DNA from: a virus
IMG/VR virus record: IMGVR_UViG_3300021959_000091
Coordinates: 1 to 43,829 of that record
Length of the DNA: 43,829 nucleotides
Strand: one strand, 5' to 3'
Shown here: positions 1 through 43,829 of the stretch, piece after piece
How positions within the stretch are numbered: position 1 is the first letter of the stretch
Layout: every line of letters begins with the position of its first letter
Position numbers and translations under genes: made by a program
Notes under the pieces: generated by a model
Databases searched by the model: none
Seen by the model: only the letters and a program-made list of their open reading frames with translations
Told to the model about the DNA's origin: nothing

Positions 1-482
1 ATAAGGTAATCATATCTGTTGATAAGGACTTCTTACAGCTGGTTAATGATAAAACCTTTATGTATGACCCGATTCGTAAGCGTGAGTTTAGATTAGAGAC
101 ATTTAAAGAGGATACTGACTATACAAAGCAAGAATGGCTACGTGCTAAATGTCTTCTAGGTGATAAGTCAGACAATGTCCCAGGTATTCCAAGATTTGGT
201 AAAGCTAGAGTTCGTAAGTGGCTTGATGGTGACATACAACTTAATGAAGAACAAGAAGCTATCTTTGAGAAGAACATGAAGGTGTTTGACCTTAATGAGA
301 TTATGAGTCATACAGCAGAAGCTGAGTACTATCAAGAACAACTTGATGCAGAGGTGACTGATGACTGGGCTATGTTTGTGTATGAATGTGAGCAGTTAGA
401 GCTTACCAACATTCTTAAGAAGAAAGAGAGTTGGCACTCGTTGTTTATTTTACCAAACAAGTTGCTTTCAATGTTCGGTTAG
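1..482 (+). CDS. rnh: 5'-3' nuclease (RNase H/FEN family), C-terminal part
   Basis: Partial gene: the frame is open from base 3 to the left window edge, so the ATG at 60 is internal and the true start lies outside. The visible 160 residues begin with VIISVDKDFLQLV, a typical end of the 5'-nuclease catalytic domain with an acidic metal-binding DKD. The segment LGDKSDNVPGIPRFGKA follows; it is the helix-three-turn DNA-binding motif of FEN/Pol I 5'-nuclease/T4 RNase H proteins. By family knowledge the enzyme removes RNA primers and flaps on the lagging strand. It stops at TAG, 13 bases before the primase start, so the two form a replication pair. Which subfamily (T4 rnh or another phage exonuclease) cannot be fixed without the N-terminus. 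Confidence 0.85.
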   Translation, partial: KVIISVDKDFLQLVNDKTFMYDPIRKREFRLETFKEDTDYTKQEWLRAKCLLGDKSDNVPGIPRFGKARVRKWLDGDIQLNEEQEAIFEKNMKVFDLNEIMSHTAEAEYYQEQLDAEVTDDWAMFVYECEQLELTNILKKKESWHSLFILPNKLLSMFG

Positions 483-489
483 GTATAAT
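462..489 (+). promoter_or_regulatory. sigma70-like promoter of the primase gene
   Basis: TTGCTT (462-467), a 16-base spacer and a perfect TATAAT (484-489). Six bases separate the -10 box from the GTG at 496, so the expected transcription start falls on the start codon itself. The -35 lies inside the end of the nuclease gene. Confidence 0.55.
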
Positions 490-495
490 AAGGTT

Positions 496-1527
496 GTGAT
501 CTCACTCCCACGAGAATATATTATTGCTAAGTTCTACGAATATGGTCGTGGACCTATCTATAATCGATTCAATAATGTATATCAGTGCTCATGCCCTATT
601 TGTAGAGAGTCACTAAAGAAGCGAAGGTGTTATTACATTCCGGAGAATGATAACATATATTGTCATAACTGCGGATGGTCAAGTAAGCCTTTTAAATGGA
701 TTAAAGAGGTTGGTGGTTATAGTAACACAGATATTATTGAAGAGGTAAAGGATTATGATGTTACAATCGATATATCGAAAGATGATGAGGTAAGACCTAC
801 TATACAAGTTGAGACCTTACCTGAGGATAGTATCAACTTCAGTGATGAGCATCAACTTAACTACTATAACGATAGTATTATCATTAGAGCTTGCAAGCAT
901 ATCATAAAGTCGAGAAGGTTAGATACAGCTGTCAATAGACCTGATAACCTATATGTCTCACTTAAGGATAAGGTTCATAAGAATAGAATTGTAATACCTT
1001 TCGTTAACGAGAGAGGTGAGGTAGAGTTCTATCAGACAAGAACTGTAATGACATCTGACCTAAAGACTAAGCCAAAGTATCTCGGTAAGGTTGGATCAGA
1101 GAAGACACTATTCAACATTGATAAAGTATCAAGTGATCATGATAAGGTATACATCTTCGAAGGTCCTATCGATGCCTTCTTTGTGCGTAACTCTGTAGCA
1201 GTTGCTGGTATTACTGAGAAGGGTAGATCATTTACTAAGAGGCAAGAAGAACAGTTGAATGGTACTCTTAAATGGTATGATAAGGTGTGGATCCTCGACT
1301 CTCAGTGGGGTGATAAGGCATCCATGATAAAGTCAGAGGCTCTCCTTAACCAAGGGGAGACAGTGTTTATATGGCCGGAAACCATAGGTAAGAAGTTCAA
1401 AGACTTTAATGATATCGCTATCGCAGCTAAGAAAGATGAAATTAGCTGGGAATGGATAGAAAAAAATACTTATAAGGGATTATCAGGTATTGTTAGGATG
1501 ACTGAGATTAAGAAGTTTAATAACTAA
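496..1527 (+). CDS. 61: DNA primase, T4 gp61-like
   Basis: 343 residues, almost the length of T4 gp61 (342). An N-terminal zinc ribbon is visible as C33-x2-C36 and C56-x2-C59 (CPIC, CHNC). A TOPRIM catalytic core follows: EGPID with E222 and D226, then WILDSQWGD with D268. It makes RNA primers for lagging-strand synthesis with the replicative helicase. GTG is the only start near the 5' end that keeps the whole zinc finger. A weak AAGG precedes it, but the -10 box is so close that the transcript may be leaderless. The gene follows the 5' nuclease, which removes the primers this enzyme lays down. Its last codons lie in a duplicated 26-bp stretch (see the repeat at 1486-1573). Confidence 0.9.
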   Translation: MISLPREYIIAKFYEYGRGPIYNRFNNVYQCSCPICRESLKKRRCYYIPENDNIYCHNCGWSSKPFKWIKEVGGYSNTDIIEEVKDYDVTIDISKDDEVRPTIQVETLPEDSINFSDEHQLNYYNDSIIIRACKHIIKSRRLDTAVNRPDNLYVSLKDKVHKNRIVIPFVNERGEVEFYQTRTVMTSDLKTKPKYLGKVGSEKTLFNIDKVSSDHDKVYIFEGPIDAFFVRNSVAVAGITEKGRSFTKRQEEQLNGTLKWYDKVWILDSQWGDKASMIKSEALLNQGETVFIWPETIGKKFKDFNDIAIAAKKDEISWEWIEKNTYKGLSGIVRMTEIKKFNN

Positions 1528-1573
1528 AAAAAATACCCACCGAAGTGGGTATTGTTAGGATGACTGCGATTAA
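1486..1573. repeat. 26-bp direct repeat flanking a terminator
   Basis: GGTATTGTTAGGATGACTG at 1486-1504 recurs at 1548-1566. The identity continues through one mismatch (A/C) into GATTAA, giving 25 of 26 matching bases (1486-1511 and 1548-1573). The first copy encodes the primase C-terminus. The second is non-coding and its first five bases form the right arm of the terminator hairpin. Confidence 0.9.
1525..1552 (-). terminator. Rho-independent terminator with UUCG loop
   Basis: On the minus strand, ATACCCAC pairs with GTGGGTAT around a TTCG loop (stem 1533-1540 and 1545-1552) and a run of eight T follows. It lies just downstream of the minus-strand gene 1586-2032. On the plus strand no T-run follows. 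Confidence 0.85.
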
Positions 1574-1585
1574 AATATTCTCAAC

Positions 1586-2032
1586 CTATACACCTTTAAG
1601 TGATGGGTTGTCAGATTGTGCAAGATAACCACGGAAGGTCTCATTAAGAGCTGCAAGATCTGTTGCAACCTTTGAAACACGTCGTTGTTCACCTTTCATC
1701 TTATCAAAGAGTGTATCGGATTCAGCATTACCAAGGGCATATGCAACGGAATTAGGATCAGATGCATCATTAAGCTTCTTGAGGAATTCATCACCAGCTG
1801 CAATCCAACCAGTAAGTGTGTTAACCATAGCAGTATTAATTTCACCTTGTGCTTCTGCAGCCTTAACTGCAGGATCAACTGCGGCAATCTCAGCAGCAGC
1901 TTCTGGATCAGCTTCTACATCAACATCAAACTCACCTGTTGATGTATCATCATCAAGCTCAAGCTCAAATGCTTCTTTCTCCTGGTCGTTCTCCTTAAGA
2001 ACCTTCGCGAACCTATTTCCAAATTTAGTCAT
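1586..2032 (-). CDS. Conserved-looking phage protein, unknown function
   Basis: 148 residues from ATG at 2032 (MTKFGNRF...). A longer frame to 2068 is possible, but the late-type element ACTAAATA ends five bases before the 2032 ATG, so the upstream extension would lie in the promoter. After a basic N-terminus the protein has an acidic stretch (ELELDDDTSTGEFDVDVEAD) and an Ala-rich helical segment. No catalytic motif is visible. The short basic start, acidic middle and late promoter resemble the small prohead-core or internal proteins of T4-like phages, but this is only inference. A strong terminator lies directly after it. Confidence 0.75.
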   Translation of the reverse strand: MTKFGNRFAKVLKENDQEKEAFELELDDDTSTGEFDVDVEADPEAAAEIAAVDPAVKAAEAQGEINTAMVNTLTGWIAAGDEFLKKLNDASDPNSVAYALGNAESDTLFDKMKGEQRRVSKVATDLAALNETFRGYLAQSDNPSLKGV

Positions 2033-2037
2033 GTTAA

Positions 2038-2045
2038 TATTTAGT
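2038..2045 (-). promoter_or_regulatory. T4-type late promoter (ACTAAATA) for 1586-2032
   Basis: The TAAATA core is followed by exactly five bases and then ATG at 2032. Predicted transcript is leaderless. It is divergent from the late promoter at 2052-2059. Confidence 0.65.
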
Positions 2046-2051
2046 CTAGGG

Positions 2052-2059
2052 CATAAATA
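2052..2059 (+). promoter_or_regulatory. T4-type late promoter (CATAAATA) for 2067-2393
   Basis: The core is followed by seven bases and then ATG at 2067. The expected start gives a leader of about two bases. Confidence 0.6.
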
Positions 2060-2066
2060 ATAATAC

Positions 2067-2393
2067 ATGAATCAGTCAGAAAATCCATATTCTACAAAAT
2101 TTAATGATCGACCTGTTAAACTTAAGGGCAATACTGACGATCAAGTTGCTAAATATAAGGACGAAGAGAATGGGCAGAAGGCTGGTCCAGTACTTCCATT
2201 CGAACTTGAGAAACTTACAGAGGTTCTTGGTAATACATTCGTATCCCTCGCTGAGCTACACCGTATGTTAAACAATGTTAAGAATAATGAATCAGTAGAT
2301 GATCAGGATATAAAGAATCTACAAGATAAGATTGATAAGATTAACAATCTAATCCTTGAGCTACCTAAAGAAGTAGCAAAGTTGTCACTTTAA
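2067..2393 (+). CDS. Small protein of unknown function, C-terminal coiled coil
   Basis: 108 residues, not recognised. The first half is hydrophilic and disordered-looking (KLKGNTDDQVAKYKDEENG). The second half, from about residue 48, is a heptad-like helix rich in Leu, Asn and Lys ending ILELPKEVAKLSL, probably a coiled coil. It has its own late-type promoter, diverging from the gene at 1586-2032, which suggests expression with virion genes although it lies beside the replication genes. No Shine-Dalgarno sequence is visible. Confidence 0.75.
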   Translation: MNQSENPYSTKFNDRPVKLKGNTDDQVAKYKDEENGQKAGPVLPFELEKLTEVLGNTFVSLAELHRMLNNVKNNESVDDQDIKNLQDKIDKINNLILELPKEVAKLSL

Positions 2394-2395
2394 AG

Positions 2396-2426
2396 TTGAT
2401 TCTTTAAAGAAAGACCTTATTATTAT
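2396..2426 (+). promoter_or_regulatory. Possible sigma70-like promoter for 2433-2801
   Basis: TTGATT (2396-2401) and TATTAT (2421-2426) with a rather long 19-base spacer, six bases before ATG at 2433. The placement matches the other sigma70-like promoters here; the spacer makes it weak. Confidence 0.35.
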
Positions 2427-2432
2427 AGTACA

Positions 2433-2801
2433 ATGTTAAGGTCACTATTTATTACAAGCTTTGTATCCGCCCTATTTGCATTTGGGTTAACTGAATTCAT
2501 TAGCTTCTGGAATACATTTGCTATTGTTACAGGTACACAGTTTATAGTATTTTGGGTGATTAACTCACGCAAACAGCTTGATAAAGATGTGATCTTTAGT
2601 GAGTTTGAAACTAATATGGATGAAATCCTTTCTCTAAGTCAAGTAGCTGTTGAATGTCCTTGTGGTAATCACGTGTTTGAGGAGGAAGTGTTTGTTAACT
2701 CAGAGAATATCCATAGATGCCCTAAGTGTAACAACAATATTAAGCTTGATACACAGATCCGTGCAGTTCTTCAAACAGATCCATCTGAGGTTACAGGTTA
2801 A
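2433..2801 (+). CDS. Membrane protein with C-terminal zinc ribbon
   Basis: 122 residues. Two hydrophobic segments (about residues 4-20 and 27-45) form a hairpin in the membrane. A soluble tail carries CPCG (from about residue 74) and CPKC (from about residue 94), a four-cysteine zinc ribbon. The ribbon probably faces the cytoplasm. No enzyme motif is visible and I do not recognise the family. It is the first of three small genes that each appear to have a sigma70-like promoter, suggesting early expression and perhaps host takeover; that is inference. Confidence 0.75.
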   Translation: MLRSLFITSFVSALFAFGLTEFISFWNTFAIVTGTQFIVFWVINSRKQLDKDVIFSEFETNMDEILSLSQVAVECPCGNHVFEEEVFVNSENIHRCPKCNNNIKLDTQIRAVLQTDPSEVTG

Positions 2802-2819
2802 AAGGAACTTCTGTATAAT
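2791..2819 (+). promoter_or_regulatory. sigma70-like promoter for 2825-2968
   Basis: TTACAG (2791-2796), a 17-base spacer and a perfect TATAAT (2814-2819). Only five bases (TAGGT) separate it from ATG at 2825, so the transcript should begin at or within a base of the start codon. Confidence 0.55.
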
Positions 2820-2824
2820 TAGGT

Positions 2825-2968
2825 ATGGCGAATGACAAACCTATTACAGAGCAGGAGATTGAACTTGCAGTATCAGTTGCGAAATTGATGATTGAGTTAG
2901 ATGATAAACAACTCGAGCTTGATGATCTTAAAGAGCTAGTTAATCTGCTAGATAAAAAGGAACTATAA
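2825..2968 (+). CDS. 47-residue acidic helical protein, unknown function
   Basis: Short gene, ATG at 2825 to TAA at 2966-2968: MANDKPITEQEIELAVSVAK and so on, ending LLDKKEL. The product is strongly acidic with heptad-spaced Leu/Ile (LDDKQLELDDLKELVNLL), so it probably forms a single amphipathic helix or coiled coil. A good sigma70-like promoter directly before the ATG and the tight packing between its neighbours support it as a real gene. The function is unknown; small acidic early phage proteins often bind host proteins, but nothing here shows that. Confidence 0.65.
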   Translation: MANDKPITEQEIELAVSVAKLMIELDDKQLELDDLKELVNLLDKKEL

Positions 2969-2993
2969 TATAATAAAAGTATACCAATATAAT
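2964..2993 (+). promoter_or_regulatory. Cluster of TATAAT -10 boxes before 2997-3242
   Basis: Three TATAAT hexamers (2964-2969, 2969-2974, 2988-2993) lie before ATG at 2997. No convincing -35 is visible. The first two overlap the stop of the preceding small gene. Confidence 0.35.
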
Positions 2994-2996
2994 ATA

Positions 2997-3242
2997 ATGA
3001 CTAATAAAATTGAAATGAAGCGTAAAGACGGTACCGTTGAGTATATGACCCATGAAGAATTCTCCAGATGGGCATGCCTTGTTGAAGGTATTCAAGCTGT
3101 AGACCAGAAGCTAGTAGATGCAAATGTACCAGATACTAATACTAAGTGGGTTAAGCCATTAGCTTTTGAGAAGTATATCCAAGAACGTTTTCATTCAATG
3201 TTACGTGACGTAGAAGTCGAGCATCGTATCGGTAATATTTAA
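2997..3242 (+). CDS. Small protein of unknown function
   Basis: 81 residues beginning MTNKIEMKRKDGTVEYMT. It has mixed charge, two Trp and a single Cys, with no signal peptide or membrane segment. The N-terminus reads like a short beta-hairpin followed by helices. I do not recognise the family. It is the last gene of the left plus-strand series and is followed by a clear hairpin terminator. It lacks a Shine-Dalgarno sequence and sits behind a cluster of TATAAT boxes. Confidence 0.7.
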   Translation: MTNKIEMKRKDGTVEYMTHEEFSRWACLVEGIQAVDQKLVDANVPDTNTKWVKPLAFEKYIQERFHSMLRDVEVEHRIGNI

Positions 3243-3270
3243 AATAACCAATAAACTTATAATAATATAT

Positions 3271-3297
3271 TAAGAGCCTCCTATGGAGGCTTTTTTT
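3271..3297 (+). terminator. Rho-independent terminator ending the left plus-strand genes
   Basis: GCCTCC (3276-3281) pairs with GGAGGC (3285-3290) around a three-base loop, followed by seven T. The T-run overlaps the TAA of the convergent minus-strand gene ending at 3296. Confidence 0.85.
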
Positions 3298-6133
3298 ATG
3301 GTGGGTTTGACTGTGATGGAGTAACAGGCGGTGACGGTACTGGTGTACCAGTCGGTGTCGGTGTTGGAGAGAATGATGTTGCTGGCTTCGTTGATGACTG
3401 AGACGGTGCAGGTGGTGTTGGAGGTGGAGTTTTAGTCGGTGTAGGTGTATTAGTCTTACTATTTGATATAGTAGGAGTAGGTGTACCTGTCTTAGTAGGA
3501 GTAGGTGTACCTGTCTTAGACGGTGTAGGTGTATTAGTCTGACTTGGTTGTACTAAAGTACTTGATGCAGTCGGTGTTGGTGTACCTGTACCTGTATTAG
3601 ACAATGTGATCGGTGGAGTAGGTACTGGTGTCTGACTATTTGATATAGTTGGAGTAGGTGTTATTGTTGGTTGTGCTGTTGGGGTAGGAGTACCTGTAGG
3701 AGTACCTGTCTGTGTAGGTGTCTGTGTTGGTGTTACTGTTGGTTGTGCTGTTGGGCTAAATGATATTGTAGGAGTAACTGACTGACTCACTGGATTTGTA
3801 GGATCAGGTGAGCGGGTAACACTAACTGTCTGTGAATTTGATACAGTTGGGGTAGGTGTACCGGTCTGTGTAGGTGTCGGAGTACCTGTATTAGACTGTG
3901 AAGGAACTGGTGTGTAAGTATTAGCTATCGTCCCTGTTGGAGTCATAGTTGGAGTCATAGTAGGTGTATGACTTGCAGGTGTAAACGTAATACACACAGT
4001 ACTTGTTGCAGTAGGTGTCGGTGTACCTGTTGGAGTCTGGGTGTATGACACAATCGGTGTACCAGTTGGTGTAGCAGTTTGCGTAGTAGTAGCAGTTGGT
4101 GTACCTGTTGGTGTAGTACTCGTCGAAGCAGCTGGTGGAGCACCGGCGGATCTTGAAGCTGTTGGAGTATTAGTTTGTGTTGGTGTTACTGTTGGTTGTG
4201 CTGTTGGAGTAGGTGTACCTGTCGATGTAGGAGTTGGTGATGGACAAATAATAGGACACTCAAGAGTGTAGGTCCAACCTGGTTTATCATGAACAGGGCT
4301 TTGAATAGTAACAGTTGCATCATTAACATTAGCACGTGCAACCTCTACGCTGGCTGTACCCTCTGTTGTTGTATCAACTGTAGGATAACCATCCATTGCT
4401 AGAGTTGTACCATCATAATCAATGTTCTCTGCAATTAAAGCGTTAATAAATGTCTGTCTCTTACTACCACCGAATGCATAACTGCTATTACCAATGAATC
4501 CTGTATCAATAATTACAGCACCTTTGTAGTTTACAATGAATCTATCTGGACCATCTTCAACATCATATGTAAGATTAATACATCTCTCAAATAAGGCAGT
4601 TGGTGTTATGGTAGGTGTAGGTGTACCTGTAGGTGTCACAGTCGAAGTCTGTGATATTGTAGGTGTAATCGATACTGACGGTGTATTAGTCGGAGTAGTT
4701 TGTGGTGTACCAGTCGGAGTAGGGGTATTAGTTGCAGTAGCTGAAGGTGGTGCTACTGTACCTGTCTGTGTAGGTGTCTGTGTACGTGTCGGTGTGAAAG
4801 TTGTTGCTGGAGTACCTGGAGGTGTTCCAGATACAGTAGGTGGTGTTGGAGGAGGAGTCGATACTGGTCTTGTTTGACTAGGTGTAGGGGTAAGTGTACC
4901 AGTAGGTGTAACACTATTTGAAACAGTAGGGGTAGGGGAAGGTGCAACAGCAGCAAGTTCAATTTTAAGAATCTTATTAGCAGCAGCTGGTGAATAGTAA
5001 ATAGAATTACCAATAGATGTACCAAATGTATACCACCCACCATTAGATAATGTAGAGCCTGAGCTAGCAAGAGTAGAGCTAATATCTAAATATTGAATAG
5101 AATCATCAGATGGGTCAATCCATATAAGGAATGGGATGTTCCAAGGTACACTATATACTTTACCATCACCACCAAGCACAGAACTAAATGAAGCAGCATT
5201 AGGAGTAAGATATGATCCTGGATTGCTATCAGTCATCTCATCGATGATAGCATCTGGGTATGGAATCTCAGTAACCGAATCATCTGATGTATCAATCTTA
5301 AGAATAGCACGGGCTTTATGACCATGTGCATAGATACAACCATTACTAGCAAGAACACCACTTCTATATTTGTTGAACCAAGTAGCATTCTGCAGAACAT
5401 CATTAGATCTAAATGCATTATTCATTGGTGCATTACCAGAAAGAGAATCTGTACCCCAAGATACACTATTATCAGTTGTATCAAGGATGTTAATACGTGA
5501 CGCCCCATAAGGCATACCATACATCTTATCATTACCACCATTTACAGCACCCCAGTTGGTATCATAGAACATACCACTCTCAGAAGCATATGTAGGACGG
5601 ACTTGATAGATAAGATCTGTTCTTGGAGCCGTAGCCCAAGCAATACTAGAAGCAACATTATCAGTTGTAGTGTTAACTACACGCCACCAACGACCACCAG
5701 TGTAACTTGGGATGTAAACTCTGTCGTTATTATATACAGGACCACGTGCTTGAAGTGAAAAGGTTCCATTACCAGTTACCTCACTAAAAGTTGGTGGGTT
5801 AGTACTAGGATCTATAACAAGTGATGTATTAGCACCATGTGGACCTGTGTAGATCTTTCCATTATCAGCAATAGCAGCACCAACATACTTGTTTAGTGTA
5901 CTGGTAGGTTCAAAAGCATTAATATTATACTCAACCTGTGAATCGTCATTCGGATCATGCTGAACTACCTCTTGAGCAGCGTAAGGTATCAAGTATAAGT
6001 TACCATCACTAGCATATTCAATACCTCTATACTGTAGATTAACACCTACAGATAAATCTTCAGTCCCTACGTACGATAGAGTAAAGTTACCAGCTGTTGG
6101 TGTAGTACTTGGGGTTGGTGGAGGTGCAGGCAT
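3296..6133 (-). CDS. Large adhesin-like protein: beta-propeller plus Pro/Thr-rich repeats
   Basis: 945 residues. After a Pro-rich start (MPAPPPTPSTTPT), residues about 15-395 carry repeated units of the type DGKIY..P.GA....IDxSDDSV, typical of a kelch/NHL-like beta-propeller. About 120 residues of TPTPTPTGT-type low complexity follow, then a folded domain at about 516-629 (RFIVNYKGAVIIDTGFIGN ... CPIICP). Another roughly 315 residues of Pro/Thr/Ser repeats run to the C-terminus. The inserted domain is also in the next gene (6140-7462). It lies at the end of the fibre cluster, so a receptor-binding or decoration role is likely. The Pro/Thr stretches look like extended stalks. It is separated from its upstream gene by six bases and is presumably co-transcribed. 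Confidence 0.85.
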   Translation of the reverse strand: MPAPPPTPSTTPTAGNFTLSYVGTEDLSVGVNLQYRGIEYASDGNLYLIPYAAQEVVQHDPNDDSQVEYNINAFEPTSTLNKYVGAAIADNGKIYTGPHGANTSLVIDPSTNPPTFSEVTGNGTFSLQARGPVYNNDRVYIPSYTGGRWWRVVNTTTDNVASSIAWATAPRTDLIYQVRPTYASESGMFYDTNWGAVNGGNDKMYGMPYGASRINILDTTDNSVSWGTDSLSGNAPMNNAFRSNDVLQNATWFNKYRSGVLASNGCIYAHGHKARAILKIDTSDDSVTEIPYPDAIIDEMTDSNPGSYLTPNAASFSSVLGGDGKVYSVPWNIPFLIWIDPSDDSIQYLDISSTLASSGSTLSNGGWYTFGTSIGNSIYYSPAAANKILKIELAAVAPSPTPTVSNSVTPTGTLTPTPSQTRPVSTPPPTPPTVSGTPPGTPATTFTPTRTQTPTQTGTVAPPSATATNTPTPTGTPQTTPTNTPSVSITPTISQTSTVTPTGTPTPTITPTALFERCINLTYDVEDGPDRFIVNYKGAVIIDTGFIGNSSYAFGGSKRQTFINALIAENIDYDGTTLAMDGYPTVDTTTEGTASVEVARANVNDATVTIQSPVHDKPGWTYTLECPIICPSPTPTSTGTPTPTAQPTVTPTQTNTPTASRSAGAPPAASTSTTPTGTPTATTTQTATPTGTPIVSYTQTPTGTPTPTATSTVCITFTPASHTPTMTPTMTPTGTIANTYTPVPSQSNTGTPTPTQTGTPTPTVSNSQTVSVTRSPDPTNPVSQSVTPTISFSPTAQPTVTPTQTPTQTGTPTGTPTPTAQPTITPTPTISNSQTPVPTPPITLSNTGTGTPTPTASSTLVQPSQTNTPTPSKTGTPTPTKTGTPTPTISNSKTNTPTPTKTPPPTPPAPSQSSTKPATSFSPTPTPTGTPVPSPPVTPSQSNPP
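3300..4930. repeat. GT-rich minisatellite-like DNA coding for Pro/Thr repeats
   Basis: Degenerate units of the type GTAGGTGTACCTGT fill 3300-4250 and 4590-4930, with a unique domain between them. A perfect 24-bp tandem pair lies at 3471-3494 and 3495-3518, encoding eight residues (TKTGTPTP, in register) twice. Such DNA could expand or contract by slippage or recombination. Confidence 0.85.
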
Positions 6134-6139
6134 AGTCTA

Positions 6140-7462
6140 TTAGAGATTAGTAAATACGATTCTACGTAGTGTCTCATGTTGTTGAGTTAGTCCGCATAAG
6201 AAACTATCTTCAGTACCGCATGAGAGGGTATAATAAGGGCAACCAACAAGAACTTCCCAGTCAGTTGTTGAAAGAGGGGCAAATACATTAACTTCAAGTC
6301 GTGAAGTATCAGTATCTTTATAGAATGAGCTGAGACCAGCGGATAACAAGCTATTCACTACAGGATAGCCATCAGAAGCAAGTTCAGTTGTTGGATACTC
6401 ACCATGATTGAATGATGAAAGGATACCAGCAATGAATACAGAGCGTGAAAAGCCACCATAATCGTAAATCGGGCTACCAACAAAGCCTGTATCAAGCTTA
6501 GTACCATCATCATAGTTAAATATGAATCTATAAGGGTTAGCTGGTGTAGCCCATTGTAGTTCTACATCACCAATAAAGGCTGACATGCCATATAAGAAAG
6601 TATTTGGATAGAAGCTCTCATTGATAGTAGCTCCTGTTGCTGAAAGGTCACAGTTACCATCAGGACATCCAACATGTGGCTCCATACCTAAGAAAGGTAG
6701 ACGTGGTTTATCTTCAGATGTTGGTACACCTTGTACTGTAGGTAGATCTGACCTATTATTAAAATCGAAAGGAACTAAAGGGGTAAATTCAAACTCTTCC
6801 TCATCTGCATCTGTTTGATTACCATCAACATGGAAACCTGTTGTTACAATAACACCGTTTGTAGTACCAGTAAGAGGTTTAACAAATGAAACACCAGGTC
6901 TATATCTAGATCCAGCTGAAATATCTAGACTTACTTCTTGTGTAAGCAAAGATGTAAAGAATGTATCACCTTCATCCTTATAATCGACGAATACCTTTCT
7001 TCCATAATCACCGAGACGTGCGCGAATGGTTCTTTTACCGTCACTAACAAGGTTAAACTGTGTAAGTGCTTGTGTTGTTATAACATCAAAATTGCTATCA
7101 CGGATTGTTATGCTATTTGGAACATAATCAACACCAGATCTTATTGCACCAGTTGTATATTCAAGTTCAGCAGCAAATACACCTAAGCTATCAAAGCCAA
7201 TACCAAGTACAGGCATGTTCATTGCTCGAGCAGTTTCAGCTACAAACGTTCCACCACCAGAAAACCCAAGATCAGGTCCAATACCACCACCACTCAATGT
7301 ATGAGCACCGTCTTGTAGAAACATACAATAGCCAATCTCATCATCAGCAGTCCAGCCACTTAATTCGTAAGTGAATGACCATGTGATGTCATACTGTGGA
7401 GACATTCCTTCCTCGAATACAGCTACTGAGGCAGCAGAAAGGGGAAGTGTTGGGTAAACCAT
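6140..7462 (-). CDS. Fibre/adhesin-like virion protein
   Basis: 440 residues from ATG at 7462. No family is recognised for the N-terminal 300 residues, which are beta-rich with many Gly/Thr/Asp. Residues about 307-409 (RFIFNYDDGTKLDTGFVG ... ASDGYPVV ... VLVGCPYY) match the domain inside the neighbouring 945-residue protein in order and key residues: RFI-NY, DTGF-G, GG-R--FI, DGYP and a final CP. A late-type promoter precedes it at the exact leaderless spacing. It probably starts a two-gene unit with 3296-6133. A receptor-contact role is inferred from context. Confidence 0.8.
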   Translation of the reverse strand: MVYPTLPLSAASVAVFEEGMSPQYDITWSFTYELSGWTADDEIGYCMFLQDGAHTLSGGGIGPDLGFSGGGTFVAETARAMNMPVLGIGFDSLGVFAAELEYTTGAIRSGVDYVPNSITIRDSNFDVITTQALTQFNLVSDGKRTIRARLGDYGRKVFVDYKDEGDTFFTSLLTQEVSLDISAGSRYRPGVSFVKPLTGTTNGVIVTTGFHVDGNQTDADEEEFEFTPLVPFDFNNRSDLPTVQGVPTSEDKPRLPFLGMEPHVGCPDGNCDLSATGATINESFYPNTFLYGMSAFIGDVELQWATPANPYRFIFNYDDGTKLDTGFVGSPIYDYGGFSRSVFIAGILSSFNHGEYPTTELASDGYPVVNSLLSAGLSSFYKDTDTSRLEVNVFAPLSTTDWEVLVGCPYYTLSCGTEDSFLCGLTQQHETLRRIVFTNL

Positions 7463-7467
7463 ATACT

Positions 7468-7475
7468 TATTTAAT
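7468..7475 (-). promoter_or_regulatory. T4-type late promoter (ATTAAATA) for 6140-7462
   Basis: The TAAATA core, exactly five bases, then ATG at 7462. Confidence 0.65.
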
Positions 7476-7511
7476 CCCCTATCTTATTTTTCAAGTGGGA
7501 TAATGTATATT

Positions 7512-9101
7512 TTACATTCCCCACTCAAACTTTACAATACCATCAGATGTATATCCAAAAGAGTTACTACCAACAGAGTGACCGGATGCACCTGGTGCAC
7601 CAGCCCCGCCCCAGAATGAAGCGTTACCATGAGTCTCTTCATCACCTTCACTGCAGTCCATACCACCCCAAGCACCTGAAAGCATATGAACACCTAGAAT
7701 ATGTGCATCAGTTGGATCAAAAGAACCACCATTGGCTGTAAGAAGACCGGCCCAAGAATCACGTGCAGGAGCAACAGCACCGAATGATCTTGCAAGTTCA
7801 GCACCTCCATTGATTCCAATGAAAGAATCATCACCAGTTGTACGTGAAGTTGTTCTACCAGCACCAACTGTATAATCTATAATAGTTCCAATAGGAGCTG
7901 AAATAGTACCCATAATAGTAGAAGCAGAACCACCTGAAACACTACCACCAGTAGCGCCTGAACCAGTTACCCAGAACTTTGTGAATGTGGCTTTAGTAAA
8001 AAATGTGTCAGTAGCAGCTTCATCAAACACTGCGATACCTGGAACAGGCATACCAATATCTACAGCACCGTCAAGTAATGAAAATGTGCTAGATTGTGGT
8101 ACTCCATCCTTAGTAGCTGTTAAGCCATTAGAAACTGTTAATGTAGTCTCAATAACACCATCAGCTTCAGCTTTAATAAAGTAAACAACACCCTTTGTTG
8201 TATAATCAGCACCACTATCAGTAAGATTACCTTCAGTGAAACTAGCTGGATCAGCTGTACCAACATGAACAGAGTTTGTATAGTCAGGTAAGTTGAATGC
8301 ACTACCAGAACCACCATATTGATATCCGATAACATCATGTAGATCACCATATGATGGAACACCAATTGATTGACCATCGCAAATCAACCAACCAGTAGGC
8401 ATACTTGCACCTGAAGCAGCTGCAACAACAGTACCAACTGGAACAGCCGCTGCAGAAGAGTTAAAGTAGAATGTGGATGACTTCTGAGGTGTACGCCAGT
8501 GAAGATCTCCATTAGCATCAGCACCTAAAAACACTTGATTACTACCAAGACCACCAACTGGGAATGTATAGTCAACAGAGTTAATGTTAAGATCACCAGG
8601 AAGCTTAAGATGTGAAGCACTATTAGCACTAACCTGATCTGTCTTAATTTGGGTACTACTTAAAGATATACGACCACTAACTAACTCGATTGAATTACCA
8701 ACAATGTCGTTGGAAAAGTTACTAGCTGAAAGAGTACCAACTGTAATAGTACCAGAACTTGCATCAATATCAATTGTTTCATCACCAGCTTGGAGAATCT
8801 GTGATGCTGAAAGCCAACCTGTTGTAGTCTTAAAGTAAATGGTATTACTAGTATCGTTAAATACAATATCACCGTCAACAGCGTCTGTAACTGTAGTATG
8901 GTCAGCAAAAGCTCCTTGATATACGTTACCAACAACATTACCACCAAGCGTCTGCCCATCTCCAATAAATAAACGTTTGTTATCTACTGTATATCCAAGT
9001 TCACCTTCTGATAAGGTAATGTTTTGACGATCTAGATCATCTCCACGTCGAACGAGAAGCTTTAAAAGTGTGTTTTCGAGAATTTCGATTTTCTTAGCCA
9101 T
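7512..9101 (-). CDS. Tail fibre with collar domain and Gly-rich tip
   Basis: 529 residues. Residues about 15-55 (LVRRGDDLDRQ...GELGYT...RLFIGDG) resemble the N-terminal domain of major-tropism-determinant-type fibres and are paralogous to the start of the next gene. Residues about 220-280 (PVGTVVAAAS, PTGWLICDG, FNLPDYTNSVHVG) are a phage tail-collar domain of the short-tail-fibre type. The last 130 residues are rich in Gly/Ser (GSGATGGSVSGGSAS) and probably form the receptor-binding tip. It sits in the middle of the fibre cluster, so host recognition is the likely role. The spacing to 9107-10105 is five bases. Confidence 0.88.
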   Translation of the reverse strand: MAKKIEILENTLLKLLVRRGDDLDRQNITLSEGELGYTVDNKRLFIGDGQTLGGNVVGNVYQGAFADHTTVTDAVDGDIVFNDTSNTIYFKTTTGWLSASQILQAGDETIDIDASSGTITVGTLSASNFSNDIVGNSIELVSGRISLSSTQIKTDQVSANSASHLKLPGDLNINSVDYTFPVGGLGSNQVFLGADANGDLHWRTPQKSSTFYFNSSAAAVPVGTVVAAASGASMPTGWLICDGQSIGVPSYGDLHDVIGYQYGGSGSAFNLPDYTNSVHVGTADPASFTEGNLTDSGADYTTKGVVYFIKAEADGVIETTLTVSNGLTATKDGVPQSSTFSLLDGAVDIGMPVPGIAVFDEAATDTFFTKATFTKFWVTGSGATGGSVSGGSASTIMGTISAPIGTIIDYTVGAGRTTSRTTGDDSFIGINGGAELARSFGAVAPARDSWAGLLTANGGSFDPTDAHILGVHMLSGAWGGMDCSEGDEETHGNASFWGGAGAPGASGHSVGSNSFGYTSDGIVKFEWGM

Positions 9102-9106
9102 GATTT

Positions 9107-10105
9107 TTAATATTTAAATACTGGAATTGCAAGGTTGCCACAAGTGCCGGTTTGGATTGTAAGGAATCCAGCTGATGATAAAACAGCGGTAATAGTAGAA
9201 GATTGATCACTATTAGATGATGATGCACAAACTAATGTTTGGTTTGTATATAGTGTGTCAATAATACTACCTTCGTACCCAGATCCTGAATCACCAGTAA
9301 CATTCTGTGTAATGGTAGTTTCATTGGAAATAACACGACCATACTGATCGTAGTCATTTGTGTCAAAAGGACTAATGGTTGCACCACCAAGAGTCTGCAT
9401 CTTAAGGAAGCCACTATCGATTTCAAGTCCTCCACATACTGTTGAGGATTTAATACCACATGCACAAACTGTCTCAGAAGGAGCATTTGCAAATTGTAAT
9501 GCACCAGCTTGGAAGCAAAATGAGTTTGTAATATCAACTTCAACATCAGCACCACTACCACCACAAATACCATCACCAAGACTTCCTGAACTAATAGAAC
9601 CACCAATAACACTAAGTTGACCTGTGTTAGAAATAGTAATGGATGTACCATCAACATTAGCTGAAAGACCTTCTACAGGATTAAGTGCAAGACCACCGTT
9701 TGTAGCAACAACATCACTATTAAGCTTATCAGCAGTTATACCACCATCAACAATATGTAGTTGATTACTACCATCATACTCAATTGAGGATTCATCCGGA
9801 CGTGTGCCAATAAAGCCCCAAGATGAAAGCACTGTAGCATCTGTTCCTGAGAGCTGATAAAGTAAATTGTCTTCATATACTATATCACCGGTAGCAGCTG
9901 TTGTAAGATCGGTTCTTGTACCTACTGAGAGTGGTGGATGTGCTATATTACCTACAGAACTACCACCAATAGTGAAACCATCACCAACCCAGACTCTTTT
10001 ACCATCTGTTGTGTAACCAAGTTCACCTTGCTCTAGAGTAACTGACTGACGCTGTGCATCAGTACCTCTCCTTAATTTTAATTTTACGATTTCGACGTCA
10101 GGCAT
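9107..10105 (-). CDS. Tail fibre/spike, Cys-rich C-terminal half
   Basis: 332 residues. The N-terminus (LRRGTDAQRQSVTLEQGELG ... RVWVGDG) is the same module that begins the neighbouring fibre 7512-9101. The second half is beta-rich and contains an unusual number of cysteines for a phage fibre (GICGG, SFCFQ, TVCACG, TVCGG, LVCAS, GTCG). No collar domain is visible. It probably trimerises and attaches by the N-terminal module. No late promoter is visible before it; the 12-base gap to 10118-10720 suggests co-transcription from the promoter at 10726. Confidence 0.82.
   Translation of the reverse strand: MPDVEIVKLKLRRGTDAQRQSVTLEQGELGYTTDGKRVWVGDGFTIGGSSVGNIAHPPLSVGTRTDLTTAATGDIVYEDNLLYQLSGTDATVLSSWGFIGTRPDESSIEYDGSNQLHIVDGGITADKLNSDVVATNGGLALNPVEGLSANVDGTSITISNTGQLSVIGGSISSGSLGDGICGGSGADVEVDITNSFCFQAGALQFANAPSETVCACGIKSSTVCGGLEIDSGFLKMQTLGGATISPFDTNDYDQYGRVISNETTITQNVTGDSGSGYEGSIIDTLYTNQTLVCASSSNSDQSSTITAVLSSAGFLTIQTGTCGNLAIPVFKY
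9111..9118 (-). promoter_or_regulatory. T4-type late promoter (TTTAAATA) for 7512-9101
   Basis: The core is followed by nine bases and then ATG at 9101. It overlaps the end of the upstream gene 9107-10105. Confidence 0.5.
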
Positions 10106-10117
10106 TGTTTTAAATTG

Positions 10118-10720
10118 TTAGGAAGTTCTTTTCCACACATACATTCCAAATGCAGGTGGTATGTTATTATGAGGAGTATTGCTACCGGTATTTTGAATAA
10201 CATCAGTAGAGTATGAATCATTACCATTATTGGAGTTACCAGGAGAAATTGTATCACCTCCTAAACTCGTCGATCCATTATCTGACCATTTAGCCTGGTG
10301 ATTATGTGATGGAAGTTCTGATTCTGAAAGTTGGTGGTTATATTTACCACTTGGATCATTACCAGCAGCGATTGCTACTGATTCCGTACCATCATTACCT
10401 GTACCAGCACTTGCAATAAAGCGACCTTCTGCAACTTGCTCCCATGTTGTTCCAGAGAAACGAGTACTTGGATTGTTGTTGTCAGTTGAGAATAAAACTG
10501 AACCAACAGGGTAGATAGCCTCTGCTATAGAATTTGTAAAGACATCACCAATCGTTCCATCGATCTCGACTCCGGTCTGACCAAGTCTCAGTGCACTTTT
10601 ATTACCAAACCCGTCATATATATCTTGTAAACCGGATGATGGTAATGGTGCACCTTTTGCGTGGAGGACACCGACATATGTTTCAGATATGTTAGTGTTA
10701 GTTAGTGATTCACTTGCCAT
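10118..10720 (-). CDS. Collar/short-fibre protein, T4 gp10 C-terminus-like
   Basis: 200 residues from ATG at 10720 (MASESLTNTNISETYVG). An upstream TTG at 10753 would extend the frame through the late promoter and is rejected. Residues about 63-200 show the fold signature YPVGSVLFSTD...P...F.GTWEQVAEGRFI, then ESELPSHNH, and a C-terminal PPAFGMYVWKRTS. This is typical of the C-terminal domain of T4 gp10-type baseplate/short-fibre attachment proteins. It probably fixes fibres to the baseplate. It lies between the fibres and the large wedge-region proteins, as expected for that role. Confidence 0.85.
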   Translation of the reverse strand: MASESLTNTNISETYVGVLHAKGAPLPSSGLQDIYDGFGNKSALRLGQTGVEIDGTIGDVFTNSIAEAIYPVGSVLFSTDNNNPSTRFSGTTWEQVAEGRFIASAGTGNDGTESVAIAAGNDPSGKYNHQLSESELPSHNHQAKWSDNGSTSLGGDTISPGNSNNGNDSYSTDVIQNTGSNTPHNNIPPAFGMYVWKRTS

Positions 10721-10725
10721 ACATA

Positions 10726-10733
10726 TATTTATG
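10726..10733 (-). promoter_or_regulatory. T4-type late promoter (CATAAATA) for 10118-10720
   Basis: The core, exactly five bases (TATGT), then ATG at 10720. This decides the start of that gene. Confidence 0.7.
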
Positions 10734-10753
10734 TCAGTGGCAGTAGTAAGCAA

Positions 10754-12712
10754 TTATATTTCTATAATTCCATTAACTGTATATGAAGGCTGAATCTTAC
10801 TATCAACACCTGGCTTGACAAAGTTCATTAACTTCTCTTGAAGCTCATATACTAGATTAAAACATCTATTAAGAACACCTGTAAGATTCTCTTCATTTGC
10901 ATGAACATATAGATTTTCAATCTCTTGAATCAAGAACTTATCAAACTCAACATTGTAATCATAGTTATCAAGCTCAAGTACATCATTTACATACTTACCT
11001 GTGAATCTACCAATAATATTGTTCTTAAGTGTTAATGTATCATTGACAATCTTAAAGAGCTCTGTATTAATAACAGACTGTTGAATGAAACTATCACTAT
11101 TAAGTGAGAAGCCTTCAATACCGTAGTTATCATAGTTCTCATCTTTCAATACTCGCTGATATGCTGTGTGAGTAGGTTCATCAAAGAAGTACAATCTACC
11201 ATCTGTAAGCATAATAGCTCTATCATAAGCACTAGTAGATGGGAATACAGTAAAGCTCGAAATCTCATCATCAAGAAGTCCACTTACTCTTTCAGTATCA
11301 GTAACATCACCATATCCTAAGCCAAGATTCCAGTAGAAGTCAGCTTGTGAAAAGTTAATGTCTTGGAAATTCCACCTATTGTTAATAGTTGCAACAGTAT
11401 CATCTATTGTCTCAGTATGGTCAGCAAAGTTAAGAAGGTAAAGTCTTTCAGTTCTAAATTTACCAATAACCTCAGCTGGACGTGTCTTAAACTTCTTATA
11501 GACAGTACGGTTTGTAGAGAAATACCAGTAATTACTATCTGTACCAGAGAATGTAACATCTTTAATAACCTCTGTCTCACTAAGCTTATCATTAAGTGTA
11601 ATCTTCTCTTTGAAACGGAAGCTATCACCACTAAATCTATATAAGAATGGTGTACGAGTTGTTATATCGTTAGTCTCTACATCTTTATATGTTACAACAT
11701 ACAATGAACCAAAGTCTGGATCAAATCCAAATGCACCCATTGTCTCAGTACGAAGATCGATAGATGTTATACGTGTAATGTAATTAAACTCTTCATCAAA
11801 GATTTTAACAACTAGATTACCTGAATCATAAACAGCTACTCGATTATCACCAGCAGCAAGTTTAGTTGGACGTTTAAATTTTGTTGCACGTGTTTCACCA
11901 CCATAACCACCTACTAATTCGAGGTAATTACGCTTATTGCGAAGTGAGCTATCATTATTAATGTAGCCTCCAATTTCATAACGTAGAACCGTGTTGTTAC
12001 CGGTATCGGAAAGGTATAAGTGTCTCTCAGTGGAAGCAATACCACCAAGTTCAGCAAATGATAAGTCGTTCTCCTGTGACTCATAACCAGTAGAGTCTTC
12101 AATAACCTTGAGACTTGTGTTAGATCCAGTCAAACATATAAGGTTAGAAGAAGTACAAGCAAACAGGGAGAAACGATCATCATACTCGAGGTTTGATTGA
12201 GCAGTAGCATCAACAATATAACCAAATGAACTTAAAAAGTAGTTATTAGCAAACTTTGTATTTGCTTGGAATTGAGGATTCTCAGCATCAGATGTTCGAA
12301 TCTCAAACCCTGTTGTAAAGGGGTTAGTTACAGAAGCATATCTTAATGTCTCGGCATAAGGTAGCTTATTAGAAGCAATAAAGAGTCTTGAGTAAACATA
12401 TGTGTTATTCTCTCTTAACTTATCCAACTTAAACTGAAACAGCTTATAATCGAAGTTATCATTAAGATTGAAGACACATTCACTCTCTGTATTTGGAAGT
12501 ACTAACCCATCATCAGCAATAACGCGATCTGTGTAAAAGTTAGTAAAGAATAGATCAGTAGCATATGTACTCTTAGATGATAGAGCTTTACCAGTAGAAA
12601 CTTCAGTAGCAATACCGTCTGTTATTTCGGCAAAGCCATGAAAATCTGTACCGGTAAGAGTAAACATCTCACCAGCTGTATATATCTTTTTATATGAGGT
12701 ATAATCAATCAT
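10754..12712 (-). CDS. Virion structural protein with NHL-like beta-propeller
   Basis: 652 residues. The central part shows propeller-type repeats: IASTERHLYLSDTGNNTVLR, RPTKLAAGDNRVAVYDSGN and FGFDPDFGSLYVVTYKD resemble NHL blades. The N- and C-termini are not recognised. It follows 12715-16029 with a two-base gap and lacks its own promoter, so both are made from one transcript. Position between gp6/gp25 and the fibres suggests a peripheral baseplate component taking the place of T4 gp7-gp10. That is inference from gene order only. Confidence 0.78.
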   Translation of the reverse strand: MIDYTSYKKIYTAGEMFTLTGTDFHGFAEITDGIATEVSTGKALSSKSTYATDLFFTNFYTDRVIADDGLVLPNTESECVFNLNDNFDYKLFQFKLDKLRENNTYVYSRLFIASNKLPYAETLRYASVTNPFTTGFEIRTSDAENPQFQANTKFANNYFLSSFGYIVDATAQSNLEYDDRFSLFACTSSNLICLTGSNTSLKVIEDSTGYESQENDLSFAELGGIASTERHLYLSDTGNNTVLRYEIGGYINNDSSLRNKRNYLELVGGYGGETRATKFKRPTKLAAGDNRVAVYDSGNLVVKIFDEEFNYITRITSIDLRTETMGAFGFDPDFGSLYVVTYKDVETNDITTRTPFLYRFSGDSFRFKEKITLNDKLSETEVIKDVTFSGTDSNYWYFSTNRTVYKKFKTRPAEVIGKFRTERLYLLNFADHTETIDDTVATINNRWNFQDINFSQADFYWNLGLGYGDVTDTERVSGLLDDEISSFTVFPSTSAYDRAIMLTDGRLYFFDEPTHTAYQRVLKDENYDNYGIEGFSLNSDSFIQQSVINTELFKIVNDTLTLKNNIIGRFTGKYVNDVLELDNYDYNVEFDKFLIQEIENLYVHANEENLTGVLNRCFNLVYELQEKLMNFVKPGVDSKIQPSYTVNGIIEI

Positions 12713-12714
12713 CT

Positions 12715-15700
12715 TTAGTAATCGAGGAATTTCACGTCGTTAATTTTAACTCCAACAGGTGCAAAGCTATTAGCTTCAGCAAGTATAGATGTTTTAATCT
12801 GATCTCTTACTACTGTATCTGTAATATTAAGATTTCTAACAATAATATCAATATGGTTAGAGGAGTTTGTTCTGTTAAACTTGAAGAACTGCTGAATCTC
12901 AGTCTTTGATGTTCTCTGACCAGCCGGTACAGAAAGCACAATATCATCAATCTTCTTCTCAAAGAGATATAAGGCATAAACAAGCTCTGTATCAATAGCT
13001 CGGTCATAGATGAATGGATTTCTTATAGTCAAGTCCTTAGTATAGTAATAACCAGATTGTCTTAAGTAAGTAGATAAATCTAAGTTACTTTGGAACCCAG
13101 CTGTACCCATGAAGAACTCATCACTGAACACATCTTGGATCAAATACTTACCTGGTGAGAAAGTTTGGTTCTCATACAACTCACCATTAATGTATAGTGT
13201 TGAGTTACCTTGTTTAGTATCAAGTCTGTAAGTAAAGTTGTAGAATCCAGGCTCTTGTGGCGGGTCAAACGAAATAGTCTTATTAAGCACATCTTCTGTA
13301 TCAAGATAGTTCCTTAAGGATAGCTTAAAGTCAATAGTCTTTGAATCATATATATGATTTAGTACATTATAGTTGGTTAACTTTGTATCATCAGTATTTG
13401 AAGCAAGAGTAACACCTGAAAGAGCAGCTGCTGTAAGTGATGGCATTGTACCTTTGGAAAGGTATAGTTTATCATCATTACCTTGTGCAAGTAGTACTGG
13501 GTATTGGTAGTTAACACCGTTAATGTACTCGTTAATCCAATCCATTGATATAAATTCACCACCTGATAGAGCTACTGTTGTTTGTGTAACTGGTGAAGGT
13601 ATGTTAATGTTACTAATTGAACCAGATAACTCAAATACACCACTTGTATTGAATACGAAATATTCTGTTGGCTTAAGAACATAGATCTTATCATTAACAA
13701 CAGTAAAGTCTTTAATACTATCAGCTCTGAGGAAAGCTTCTGGTGCAGAGTCAAGATTATGCTTAACAATATAGCTACTTACTTGATAGAATGTAGTAGT
13801 GTCATTTTCCCAGTTAGTATTACTACCAGGTAACTTAAAGACTGTATCCTTATACTCAAGAACATTGTCATATAAGCAGAACTCATTCTCATATACATCA
13901 AACTCATCAGCTGATAGAGTAGATACTGCGAATGTATTAGTATTGATTCTTCTTACAAGTTGATCAGATGAGATAAAGTCGATATTATCATGTTTCTGAT
14001 AAGCACCATAGTAATCAAGAATATCTGAACCACATTCAAGCTTAATCTTATTACCTTGTGTGTTAACCTTATAGAATAGATTACCTGCACATGTTACAAT
14101 AAAGTCATCAAGTGCACTTCTCTTAAATACCTGCTTAATCTTGGTTTTAAAGTCTATTCTATTGAGTAGTGTAAAGTCAGTGTTATATATGTAAAGTGTA
14201 TTTTCACTTACAACATGAACAAATGGTGTTACTGTCTGATCTTGGAAAATACCAAATCCTTTATTAGTATTGTTGCCCATAAGAGCAAAGCCATACTGAT
14301 TCTCAGGATTAATATACATGTTAAAGTTCAATGTAAAGTTCTTAGCAGAATCAATCTGATCTGTTACTCTAACACACGCATATTTATCACCATCAAACGT
14401 AAGCTCATCACCGATAAAGTCATTACAAATATTTTCTGTCTCACCTCTTACAATCTTGGATGTTAAGTAACTATCAAATGATGAGATAATAGGAGATGAG
14501 CTATTAATGAGCTCTGTGATGTCAGCATTACCAATTCTTTGATATTTAACTGAAGCATTTGGTACAATAGCAGAATCACTACTCTTATCGAAGAATTTCT
14601 CCTTATTGAGAACTGCTTCAGTTACTGCAAGATCAACACTATCGACACTATCAAAGAAAGAAGGTAGATATACAGATGTAGAAGAAAGAGCAGCACTCTT
14701 TGAGATCTTATCTGGGTAGTAGTATCTATCTACCCATATACCCTGTGTTCCAAGTACACCACCTGACAACCAAGTGCAAAGATATCTACCATTATCATAT
14801 TGTGTGCTATTCTGCCTCTTTACAAATACCTTATCAGCAAGGTTTGGTGAAGGACCAGCAAAAGCTCCATTAAAGGCAAATTGTGTATCATTGAGGTTTA
14901 GCTTCTCGTATGGATACATTGAAGAAGGTGCAGTAAAGTGAGTATCTGTACCATTTACAATAAATACATCTTTATCATAAAAACTGTAATTGAGGTTAAG
15001 CTTAGTAAGACCTTTTTCTTGATCATTACCTGAATATATGCCATAATACTCTCTAGGATCTTGACCTAGCCCGATTGGACTATTAACCATGCTAGAACCC
15101 CTTTTGACAAAGTTAAACTCAGACCTATTAGTATCAAGTGAGAGATAATTTATAGGCATACTATCAGCTGAGATACTATTGTAGTTAGCAACAAATAAAT
15201 ACTGACCATCTTCATCATCATTACTATTCTCTGTATCTAGAATAAGATTAGATGTCTTTTGATTATTATAGCTTGCAAAGCTTTTATTTAAAAACTGCTT
15301 ATTTTGATCTAAGTTGTAGTTAACATGAAGTAAGTTATTAAGACCTCTGTTAAGACTACCAGCTTTTAATGGCTCGAGAACCATGCTATCACCACTTAAA
15401 GTAACAACATTAAGAACATCGTTATGAAACTTGAATAATTGAAGATATCCATCATCATCAAGCACATATCTAAATACATCATTTCGCTCTTGCGTGATAC
15501 CCTTATAGTAATCTACATTCTGGTAGAATACGAAGGTATTTTCTGATGTGTTGTAGTTGAGGTAGAAGTCAAACAACCCGTTGTTGTGCTTAATACGACA
15601 AAGGTTGTTATTAAGGGCTTCAATCTCGAAAAAGAAGTTATTATCAAATAACCCAGTAGTATCAAGGGTCTTAAGACCAAGAGCTTTTTGCTGATCAGTA

Positions 15701-16029
15701 GCATCAAGATTGCTCTTGAATATGTAGAAGTATTTGGATGGCTCTGTACCAGGTCTTTCAAAACCAATCTTAGTAATTAGTGAAGTTGATTGACTTTCAG
15801 CAATAGAAGATATAGAAAGGAAGTTAGTAAGCTTATTCCTACCAGTCATGTAGAATGATGAGTAGTTGTTAATCCTACTATCACGAGCTCCTGAAAGTGC
15901 GTCAATACTATTAACCTGGAAGCCCTGCTCAAGTGTAGAAGCAGTTTGATCAACAGATATGTATCTATCGTCGTACTCTGCTGTAGGGAAAGCAACTGAG
16001 CTTACATGATATGTATTTGTAGTAGCCAT
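12715..16029 (-). CDS. Very large virion/baseplate protein with LamG-like segments
   Basis: 1104 residues from the second ATG (MATTNTYHVSS) at 16029. The ATG at 16035 lies only three bases after the TAAATA core and would be inside or before the predicted transcript start. Two segments look like LamG/concanavalin folds: one around LTFDGDKYACVRVTD ... FTLNFNMYINPE, the other near the C-terminus (NFTYRLDTKQGNSTLYINGE). The C-terminal NITDTVVRDQIKTSILAEAN and VGVKIND end resembles a short alpha/beta domain. It is probably a baseplate-periphery or fibre-anchoring protein. Exact function unknown. Confidence 0.78.
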   Translation of the reverse strand: MATTNTYHVSSVAFPTAEYDDRYISVDQTASTLEQGFQVNSIDALSGARDSRINNYSSFYMTGRNKLTNFLSISSIAESQSTSLITKIGFERPGTEPSKYFYIFKSNLDATDQQKALGLKTLDTTGLFDNNFFFEIEALNNNLCRIKHNNGLFDFYLNYNTSENTFVFYQNVDYYKGITQERNDVFRYVLDDDGYLQLFKFHNDVLNVVTLSGDSMVLEPLKAGSLNRGLNNLLHVNYNLDQNKQFLNKSFASYNNQKTSNLILDTENSNDDEDGQYLFVANYNSISADSMPINYLSLDTNRSEFNFVKRGSSMVNSPIGLGQDPREYYGIYSGNDQEKGLTKLNLNYSFYDKDVFIVNGTDTHFTAPSSMYPYEKLNLNDTQFAFNGAFAGPSPNLADKVFVKRQNSTQYDNGRYLCTWLSGGVLGTQGIWVDRYYYPDKISKSAALSSTSVYLPSFFDSVDSVDLAVTEAVLNKEKFFDKSSDSAIVPNASVKYQRIGNADITELINSSSPIISSFDSYLTSKIVRGETENICNDFIGDELTFDGDKYACVRVTDQIDSAKNFTLNFNMYINPENQYGFALMGNNTNKGFGIFQDQTVTPFVHVVSENTLYIYNTDFTLLNRIDFKTKIKQVFKRSALDDFIVTCAGNLFYKVNTQGNKIKLECGSDILDYYGAYQKHDNIDFISSDQLVRRINTNTFAVSTLSADEFDVYENEFCLYDNVLEYKDTVFKLPGSNTNWENDTTTFYQVSSYIVKHNLDSAPEAFLRADSIKDFTVVNDKIYVLKPTEYFVFNTSGVFELSGSISNINIPSPVTQTTVALSGGEFISMDWINEYINGVNYQYPVLLAQGNDDKLYLSKGTMPSLTAAALSGVTLASNTDDTKLTNYNVLNHIYDSKTIDFKLSLRNYLDTEDVLNKTISFDPPQEPGFYNFTYRLDTKQGNSTLYINGELYENQTFSPGKYLIQDVFSDEFFMGTAGFQSNLDLSTYLRQSGYYYTKDLTIRNPFIYDRAIDTELVYALYLFEKKIDDIVLSVPAGQRTSKTEIQQFFKFNRTNSSNHIDIIVRNLNITDTVVRDQIKTSILAEANSFAPVGVKINDVKFLDY

Positions 16030-16038
16030 TAACATACA

Positions 16039-16046
16039 TATTTAAT
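16039..16046 (-). promoter_or_regulatory. T4-type late promoter (ATTAAATA) for 12715-16029
   Basis: Nine bases separate the core from ATG at 16029, the same spacing as at 9101 and 19500. Three bases separate it from the rejected ATG at 16035. Confidence 0.55.
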
Positions 16047-16066
16047 GGTACAAATGAAGAACACAA

Positions 16067-16588
16067 TCAATTATTTAGGAAAGTAATATAGGTACTGTTG
16101 TTGAACTTACTCTGTAGATTGGCTACTGTATTAGAACCAGAAAATCCTGTCATTTGAGTAGAAGTAATACCAAGCTTCTGGATATTATCATAATAACTCT
16201 CTCTAATCAACTTAATAGGTTGATTGATATTAGCGTAGAATCCATTATTAAAGTGAACGAGGAATTGAGCTGTAAGGTTCGTAAAGAATGAGCTAGTTGA
16301 TGGTACGTATGTATGCTCGTATTCATCAAGAATAGTACCACCTACTTTACCATAAAGCATCTCGTTAAAGATAGACTCTTCCTTATAGTTAAATACAATG
16401 TCCTTTTGGCTGAAATCTGTATCAGAACCATCACCCCAGTTAATATCTAGAGTTAAGGCAGCATTAGTTGATTCATCAATCCCAGAAAGTATGAAATTAA
16501 TAGAAGGAGCACCTTTGAATAAAATCTCATCTTTGAGAACTGTTGTATTCTCTTCTGTGACTGGGAGGTTAATAAAGATGTTACTCAT
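16067..16588 (-). CDS. Small virion protein, PKD-like fold
   Basis: 173 residues. The segment LDINWGDGSDTDFS and the later EYEHTYVPSTSSFF match the WGDG ... H-Y pattern of PKD/immunoglobulin-like domains, which occur on many phage virion proteins. The start overlaps the stop of 16588-19500 by one base (TAATG), implying translational coupling. Its stop codon is TGA, rare in this window; no recognisable domain follows it in frame. Probably an accessory part of the baseplate together with its large neighbour. Confidence 0.78.
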   Translation of the reverse strand: MSNIFINLPVTEENTTVLKDEILFKGAPSINFILSGIDESTNAALTLDINWGDGSDTDFSQKDIVFNYKEESIFNEMLYGKVGGTILDEYEHTYVPSTSSFFTNLTAQFLVHFNNGFYANINQPIKLIRESYYDNIQKLGITSTQMTGFSGSNTVANLQSKFNNSTYITFLNN

Positions 16589-19500
16589 TATATAGTAAGG
16601 GTAAAGTTATCTGTGTCTGTTGAGTAGCTTCCACCAGTAGCAGAAATCTGACTAAATGATGTAAAGTTACCAAACGTTGACGTTCTAACAATAGTATTTA
16701 ATGTCTCGTATCTATTTGAATCAACAACAGTTAACTTATTATCTACCATTCTAAATGACACATCAACCATGTGTGTAAAGTCGTTCTTATCATTAACAAT
16801 GTAAGTCACCTTAAACAAGTCATTTCTACTGTTGTATGCAATCTTTGGTGTGTGCACAGCATCAGGAGTATAGTTTCTCTCATTCGCATTAATAATGTTA
16901 AGTTCGAATGCGCTTAAGGAACTATCAATTTCACTCTCAGGATATACCTTTGTTGTAGTGTTGTTAGCAATGCTATACTCATAGATTTCAGGATATACTG
17001 CCTTATAGTTATCAGCAACATTCTCACAGCTACTATTTGAATCATCTCTAAACCTAGCAAAGTATACTCTACCAGTCTCTTCAACATAGAATCTATTAGT
17101 AAATGTCTCAACACCACTAGCACTGTTAACACTGTAAAATGTATTAACAGTAGAAGGAGCTACAAACACACCATCTTCATGTGAAATCTTATCAATAATA
17201 AGAGTTGATTTAGTCTCAAGGAAAATAGTATTTTGAATAATATCAAAGTCTACAAGGTCATGATTAACTTGATCTTGAACTGCTGTAGAATACTTACTAA
17301 CTGTACCTTTAAGAGCAGCTGAAACAGGCTCTGATGTTGAGTAAGTACCATTCTTAACATATAACCTACCATTAAGTGATTTCTTCTCTTCTTTAGTAAG
17401 TGTTACAACTGAAGAAGATAGATCTGAAAGAATAGTTGAACCATTAGTATCAGCTGTATCAAGGAATCTATAGTTATCAGAGTAGTTAAAGTCATTCGGA
17501 AGAATAACATCATCCACAAAGTAACCACCATCATAGTTAGTATATGGATCACCAGCAGAAAGGTAATACTTGATGTTCTGTTCAAAGTTAGGAACACTTT
17601 CTTCAGCAATAATAAGGAAATCAGCTTCTGTTGTAATATCTGAGAGTACTACTTGCTCTGTTGTTAGTTGCTGATCTTCTGGGAATGTACCCTCTGCAAG
17701 AACTGTGTAATAGTAGTTAGTAGAAGCAGGATAGCCTGGTCCAAGACCTGAAAGAGGATCTGGAAGATTGGTACCATCAAGGAAAGTAAATGCACCTCCA
17801 TCACGCCAGAAAGGTATAAGGTTTCTTGTATCCTCAATCAATTCCTGATAAGGATAAAACTCACGCATGTATAATGTTAAAGGACCATCTAACTCACTAA
17901 ATCCATTTGTAACTGAAGTAAGTCCAGTCTTGAAAGTATTACCACTTACTCCTGTTAGTGAGTAGTTAAAGTTATAACCTTCGAAGTAATCAAAGAATAC
18001 ATGCCCGTTAAGAAGTAGGTTCTTGATTTGTGTTGAAGCTTCTTCATTGATAGGTCTAAGTGACTCAGCCTTAAAAAGAGCATACTCATTACCAAATACA
18101 TCTGTTTGATACTTATCAACAAGACCTTGGTTAAAGAGATCTGTGAAGTTTAGCTTATAGCTAATGTCATTCTGCTCAGCAAGTTGTGTATTGTTTCTTT
18201 CCTTAGTAGTATAAGATTCAAATGTGGTAACCTTATTAGTAATCTTTGGATCACCAGCAGCAAAACCACTTGAAACGTTTCTTGTATTGTCTCTATGATC
18301 AAACCTATAATAGATTGGGTAATCTGCCTGAGGGTTTGTTGATACATTACCAAACTTGGATGGATCAGGGAAAATATAGAACTCATCTGCTTCGAGGTTC
18401 TCAATGCTATATCTAAAGGTTTCAGCTTGAAGCTTAAACAAGCCAATATCATCAGCTCTAAAGTTAAGACCAACATCTCTTAAAAGCTTTGTTTGATTAC
18501 TCTCAACTGTAGCTGTATCAGCACCTTGTAAGTTTAGAGCATTAGCAGCAGGATTATCAGCTACAATCATAACCCCTGATGTAGCAGGAGTAGTAGATGT
18601 ATCAACGTAGTAAATATCTGTACCAAGATACTTGGAAAGAAGAGCTCTTTTCAATGCATATACCTGACTGATTGAAAGACCACCTTTCCTATATTGATTG
18701 TCAACTTGAACCAACGCATTGTCTGGATTACAAATAGCATCAAACTCTTGAGGTGTAATCGCCGGTGGGTTAATCTTGAATGTTCTAAGATTAGTTAAGA
18801 AGTTCTCTTCACCAGTTATAGCCTCAATACCAGCTGGGTCAAGATAGTACTTAGTATCAATCTCATTAATGTTATTACTTTCACCACCATCTGGAAGATC
18901 AAAGTAATCGCCGTATACATCAACATACTCTTCAATCTCAATACCAAGTCCTGTTACAGCTGCAATAACATCTGGAGTTGATGTATCAAGTGCATCTTCT
19001 GTATTGAATGTGAAGTTGTAGATGTTATCAAAGATAGCTTTTTCAAGACCAGTCTTACTACCCTTGAGTTTGTTTCTATCAATAACATATTTACCTTCAT
19101 CTCTCTTCTTCTTATAGAATAGAGCAATGTCTTTAAGCCTGTTAGCAAAGAATGGAATAGCTACATCCAAGTCAGCAGGGTCATTGAAGTTGATCTTCTC
19201 AAGGAATCTCTTCTCTGTCTCTGTAGTGTAGTTAATGACAATCTCTTTAATAAACTGCTTATAGTAGTCTTTAAACTGAGCTGCTTGCTCTGCCTCTGAA
19301 CCTTGCTGCTGTGAGTACCAAGATTGTAGGTATGAGCTATAAAATGAACTATACTCTTCAGGTGTGTAATCTGCTTGAGTATTGTTAATAAAATCTAAAA
19401 ATGAGAATGGAGTAACAGTATCTCTGTAATCACCATTAGTAATCTCAGGATTGGTGATAGAGTATTTAACAAGAACTGTTCTTAGTGATTGGTTTGCCAT
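16588..19500 (-). CDS. Large virion structural protein, gp7 position
   Basis: 970 residues. The N-terminal 200 residues are helical and contain DLDVAIPFFANRLKDIALFY followed by KKRDEGKYVIDRNKLKG, a style I associate with baseplate-wedge proteins of marine T4-like phages. The remainder is beta-rich without a recognised fold. It lies two genes downstream of gp6, near where T4 carries gp7 (1032 residues), so a wedge-initiator role is plausible. Assignment by position and length, not by motif. It precedes the PKD-like protein with a coupled TAATG junction. Confidence 0.78.
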   Translation of the reverse strand: MANQSLRTVLVKYSITNPEITNGDYRDTVTPFSFLDFINNTQADYTPEEYSSFYSSYLQSWYSQQQGSEAEQAAQFKDYYKQFIKEIVINYTTETEKRFLEKINFNDPADLDVAIPFFANRLKDIALFYKKKRDEGKYVIDRNKLKGSKTGLEKAIFDNIYNFTFNTEDALDTSTPDVIAAVTGLGIEIEEYVDVYGDYFDLPDGGESNNINEIDTKYYLDPAGIEAITGEENFLTNLRTFKINPPAITPQEFDAICNPDNALVQVDNQYRKGGLSISQVYALKRALLSKYLGTDIYYVDTSTTPATSGVMIVADNPAANALNLQGADTATVESNQTKLLRDVGLNFRADDIGLFKLQAETFRYSIENLEADEFYIFPDPSKFGNVSTNPQADYPIYYRFDHRDNTRNVSSGFAAGDPKITNKVTTFESYTTKERNNTQLAEQNDISYKLNFTDLFNQGLVDKYQTDVFGNEYALFKAESLRPINEEASTQIKNLLLNGHVFFDYFEGYNFNYSLTGVSGNTFKTGLTSVTNGFSELDGPLTLYMREFYPYQELIEDTRNLIPFWRDGGAFTFLDGTNLPDPLSGLGPGYPASTNYYYTVLAEGTFPEDQQLTTEQVVLSDITTEADFLIIAEESVPNFEQNIKYYLSAGDPYTNYDGGYFVDDVILPNDFNYSDNYRFLDTADTNGSTILSDLSSSVVTLTKEEKKSLNGRLYVKNGTYSTSEPVSAALKGTVSKYSTAVQDQVNHDLVDFDIIQNTIFLETKSTLIIDKISHEDGVFVAPSTVNTFYSVNSASGVETFTNRFYVEETGRVYFARFRDDSNSSCENVADNYKAVYPEIYEYSIANNTTTKVYPESEIDSSLSAFELNIINANERNYTPDAVHTPKIAYNSRNDLFKVTYIVNDKNDFTHMVDVSFRMVDNKLTVVDSNRYETLNTIVRTSTFGNFTSFSQISATGGSYSTDTDNFTLTI

Positions 19501-19509
19501 CTTCTTTAA

Positions 19510-19517
19510 TATTTAAT
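19510..19517 (-). promoter_or_regulatory. T4-type late promoter (ATTAAATA) for 16588-19500
   Basis: The core is followed by nine bases, including AAAGAAG, and then ATG at 19500. The TAA of the upstream gene (19513-19515) is the first half of the TAAATA core. Confidence 0.55.
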
Positions 19518-21738
19518 CTTCAAAAAGCTCGAGGCCTTCGTATAGTGACTGAGCAAAAATGTTGGACATTATACCATTATCCTTTGACCATTCATCATAT
19601 GATGTGAGGTTATAAGATATGGTGTTATTTGGATCTGTAAAGTCAATAATGGAGTTTTCGATTTCTCCTTGTGTATCTTTCTGGTAGTAAAAGTTATAGA
19701 TATCTGTAATCTCTCTACTACCACCAGAGAGTAATGGCCAACCCCATGTTGAGTTGTAATCACTTAATCTATAGTAAGTTGAGCTAGTTGATAATGACTG
19801 AGTAAGAATCTCAAATCCTTGCTCTGTTAAAATCTCACACTCACTAAAACGCTCACGTGTGATTGCTGTACCATCCGCAAGCTCTGATGTTGCTGCTGAT
19901 ATTAACTCACCAGTAGATGTACCATACACAAAACCATCTGTAACTTCAATCGTTGGAGTAACACGTGCACTTAGCGGGAATGTAGTATTAAGTGTAATAT
20001 ACTTACCACTATACTTTTCATTAGCTACGATTGGTTCACCAACAACAATCTCACTACCAGTTGTAAGTCTATCACCGAGGTTATAACCATAGTAGTCACT
20101 ATTAGCATAACCATAAGATTGGTAATGTGTCTTATCTCTATTACGTCTACCGAATAGCTTTGACTTACTAATAGAAAGTAGATCCATAAGTCTACTCAAC
20201 TTAGGAGGTAGTGAATATTTATTAAGCTCTGGAAGATCAAGCATTTGTAAGATACCATCAAGCTGATCAACATTACTCTCATCAAGGGTAGTATTATTAT
20301 CAAAGAAGTTTTGAATCTTCTCATATGTTGACTTACCAATAGAATCTTGTGTAGCACTTAAATCACCAAATATAGATCCAAGGAAGTCACTCATTAATAC
20401 CTTAGCATCACTGAATAATGGTTGGATTGCAATATCTTTAAAAGCTGCTTCAAAGTCAATGTTCTCACCAGTCTTTGCAACAGTGTAAAAGCTACTTGGA
20501 TATACTGTAAAGGTATTACTTTGACCAACAATATCAACACTTTCATATGATGTGTAGCCGGAAAGGTAAACATCTTCAAGAGTTGTTGCAGTATCACTTA
20601 CAAAGTAGCCCTTGAAGAATCCACCCTCATCAAGAGTTGAAAGAGTTAGGAAATTTGCAGTATACTCAACATCATATGTTGTTGTACCATCAGTAAGATA
20701 AAGATCAAGAACAGGACCACTATTTGCACTAAGCAATGGCATATTCTTTTGTGTGAATAAGCTATTATCTTTAACCTTAACAACAAATGAAATCTTTGAT
20801 CCAGCAAACTTAGTATCACCAATATTGAAAGTTGATAATAGAGTTAATCCTTCACCGTCAATACCATTTGAAGAGAAAGATAATCTGTTATAAGAATTAT
20901 TCGAACCAATATCAGCAGAGACACCATATGTTGTTGTATTGACATGTTCGAAAATTCCACCTTGCTCAAAACCAAGTAGTAAATTATAATTACCAGCAAA
21001 ATCGGTCTTAAAGTAAGTATCTCCTGTACCTGTTAAACCAGCATAGAATCCATCTACATCAGTTGCATTAGTATATACGATTTCGTTACTACTTAATTTA
21101 ATATAGATTGGAGTATCTTCTGTTACTACACTCTCAACCTGAACTGTCTCTTCAATACCGTTACTCGTTAGTAATTGAACAAAAGATGAATAAGGCTTAA
21201 GGTGACCATATGTCTCTTCATCTAAATCAGTTCTGAAATAGTCATTATCAACACCAGCGGAGGAATATGCTACAATCGAAGGTAAACCACTCTCTAGAGT
21301 TCTATAAGAGTTATATCTATCAACCGTTATAGGATTAAGAACCTGACCTGTATTATGTGTTATATCTGAATCAACGCTAATTGTAAGCTTGTCAGCAATA
21401 AAATCTGTTATGTCTACTTTAGCAGAAAATGTATCAAGGTAGCCTTTACCATTAGAATCATATAAGTAGCAGTTAACAGTATATCTACCTGGCTCTTCAT
21501 AAGCATGAGAAGCGGTAACACTCTCAGTAGTTGTACCATCACCAAAGTCCCATACAATCCTTTTATTAGAGACAAAATCTGCTATTCCATCCTCGAGATT
21601 TGGTACAAATGTTAAAGGTGTAAAAGGAAGTGCAAAGCTCTCGTATGTCTCAACCCCTTTATAATCCCTTACGAAGAAGAAGTTATATAACAAGTCGAAT
21701 TCACCAGATGAATCGAGTTGGAGAGAGCTTAGCGACAT
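19513..21738 (-). CDS. Virion structural protein with N-terminal PKD domain
   Basis: 741 residues. Near residues 55-105, KRIVWDFGDGTTTESVTASH followed by YEEPGRYTVNCYLYD is a clear PKD domain (WDFGDG ... H-Y--PG-Y-V). The rest is beta-rich. A later helical part (MDLLSISKSKLFGRRNRDKT) precedes a C-terminal domain with aromatic residues. It lies directly after gp6 in the direction of transcription and has its own late-type promoter. I infer a baseplate-wedge or wedge-decoration role. The family is otherwise not recognised. Confidence 0.8.
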   Translation of the reverse strand: MSLSSLQLDSSGEFDLLYNFFFVRDYKGVETYESFALPFTPLTFVPNLEDGIADFVSNKRIVWDFGDGTTTESVTASHAYEEPGRYTVNCYLYDSNGKGYLDTFSAKVDITDFIADKLTISVDSDITHNTGQVLNPITVDRYNSYRTLESGLPSIVAYSSAGVDNDYFRTDLDEETYGHLKPYSSFVQLLTSNGIEETVQVESVVTEDTPIYIKLSSNEIVYTNATDVDGFYAGLTGTGDTYFKTDFAGNYNLLLGFEQGGIFEHVNTTTYGVSADIGSNNSYNRLSFSSNGIDGEGLTLLSTFNIGDTKFAGSKISFVVKVKDNSLFTQKNMPLLSANSGPVLDLYLTDGTTTYDVEYTANFLTLSTLDEGGFFKGYFVSDTATTLEDVYLSGYTSYESVDIVGQSNTFTVYPSSFYTVAKTGENIDFEAAFKDIAIQPLFSDAKVLMSDFLGSIFGDLSATQDSIGKSTYEKIQNFFDNNTTLDESNVDQLDGILQMLDLPELNKYSLPPKLSRLMDLLSISKSKLFGRRNRDKTHYQSYGYANSDYYGYNLGDRLTTGSEIVVGEPIVANEKYSGKYITLNTTFPLSARVTPTIEVTDGFVYGTSTGELISAATSELADGTAITRERFSECEILTEQGFEILTQSLSTSSTYYRLSDYNSTWGWPLLSGGSREITDIYNFYYQKDTQGEIENSIIDFTDPNNTISYNLTSYDEWSKDNGIMSNIFAQSLYEGLELFED

Positions 21739-21744
21739 ATAACA

Positions 21745-21752
21745 TATTTAAT
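21745..21752 (-). promoter_or_regulatory. T4-type late promoter (ATTAAATA) for 19513-21738
   Basis: Six bases from the core to ATG at 21738. Confidence 0.6.
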
Positions 21753-21753
21753 G

Positions 21754-23598
21754 CTAAAGTCGTCGTATAGCAATCTTATTCGTAATATTTTGTGGGTTAT
21801 AGAAGTATCCGAATTGGAAATCTTGAAGTTGGTAGTTCAAAGATTGGATAGCTTTATCTGCATCTTTATAATCCGGATTCCATACAACAAAGCTTAGATT
21901 AGAAATTTCAGCATCACCATTAACTGTGTGTAATGCTGTAACACCTTGAATATTAAGAATGTCATTAGTGAGGTTTGCTACATTAATAACATCACCAAGT
22001 TGTATACTATCAAAGTAGTTATTAATAGTGTTGTATATGGCTGTTTTTATAGCGCCATCATTGAGAGCTTGATTCTTATCAAGGGTAACACGTAGTACAG
22101 TATCATTCACTATCTCATCTACTGTATCGTCAGACCCGAGCGAACTACCACCAACATTAGATACTCCAAATGCAAATGCTTTAAAGATTGGATCTGCAAT
22201 AACAACATTCTGTGTAATGTCTTTCTTATTATCACAAAACTCTGTAATAAGCTGTTTTTGAGCAGAATTGAGGTACTTTGGAGTAACACCGGCTAACGTT
22301 GTCTCCCCATTTGGCACGGTGTATACATATACATTGTTAAATGATGTAGATGTAGAGAATAACACCTGAGAGTAAAGGATACGTGCATCATCATTACCCT
22401 GAGCAAGTCCTAGGTCAGTATAGTAAGAAAGTACCTTTGAAGTATAGTCCTCATTGGAGAGTACCTTAACATCACGTGTAATGTTATTAAAGTTTCGATT
22501 GATTTGATACTCGTAATCATCCTTAGTTACAAGTCGATTCTGTGAAGCAAATACCTTTGGTGCACTATTCTTAATATCATCAACAGTCTCAGCCTTTTTA
22601 GGTGGTGAAGATCTATTATAGTTAGTAGCAGTAATATCTGTAAGCTGTGAAGGAACAATCAATGTCTCATCTGAGCTATATATAACATTCTTAACTGCTT
22701 CAAAGTTTGTAGATCCGTAAAGTACGAATGCTGCATTATCAAGAGAATTTGGACCAATGTCACCAGCTTCATTATCAGAGATAACATAGAATACTAATAC
22801 AGTATCATTAGCACCAAGTTGCTTACCATTTAGATCATTACCAAACTTAAACTCGTAGTTTCCTTTACCATTAAGACGCTTTTCGAATTTCTTAGCATCA
22901 GCCTCTTCAAGGAAGAGAGAAGCAGTCTCTGTATACTCTGACCATACACCAGTAGCATTATCTTGAACAAATACACTAAATGTATTGTCACTTATAAACT
23001 TGGAATCATTGAGGTTTGAAGTACTCTGTGTAAACTGCTTTGATGTGAATGAATCAATAAGAATGATGTTCTCATATGGCTCACCTGTAGCATTAAATGT
23101 AGCTTCTGTAAGTGTGCCTTGATATAGTGTATTGTTTGATGATGCAACAGACTCTAAACCACCATCTACTGTCTTTTCGAATGTAATATCTTGTGTTGAT
23201 ACATATGTATTACCACCACCAGTAATGTTACTAAAGCGTGGAAGAGTGTAGACATTTGCTGCAAGATTGTCAGCTGATAGAGAGATATTAAGGAGAGATG
23301 TTTGATCACCAAGAGGATTGTATCCAATATTAGATACAAGCTTATTCATATTCTCATATAGAGTAGCTGTATTGAATGTTGACTCGTTAGATGTTGTATT
23401 AAGTTGGAATAGCAATACATGATACATATAAGCTACAACATCAATGAAAGCACTGAAGTTCGAGCCTTCGAAGTTCTGATCAGTAAATGTTTCATTCTCA
23501 TTCAATCTCTCAATAATGAGACTCTTGAGAGAGTCAGCATCGAAAGATAGATAAGCATTCTTCGGAAGCTTGTAATCTGTAAAATCTTGAAGGCTCAT
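21754..23598 (-). CDS. 6: Baseplate wedge protein, T4 gp6-like
   Basis: 614 residues against 660 in T4 gp6. The N-terminal 100 residues carry the typical gp6/J-family pattern: LKSLIIERLNENETFTDQNF, then EGSNFSAFIDVVAYMYHVLL, then NESTFNTATLYENM and GYNP. Two gp6 copies per wedge form the inner baseplate ring that dilates on contraction. It follows gp25 as in many contractile systems. The middle (KRLNGKGNYEFKFGNDLNGK) is the J-type beta domain. It has its own late-type promoter and no Shine-Dalgarno sequence. Confidence 0.9.
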   Translation of the reverse strand: MSLQDFTDYKLPKNAYLSFDADSLKSLIIERLNENETFTDQNFEGSNFSAFIDVVAYMYHVLLFQLNTTSNESTFNTATLYENMNKLVSNIGYNPLGDQTSLLNISLSADNLAANVYTLPRFSNITGGGNTYVSTQDITFEKTVDGGLESVASSNNTLYQGTLTEATFNATGEPYENIILIDSFTSKQFTQSTSNLNDSKFISDNTFSVFVQDNATGVWSEYTETASLFLEEADAKKFEKRLNGKGNYEFKFGNDLNGKQLGANDTVLVFYVISDNEAGDIGPNSLDNAAFVLYGSTNFEAVKNVIYSSDETLIVPSQLTDITATNYNRSSPPKKAETVDDIKNSAPKVFASQNRLVTKDDYEYQINRNFNNITRDVKVLSNEDYTSKVLSYYTDLGLAQGNDDARILYSQVLFSTSTSFNNVYVYTVPNGETTLAGVTPKYLNSAQKQLITEFCDNKKDITQNVVIADPIFKAFAFGVSNVGGSSLGSDDTVDEIVNDTVLRVTLDKNQALNDGAIKTAIYNTINNYFDSIQLGDVINVANLTNDILNIQGVTALHTVNGDAEISNLSFVVWNPDYKDADKAIQSLNYQLQDFQFGYFYNPQNITNKIAIRRL

Positions 23599-23604
23599 TA
23601 TATA

Positions 23605-23612
23605 TATTTAAG
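23605..23612 (-). promoter_or_regulatory. T4-type late promoter (CTTAAATA) for 21754-23598
   Basis: Six bases (TATATA) from the core to ATG at 23598. Confidence 0.6.
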
Positions 23613-23626
23613 CTATCAGCAGTATT

Positions 23627-24112
23627 CTAGATGATGACATAACCATCTTTATTCAATGTAGCATTGAGAGATAGATTGTATATATCAAGCTTTGGAACAC
23701 TAAAGCTAATCTCAATGTTATATTGATTCTCGTCTGGATTACCTTCTATCTCTACAGCTTCTAAAGAAACACGTGGTTCTTGTACACCTAGGTTATTATA
23801 AATATAGTGACCTAGAAAGTAAGATGTTGTAGTATTAACAGGTTCAAAGAGGTAACTTCTAAAATCTAATCCAAGAGTAGGGTTAAGAAGCTTCTGACCA
23901 GGTGTTGTTGTGAGTATGTTTTTAACAGAGTTAATAACTGATTGACCATCTTGCAATTCACCAAGATCTTCAGGAGATGGGGTTGAATATAACTCTTCCT
24001 TATTAAACCGACTTAGTGATATATCGAATTTGATATCTTTATACAAGTAGCCACTATCGAGAGAGTTCTTTTCGATAGATGTTAATTTGAGATTGTCTAA
24101 CCTTACTGCCAT
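23627..24112 (-). CDS. 25: Baseplate wedge protein, T4 gp25-like
   Basis: 161 residues (T4 gp25 has 132). The GPW/gp25 core is clear: a helix with INSVKNILTTTPGQKLLNPT followed by LGLDFRSYLFEP and EPRVSLEAVEIEG. The EPR motif is the family hallmark. gp25 joins the wedge to the sheath/tube interface. Next to gp6, as in many contractile injection systems. The ATG at 24112 lies further from its late promoter than in any other gene here (13 bases), allowing an eight-base leader. Confidence 0.92.
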   Translation of the reverse strand: MAVRLDNLKLTSIEKNSLDSGYLYKDIKFDISLSRFNKEELYSTPSPEDLGELQDGQSVINSVKNILTTTPGQKLLNPTLGLDFRSYLFEPVNTTTSYFLGHYIYNNLGVQEPRVSLEAVEIEGNPDENQYNIEISFSVPKLDIYNLSLNATLNKDGYVII

Positions 24113-24119
24113 AAAATTG

Positions 24120-24133
24120 TATAAATATTTATC
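24120..24133. promoter_or_regulatory. Palindromic back-to-back late promoters
   Basis: Plus-strand TATAAATA (24120-24127) and minus-strand GATAAATA (24126-24133) share a palindromic centre, ATAAATATTTAT. The minus copy serves gp25. The plus copy is the only perfect plus-strand TATAAATA in the region and lies 25 bases upstream of ATG 24153. Confidence 0.6.
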
Positions 24134-24139
24134 CTACTG

Positions 24140-24147
24140 ACTAAATA
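24140..24147 (+). promoter_or_regulatory. T4-type late promoter (ACTAAATA) for 24153-24647
   Basis: The core, exactly five bases (ATAGT), then ATG at 24153. Confidence 0.65.
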
Positions 24148-24152
24148 ATAGT

Positions 24153-24647
24153 ATGGCTAAAGACAAAAAATTTCTTAATCTTCTCGAGAAATACGAGAGT
24201 CGTTTTGAGCAGCAAGGTTTCCTTGTTGGTGATGTGTTTAAATTTAATAGTGACTTCAAGAGTCATGAGAAGTACAAAGATCTTCCACAGAATGTTAAAG
24301 ATGTTCTTGATTCAATGATTGATTCAGGACTTCATACACGTGTTTCACAAGTTAACGATAGAGGTGATGTTGTAGTTGCTTCTGATCACGGTGGTGGTCG
24401 TCTTGTAGGTAAGATCCGCATTCCATCAGCACTTGGTGAGCCAGTTGACTTTGGTGTCAATCTCCCACCTATTGCAGACGTTCAGAAGCGTGATGATGAA
24501 GTATCAATCAAGCCTGAAGAAGTTCCTGAGCTTCCTACACTAGGTAATAGTGAAGGTCCAGTTAAAGAAGAAGACGAAGAAGTAGTTGCTGAGAGCACAG
24601 AAGAGGTCGCTGAAAAGAGCGATACTTACACTCAACGTTATCTTTAA
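24153..24647 (+). CDS. Acidic-tailed phage protein with C-terminal YTQRYL tag
   Basis: 164 residues. Residues 1-105 look folded: a helical start (KFLNLLEKYESRFEQQGF) and a beta-rich part with HGGGRLVGKIRIPSALGEPV. Residues about 115-164 are acidic and disordered (KEEDEEVVAES) and end in DTYTQRYL. The same combination of EEVVAES and YTxRYL ends the protein at 43414-43829. Function unknown. It is expressed from a late promoter opposite to its neighbours and overlaps the next gene by one base (TAATG), so the two are translationally coupled. A core, packaging or assembly role is plausible but unproven. Confidence 0.8.
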   Translation: MAKDKKFLNLLEKYESRFEQQGFLVGDVFKFNSDFKSHEKYKDLPQNVKDVLDSMIDSGLHTRVSQVNDRGDVVVASDHGGGRLVGKIRIPSALGEPVDFGVNLPPIADVQKRDDEVSIKPEEVPELPTLGNSEGPVKEEDEEVVAESTEEVAEKSDTYTQRYL

Positions 24648-24964
24648 TGCCAAAAGAAGTCGCTACAACGAAGTGGTGCCCTGTCTGTAATAGTTCACAG
24701 AAAATTAAGGGGTTCCGTTCGTTCTATTGTTACGATTGTTGGAAAGCAGCTGGAAAGCCTAAGATTGAGCCATTGTTCAAAGCAATGGATAAACCTAAGC
24801 CTAAGAAAGCAGCAGTTAAGAAGACAGTAAAGAAAGCTGCTAAAAAGGTAGTTGAAAAGAAAGTAATACTTATAGAGGATAGAAAAAAGCCTCGAAAAAA
24901 AGCCAGAAAGAAAGCTAAAAAGGTACCGAAAAAGGTATCTAAGAAAGTCATAAAGAAGAAATAA
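24647..24964 (+). CDS. Zinc-ribbon protein with histone-H1-like Lys/Ala tail
   Basis: 105 residues. C11-x2-C14 and C28-x2-C31 (CPVC, CYDC) form an N-terminal zinc ribbon. From about residue 47 the chain is almost only Lys, Ala, Val, Pro and Arg (KKAAVKKTVKKAAKKVVEKK, later RKKARKKAKKVPKKVSKK), as in the tails of histone H1 and bacterial H1-like proteins. It should be a strongly basic, disordered nucleic-acid binder. Because it is made late, candidate roles are DNA condensation or packaging; binding host nucleic acid is an alternative. A bidirectional terminator follows directly. Confidence 0.85.
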   Translation: MPKEVATTKWCPVCNSSQKIKGFRSFYCYDCWKAAGKPKIEPLFKAMDKPKPKKAAVKKTVKKAAKKVVEKKVILIEDRKKPRKKARKKAKKVPKKVSKKVIKKK

Positions 24965-24966
24965 AT

Positions 24967-24996
24967 AAAAGCCGCTCCGAAGAGCGGCTTTTTTTA
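24967..24996. terminator. Bidirectional terminator between convergent genes
   Basis: Stem AAAAGCCGCTC / GAGCGGCTTTT (24967-24977 and 24982-24992) with a CGAA loop on plus and a TTCG tetraloop on minus. T-runs follow on both strands. It ends 24647-24964 (+) and 25017-27527 (-). Confidence 0.9.
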
Positions 24997-25016
24997 TTGT
25001 TTAGACGCAACTACGT

Positions 25017-27527
25017 TTAAATTATTTTAAGGTTTACTTCTTCTGCATTACAAGCAGCAACCTTAGAAGCTACTGTATTCTCTTGCAACTGACCGCTAAC
25101 AGCTGCAGTCTTTGTACCATTAACACCAAGTGCAGATCTAATCTGAGATTTCTCAGACAAGGTCCAATCTGCTTCACCACCACCACCTGCTCCAGATGAA
25201 TTTGGTAGCATGACGTAAGCAGTAGTTGTATCAGGGGTTACTACCCAATCCTCAACCGTTGCAATGTGGGTTGTTCCATCATAGCTTAGTACCGATCTAA
25301 CTTGATCATCACCTGTACCTGATCTTAAGAAAATTGTTTGTCCAGTATACATCTCATCTACACTAGATGCAGCAGAATTTAACTCTACAGATGAGAGTGT
25401 TGCTGATGCTACTAGCCCTTCATTAACATGCTCTCTACCTGGATTAGGCATTACAGCATAAAATGATGTTGTATCAGGTTGTATTTTCCAGTTTCTATCA
25501 ACAGTTGCTGTTTTAGTAGAACCTTCATAATTGTATACCATTCTTCCTTGGCCTTCACCTGTACCACTTCTAATAATGATCATTGATGGATCATAAGCAG
25601 CATTTGAAGATGAAGCTGTTGAATCTAGCTGTATTTGATTAACTCCATTACCTGGTCCTTGAGCATATCCAGAGTCAGAAGCTTGAGCAAGTGCAATGTT
25701 CTCTCTGTTTAATAATCCATCGTCATTTACAGTAGCACCAGATAGTGAATTGTCTGTAATTAATCCAACACCTCTAACTGTAATATCAGCATCAGAAACT
25801 GATGATAGAAGTTTTACAGTACCAGAAACTAAATCGATAGACATCTCATTGCTCTGTGAGACATTCTCTAGCTGAATGCCTCCAGACCAGTTTCTCATAA
25901 TTAAACTACCAGAGCTATCACCCATATCAAGAATCGGTGTATCAGAACCAGCGACATCAGAGTAGCAGTTAAGTGCCTTCAACTCACCAGAATATAGAGC
26001 TGGTATAGATAATGTACCTTTGATTAAACAATTTTCAATTACAACACTTTGTGTTGTTGGTATAGGTGTTGTTGATCCTAGATCATCTAGATATACGTTA
26101 GTTGCACCAATAAAGCCTGTAATAGTTCCTGTCATGCGACATTCGTGAAATTCACAACCTACAAGAGCAGATCCAGGCTCGAATGTCAAATTAGTAACTT
26201 GCTGACCTTCACCGGTTATATGATAGTTGTAAATTATATCACTACTTAAGAATGTATAGTCACTAAAGAATCTAAGCTTGGTAAATCCTCTGTCTTCAGC
26301 TATTAAAATAGCATCAGCTAAGTTACCAACAGGAGCTTGAGCTGTACCAACAGGGTAGAGGATTCCTGTATTACCAGTTAGTGCAGTATTAATAGTTACA
26401 GCATCTTGATAAGAAGCATATTCAATAGCTACCTCTGATACAAGACCAGTTTTTAACACTGTAGTTGTATTTGGAGTATCATCTGTAAGAAGACCGACAC
26501 CTCTACAGTTAATGAGTGCATCGGTATTACTAGAAAGTGCTATAATATTACCTGAGTTCAAGTCAATAGATATATTATTACCCTGTGAAGCAGCTGATAA
26601 TTCAATACCACCTGTCCAGTTTCGAATAATAGCATCTGATTCACAGTCATTAAAGTTAATGGTAGGAGATCCTGTACCGGCAACGTTTGAATAACAATTA
26701 ATAATTTTTAGATCACCAGAGTAAACATCAGGCAAAGTAATCTCACCTTCAACCAAAGAATTAAGTATGTAAATCGTCTCTGTATTTGATAGTGTTTCAT
26801 CGAAATGAAAATCGTGCACGAAAGAATCAGTAATAGAAACTAACCCTGTAGTCTCTCCTATAAGCTCAGCCTCGTATATCTCTGAAGTTGTTAAATCAGA
26901 GCCTGACACACATGTTATCAACGAGGATTGCAAACCTTCTCCATAGATTTCAAAGCCTTCAACAGTATCACCAGGCTGGAATGTAAAGTCACCAATAATT
27001 CTAATCTTAGATAAGCCACGTGTAGTTGCTATCAGTAGAGCGTCATCTAAATTATTAACTGGTTTCTGAGCTGTACCGGTAGGATATACAGTACCAACAT
27101 TAGATGTAGTAACATCAATCGTTACAAAACCTTCAAATGATGAATACTCAATTGCTGAGTTAGAGATAAGACCAGCAGCGTTTGCTGATCGAACAGATAC
27201 CTGGTTAACGTTAACAACATCACCGATATTACTATTAGCACCAGTTAAGTTAACAGCATATTGACCATCTTCAAATGTAATAGTATATCCACTAATAATC
27301 TCTACCACTCGAGCATATACAATACCTCCCAACAGCACCTCTGTATTGTGCCTATGAGTAACCAGATTGGGCATGCCATCTAGAGCAGCTTCCTCTGATC
27401 TTAGATCAAGGTGAAATTGGTTAATAGGCAATTCCCTAATCTCTGTCGGTGAGGACTGTACAAGGGTTGTATATGCCTTGGGCACTGTTATAACTTTAGT
27501 AGCCCAGTCTATTGATAAGAGGCTCAT
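25017..27527 (-). CDS. Spike-like virion protein with duplicated beta-helix
   Basis: 836 residues. After an N-terminal attachment-like domain, two halves of about 240 residues repeat each other (about 119-361 and 362-605). Each starts with AIEYxSxxxxVTI, contains YPxGTAQxPVxNLxDALLIA, and ends with RNWxGGI ... RGVGLxTD. This is a right-handed beta-helix style. A second duplication follows (about 629-700 and 702-775): RSGTGxxQxRxVxxYxGxTxxATV. The C-terminus has IRSALGVNGTKTA. Such proteins are usually spikes or glycan-binding fibres. The ATG lies one base after the stop of 27529-27765, so it is the third gene of an operon starting at 29401. Confidence 0.82.
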   Translation of the reverse strand: MSLLSIDWATKVITVPKAYTTLVQSSPTEIRELPINQFHLDLRSEEAALDGMPNLVTHRHNTEVLLGGIVYARVVEIISGYTITFEDGQYAVNLTGANSNIGDVVNVNQVSVRSANAAGLISNSAIEYSSFEGFVTIDVTTSNVGTVYPTGTAQKPVNNLDDALLIATTRGLSKIRIIGDFTFQPGDTVEGFEIYGEGLQSSLITCVSGSDLTTSEIYEAELIGETTGLVSITDSFVHDFHFDETLSNTETIYILNSLVEGEITLPDVYSGDLKIINCYSNVAGTGSPTINFNDCESDAIIRNWTGGIELSAASQGNNISIDLNSGNIIALSSNTDALINCRGVGLLTDDTPNTTTVLKTGLVSEVAIEYASYQDAVTINTALTGNTGILYPVGTAQAPVGNLADAILIAEDRGFTKLRFFSDYTFLSSDIIYNYHITGEGQQVTNLTFEPGSALVGCEFHECRMTGTITGFIGATNVYLDDLGSTTPIPTTQSVVIENCLIKGTLSIPALYSGELKALNCYSDVAGSDTPILDMGDSSGSLIMRNWSGGIQLENVSQSNEMSIDLVSGTVKLLSSVSDADITVRGVGLITDNSLSGATVNDDGLLNRENIALAQASDSGYAQGPGNGVNQIQLDSTASSSNAAYDPSMIIIRSGTGEGQGRMVYNYEGSTKTATVDRNWKIQPDTTSFYAVMPNPGREHVNEGLVASATLSSVELNSAASSVDEMYTGQTIFLRSGTGDDQVRSVLSYDGTTHIATVEDWVVTPDTTTAYVMLPNSSGAGGGGEADWTLSEKSQIRSALGVNGTKTAAVSGQLQENTVASKVAACNAEEVNLKII

Positions 27528-27528
27528 T

Positions 27529-27765
27529 TTAGATTAGGCGCTGTAATATTTGTACAATTTGGTCTTGGAGTTGTTGTCTTTCGACCTTTTCTTGTTGAAG
27601 CTGGTTAATCACATTCTGCATTTCTTTCTCTAGATCCTTTACCAGCTGTCTTGTTGCTTTTGTGTAATCACGTATAGCGATGAGATTCTTATAGCCTGCG
27701 CTATTCTCTATTCCTAAGTCCTCAATATCTATATTAGGTTTATTCTCGTCTGGTTTTTTACTCAT
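27529..27765 (-). CDS. Small coiled-coil protein
   Basis: 78 residues. An acidic N-terminus (MSKKPDENKPNIDIEDLG) is followed by a long predicted coiled coil (TRQLVKDLEKEMQNVINQLQ ... QLQDQIVQILQRLI). It overlaps the end of the upstream gene by eight bases and is followed one base later by the spike gene, so it is translated with both. It could be a trimeric linker, chaperone or adaptor for the two flanking beta-helix proteins. Not recognised as a known family. Confidence 0.75.
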   Translation of the reverse strand: MSKKPDENKPNIDIEDLGIENSAGYKNLIAIRDYTKATRQLVKDLEKEMQNVINQLQQEKVERQQLQDQIVQILQRLI

Positions 27766-29401
27766 CTGAAATCATTAGTATGGTTGTCGTTAATCCTGTA
27801 CTTTGAATGGTACCAGCAATGATACCCTGCTTATAAAATGGTTGTGTTGTACTCTTTCTAACCCAGCCCTTAACAGGTTGAGGGTTAGTATAGTTAAATC
27901 CTGCGTTAACTGCTTCTCCGTTAATATTTGTTAAGCCGGTGACAATATCTGTACCTACAGCTAAATCACCACCAGTATCTGCTTCCATTAATACTCTCGC
28001 ATCTTGTATTAAGTTACCATTTACATCTTGAACAATAACTGTAACAGAAACTGTGTTGTTAACAACAACTGTAGCTCCAGCTGATTTATATGTTGGTGAG
28101 TTTCCTCCATTAACATTAATAGTTACTGTACCAGTTGTTTCTGTTACATCTAAAGCAGCATCATCTGCACCTGAAAGACCATATCCGGTGAAAGTTATAT
28201 CAGTTAAACTGTACGTACCAGCTGTATCTATTTCAATAGCATGACCGGCACCAGCTTGAATAAATTCAACATCACGCAAATCTGTTGTTGTTCCAAAAAC
28301 CGGATCTTGTAAACATGCTACTGATACCAAAGAGTTAGTTCTGATTGTTGATGCGCTTATATTAGCAGATGCTTGAGTTAAGAGCTGACATTCTATATCA
28401 GCATCTTCAATATCATTACCAGCTGTAAATGTAATATTTCGAAAGTTACGCATAGTAGCTCCACAAGTAAAAGTACCAAGGTTGCCACCAACTGTAAAAT
28501 CTGGTCTTGTATCAGCTATTCCTGCGTATATTTTACCATCACCAATCAAAAGAGAGTCCATTGTAATGACATTACTAGCGCTACTCAAGGAAACATAAAC
28601 ACCCACCTTACCTTCACTATGATAACCATCAAGAAAAGATACAATAGAGTCAGTATCATTAAACTCAGTTGCAGTAGCTGTTCCAACTGTAAGTAATCCT
28701 CTCGCTCTAACGTTATCTCCGGCACCGGTAACAACACCCCATCTATTAGATTTGTCATCTTGATCCTCTGTTACGTAATCAATAAATGTACCATCCGTAT
28801 CACCACCATCACCACCTGATAGTGTTAAACCTGTACCATAGTCAATAGCATCCATTGCTACGTTCTCAGATTTAGCCTCACCTGTGATAAATTGTGCACC
28901 GACTGCATACCAACTCACAGAGGTTTGATCAAAAGTACCGCCTGAATCGACAGTTTCTGCCCAACCATCAATAGTTGGGTCAATTGCAGTAATAATATAT
29001 CCACCCTGTGGAGGGTAAGTTAAGTAGCTATCATTGTTAGCACCGGTTCCTGCTAGGTTATATCTATGTGAAGGTGTTGTGTCTCCTGACCCCATGCCAA
29101 CTTCTACACCCCATGTAGAGTTTACGTTGAATCCGTCTGCTACATATACCTTTGCATACCATAGATAACCATTACCACTATAGTTTACACTTGTACCGTT
29201 ATAATCTACACCTTGCCTCTGCGTTGTAGAGTTAATCTTTTTACCAACAGCACCAACCGAACTTCCAGGTGTATCCTGCTGATAGGCGTTCGCTGGTTCA
29301 GATGCTGGTGCACCACCACCAGTAGCAAAGTTACCCCATCCGGTATTCGCGTCTGATGAATTCAATCGGGTACCGTCAAAAACTATGCCTACTGCTGCCA
29401 T
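27758..29401 (-). CDS. Beta-helix-type virion or surface-binding protein
   Basis: 547 residues, ATG at 29401. The chain is Gly/Thr/Asn-rich and beta-dominated. It opens with MAAVGIVFDGTRLNSSDANT and NFATGG, a start style of phage structural proteins, and continues with helix-like coils (TVGGNLGTFTCGATMRNFRN). The C-terminal 90 residues (VTVIVQDVNGNLIQDARVLM) look like a carboxypeptidase-regulatory/Ig-like sandwich. It is the first gene of a three-gene unit driven by a strong sigma70-like promoter instead of a late element. Function unknown; a spike or a host-surface product are both possible. Confidence 0.8.
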   Translation of the reverse strand: MAAVGIVFDGTRLNSSDANTGWGNFATGGGAPASEPANAYQQDTPGSSVGAVGKKINSTTQRQGVDYNGTSVNYSGNGYLWYAKVYVADGFNVNSTWGVEVGMGSGDTTPSHRYNLAGTGANNDSYLTYPPQGGYIITAIDPTIDGWAETVDSGGTFDQTSVSWYAVGAQFITGEAKSENVAMDAIDYGTGLTLSGGDGGDTDGTFIDYVTEDQDDKSNRWGVVTGAGDNVRARGLLTVGTATATEFNDTDSIVSFLDGYHSEGKVGVYVSLSSASNVITMDSLLIGDGKIYAGIADTRPDFTVGGNLGTFTCGATMRNFRNITFTAGNDIEDADIECQLLTQASANISASTIRTNSLVSVACLQDPVFGTTTDLRDVEFIQAGAGHAIEIDTAGTYSLTDITFTGYGLSGADDAALDVTETTGTVTINVNGGNSPTYKSAGATVVVNNTVSVTVIVQDVNGNLIQDARVLMEADTGGDLAVGTDIVTGLTNINGEAVNAGFNYTNPQPVKGWVRKSTTQPFYKQGIIAGTIQSTGLTTTILMISDE

Positions 29402-29413
29402 GTCGTGTAATTA

Positions 29414-29441
29414 ATTATAGTGTAAGAATTAAGGAAGTCAA
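29414..29441 (-). promoter_or_regulatory. Strong sigma70-like promoter for the 29401-25017 operon
   Basis: On the minus strand TTGACT (29436-29441), a 16-base spacer and TATAAT (29414-29419), with 12 bases to ATG at 29401. It is the best match to the sigma70 consensus seen in the window. A 19-bp inverted repeat ends just upstream of its -35 box. Confidence 0.7.
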
Positions 29442-29444
29442 ATT

Positions 29445-29495
29445 TCTTTTAACCTTTTATTAGTGCTCGTTTGATTCTAATAAAAGGTTAAAAGA
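29445..29495. repeat. Perfect 19-bp inverted repeat beside a promoter
   Basis: TCTTTTAACCTTTTATTAG (29445-29463) and its exact complement (29477-29495) flank a 13-base loop. It lies between a terminator hairpin and the sigma70-like promoter of gene 27758-29401. No T-run follows on either strand, so it is not a simple terminator. Confidence 0.9.
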
Positions 29496-29520
29496 GGTGA
29501 AGGGGATCGGACCCTCCACC
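29488..29520 (-). terminator. Terminator of gene 29538-31268
   Basis: On the minus strand GGTGGAGGG pairs with CCCTTCACC (one G-U pair) around a seven-base loop (29512-29520 and 29496-29504), followed by TCTTTTAA. It lies 17 bases after the stop codon. The U-tract overlaps the inverted repeat. Confidence 0.65.
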
Positions 29521-29537
29521 ATCTTTGGTTTAATTGT

Positions 29538-31268
29538 TTATAGATCGGATGTTCTAATAGCCGTAACTGTTGTGTTGGATCCACCAAACGTAGCAGAAGT
29601 AATGAACTGCTTAATTGGAGTACCACCACCATCACGAACCAATACGATCAAGTCTCTATCAGTACTGTAAACAGCAGTGAAGTTCTCAGATGTTCCACTA
29701 GCTAACGTATCAATGTATGTAATATATACATCGTTGTTAATTGCAGCTTCATTACCTAAGAAGTCTTCCTGTCCATCAGTAGATGTGATTGTGAATGCTG
29801 CTCCACTGAATGCAGAGTATTCCAATCTACGGTCGAATCCAAGGTTATCTACAACTCGTATAGTACCTGAAGACGGTGTATCAGTAGGAACAGTAGCTGG
29901 ACCTGCAGAACCACCAATTGTGACTGTAGTAATGTTATCAGTTGTCAACGCGGATGCGAGGGATAATTGATCTTGATCAATTGCTGGATCACCATTAACG
30001 TCGGTAGAAACACCGTCCCATGGAGAAACCAATACTCTATCCTCACCACTCACCAAACCACCAACAGTAAATGTAACGTTGTTCGGTGGAACAATCTGTG
30101 TGTTTGTCAAGTCGAACAACTTATCACTGTTTGTCAAGTCATTTGTCTGAACACCTAATCCGTAAGAACCAATAATCGATGATCCAGTAGATGCACCAAC
30201 GAATGGCTTGGAAGGAGTTCTTGTTGTTACTGTAGTGTTAACATCTGATTTAGCACCACCAGCACCACTCAATGTCTCTCCATCAGTAGGAGCAACACCT
30301 GTAAGTAGCTGAATCCACATTTTAGTACCGGCTGTAACTGAGTCAATTGCGAGCAATTGTCCAGTACCGGTATCCCATGTGACTAATTCTGGCTCAACAA
30401 ATGTACCAACATTAGTGTCAATATCAATTTCGTGAGTAATACCTCGGAAGAGCTCACCGTTCAACCCATAAAGAGTTTCGCCAGTTCCTTCACGTGAGAG
30501 ATATTTCAAATACTCGTAGAAGTCGTTAATTGTTCTTGTTGGTAAATTTGCATCCCACTCAGAATAGTAGAATTCGTTAGCAGCATTGTTATCAACATCA
30601 ATACCAACATAACCTTCATTTGTATTTGTAATACCAGTATAAGTAGATACTGTTTGAATGATAGTTTCGTTGTTAAGGTCGACTGCTTCGGATAGGGCCA
30701 AGACGTTGTTACCCTCCGCTGCCTGTGTTACGGTGAACTCAGAGTAGGTGTAGCCGAAACGACGGGAAGTTGCAATAACTTTCCTGTTATCAACATTAGC
30801 ACCAGATGTTCGTACCGGAAGAAGGAATCGGTGAGAGATACCAGTTGTGGAGTTAACTCCACCACCTGCATCTAGGTTCCACCAATCATCCGCTAGAACT
30901 GCTCCGTTCTGAATAATTTGAATCTTGTCAACGTTACCGAAGTTTACGAATCCTGCGTAAATCTCCTCTGTACCGCCTGTGCCCTGCTTAACCGATCCAT
31001 CATATAGGTGCTCTGCTGCATCAGCATCAATATTGTAAGCACCCTTAAGAAGGATAATGTTATCAGTAGAACGAGATGATGGATCAGTATCTGTGATGTC
31101 CAATTCGTCATCTCCCGATGAGACCGCGTCATCCGCTAAGTCTTGTAGGAATCGGTGAAATTCAATCACCGTTGCATATGTTGGAGTACCCGTGTTGTGG
31201 TCGTCACCGATATATCGGATGTCGCCAGTAGCACGGTCAATGCTCCAGTCTGTGTTGTCAATTGCCAT
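29538..31268 (-). CDS. Virion structural protein, unknown role
   Basis: 576 residues. It starts MAIDNTDWSIDRATGDIRYI with GDDHNTGTPTYATVIEFHRF, a start I associate with structural proteins of environmental phages. The N-terminal half has a globular helical domain with WWNLDAGGG. The C-terminal half is beta-rich with VSPWDGVSTDVNGDPAIDQD and TVTIGGSAGPATVPTDT. No enzyme motif is seen. It is separated from the preceding gene by 22 bases with only a poor late-like element (CAAATA), and ends at a terminator. A head decoration or tail-spike role is possible. Confidence 0.78.
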   Translation of the reverse strand: MAIDNTDWSIDRATGDIRYIGDDHNTGTPTYATVIEFHRFLQDLADDAVSSGDDELDITDTDPSSRSTDNIILLKGAYNIDADAAEHLYDGSVKQGTGGTEEIYAGFVNFGNVDKIQIIQNGAVLADDWWNLDAGGGVNSTTGISHRFLLPVRTSGANVDNRKVIATSRRFGYTYSEFTVTQAAEGNNVLALSEAVDLNNETIIQTVSTYTGITNTNEGYVGIDVDNNAANEFYYSEWDANLPTRTINDFYEYLKYLSREGTGETLYGLNGELFRGITHEIDIDTNVGTFVEPELVTWDTGTGQLLAIDSVTAGTKMWIQLLTGVAPTDGETLSGAGGAKSDVNTTVTTRTPSKPFVGASTGSSIIGSYGLGVQTNDLTNSDKLFDLTNTQIVPPNNVTFTVGGLVSGEDRVLVSPWDGVSTDVNGDPAIDQDQLSLASALTTDNITTVTIGGSAGPATVPTDTPSSGTIRVVDNLGFDRRLEYSAFSGAAFTITSTDGQEDFLGNEAAINNDVYITYIDTLASGTSENFTAVYSTDRDLIVLVRDGGGTPIKQFITSATFGGSNTTVTAIRTSDL

Positions 31269-31275
31269 AATATAT

Positions 31276-31283
31276 TATTTGTT
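31276..31283 (-). promoter_or_regulatory. Weak late-like element (AACAAATA) for 29538-31268
   Basis: One mismatch to the TAAATA core, seven bases before ATG at 31268. The context fits, the match is weak. Confidence 0.25.
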
Positions 31284-31290
31284 TATAGTT

Positions 31291-32448
31291 CTATACGTAG
31301 TTTAAGTTTAGTCTATTTGCCCAGTCTGTCTCTAAATCAGTCAGACCAGTTGCGAATTGTTCATCATCGCCATCTGTTCGCTTAATGAAAATAGTAGAAC
31401 CTTCTTGTAGCCAACCACTATAGTAGAATACGTTAAGATCACATCTATACTCAGAAATATTATTAGTTTGTAGTGTTGAGGAGCCTCCACCAATGGCGCC
31501 ACCTCCACCTGAAGTTAATTCAATCTGCTTACGAAGCTTAATCTGCTCCTCGAGGAACATTGCTTTAATGCTCTTCTGAAGCTCTTTCTTAAGCTTTGAA
31601 TTACCACCTTTAAATTCTGCATCTTCCTCACTATCATCATCAGCATCCTTATCAACTAATTCAAGCTGTAGTAATGTCTCTTCAATAGTTTCACCTTTAC
31701 GCTCCTCAATAGCTGTAATGGCTTCCTTCTTATCCCTCTTAACCTTCGCAATCTGCTTCTTACGATCCTTTTTATCCGTAACATTCTCGACGATGTCGTT
31801 AATCTCTTCCTCGAACTGTGCTTCTGTATCTGTAATAGCAGATTTAGCTTCTTTAGCTATAGTACGACGAATGAAATCACCAAGAGACTCTTCATCATCT
31901 ACATCCTCTACTTCTTCCTCTATAGCCTCTACTTCTACTTCTTCCTCTTCAGCCTCCTCAATAGCCTGCAACTCAGCAACAGCATCTTCTGGAGTCACTT
32001 CCTTCACAACCTGACTCTTAATAGTATCTAAAATAAAGGCACCAAGATCTTCTGTCTCCTCTTCAACAACCTCCTCTTCAACAACTTCCTCTTCAGCCTC
32101 AGGAACCTCTTCCTCTGCTTCTTCAATAACCTCTTCTACCTCTTCAGTATCTACAACCTCTACAACAACCTCCTCTTCTGGAGCCTCTACAACAGTTGCA
32201 TTAGTATATGCACTAATGTAATCAATAGAATCATCAACTACATCCTCAACTACATCCTCTACCTCTATCTTTTCCTCACTTACAACTTTTGCTGCAATCT
32301 TTGCACCTGATAGAGTTGCTAATAGAAAGCCAGTAAGTGATTCCTCTGTAACAGCTTCCTCTGTAACTACCTTCTTATCTGCATCATCGACACCAACTGA
32401 CGGCTTGTCGCCGACAGACAGGTACGCATCATACATTGAAGGGGTCAT
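31291..32448 (-). CDS. Highly acidic repeat protein with structural C-terminal domain
   Basis: 385 residues. Most of residues 60-200 is Glu/Val/Asp (EEAEEEVPEAEEEVVEEEVV). Three short amphipathic segments recur between the acidic stretches: ESLTGFLLATLSGAKIAAK, EDLGAFILDTIKSQVVKEV and ESLGDFIRRTIAKEAKSAI. A charged coiled coil follows (DKKDRKKQIAKVKRDKKEAI). After a GGGGAIGGGSS linker comes a folded tail (YRCDLNVFYYSGWLQEGSTI). The composition resembles scaffold or internal core proteins, but the folded tail suggests a virion component. ATG at 32448 is set by the late promoter. Confidence 0.78.
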   Translation of the reverse strand: MTPSMYDAYLSVGDKPSVGVDDADKKVVTEEAVTEESLTGFLLATLSGAKIAAKVVSEEKIEVEDVVEDVVDDSIDYISAYTNATVVEAPEEEVVVEVVDTEEVEEVIEEAEEEVPEAEEEVVEEEVVEEETEDLGAFILDTIKSQVVKEVTPEDAVAELQAIEEAEEEEVEVEAIEEEVEDVDDEESLGDFIRRTIAKEAKSAITDTEAQFEEEINDIVENVTDKKDRKKQIAKVKRDKKEAITAIEERKGETIEETLLQLELVDKDADDDSEEDAEFKGGNSKLKKELQKSIKAMFLEEQIKLRKQIELTSGGGGAIGGGSSTLQTNNISEYRCDLNVFYYSGWLQEGSTIFIKRTDGDDEQFATGLTDLETDWANRLNLNYV

Positions 32449-32453
32449 ACTGT

Positions 32454-32461
32454 TATTTAAT
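32454..32461 (-). promoter_or_regulatory. T4-type late promoter (ATTAAATA) for 31291-32448
   Basis: The core, exactly five bases (ACAGT), then ATG at 32448. Confidence 0.65.
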
Positions 32462-32498
32462 CAAATAACGTATTATCTCAATAGAATATATTAATGAA

Positions 32499-32708
32499 TT
32501 ACCATTTTTTACAGCTCCAATAACCGGCAGAGAACTTATCTTTCTTTTGATCGCACTTATGACGTGCTCTAAATGACTTACGACGCTTAGGATTGCTCTT
32601 CTTAATCTTCATGTTTGGATCACCGAATCTAACAACCTTCTCTTTACCATCTTTACATGCCTTTACAACAAACTTTTTACTTCCACCTGAAGTACGTCTT
32701 GGCTTATT
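32499..32708 (-). CDS. Conserved basic domain in frame behind a TGA codon
   Basis: Directly after the TGA of 32709-33242, and in the same frame, 69 sense codons follow before TAA. The translation contains FGDPNMKIK, RRKSFRARHKC and a final YWSCKKW. I recognise this as a basic Cys/Trp module found in structural or prohead proteins of T4-like environmental phages, either alone or fused. No ATG, GTG or TTG lies between the TGA and the start of the module. The first ATG is residue 33, inside the motif. It therefore looks like the missing C-terminus of the upstream protein, reached only by TGA readthrough, or a freshly broken gene, or a sequencing error. Confidence 0.65.
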   Translation of the reverse strand, partial: NKPRRTSGGSKKFVVKACKDGKEKVVRFGDPNMKIKKSNPKRRKSFRARHKCDQKKDKFSAGYWSCKKW

Positions 32709-33242
32709 TCACTTCATACGAGCCTTGTCAACTCTCTCAGCATCTTCTTCATCTGATATACCAGCTTTAGCTTTAGCCATTGCAAGTTCATGGCTACGAG
32801 CATTTCTTGCTTCTAATTCTGTTGAACCAGCAGCGTGACCAGCTTGTTCACCGTCTTCTGATGCATCATCTGATGTGACAGCCATTAGGACTTCATGGAG
32901 TGTATCAGCTAACTCCTTAGGCAATTTAATTGTAATAGTATCTTCACCTTCACCATCTTCAGTATTACCAGCAAGCTTACTAATACCTTTATCAGCAGCA
33001 TCAATAGCCTTATCAGCAAGAGATCCTACAGCTCGACCAGCAGCTTTAATACCTTCACCACCAACCTCAGCAGCAACCTTACCAGTCTCTTTAGCGAAAT
33101 CTGCTGCTAAGTTACCAGCACCACGTAAAACCTTTTTGGTTCTATCACTAGTTGCAGCCTTTCTAATCTTTGAACCGGCACTTCTTAGTGCACCACCTAA
33201 AAATTCATTTAATAGACTTTCGTACTTATCATCAAATTGCAT
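32709..33242 (-). CDS. Prohead-core-like protein ending at an in-frame TGA
   Basis: 177 residues to the TGA, 247 if read through. It starts MQFDDKYESLLNEFLGGALR. An Ala/Gly/Lys-rich helical part follows (EVGGEGIKAAGRAVGSLADK), then the strand-helix module EDTITIKLPKELADTLHEVL and an acidic, disordered segment. The same strand-helix module occurs in the protein at 43414-43829. It is probably an internal or core-type head protein; that is inference from composition. Its promoter is a perfect TATAAATA at leaderless spacing. The stop is followed in frame by a conserved domain (previous entry). Confidence 0.8.
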   Translation of the reverse strand: MQFDDKYESLLNEFLGGALRSAGSKIRKAATSDRTKKVLRGAGNLAADFAKETGKVAAEVGGEGIKAAGRAVGSLADKAIDAADKGISKLAGNTEDGEGEDTITIKLPKELADTLHEVLMAVTSDDASEDGEQAGHAAGSTELEARNARSHELAMAKAKAGISDEEDAERVDKARMK

Positions 33243-33247
33243 ACTAA

Positions 33248-33255
33248 TATTTATA
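33248..33255 (-). promoter_or_regulatory. Perfect T4 late promoter (TATAAATA) for 32709-33242
   Basis: The full octamer, exactly five bases (TTAGT), then ATG at 33242. Confidence 0.8.
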
Positions 33256-33262
33256 CCGGTAG

Positions 33263-34189
33263 CTAGTTATTTAAAGCTTTTTCTAATCCGATAAAACATG
33301 CAAAGCAATTAATTTCCTTATCAACAACAAACTGACTCTTATATAGATGCTCTGCAATAATAGAGATCATAGCCTTCTTCTTGAATTCATCAATAGGCTC
33401 ATCATATATGTAATCAAGTAGGTTTGCAAGAAGAGTATCGTAGTCACCCTGAAACCTATCCTCATTCTCAATAAGATACTTCCTTACTCCTAACGAGTCT
33501 TTTTTGAGACCTTCGAAGCAGCCTTTAAGAAGCTCGCTGTCACTCCCATTGCTATCAATGCAAAGCTCGCCGTCAACAACTGACTTTTGGATTTCGTTGA
33601 TAGTTTTTCTGAGGTCTGGAAAGAATCTTTTAACCAGGATAACAAATTTCTTTTTCTGTTCATCACTTACTTTTACGTTTTCTAATTTTAATATATTGAA
33701 GCATCGCTTCGCTGCCTGATCTACTACAGGCTTGAGATCCAATGATTGACATCTTGACTGAAGAGCTGGGATAATCTTATGCTTATAGTTAGCAGTAAGA
33801 ATAAACCTACAATACTTAGCATACGTCTCCATAGTATTACGAAGAGCAGCTTGAGCCTGGGCAGTTAAACCATCAGCCTCATCAAGTACTACTACCTTTA
33901 TACCACCATCAAAAGACTTAGTTTGTGCAAAGTTTGTAATATTATGGCGAATAACATCAATACCAGATTCATCAGAAGCGTTAATATAAAGGAAGTTACA
34001 TCCGAGAATATCATTAACAATGATCCTGGCAAGAGTAGTCTTACCAGTACCAGGACTACCAACAAACAACAAGTTAGGAATCTCGTCATCAAATTGCTTT
34101 ACAATACGTAGAGACTTATCATCCAAGATAAGATCATCCAACTTATGCGGACGATACTTCTCTACCCAAATCTTATCAAAATCAACCAT
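33263..34189 (-). CDS. 44: Sliding-clamp loader ATPase, T4 gp44-like
   Basis: 308 residues (T4 gp44 has 319). An AAA+ clamp-loader subunit: N-terminal WVEKYRPHKLDDLI, Walker A GSPGTGKTT at 44-52, Walker B VVLDEADG around 100-107, and the SRC arginine-finger motif at 145-147. It opens the gp45-type clamp and loads it on DNA. In T4 the loaded clamp also activates late promoters, which fits the many late-type promoters here. The partner gp62-type subunit is not in the window. It follows the dUTPase by two bases; no late promoter precedes it, so both are probably one early or middle unit. Confidence 0.95.
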   Translation of the reverse strand: MVDFDKIWVEKYRPHKLDDLILDDKSLRIVKQFDDEIPNLLFVGSPGTGKTTLARIIVNDILGCNFLYINASDESGIDVIRHNITNFAQTKSFDGGIKVVVLDEADGLTAQAQAALRNTMETYAKYCRFILTANYKHKIIPALQSRCQSLDLKPVVDQAAKRCFNILKLENVKVSDEQKKKFVILVKRFFPDLRKTINEIQKSVVDGELCIDSNGSDSELLKGCFEGLKKDSLGVRKYLIENEDRFQGDYDTLLANLLDYIYDEPIDEFKKKAMISIIAEHLYKSQFVVDKEINCFACFIGLEKALNN

Positions 34190-34191
34190 AA

Positions 34192-34614
34192 TTACTTACC
34201 TGATGAGCCAAAGCCCTTTGCGCCACGCTTAGACTTAACAGCCTTACCCTCTTCCACAGTAACAGAGTGATTAGCATACACAACAAACTGTGCAACACGA
34301 TCACCCTTACATACTTGATAGTCGCAATCTGTAAAGTTATAAATCTTAACACCAGCATCACCTCTATAGCCTGAATCAATGATACCAGGATGAGGCATAA
34401 GGCCATGCTTAAAGCCAAGACCAGAACGACCTTCAACCTTAACCCAGAACCCAGGCTCAATAAAGGCAAACTTAAGACCAATATCAACAACAGCTGATTC
34501 GCGTGCTGGGATATATACATCTTCAACAGATGTAACATCCATACCGGTATCACTGCTGTGGTTCTTTTCTGGCATCACAGCATCTCGATGAGTCTTTTCA
34601 AATTGTAGTAACAT
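34192..34614 (-). CDS. dut: dUTPase (trimeric dUTP pyrophosphatase)
   Basis: 140 residues from ATG at 34614. All five family motifs are present in order: DTGMDVT (22-28), GRSGL (62-66), GIIDSGYRGD with the catalytic Asp (77-86), GDRVAQ (104-109) and the C-terminal RGAKGFGSSG (130-139). It hydrolyses dUTP to dUMP and keeps uracil out of phage DNA. A GTG six bases upstream is possible, but the -10 box lies too close to it. T4 uses an unrelated dCTPase/dUTPase (gp56), so this is a different solution. It forms a two-gene unit with the clamp loader. Confidence 0.96.
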   Translation of the reverse strand: MLLQFEKTHRDAVMPEKNHSSDTGMDVTSVEDVYIPARESAVVDIGLKFAFIEPGFWVKVEGRSGLGFKHGLMPHPGIIDSGYRGDAGVKIYNFTDCDYQVCKGDRVAQFVVYANHSVTVEEGKAVKSKRGAKGFGSSGK

Positions 34615-34621
34615 ATACACT

Positions 34622-34649
34622 ATTATGGTATATAACTAAGGATAATCAA
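34622..34649 (-). promoter_or_regulatory. sigma70-like promoter of the dUTPase/clamp-loader unit
   Basis: TTGATT (34644-34649), a 16-base spacer and CATAAT (34622-34627). Seven bases separate the -10 box from ATG at 34614, so the leader should be absent or one base. Confidence 0.5.
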
Positions 34650-34675
34650 CTATAGTTGCAAACTATATCTTGTAG

Positions 34676-34683
34676 ATTAAATA
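34676..34683 (+). promoter_or_regulatory. T4-type late promoter (ATTAAATA) for 34689-35189
   Basis: The core, exactly five bases (TGTGT), then ATG at 34689. This excludes the longer frame beginning at 34656. Confidence 0.65.
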
Positions 34684-34688
34684 TGTGT

Positions 34689-35189
34689 ATGGAAGAGTAT
34701 GATCCAGCTTTTGATCCTAATGGGAATGATGTTAACGATGCAGTTGATGATATCCTTACTCAGTTGAGTACTCAGAATCATTCTATTACGAAAGCAAAGC
34801 AAGCACAAGAGATTCCAGATATTGAAGATCTTGAAGAGTATCTTGTAAAGAAGACTGCAAAGCTTATCGATACAACACTTGATGCTGTAGATAATGTTAA
34901 AGACTATATCTCATCTGCACCAGAGAATAGAGACGTTGCTTCCTTAGCTGAGCTTATGCGATCAGCCAATAGTGCTATTGAGACAATGCAGAAGATACAC
35001 TCTAATAAGGAGAACAACGAAGCACGTAAAGAGATCAAGCAGATGGATATTGACTCTAAGAAAGAGCTCAATGTAATGGATAATACAACTAAGCTTGTTA
35101 TGTCAAGAGAAGAAATTATGAAAGCTCTAACAACAGAAGAGCCGGTTGTTACTGATCAGGATAAGTCTGATGCTGTTGATATAGATTAA
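34689..35189 (+). CDS. 16: Small terminase subunit, T4 gp16-like
   Basis: 166 residues (T4 gp16 has 164), starting MEEYDPAFDPNGNDV. It is helical and acidic. The central part DTTLDAVDNVKDYISSAPEN followed by ASLAELMRSANSAIETMQKI, and the later KEIKQMDIDSKKELN and VMSREEIMKAL, follow the pattern of small terminases in marine T4-like phages as I remember them. It would bind phage DNA and regulate the large terminase during packaging. The large subunit is not in the window. The gene is transcribed opposite to its neighbours and its stop overlaps that of the gp5-position gene by four bases. Confidence 0.6.
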   Translation: MEEYDPAFDPNGNDVNDAVDDILTQLSTQNHSITKAKQAQEIPDIEDLEEYLVKKTAKLIDTTLDAVDNVKDYISSAPENRDVASLAELMRSANSAIETMQKIHSNKENNEARKEIKQMDIDSKKELNVMDNTTKLVMSREEIMKALTTEEPVVTDQDKSDAVDID

Positions 35190-37345
35190 TCGTACTCAGT
35201 AACAGTTTCTTTAAATCTAGATTGAACTTGTTTAGTCTCCACTGTCGTATACGTCGCGATAGTTCCGTCAGGTAGAACTTTTGTATATGTACGTGGTTCG
35301 CTTACTGTTGTAACGTCAGATTCAGTAGCTACATTAGTGACTCTAATTCCGTCAGAGTCACTAATTAACGTTGAAACTTTAGACTCGTCTGATTGACCTA
35401 AACTACCAGCATCAATACTAGATTGTGAGTATGGATCATTTTTAGTTTGGAAATCAATATTATCTAAACTACCATTATCTATACTAGATTGTGAGTAAGG
35501 ATCATTATCAACTCGGAAGCCGATATTATTATTGATACTATCTAAACTTTGTGTATTCTCAAGTTTTGACAGTCTAGCTTTAATGTTTTCAATGTTACCT
35601 TGACAGACTCTAACTTCCATCGTTCCAATATTCTTTTGGAATACCTTTAATACTCTTGACCAGTCTGTATTAGCAATAGGCCTTCTTCTCGCAACTCCTG
35701 TAGAAGCAGCTGTAAGATCACCAAGGTTATATGACTTTAAGAAGTGTTTATATGCACCCATTGTAAAGTCAACATTCAGATTCGTTTGACCATTACTATC
35801 ACACACCTTATAGAACTTCCATGTAGTTTTACCAGCTGGTCTTGCAGCGATGAAATATTCATTAGCTCTCTGTGGCTTTACATATGAAGCTGAACCATGC
35901 CATAGCTTTGGATCATTCATAAATGCTCTAAATAAGCCCTTACTAACAGCTACTCCATCATTAATGATTTGAGTATTAGGTGTATGGTATAATGTCTCCA
36001 TACCTTCATCTGTAAGTATATGTTTGAATCCAGCAGCATATGTACCTGCTTGTGTTGAGGCACCATAGCGTTGCAACTCCCTATCAGTAATACTTTCTTG
36101 GTTAAGAGCACGAGCTATAAAGTCATTATTTGTTCCCTGAACAGATACACCAATGCGGTAGTTAGATCCAATATTAGATGTACCTTGAAGTGTTAAAACA
36201 TCATTAGCTGTTTTATCATAATCCTCATACCATAATGTCTTTGTATCTGTATCAATAAGTGAAGCAAATACTGAATAGTGGTTATGTGTTTTCTTGCTCC
36301 TTGCATCAAGATTAAAGATAGAAGAGATTCTTGCATCGTCATCCATATAACTTTCGCCAACAGAATTAACACCGCTTGGAACTATAATGTTTGGACCAAC
36401 ACTTGTTTGCTTACTTAATCGTAATGAGTTATTTGGTGATCTATCTGCTGTACCAACAGCATCAACATCATAGTCGCGACCGTTAACATGTAATGTTCTT
36501 GTTCCAATAGGACGACTCATGTTATTCTCGTATGGATTATACCTATACTTAAACTCAAACCTGCTAAAGCAACCACCAATGTCCTCTTTAATCTTACTCA
36601 ATACATTACTACTAGCTGCAGAGTAATCATAGTATGATTTTACATCTGGTGTATATCTAAATACTTCACTTGGTGATCTAAATGACTGACCATTATTAAC
36701 TCTATCATTAAAGGTTGCAAGATTCTCTTTACCAGCAAGAACTGCTTGTGTGTTTGTAAATGCTTTATTAGCTACTTGTGCAACTTCAGTAAATCCGTCT
36801 TGGAATATAGCAGGTATTTTATTAAAGATAGTCTGATCTAAACCATCAATCATATTAATAAATGATCCAGATAATGCACCAACACCAAAGGTATTATCAG
36901 ATGTCTTAGTAGAAGCTGCTTGAGCCATTCTACCAATACTATCAGATGTCTCTGTAAATAGGTTACAAGGTGAGTTTAAGCAATCATTTAGAGCTTGGTT
37001 GAAGTCAAACTGAAACTCATCAGACCAGTCAGCTGGATTAGCCCAACGAGAGCGCATATTATCAATAGCACTTCTGAATACTGGGTTATTAGTTATCTTA
37101 TGTAGGTACCACTCAACTGTTGAATTATCTAGTGCATTACTAGCAATAGTAAGGACCTGAACAACTTTATCAGCTGCATCTAAATTACCATTAAGTGCGC
37201 TATTGTAGTCAAGTGCTAGATTAATATCTGTTTGCCAATCTGGATCATCAACAAGGTCACAGAAAGGGGTATTGTACTTTAAGTACTCCCTACTTATAGC
37301 GACACCCTGCAATTTCTCATGCAGATTATTACCGTAAATTACCAT
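35186..37345 (-). CDS. Baseplate hub/structural protein in gp5 position
   Basis: 719 residues. It follows gp48 and gp53, which is where T4 has gp5. No lysozyme domain is visible. The N-terminal 300 residues are helical. Residues about 470-560 (WHGSASYVKPQRANEYFIAA, FYKVCDSNGQTNLNVDFTMG) vaguely recall a double-psi barrel, but key residues cannot be matched. After RLSKLENTQSLDS, a short unit is repeated (NDPYSQSSIDNGSLDN, NDPYSQSSIDAGSLGQ). The beta-rich C-terminus ends VLPDGTIATYTTVETKQV and FKETVTEYD. The ATG overlaps the stop of gp53 by one base (TAATG). Hub or central-spike role inferred from order. Confidence 0.75.
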   Translation of the reverse strand: MVIYGNNLHEKLQGVAISREYLKYNTPFCDLVDDPDWQTDINLALDYNSALNGNLDAADKVVQVLTIASNALDNSTVEWYLHKITNNPVFRSAIDNMRSRWANPADWSDEFQFDFNQALNDCLNSPCNLFTETSDSIGRMAQAASTKTSDNTFGVGALSGSFINMIDGLDQTIFNKIPAIFQDGFTEVAQVANKAFTNTQAVLAGKENLATFNDRVNNGQSFRSPSEVFRYTPDVKSYYDYSAASSNVLSKIKEDIGGCFSRFEFKYRYNPYENNMSRPIGTRTLHVNGRDYDVDAVGTADRSPNNSLRLSKQTSVGPNIIVPSGVNSVGESYMDDDARISSIFNLDARSKKTHNHYSVFASLIDTDTKTLWYEDYDKTANDVLTLQGTSNIGSNYRIGVSVQGTNNDFIARALNQESITDRELQRYGASTQAGTYAAGFKHILTDEGMETLYHTPNTQIINDGVAVSKGLFRAFMNDPKLWHGSASYVKPQRANEYFIAARPAGKTTWKFYKVCDSNGQTNLNVDFTMGAYKHFLKSYNLGDLTAASTGVARRRPIANTDWSRVLKVFQKNIGTMEVRVCQGNIENIKARLSKLENTQSLDSINNNIGFRVDNDPYSQSSIDNGSLDNIDFQTKNDPYSQSSIDAGSLGQSDESKVSTLISDSDGIRVTNVATESDVTTVSEPRTYTKVLPDGTIATYTTVETKQVQSRFKETVTEYD

Positions 37346-37722
37346 TACTGATTAGTTGAAATTTGATTGATAACAGCACCTACAAATCCAGGCTTAATGA
37401 ACTTATATGTTGTACCGGCTTGAGCTTTAAAGATATACTCCGGCTTATTTAACAAAAAGACTACCCACCATAACTGAATTGTACCATAAAGTTCGTAAGA
37501 TAGAGTAGTCCATGGCTTATCTGTATTGATAGTAACCTCATCAATATATTCATCACTTATATCATCAGGAAAGATAACCTTATCAAGAATGTTATAGAAG
37601 TATAGATCTTTACCATCATTGTCAAGGAGACTTACATTAAAGATATTTTCATACAAATTACTGTTAAGGTTATTAAGCTCCTCAACTTGATTTTGTGATG
37701 TGCCATTAATAATTGTACTCAT
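37345..37722 (-). CDS. 53: Baseplate wedge protein, T4 gp53-like
   Basis: 125 residues (T4 gp53 has 196). The diagnostic part is DKPWTTLSYELYGTIQLWWV followed by VFLLNKPEYIF, the LysM-like segment of gp53 homologues, where the aromatic run fits into the wedge. The C-terminus GTTYKFIKPGFV completes the domain. It is coupled to the gp5-position gene by TAATG and lies one base after gp48. Such proteins join neighbouring wedges around the hub. Confidence 0.85.
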   Translation of the reverse strand: MSTIINGTSQNQVEELNNLNSNLYENIFNVSLLDNDGKDLYFYNILDKVIFPDDISDEYIDEVTINTDKPWTTLSYELYGTIQLWWVVFLLNKPEYIFKAQAGTTYKFIKPGFVGAVINQISTNQ

Positions 37723-37723
37723 T

Positions 37724-38893
37724 CTACTTATTTCCTATAGTTACTTTGTTATCTTTAATTGAAGTACTAAATGCTTCACTAAGCATTGTGTTACCATAAT
37801 CACCGATGAGTGATTTAAAATCGAGTGTTACTTGATATGCTTCAGGTATTGGTGTAGTGATTTGCTTACTACCAATCACTCCCTCACCTTTACCATTAGG
37901 AACAAATACTGATGTCTTTCTGGTTGTACCCATAAACTCAACTCTCATACTATCAATGTAAGCATATGGCATTGAGAACTGACCTGGTACAGTTACACTA
38001 TAAATCTTTGGTGGAGGTGTTCTTGAGAACGATGTCTTATATGGCTTATTCTGAAAAGCTAATAGCCATAAGAGCTCATAGTTCTGCTGCACTGGGCTAA
38101 AGTTATTTCTACGAACTGTATTAACGAGTGGGAATGTTATAGACTCAGTACGGCCATCAACACCTTGAAAGTATCTCGGCTTCTCAATGTATACTCCAGG
38201 TTGAGCAAAGTTAACTACTTCACTTATATCGCCTAGTATACTCTGCATCCCATTCACAGCGGTTTTAATAATAGAGCCACCTGCCTCACCGCTCCAACTT
38301 CCAGTTGAAGTTGATGGACTACCGTAGATTGGAAGCCTATATTGAAATCCGGTAGGTTTGGTAAAGTAAATACCTTCAAGTGACTTTAAATTATTCTGTG
38401 ATAGTAGAGCCTTATCAGATGCTGTACCGCCTGCGATGTTTTGAAATGAGTTAATTGCGGCGCCTACCTTACCACCAATCTCTGTTAAGGTCTCTTTACT
38501 ACTTTCTGCCACCCTACCTAAAACGGATTGAATATATTCACTCTCACCGACAGCTTTAATTGCACCAGCCGATGCATTTAGATAGTATAATGCACCTGAG
38601 ATGAGGGAGCTCAATAGTTGCTCACGTTCTGTGAGAAATACACATGGAACTTTGTCTAACGCAGCTGATGTGGCCTTAGGGCCTGCATACCAACTGAAGT
38701 CATTAATAACATCAATAACTTTCTTTGATGGCTTTAACTCTGGCTTATTATCTGTATTATTAAGGGAAATGTTAAACTTTTTAAGATATTCATTACCTTT
38801 AATCTTTTTACCGATATCGGTAGAGGTATCAACTATATCAGTGCTATTACTAAATATTGATCCACCGTTTGTGTCTACTAGTAGTGTGCTCAT
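37724..38893 (-). CDS. 48: Baseplate tail-tube cap protein, T4 gp48-like
   Basis: 389 residues (T4 gp48 has 364). The C-terminal half has the family pattern: PRYFQGVDGRTESITFPLVN, then NYELLWLLAFQNKP and PPKIYSVTVPGQFSMPYAYI, a tube-like beta domain. gp48 sits on the hub and starts tail-tube polymerisation together with gp54. The ATG overlaps the stop of the tape-measure-like gene (TAATG), so the two are coupled. Stop is TAG, one base before the gp53 ATG. Confidence 0.87.
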   Translation of the reverse strand: MSTLLVDTNGGSIFSNSTDIVDTSTDIGKKIKGNEYLKKFNISLNNTDNKPELKPSKKVIDVINDFSWYAGPKATSAALDKVPCVFLTEREQLLSSLISGALYYLNASAGAIKAVGESEYIQSVLGRVAESSKETLTEIGGKVGAAINSFQNIAGGTASDKALLSQNNLKSLEGIYFTKPTGFQYRLPIYGSPSTSTGSWSGEAGGSIIKTAVNGMQSILGDISEVVNFAQPGVYIEKPRYFQGVDGRTESITFPLVNTVRRNNFSPVQQNYELLWLLAFQNKPYKTSFSRTPPPKIYSVTVPGQFSMPYAYIDSMRVEFMGTTRKTSVFVPNGKGEGVIGSKQITTPIPEAYQVTLDFKSLIGDYGNTMLSEAFSTSIKDNKVTIGNK

Positions 38894-40509
38894 TATGCGT
38901 AAAATTCTTCTGTTAATGGATTAGTTTCGAACTGAACTTGTGATGACCCGGTACCTGACTTTGATACCATCATATTAACTGCATCACGTATAGATATCAA
39001 TACATTTAGCTGATTCTTATTAACACTATTAAGCTCACTCATCACTGCGGAGTTTTGATCAAGCATCTTATCAATAGGACCTCCACGCTTAGCAGCTAAT
39101 ATATCGTCTTGATTATCATATGCTGTTACTTTACCGTTTTTAGAAATATAACCATCTTCCACTTTTGGTGGGTTCCAATTGACATCATCATCACTTGGTA
39201 ACTTACCAGTAGCTTTAAATGCTTTCAGTTCATTTGGTGTGAGGTGTAAAATCTCTTGTGCTCTCTGCTCCGCCGGAGACATCGCAGCATCTTTTGCTTG
39301 CTGTCGCGCCTGCTGCTGCGCATTCCAAGCAGATTTTCTTCGGTCAGCTTCTGATAAACGTTCTGCAGGCTTCAAGGCATCTGGAATCATATCCCATACC
39401 AGGTCCTTACCAGCTTTGATTGTATTATCTACCCAATCTTTAATACCATTAAAGAATCCTAAGAATGCTTCACCAATCTCTCCCATTATATCTTTCATCC
39501 AAGCCCAACTATCATTAGCAAGTTCACCAGCTTTTTTACCTACATCACTTTCACTAACCATGGTCCATAATGCATTTAGTGATTTACTCAAAGTATCCCA
39601 ATCGCTTTGACCTAAGAATGCAGGGAAGAAGTTTGCCCAAGCTTTAAATCCACCCTTCCAATCTTTCATGGCAAAGCAACCAATAGCTTCACCTAACTTC
39701 CAAAAACCGCTAAGTAAAGGTACTTTACCTTCTTTAATTTTATCCATCAATATAGTACCATACTCCAAGGCTTTCGCCTTAAGAAAGGCACCGAAGTCCA
39801 TTGGCTCACCTGTGTTTGGATCTGTTGGAGCATTAGCTTCGTATATGAACTTAATCATATCCATACCAATCGATATAGCAGTACCAACTCCAGGGAAGAG
39901 ATTAGCTATACCAGATACAAGCTCCCACAATCCACTAATATACTGACCCTTTTTAAAGTGATCATAAGCAAATCCAAAACTAAGAAGTGATCCGATTAAT
40001 GGTAAAAACTTTAATGTCTTGAGAGGTATAAATTTCGCAAGCTTGGCTGCCATTGTTGGTAGTTTACCAATATCAGTCGCGACTACACTACCGAAGTCAA
40101 GTATAGCCTCAGCAAACTCTCCAAACTTTGTTATTATAGTATCCTTTAAAGTTGCAAGAGCAGCACCGATAACACCTGCACCTAATAAAAGTCCACCCAT
40201 TAGCTTACCCCAGTTAAAACCACCATCTTTACCCTTCTCAGCCTCCTTTTGCATCTGTGCAGTTTGACCTACAGCACCTCTAGTTGTCTTACTAATCCTT
40301 TCAGCCTCCGGTCCTGGATTAATAACATCTTTCATGATGCCAAAGATCTTCTTATAGCGAGATGTTTCCTGTGTTGTTAGGGTAGGGCTTACCTTACCAG
40401 GCTTACTATCTTTACGTACACCCTTATCGCCACGCATTTGACCTGAAGCTCCTTTATCAGCAAGGGCTCCTAATACTTGTGCGAATGGGTTAGTTGAATC
40501 TTCTGCCAC
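38893..40509 (-). CDS. Tape-measure/baseplate hub protein, gp29-like by position
   Basis: 538 residues (T4 gp29 has 590). Three hydrophobic stretches (about residues 102-120, 168-182 and 191-220: GKLMGGLLLGAGVIGAALAT, LPLIGSLLSFGFAYDHF, GIANLFPGVGTAISIGMDMI) are embedded in helical sequence, as in tape-measure proteins that later enter the host membrane. The C-terminal half is Ala/Lys-rich and helical. It lies upstream of gp48 as gp29 does in T4. The start is GTG, fixed by the late promoter five bases away; no ATG fits. Function inferred from order and hydrophobic segments. Confidence 0.78.
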   Translation of the reverse strand: MAEDSTNPFAQVLGALADKGASGQMRGDKGVRKDSKPGKVSPTLTTQETSRYKKIFGIMKDVINPGPEAERISKTTRGAVGQTAQMQKEAEKGKDGGFNWGKLMGGLLLGAGVIGAALATLKDTIITKFGEFAEAILDFGSVVATDIGKLPTMAAKLAKFIPLKTLKFLPLIGSLLSFGFAYDHFKKGQYISGLWELVSGIANLFPGVGTAISIGMDMIKFIYEANAPTDPNTGEPMDFGAFLKAKALEYGTILMDKIKEGKVPLLSGFWKLGEAIGCFAMKDWKGGFKAWANFFPAFLGQSDWDTLSKSLNALWTMVSESDVGKKAGELANDSWAWMKDIMGEIGEAFLGFFNGIKDWVDNTIKAGKDLVWDMIPDALKPAERLSEADRRKSAWNAQQQARQQAKDAAMSPAEQRAQEILHLTPNELKAFKATGKLPSDDDVNWNPPKVEDGYISKNGKVTAYDNQDDILAAKRGGPIDKMLDQNSAVMSELNSVNKNQLNVLISIRDAVNMMVSKSGTGSSQVQFETNPLTEEFYA

Positions 40510-40514
40510 AAATA

Positions 40515-40522
40515 TATTTAAT
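40515..40522 (-). promoter_or_regulatory. T4-type late promoter (ATTAAATA) before a GTG start
   Basis: The core, exactly five bases (TATTT), then GTG at 40509. The TAA stop of the upstream gene (40518-40520) forms the first half of TAAATA. Confidence 0.65.
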
Positions 40523-41258
40523 CGGTAGATAGGAAGCTAGCATCAATTTCTACCATAACTTCTTCATCAAAGGTAAGAGACTTGTCAGTTACCTCCTTAA
40601 TTCCACCAATATAATTAAGAATCTTGTTACTTAACTTAAGAGGTAAGTTATTTACAATCTCTTTTCGCTCATATGAACTAATCTCATCAAATGTAATACC
40701 TACATCGCCGACTTTAATACTATCAATATATTTAGATGTTTCGTAGGCTACAACAAGATCAACACTCTGTTTAACCTTCTCCTGCTGATCTGTAACCTTT
40801 GCAAGCTCAGCCCCCAGCTTTGTATTAACCTCTATATCAATAGAGAGTGTAGGTACTTTAAGTTTAACAGTAATATCATCATATGATACTGTAGATTTAA
40901 GCTTTACATCAGACTTCTTAAAGGTAGGCAGATCATTTAGATCATACTTGACGTCATCAATAGTAATATCTGGACCAACTGACTGTTTACGAAGCTCTAT
41001 AAGAATAGGATTCTTATCAATAATAAGGAAATCAATGTCTGCAATGCTATTGTCTGTGATAAGCTTGTTAAGAATGTTAGCACGTTTGATAACACCATCA
41101 ACACCATCAAATACAGAGCGAAGCAATTCCTTCTGCTGACTAACACTAGCATGCTTAAATGATGCATTCTTTCCTGTAGATGGTACCTTAATAGATAAAG
41201 TGTTAGCATCATTAAGCTCTTGAAGATTAGTAACAAAGCTTTTAACAGTTGAGTTCAT
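40518..41258 (-). CDS. T4_baseplate-like hub or tail assembly protein (gp26/gp51 type)
   Basis: 246 residues. The opening IKVPSTGKNASFKHASVSQQ and KELLRSVFDGVDG resembles the T4 gp26/gp51 baseplate-hub assembly family (LPSGK...F..L...Q...L). The long helical C-terminus (RKEIVNNLPLKLSNKILNYI) is shared in pattern with the next gene (MDNLPASMFKHINKFI), so the two may be distant paralogues. They probably act as hub-assembly chaperones. It lies between the tape-measure-like gene and the second T4_baseplate-like gene. Its late promoter is at the leaderless spacing. Confidence 0.75.
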   Translation of the reverse strand: MNSTVKSFVTNLQELNDANTLSIKVPSTGKNASFKHASVSQQKELLRSVFDGVDGVIKRANILNKLITDNSIADIDFLIIDKNPILIELRKQSVGPDITIDDVKYDLNDLPTFKKSDVKLKSTVSYDDITVKLKVPTLSIDIEVNTKLGAELAKVTDQQEKVKQSVDLVVAYETSKYIDSIKVGDVGITFDEISSYERKEIVNNLPLKLSNKILNYIGGIKEVTDKSLTFDEEVMVEIDASFLSTD

Positions 41259-41263
41259 ACTAT

Positions 41264-41271
41264 TATTTATC
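41264..41271 (-). promoter_or_regulatory. T4-type late promoter (GATAAATA) for 40518-41258
   Basis: The core, exactly five bases (ATAGT), then ATG at 41258. The TAA stop of the upstream gene (41267-41269) is part of the core. Confidence 0.65.
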
Positions 41272-42079
41272 CGTTATTTTGCTTTTGCAACTTATCATTT
41301 TCATCCTTGACTCTCTTACTATGTGCATTCAGAATGATTCTTGACTCAATAGGTGATAGCTCGAAGAAGAGGTTAGAGCCTGGGAGTATTGTATTCTGGA
41401 ACATATAGATCAATGTATAGAATGAATTGAGATCAGTAGAGAAAATGTTAGTAATGAACTGCATGACACCATTACCAATAATATTAATACTAATTTTTTC
41501 TAACCCTATTGATTTATTTTCATCAATGATAGCTAGATCGAGAAGATTGTCTTGAATGGTTTGAATAAACTTATTAATATGCTTAAACATAGAAGCAGGT
41601 AGATTATCCATAATCTGAATTTGCTCATCTTTACTAAGAGTGTTAAACACTAGTATATCATCACCAATGCTAACCTGCTTGATAGTTGCTATAAACAAGT
41701 CATCAATATTCTCATAGTATGTTATACATGGTAGATCTAATGTAACTTCAATACCACCTTCTTTAAACCTTGTCTCAAGGTCAACATAGTTAGCTTCAAG
41801 CTTATCAAGGACAGCTGCTAGCTGTACCTCTACTTGCTTATCTTCAATGTTAAGTGACATACTACCTTCAATGAATAGCATTCGAACATATATTAATAGA
41901 TAGAACCTATCAAAGATGTTCATATCCGGCTCAATAAAGAGCTCATCGAAGAATCTACTTATACCTACTAAATCCTTATTCTGTGCGAACTTAATAATAG
42001 ATAGATACTCTCTATTCGTAAGCTCTTCTATTCTGCACTTCCTACCAGATGGTAAAACTATTTCAACATTAAATTCCAT
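41267..42079 (-). CDS. T4_baseplate-family hub protein (gp26/gp51-like)
   Basis: 270 residues. The start EFNVEIVLPSGRKCRIEELT followed by NREYLSIIKFA is the characteristic beginning of T4_baseplate family proteins. The remainder is mainly helical (FDRFYLLIYVRMLFIEG, IMDNLPASMFKHINKFIQ). It probably helps to build or fold the baseplate hub. The gene overlaps the upstream tube-like gene by 11 bases and has the clearest Shine-Dalgarno sequence in the window (GAGGAG, six bases before ATG). This fits internal translation on a polycistronic mRNA, in contrast to the promoter-proximal genes. Confidence 0.82.
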   Translation of the reverse strand: MEFNVEIVLPSGRKCRIEELTNREYLSIIKFAQNKDLVGISRFFDELFIEPDMNIFDRFYLLIYVRMLFIEGSMSLNIEDKQVEVQLAAVLDKLEANYVDLETRFKEGGIEVTLDLPCITYYENIDDLFIATIKQVSIGDDILVFNTLSKDEQIQIMDNLPASMFKHINKFIQTIQDNLLDLAIIDENKSIGLEKISINIIGNGVMQFITNIFSTDLNSFYTLIYMFQNTILPGSNLFFELSPIESRIILNAHSKRVKDENDKLQKQNNG

Positions 42080-42791
42080 TCAACACTCCTCTAGGAGTAT
42101 TTAATTGGTAATGTGAAAAGTTAAAGGCTGTAACACGAGATATATCACTTTCACTCATCTCACCGTAGCTAACATCATCACCTTGAACGTTAGTTGGAAC
42201 AGCATCATAAAATGTATGCATCTTACGAATGCCATACTCTACAATATCATTGTTACCTTTATTGGACTCACTAACCTTATCAGCATATCTCTCTGCTGTA
42301 CGAGAATATTGAATGATGTCAATATTACACTTAATATCTGGCTCTGTATCATCTTCAATTAAGCCAGCATATGAAGCAGCCACTACCCATGGCTGTAAGA
42401 AGAAAGAGAATACATCTCTATTTGTTTCAAGAAATTTAATATCAACACTGTTATTCACACCCCTTGTACCACCTACTTGTGCAACTTGAAATCCGCCAGA
42501 TTTGTCAGAAATATTTGCAGTAGATATTTCAAAATCTTCACCAGGGAAGCCTACACTCTGAGCAAGAAGAAAGCCTACCTCTGAATCAGATACTCTATCA
42601 ATTAAGTTTGTATCAACTTTAAAACTCTGAGGTCTATAGACACTCAAGTAATAATCGATAGCTTCTCCGACATTAACCATTTCACCGCTCCCCGTACGAG
42701 CAGAAAAATTTATACCCCAAATGTTTTTAAGTGGGATGTCGTTCGTCCAATCTTGATGAAGACGGAGACGCTTTCGGATAGAGTTAGGCAT
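42069..42791 (-). CDS. Tail-tube-like protein (second tube-fold gene)
   Basis: 240 residues. VGFPGEDFEISTANISDKSG, then DIKFLETNRDVFSFFLQPWV is the pattern of tail-tube-fold proteins (FPGE ... F-ET ... PW). It is longer than the gp19-like neighbour and lies directly downstream of it. It could be gp54-like (the tube initiator) or a second tube subunit; the sequence alone does not decide. The ATG follows the gp19 stop by five bases without a promoter, so it is co-transcribed. Confidence 0.75.
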   Translation of the reverse strand: MPNSIRKRLRLHQDWTNDIPLKNIWGINFSARTGSGEMVNVGEAIDYYLSVYRPQSFKVDTNLIDRVSDSEVGFLLAQSVGFPGEDFEISTANISDKSGGFQVAQVGGTRGVNNSVDIKFLETNRDVFSFFLQPWVVAASYAGLIEDDTEPDIKCNIDIIQYSRTAERYADKVSESNKGNNDIVEYGIRKMHTFYDAVPTNVQGDDVSYGEMSESDISRVTAFNFSHYQLNTPRGVLNGI

Positions 42792-42796
42792 TTAGA

Positions 42797-43336
42797 TTAA
42801 CGCTCTTTTGTATAGAAGTGGTAAGATATAGTAGCGTCGATCTGTACTGTGGTACCTGTACCGCCTGCGATGTCATATGCAATGTCACTAACAGTACGAA
42901 GAGAAGCACCAACAAGCTTATATTCAGCAACTGGCTCAAGATCTTTATCAAGCTGTGCTAACTGAATGTAGAAATCATCATCTGGTGTACCATACTCACC
43001 TGTAGATGTCTGATCATCGAAAAGAGCACGAGAAGCTGTTTCGAAGTAGTTACGAAGTGAACTCTCAGCATCAAGGTAAAGTGAAAGTGCATAAGCATCT
43101 GATCCTGGATAAGTAGCAGCACCTGGAACGTTTAAGTTGAGACCCATATAAGGTACAGCAACGTTGGTGACGGCACGACCTGGAAGGGAGGCTGTCTTAA
43201 CATAAATAAGGTCACCTTCTTCGAGAGCAGGTACACCTTGCAACTGCATCTGAGTTACACGGAAAAGAAAATCACGTGAAAAGTCTTTATCAGCAGCACT
43301 ACGGTAGAAATTTTGAATGTTCTGGTTAACGGGCAT
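42797..43336 (-). CDS. 19: Tail tube protein, T4 gp19-like
   Basis: 179 residues (T4 gp19 has 163). NFYRSAADKDFSRDFLFRVT, ASLPGRAVTNVAVPYMGL and NVPGAATYPGS are typical for gp19-type tube monomers. The monomer forms hexameric rings stacked inside the sheath. It heads the tail operon running left to the hub genes and starts behind a late promoter with leaderless spacing. A terminator hairpin separates it from the gene to its right. Confidence 0.92.
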   Translation of the reverse strand: MPVNQNIQNFYRSAADKDFSRDFLFRVTQMQLQGVPALEEGDLIYVKTASLPGRAVTNVAVPYMGLNLNVPGAATYPGSDAYALSLYLDAESSLRNYFETASRALFDDQTSTGEYGTPDDDFYIQLAQLDKDLEPVAEYKLVGASLRTVSDIAYDIAGGTGTTVQIDATISYHFYTKER

Positions 43337-43341
43337 ATCAT

Positions 43342-43349
43342 TATTTATG
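43342..43349 (-). promoter_or_regulatory. T4-type late promoter (CATAAATA) for the gp19 operon
   Basis: The core, exactly five bases (ATGAT), then ATG at 43336. Confidence 0.7.
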
Positions 43350-43360
43350 TCTAGAGCACA

Positions 43361-43390
43361 TAAAAAGAGAGAGTCTTTCGACTCTCTCTT
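43361..43390 (-). terminator. Terminator of gene 43414-43829
   Basis: AAGAGAGAGTC (43365-43375) and GACTCTCTCTT (43380-43390) form a perfect 11-bp stem. On the minus strand it has a GAAA loop and is followed by TTTTTA. It lies 23 bases after the stop codon. Confidence 0.85.
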
Positions 43391-43413
43391 GTAAAATTAT
43401 TAGTTATAGTGGA

Positions 43414-43829
43414 TTACTTAAGGAGGTATCGGGCTGTATAGCTCTCAGCAACAACCTCTTCTTCATCTTGCTCACCAGAACCGTTGCAAACATTACAACC
43501 ATCACCACCACATTCGTCACACTCACCGTCATCTGAACCAGAGGAGTGATGACCTTCAGCATCTTCTGAATGCTCTTCATCTGAGTGAGAAGCACAAGAA
43601 CTGTCTTCAGCAGGAACTACTTCATCCATAAGCTGGCTGTGAAGCTGCTCAGCAGTCTCTTTATCAAGCTCAAGCTCAAGAGAAACTTTAACTGTATCTT
43701 CTGCACCTTCAGCATCTTCATGACCTAAACCATCTTCAAGATCATCTTCATCCATAGGCTGACCATCGAGAGTAAGAGCATAACCATAACCTTCTCTTGG
43801 ATTCTCTGGATCATTTACAAAATCTTCTG
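43414..43829 (-). CDS. Acidic phage protein with DnaJ-like zinc motif (5' end outside)
   Basis: Partial: the frame stays open to the right window edge, so the ATG at 43755 is probably internal. The visible 137 residues are strongly acidic. A strand-helix module (EDTVKVSLELELDKETAEQL, HSQLM) matches one in 32709-33242. A His/Ser/Asp-rich stretch precedes two CxxCxGxG motifs in tandem (CDECGGDG, CNVCNGSG), which would bind one zinc as in DnaJ. The C-terminus EEEVVAESYTARYLLK matches the end of 24153-24647. Its position beside the tail-tube gene and its composition suggest a head-core or assembly protein. Identity unknown. Confidence 0.75.
   Translation of the reverse strand, partial: EDFVNDPENPREGYGYALTLDGQPMDEDDLEDGLGHEDAEGAEDTVKVSLELELDKETAEQLHSQLMDEVVPAEDSSCASHSDEEHSEDAEGHHSSGSDDGECDECGGDGCNVCNGSGEQDEEEVVAESYTARYLLK

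Follow-up and report, generated by a model that had tools for sequence, protein, structure and literature searches.

Probable late promoter boxes in the window

The window, that is, the whole stretch of DNA analysed here, is a 43.8-kb record of an uncultured virus identified by its gene content as a T4-like phage. Its T4-like genes encode a gp44 clamp loader, gp6- and gp25-like baseplate wedge proteins, a hub, a tail tube, a primase, and a dUTPase. The hexamer TAAATA is found 5-9 bases upstream of the start codon in 16 of its 37 called genes. The boxes are collected in Table 1 together with two sigma70-type candidates. The ten sites that the original prediction had placed five bases before a start codon are all exact, including the one preceding the GTG at 40509, as are those at six (21738 and 23598), seven (2067), and nine bases (9101, 16029, and 19500).

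Table 1. Candidate promoter elements of the window, with the start codons that they precede
Element	Span with spacer	Strand	Start codon and gene	Remarks
TTGCTT 462-467, N16, TATAAT 484-489, N6 (sigma70-type)	462..495	+	GTG 496; primase gene 496-1527	Putative early-type leaderless arrangement
TAAATA 2038-2043, N5	2033..2043	-	ATG 2032; gene 1586-2032	Both orthologs found also at spacing 5
TAAATA 2054-2059, N7	2054..2066	+	ATG 2067; gene 2067-2393	Divergent from 2032
TTGATT 2396-2401, N19, TATTAT 2421-2426, N6 (sigma70-type)	2396..2432	+	ATG 2433	Weaker candidate
Late box 7468-7473, N5	7463..7473	-	ATG 7462; gene 6140-7462	
Late box 9111-9116, N9	9102..9116	-	ATG 9101; tail collar/fibre-like gene 7512-9101	
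Late box 10726-10731, N5	10721..10731	-	ATG 10720; tail fibre-like gene 10118-10720	
Late box 16039-16044, N9	16030..16044	-	ATG 16029; gene 12715-16029	Orthologs mostly at 6-9
Late box 19510-19515, N9	19501..19515	-	ATG 19500; gene 16588-19500	Orthologs: 25 at 6, 7 at 9
Late box 21745-21750, N6	21739..21750	-	ATG 21738; gene 19513-21738	
Late box 23605-23610, N6	23599..23610	-	ATG 23598; baseplate wedge (gp6-like) gene 21754-23598	
Late box 24126-24131, N13	24113..24131	-	ATG 24112; gp25-like gene 23627-24112	Orthologs mostly at 5-6
Late box 24142-24147, N5	24142..24152	+	ATG 24153; gene 24153-24647	48/50 orthologs at 5
Late box 32454-32459, N5	32449..32459	-	ATG 32448; gene 31291-32448	
Late box 33248-33253, N5	33243..33253	-	ATG 33242; gene 32709-33242	
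Late box 34678-34683, N5	34678..34688	+	ATG 34689; gp3-type gene 34689-35189 (profile search)	Orthologs: 31/51 at 5, 11 at 7
Late box 40515-40520, N5	40510..40520	-	GTG 40509; endolysin/peptidase-like gene 38893-40509	10/10 orthologs at 5
Late box 41264-41269, N5	41259..41269	-	ATG 41258; baseplate hub-like gene 40518-41258	20/27 orthologs at 5
Late box 43342-43347, N5	43337..43347	-	ATG 43336; tail tube gene 42797-43336	18/22 orthologs at 5

The starts at 2032, 10720, and 34689 are each internal to a longer open frame, and the gene starting at 16029 has an alternative in-frame ATG at 16035, corresponding to a spacing of 3. A further TAAATA located 18 bases before the start at 42079 was rejected as a promoter, as it lies inside the upstream gene and this start has its own Shine-Dalgarno (SD)-like GGAG.

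Spacing in the window and in related loci

At spacing 5, TAAATA precedes 10 of the 37 called genes of the window versus 0.16 expected, and none of 300 dinucleotide shuffles exceeds 2. The hexamer as such is not over-represented (56 occurrences versus 59 expected); what sets it apart is where it is placed. Hexamers made by permuting its letters reach at most 2 at spacing 5 in the window and form no such peak.

Two scans for relatives yielded 160 loci, and a third one, seeded with gp23, added 80 further loci as an independent set. In the 160 loci, the distribution has a sharp, one-sided edge, passing from 8 at spacing 4 to 252 at spacing 5, then 130, 40, 27, and 21 at spacings 6 to 9, followed by background with secondary peaks; these counts are pooled from related, non-independent loci, and the histograms admit any start codon in the early part of an open frame, so that individual starts may be wrong. 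The independent set displays the same shape, with 1, 167, 42, and 31 at spacings 4, 5, 6, and 7. The peak at five bases that had been anticipated for a scan against shuffled sequence is thus present in the window and repeated across about 240 related loci. Per-genome counts, which are the safer statistic, give 29 genes at spacing 5 in a single genome (a 154.6-kb contig) versus about 1 expected, and 35, again with about 1 expected, in 200 kb of a distant contig whose gp6 is about 42% identical to that of the window. The secondary peaks at 25, 29, and 35 were not retained as a signal of their own, being mostly due to in-frame downstream start codons or to second boxes near a spacing-5 site.

The spacing is kept while the proteins diverge, as for the GTG gene at 40509, whose ten orthologs share only 25-46% identity. 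In a tree of 13 core proteins, two large contigs of the family stand on a long branch apart from the cyano/pelagiphage and T4/KVP40 groups. The window belongs to a deep, abundant, and uncultured aquatic lineage of T4-like phages.

Predicted transcription start

In T4, the late box TATAAATA spans positions -13 to -6 (PMC1524935), as had been assumed in the original prediction, and +1 consequently lies six bases after TAAATA. The TATAAATA-like box of the family has a core TAAATA that is invariant by virtue of the search, whereas the preceding bases are A/T-rich but relaxed. A purine peak at the sixth base after the box (box+6) is common to all T4-like groups compared, with frequencies of 0.76 in T4/KVP40, 0.82 in cyanophages, 0.79 in pelagi- and methylophages, and 0.73-0.82 in family genes at spacings 6-9, and it tracks the box rather than the codon. 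In spacing-5 genes, this purine coincides with the first letter, A or G, of the start codon itself. A pyrimidine occupies -1 in 371 of the 391 spacing-5 genes (95%) versus 522 of the 895 unboxed genes, and TTG starts are found in only 3 of the former versus 102 of the latter, the remaining 388 spacing-5 genes starting with ATG or GTG.

The one-sided edge at 5, the box+6 purine, and the -1 pyrimidine all point to a late promoter with its predicted +1 on the start codon, as do the near absence of TTG and, as described below, the restriction to virion genes and the lack of SD enrichment. At such gp55-type promoters, the first letter of the start codon would also be the first transcribed base at spacing 5, whereas at spacings 6-9 transcription would start 1-4 bases earlier, giving leaders of 1-4 bases.

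Gene class and transcription machinery

The box marks virion genes, whereas no TAAATA was found at spacings 5-9 before the replication genes tested in the same genomes. Boxed genes are also over-represented as the first genes of transcription units (odds ratio of 2.0). A gp55 homolog is present in 7 of 13 family contigs, the window being a fragment devoid of gp55, and a gp45 homolog is encoded by both large family contigs, G001 and G002. No match to gp33, the T4 late co-activator (phrog_254), was obtained at E <= 1 in the 13 contigs, including those of 154.6 and 203.8 kb; gp33 may be too diverged or carried by a missing part. Scans of genome contigs with gp6 and gp44 in search of a host retrieved no relative, and neither whiB nor photosystem reaction-centre genes were detected in 16 contigs.

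Shine-Dalgarno sequences

The frequency of SD-like 4-mers in the window is at chance (0.11 versus 0.10 in shuffles). No SD was seen in the predicted mRNA of the spacing-5 genes of the window, in agreement with the earlier statement that all ten lack an SD. The observed-to-shuffled ratio is near chance in the family (0.6-1.5), while reference phages are 1.7-2.7 times enriched. Judging from its sequence, the virus seems to dispense with the usual ribosome-docking signal in producing most of its virion proteins and some of its early ones. Translation would probably start by 70S-type initiation at an AUG or GUG standing at the 5' end, without SD pairing. In both the window and G001, the median gap of unboxed internal genes is close to zero, which is consistent with translational coupling, and operon-internal genes, also devoid of SD, probably rely on it.

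The gp23 leader

The capsid gene gp23 lies outside the window and was studied in relatives. Its likely promoter is located about 100 bases upstream, and the leader is conserved, includes a hairpin, and ends in an SD-like AAAGGAAA. In the hairpin, 98.6% of cells are paired, and the leader structure displays 25 double-sided changes versus 7 in shuffles, nearly all in the hairpin helix. A second helix, as placed one column off, was unsupported as counted, and neither the window nor six gp23-leader loci gave an Rfam match. The most abundant late protein is thus an exception to the predicted leaderless pattern, with a putative long structured leader.

Promoters of early genes

When hexamers are ranked by position in unboxed genes, TATAAT comes first, at spacings 6 and 7. 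Complete TTGA-N15-19-TATnnT promoters precede 40 genes at spacing 6, 13 at spacing 8, and 8 at spacing 7, with 6 or fewer elsewhere, and no spacing-6 peak of this type was seen in the reference phages. The arrangement is clear in contigs G001, G006, and G010. The distant G002 has only a weak TATAAT signal (2 at spacing 6), although its TTGA shows an enrichment 29-30 bases ahead of start codons. As the canonical -10 hexamer ends at -7, a spacing of 6 would again put +1 on the start codon for many early genes, and early expression therefore looks at least partly leaderless. Two promoter classes that differ in geometry and are both predicted to land on the start codon constitute, in our opinion, the strongest single argument for the leaderless reading. 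No enrichment of a Bacteroidota-type TAnnTTTG promoter in register with the start was found among unboxed genes.

Comparison with other phages and with mycobacteria

T4, KVP40, Syn9, and other reference phages were handled by the identical spacing procedure. P-SSM2 has two spacing-5 genes, and T4, KVP40, and Syn9 have none, the boxes of reference T4-like phages peaking about 20-38 bases upstream of starts. The family shares with the T4 late system (gp55/gp33/gp45; NATAAATA in cyanomyoviruses) the core box, the gene class, the purine six bases after the box, and the gp55 and gp45 homologs of its relatives. It departs from this system by a box 5-9 bases from the start codon, by the lack of SD, by the relaxed first two letters of the box, and by gp33, which was not found.

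Some cultured phages occupy an intermediate position. TAAATA-N5-ATG genes number 10 in the pelagiphage HTVC008M, 5 in Mosig, and 3 in the methylophage Melnitz, with the same -1 pyrimidine, but most other boxes of these phages are further upstream and SD is common there (0.58-0.77). The deposited HTVC008M annotation independently puts six starts exactly at spacing 5, those of the genes for the tape measure, DNA end protector, head completion, CsgF, dioxygenase, and adenylate cyclase. Ribosomal protein bS21 is encoded by the pelagiphages and the methylophage, but a search of 13 family contigs did not find it, and a phage-encoded bS21 was discarded as an explanation.

The giant phage AR9 also relies on phage-specific promoters for late transcription, but its transcripts have leaders, 26-491 bases long (PMC5312081). 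In mycobacteria, leaderless translation requires ATG or GTG at +1, TTG being hardly ever used, as at the predicted +1 of the family, whereas leaderless GTG is used poorly by E. coli (PMC4633059). The mycobacterial cases are bacterial genes, while those described here belong to viruses and have a late promoter of phage type. A whiB gene, which would hint at an actinobacterial host, was not detected. The literature searched, which included few subscription papers, contained no description of leaderless late mRNAs for any T4-like phage.

Interpretation and alternatives

The late promoters of the family very probably direct initiation to the start codon itself or to a point 1-4 bases ahead of it, and this placement would make the late mRNAs leaderless or nearly so. 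Here, the 5' ends are deduced from the T4 geometry and the register signals. Leaderless translation had been put forward as the main late expression mode, unlike T4. The spacing, register, and SD evidence upholds this claim, but the wording has to be softened to "leaderless or nearly so" because spacings 6-9 correspond to short leaders; moreover, the mode is not confined to late genes, given the sigma70 peak at 6, and gp23 has a long leader. Further counterpoints are that about half of the boxed genes are at 6-9, that operon-internal boxed genes could be read from upstream promoters, and that gp33 was not found.

In a broader formulation, which we hold with less assurance but still consider rather likely, the clade is leaderless by default for both early (sigma70, spacing 6) and late genes (gp55, spacing 5), a structured leader being reserved for special genes such as gp23. 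SD-led initiation would then have been given up, with a dependence on a host ribosome, or on a phage-modified one, presumably able to initiate efficiently on a 5'-terminal AUG or GUG.

The alternative that survives best, although improbable, accepts a real late promoter but assumes that initiation occurs a few bases off the T4 position or that upstream promoters dominate, leaderless RNAs being minor products. The frequency of spacings 6-9 is in its favor, as is the fact that 68 of 188 boxed genes lie 20 bases or less from a same-strand upstream gene. The other 120, however, head units or follow a gap of more than 20 bases. The position of +1 on the codon is also indicated by the pyrimidine-purine step at box+5/+6 and by the near lack of TTG starts, and a leadered form would have no SD at its disposal.

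Still less credible is the view that the mRNA has a leader in which TAAATA acts as a Kozak-like or A/T-rich element for ribosome binding, as in bacteria that are poor in SD, such as Bacteroidota. The family is indeed SD-poor and AT-rich, with an element at a fixed distance from start codons, but this element is restricted to virion genes, the purine signal follows the box and not the codon, and T4-like phages have this very hexamer, at other distances, as the core of their late promoters. The sharp one-sided edge of the spacing distribution and the use of TATAAT instead of TAnnTTTG by unboxed genes also speak against it. Finally, chance placement in an AT-rich genome where TAAATA is not over-represented, combined with a flexible choice of start codons, has a negligible probability, as it is refuted by the shuffles, by the other letter permutations, by the replication in independent loci, by the empty spacing-5 class of T4, KVP40, and Syn9, and by the six starts annotated in HTVC008M.

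If leaderless initiation by default is correct, it would have taken the place of Shine-Dalgarno initiation in an abundant lineage of aquatic viruses, for the first genes of most late units and of many early units. The 5' ends and start codons could then be read from sequence, improving gene calling in uncultured phages. With its ten such genes, the cultured HTVC008M makes the leaderless idea testable at the bench now. It would also become possible to trace how T4-like phages lost or gained leaders, since the boxes of the portal (gp20) and protease (gp21) genes stand at 5-8 in the two large family contigs versus 19-30 in the pelagiphages where they were found.

Leader structures and SD-like starts

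Within the clade, the mRNA leader of gp23, the major capsid gene, folds into a predicted hairpin (UGAGG...CCUGA) that is conserved and shows compensatory changes; the last part of the leader is an SD-like AAAGGAAA. The leader has no match in Rfam and is a candidate new structured RNA. The leader also makes gp23 an exception to the leaderless rule of the clade, in which the inferred mRNA +1 falls on, or a few bases before, the start codon.

One of the few SD-like starts of the window belongs to an internal gene at 42079, which is preceded by CTCC-TAGA-GGAG (42080-42095, minus strand). This segment could form a small hairpin enclosing the SD-like GGAG, and four relatives show a like arrangement.

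Coordinates of gp23 leaders and bS21 gene regions
Feature	Location	Strand	Source
gp23 mRNA leader	L179:14890-14980	+	clade relative
gp23 mRNA leader	L282:9890-10000		clade relative
gp23 mRNA leader	L191:14460-14572		clade relative
bS21 gene region	W04:91237-91392		SD-using pelagi-/methylophage
bS21 gene region	W05:9983-10132		SD-using pelagi-/methylophage
bS21 gene region	W06:35461-35619		SD-using pelagi-/methylophage

Expression proteins and other genes

The SD-using pelagi- and methylophages listed above encode ribosomal protein bS21, whereas the family contigs are SD-poor and bS21 was not found in the 13 searched. Homologs of gp55 and gp45, the late sigma and clamp, occur among contigs G001-G012, while the co-activator gp33 had no match in any of the 13 contigs searched; clamp coupling of late transcription may proceed via another protein or a diverged gp33.

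The 154.6-kb relative encodes homologs of curli CsgF/CsgG and of an adenylate cyclase known from pelagi- and methylophages (L181:173-5924), as well as one open frame of about 4204 codons (L180:4996-17610) partially matching a P-SSM2 protein.
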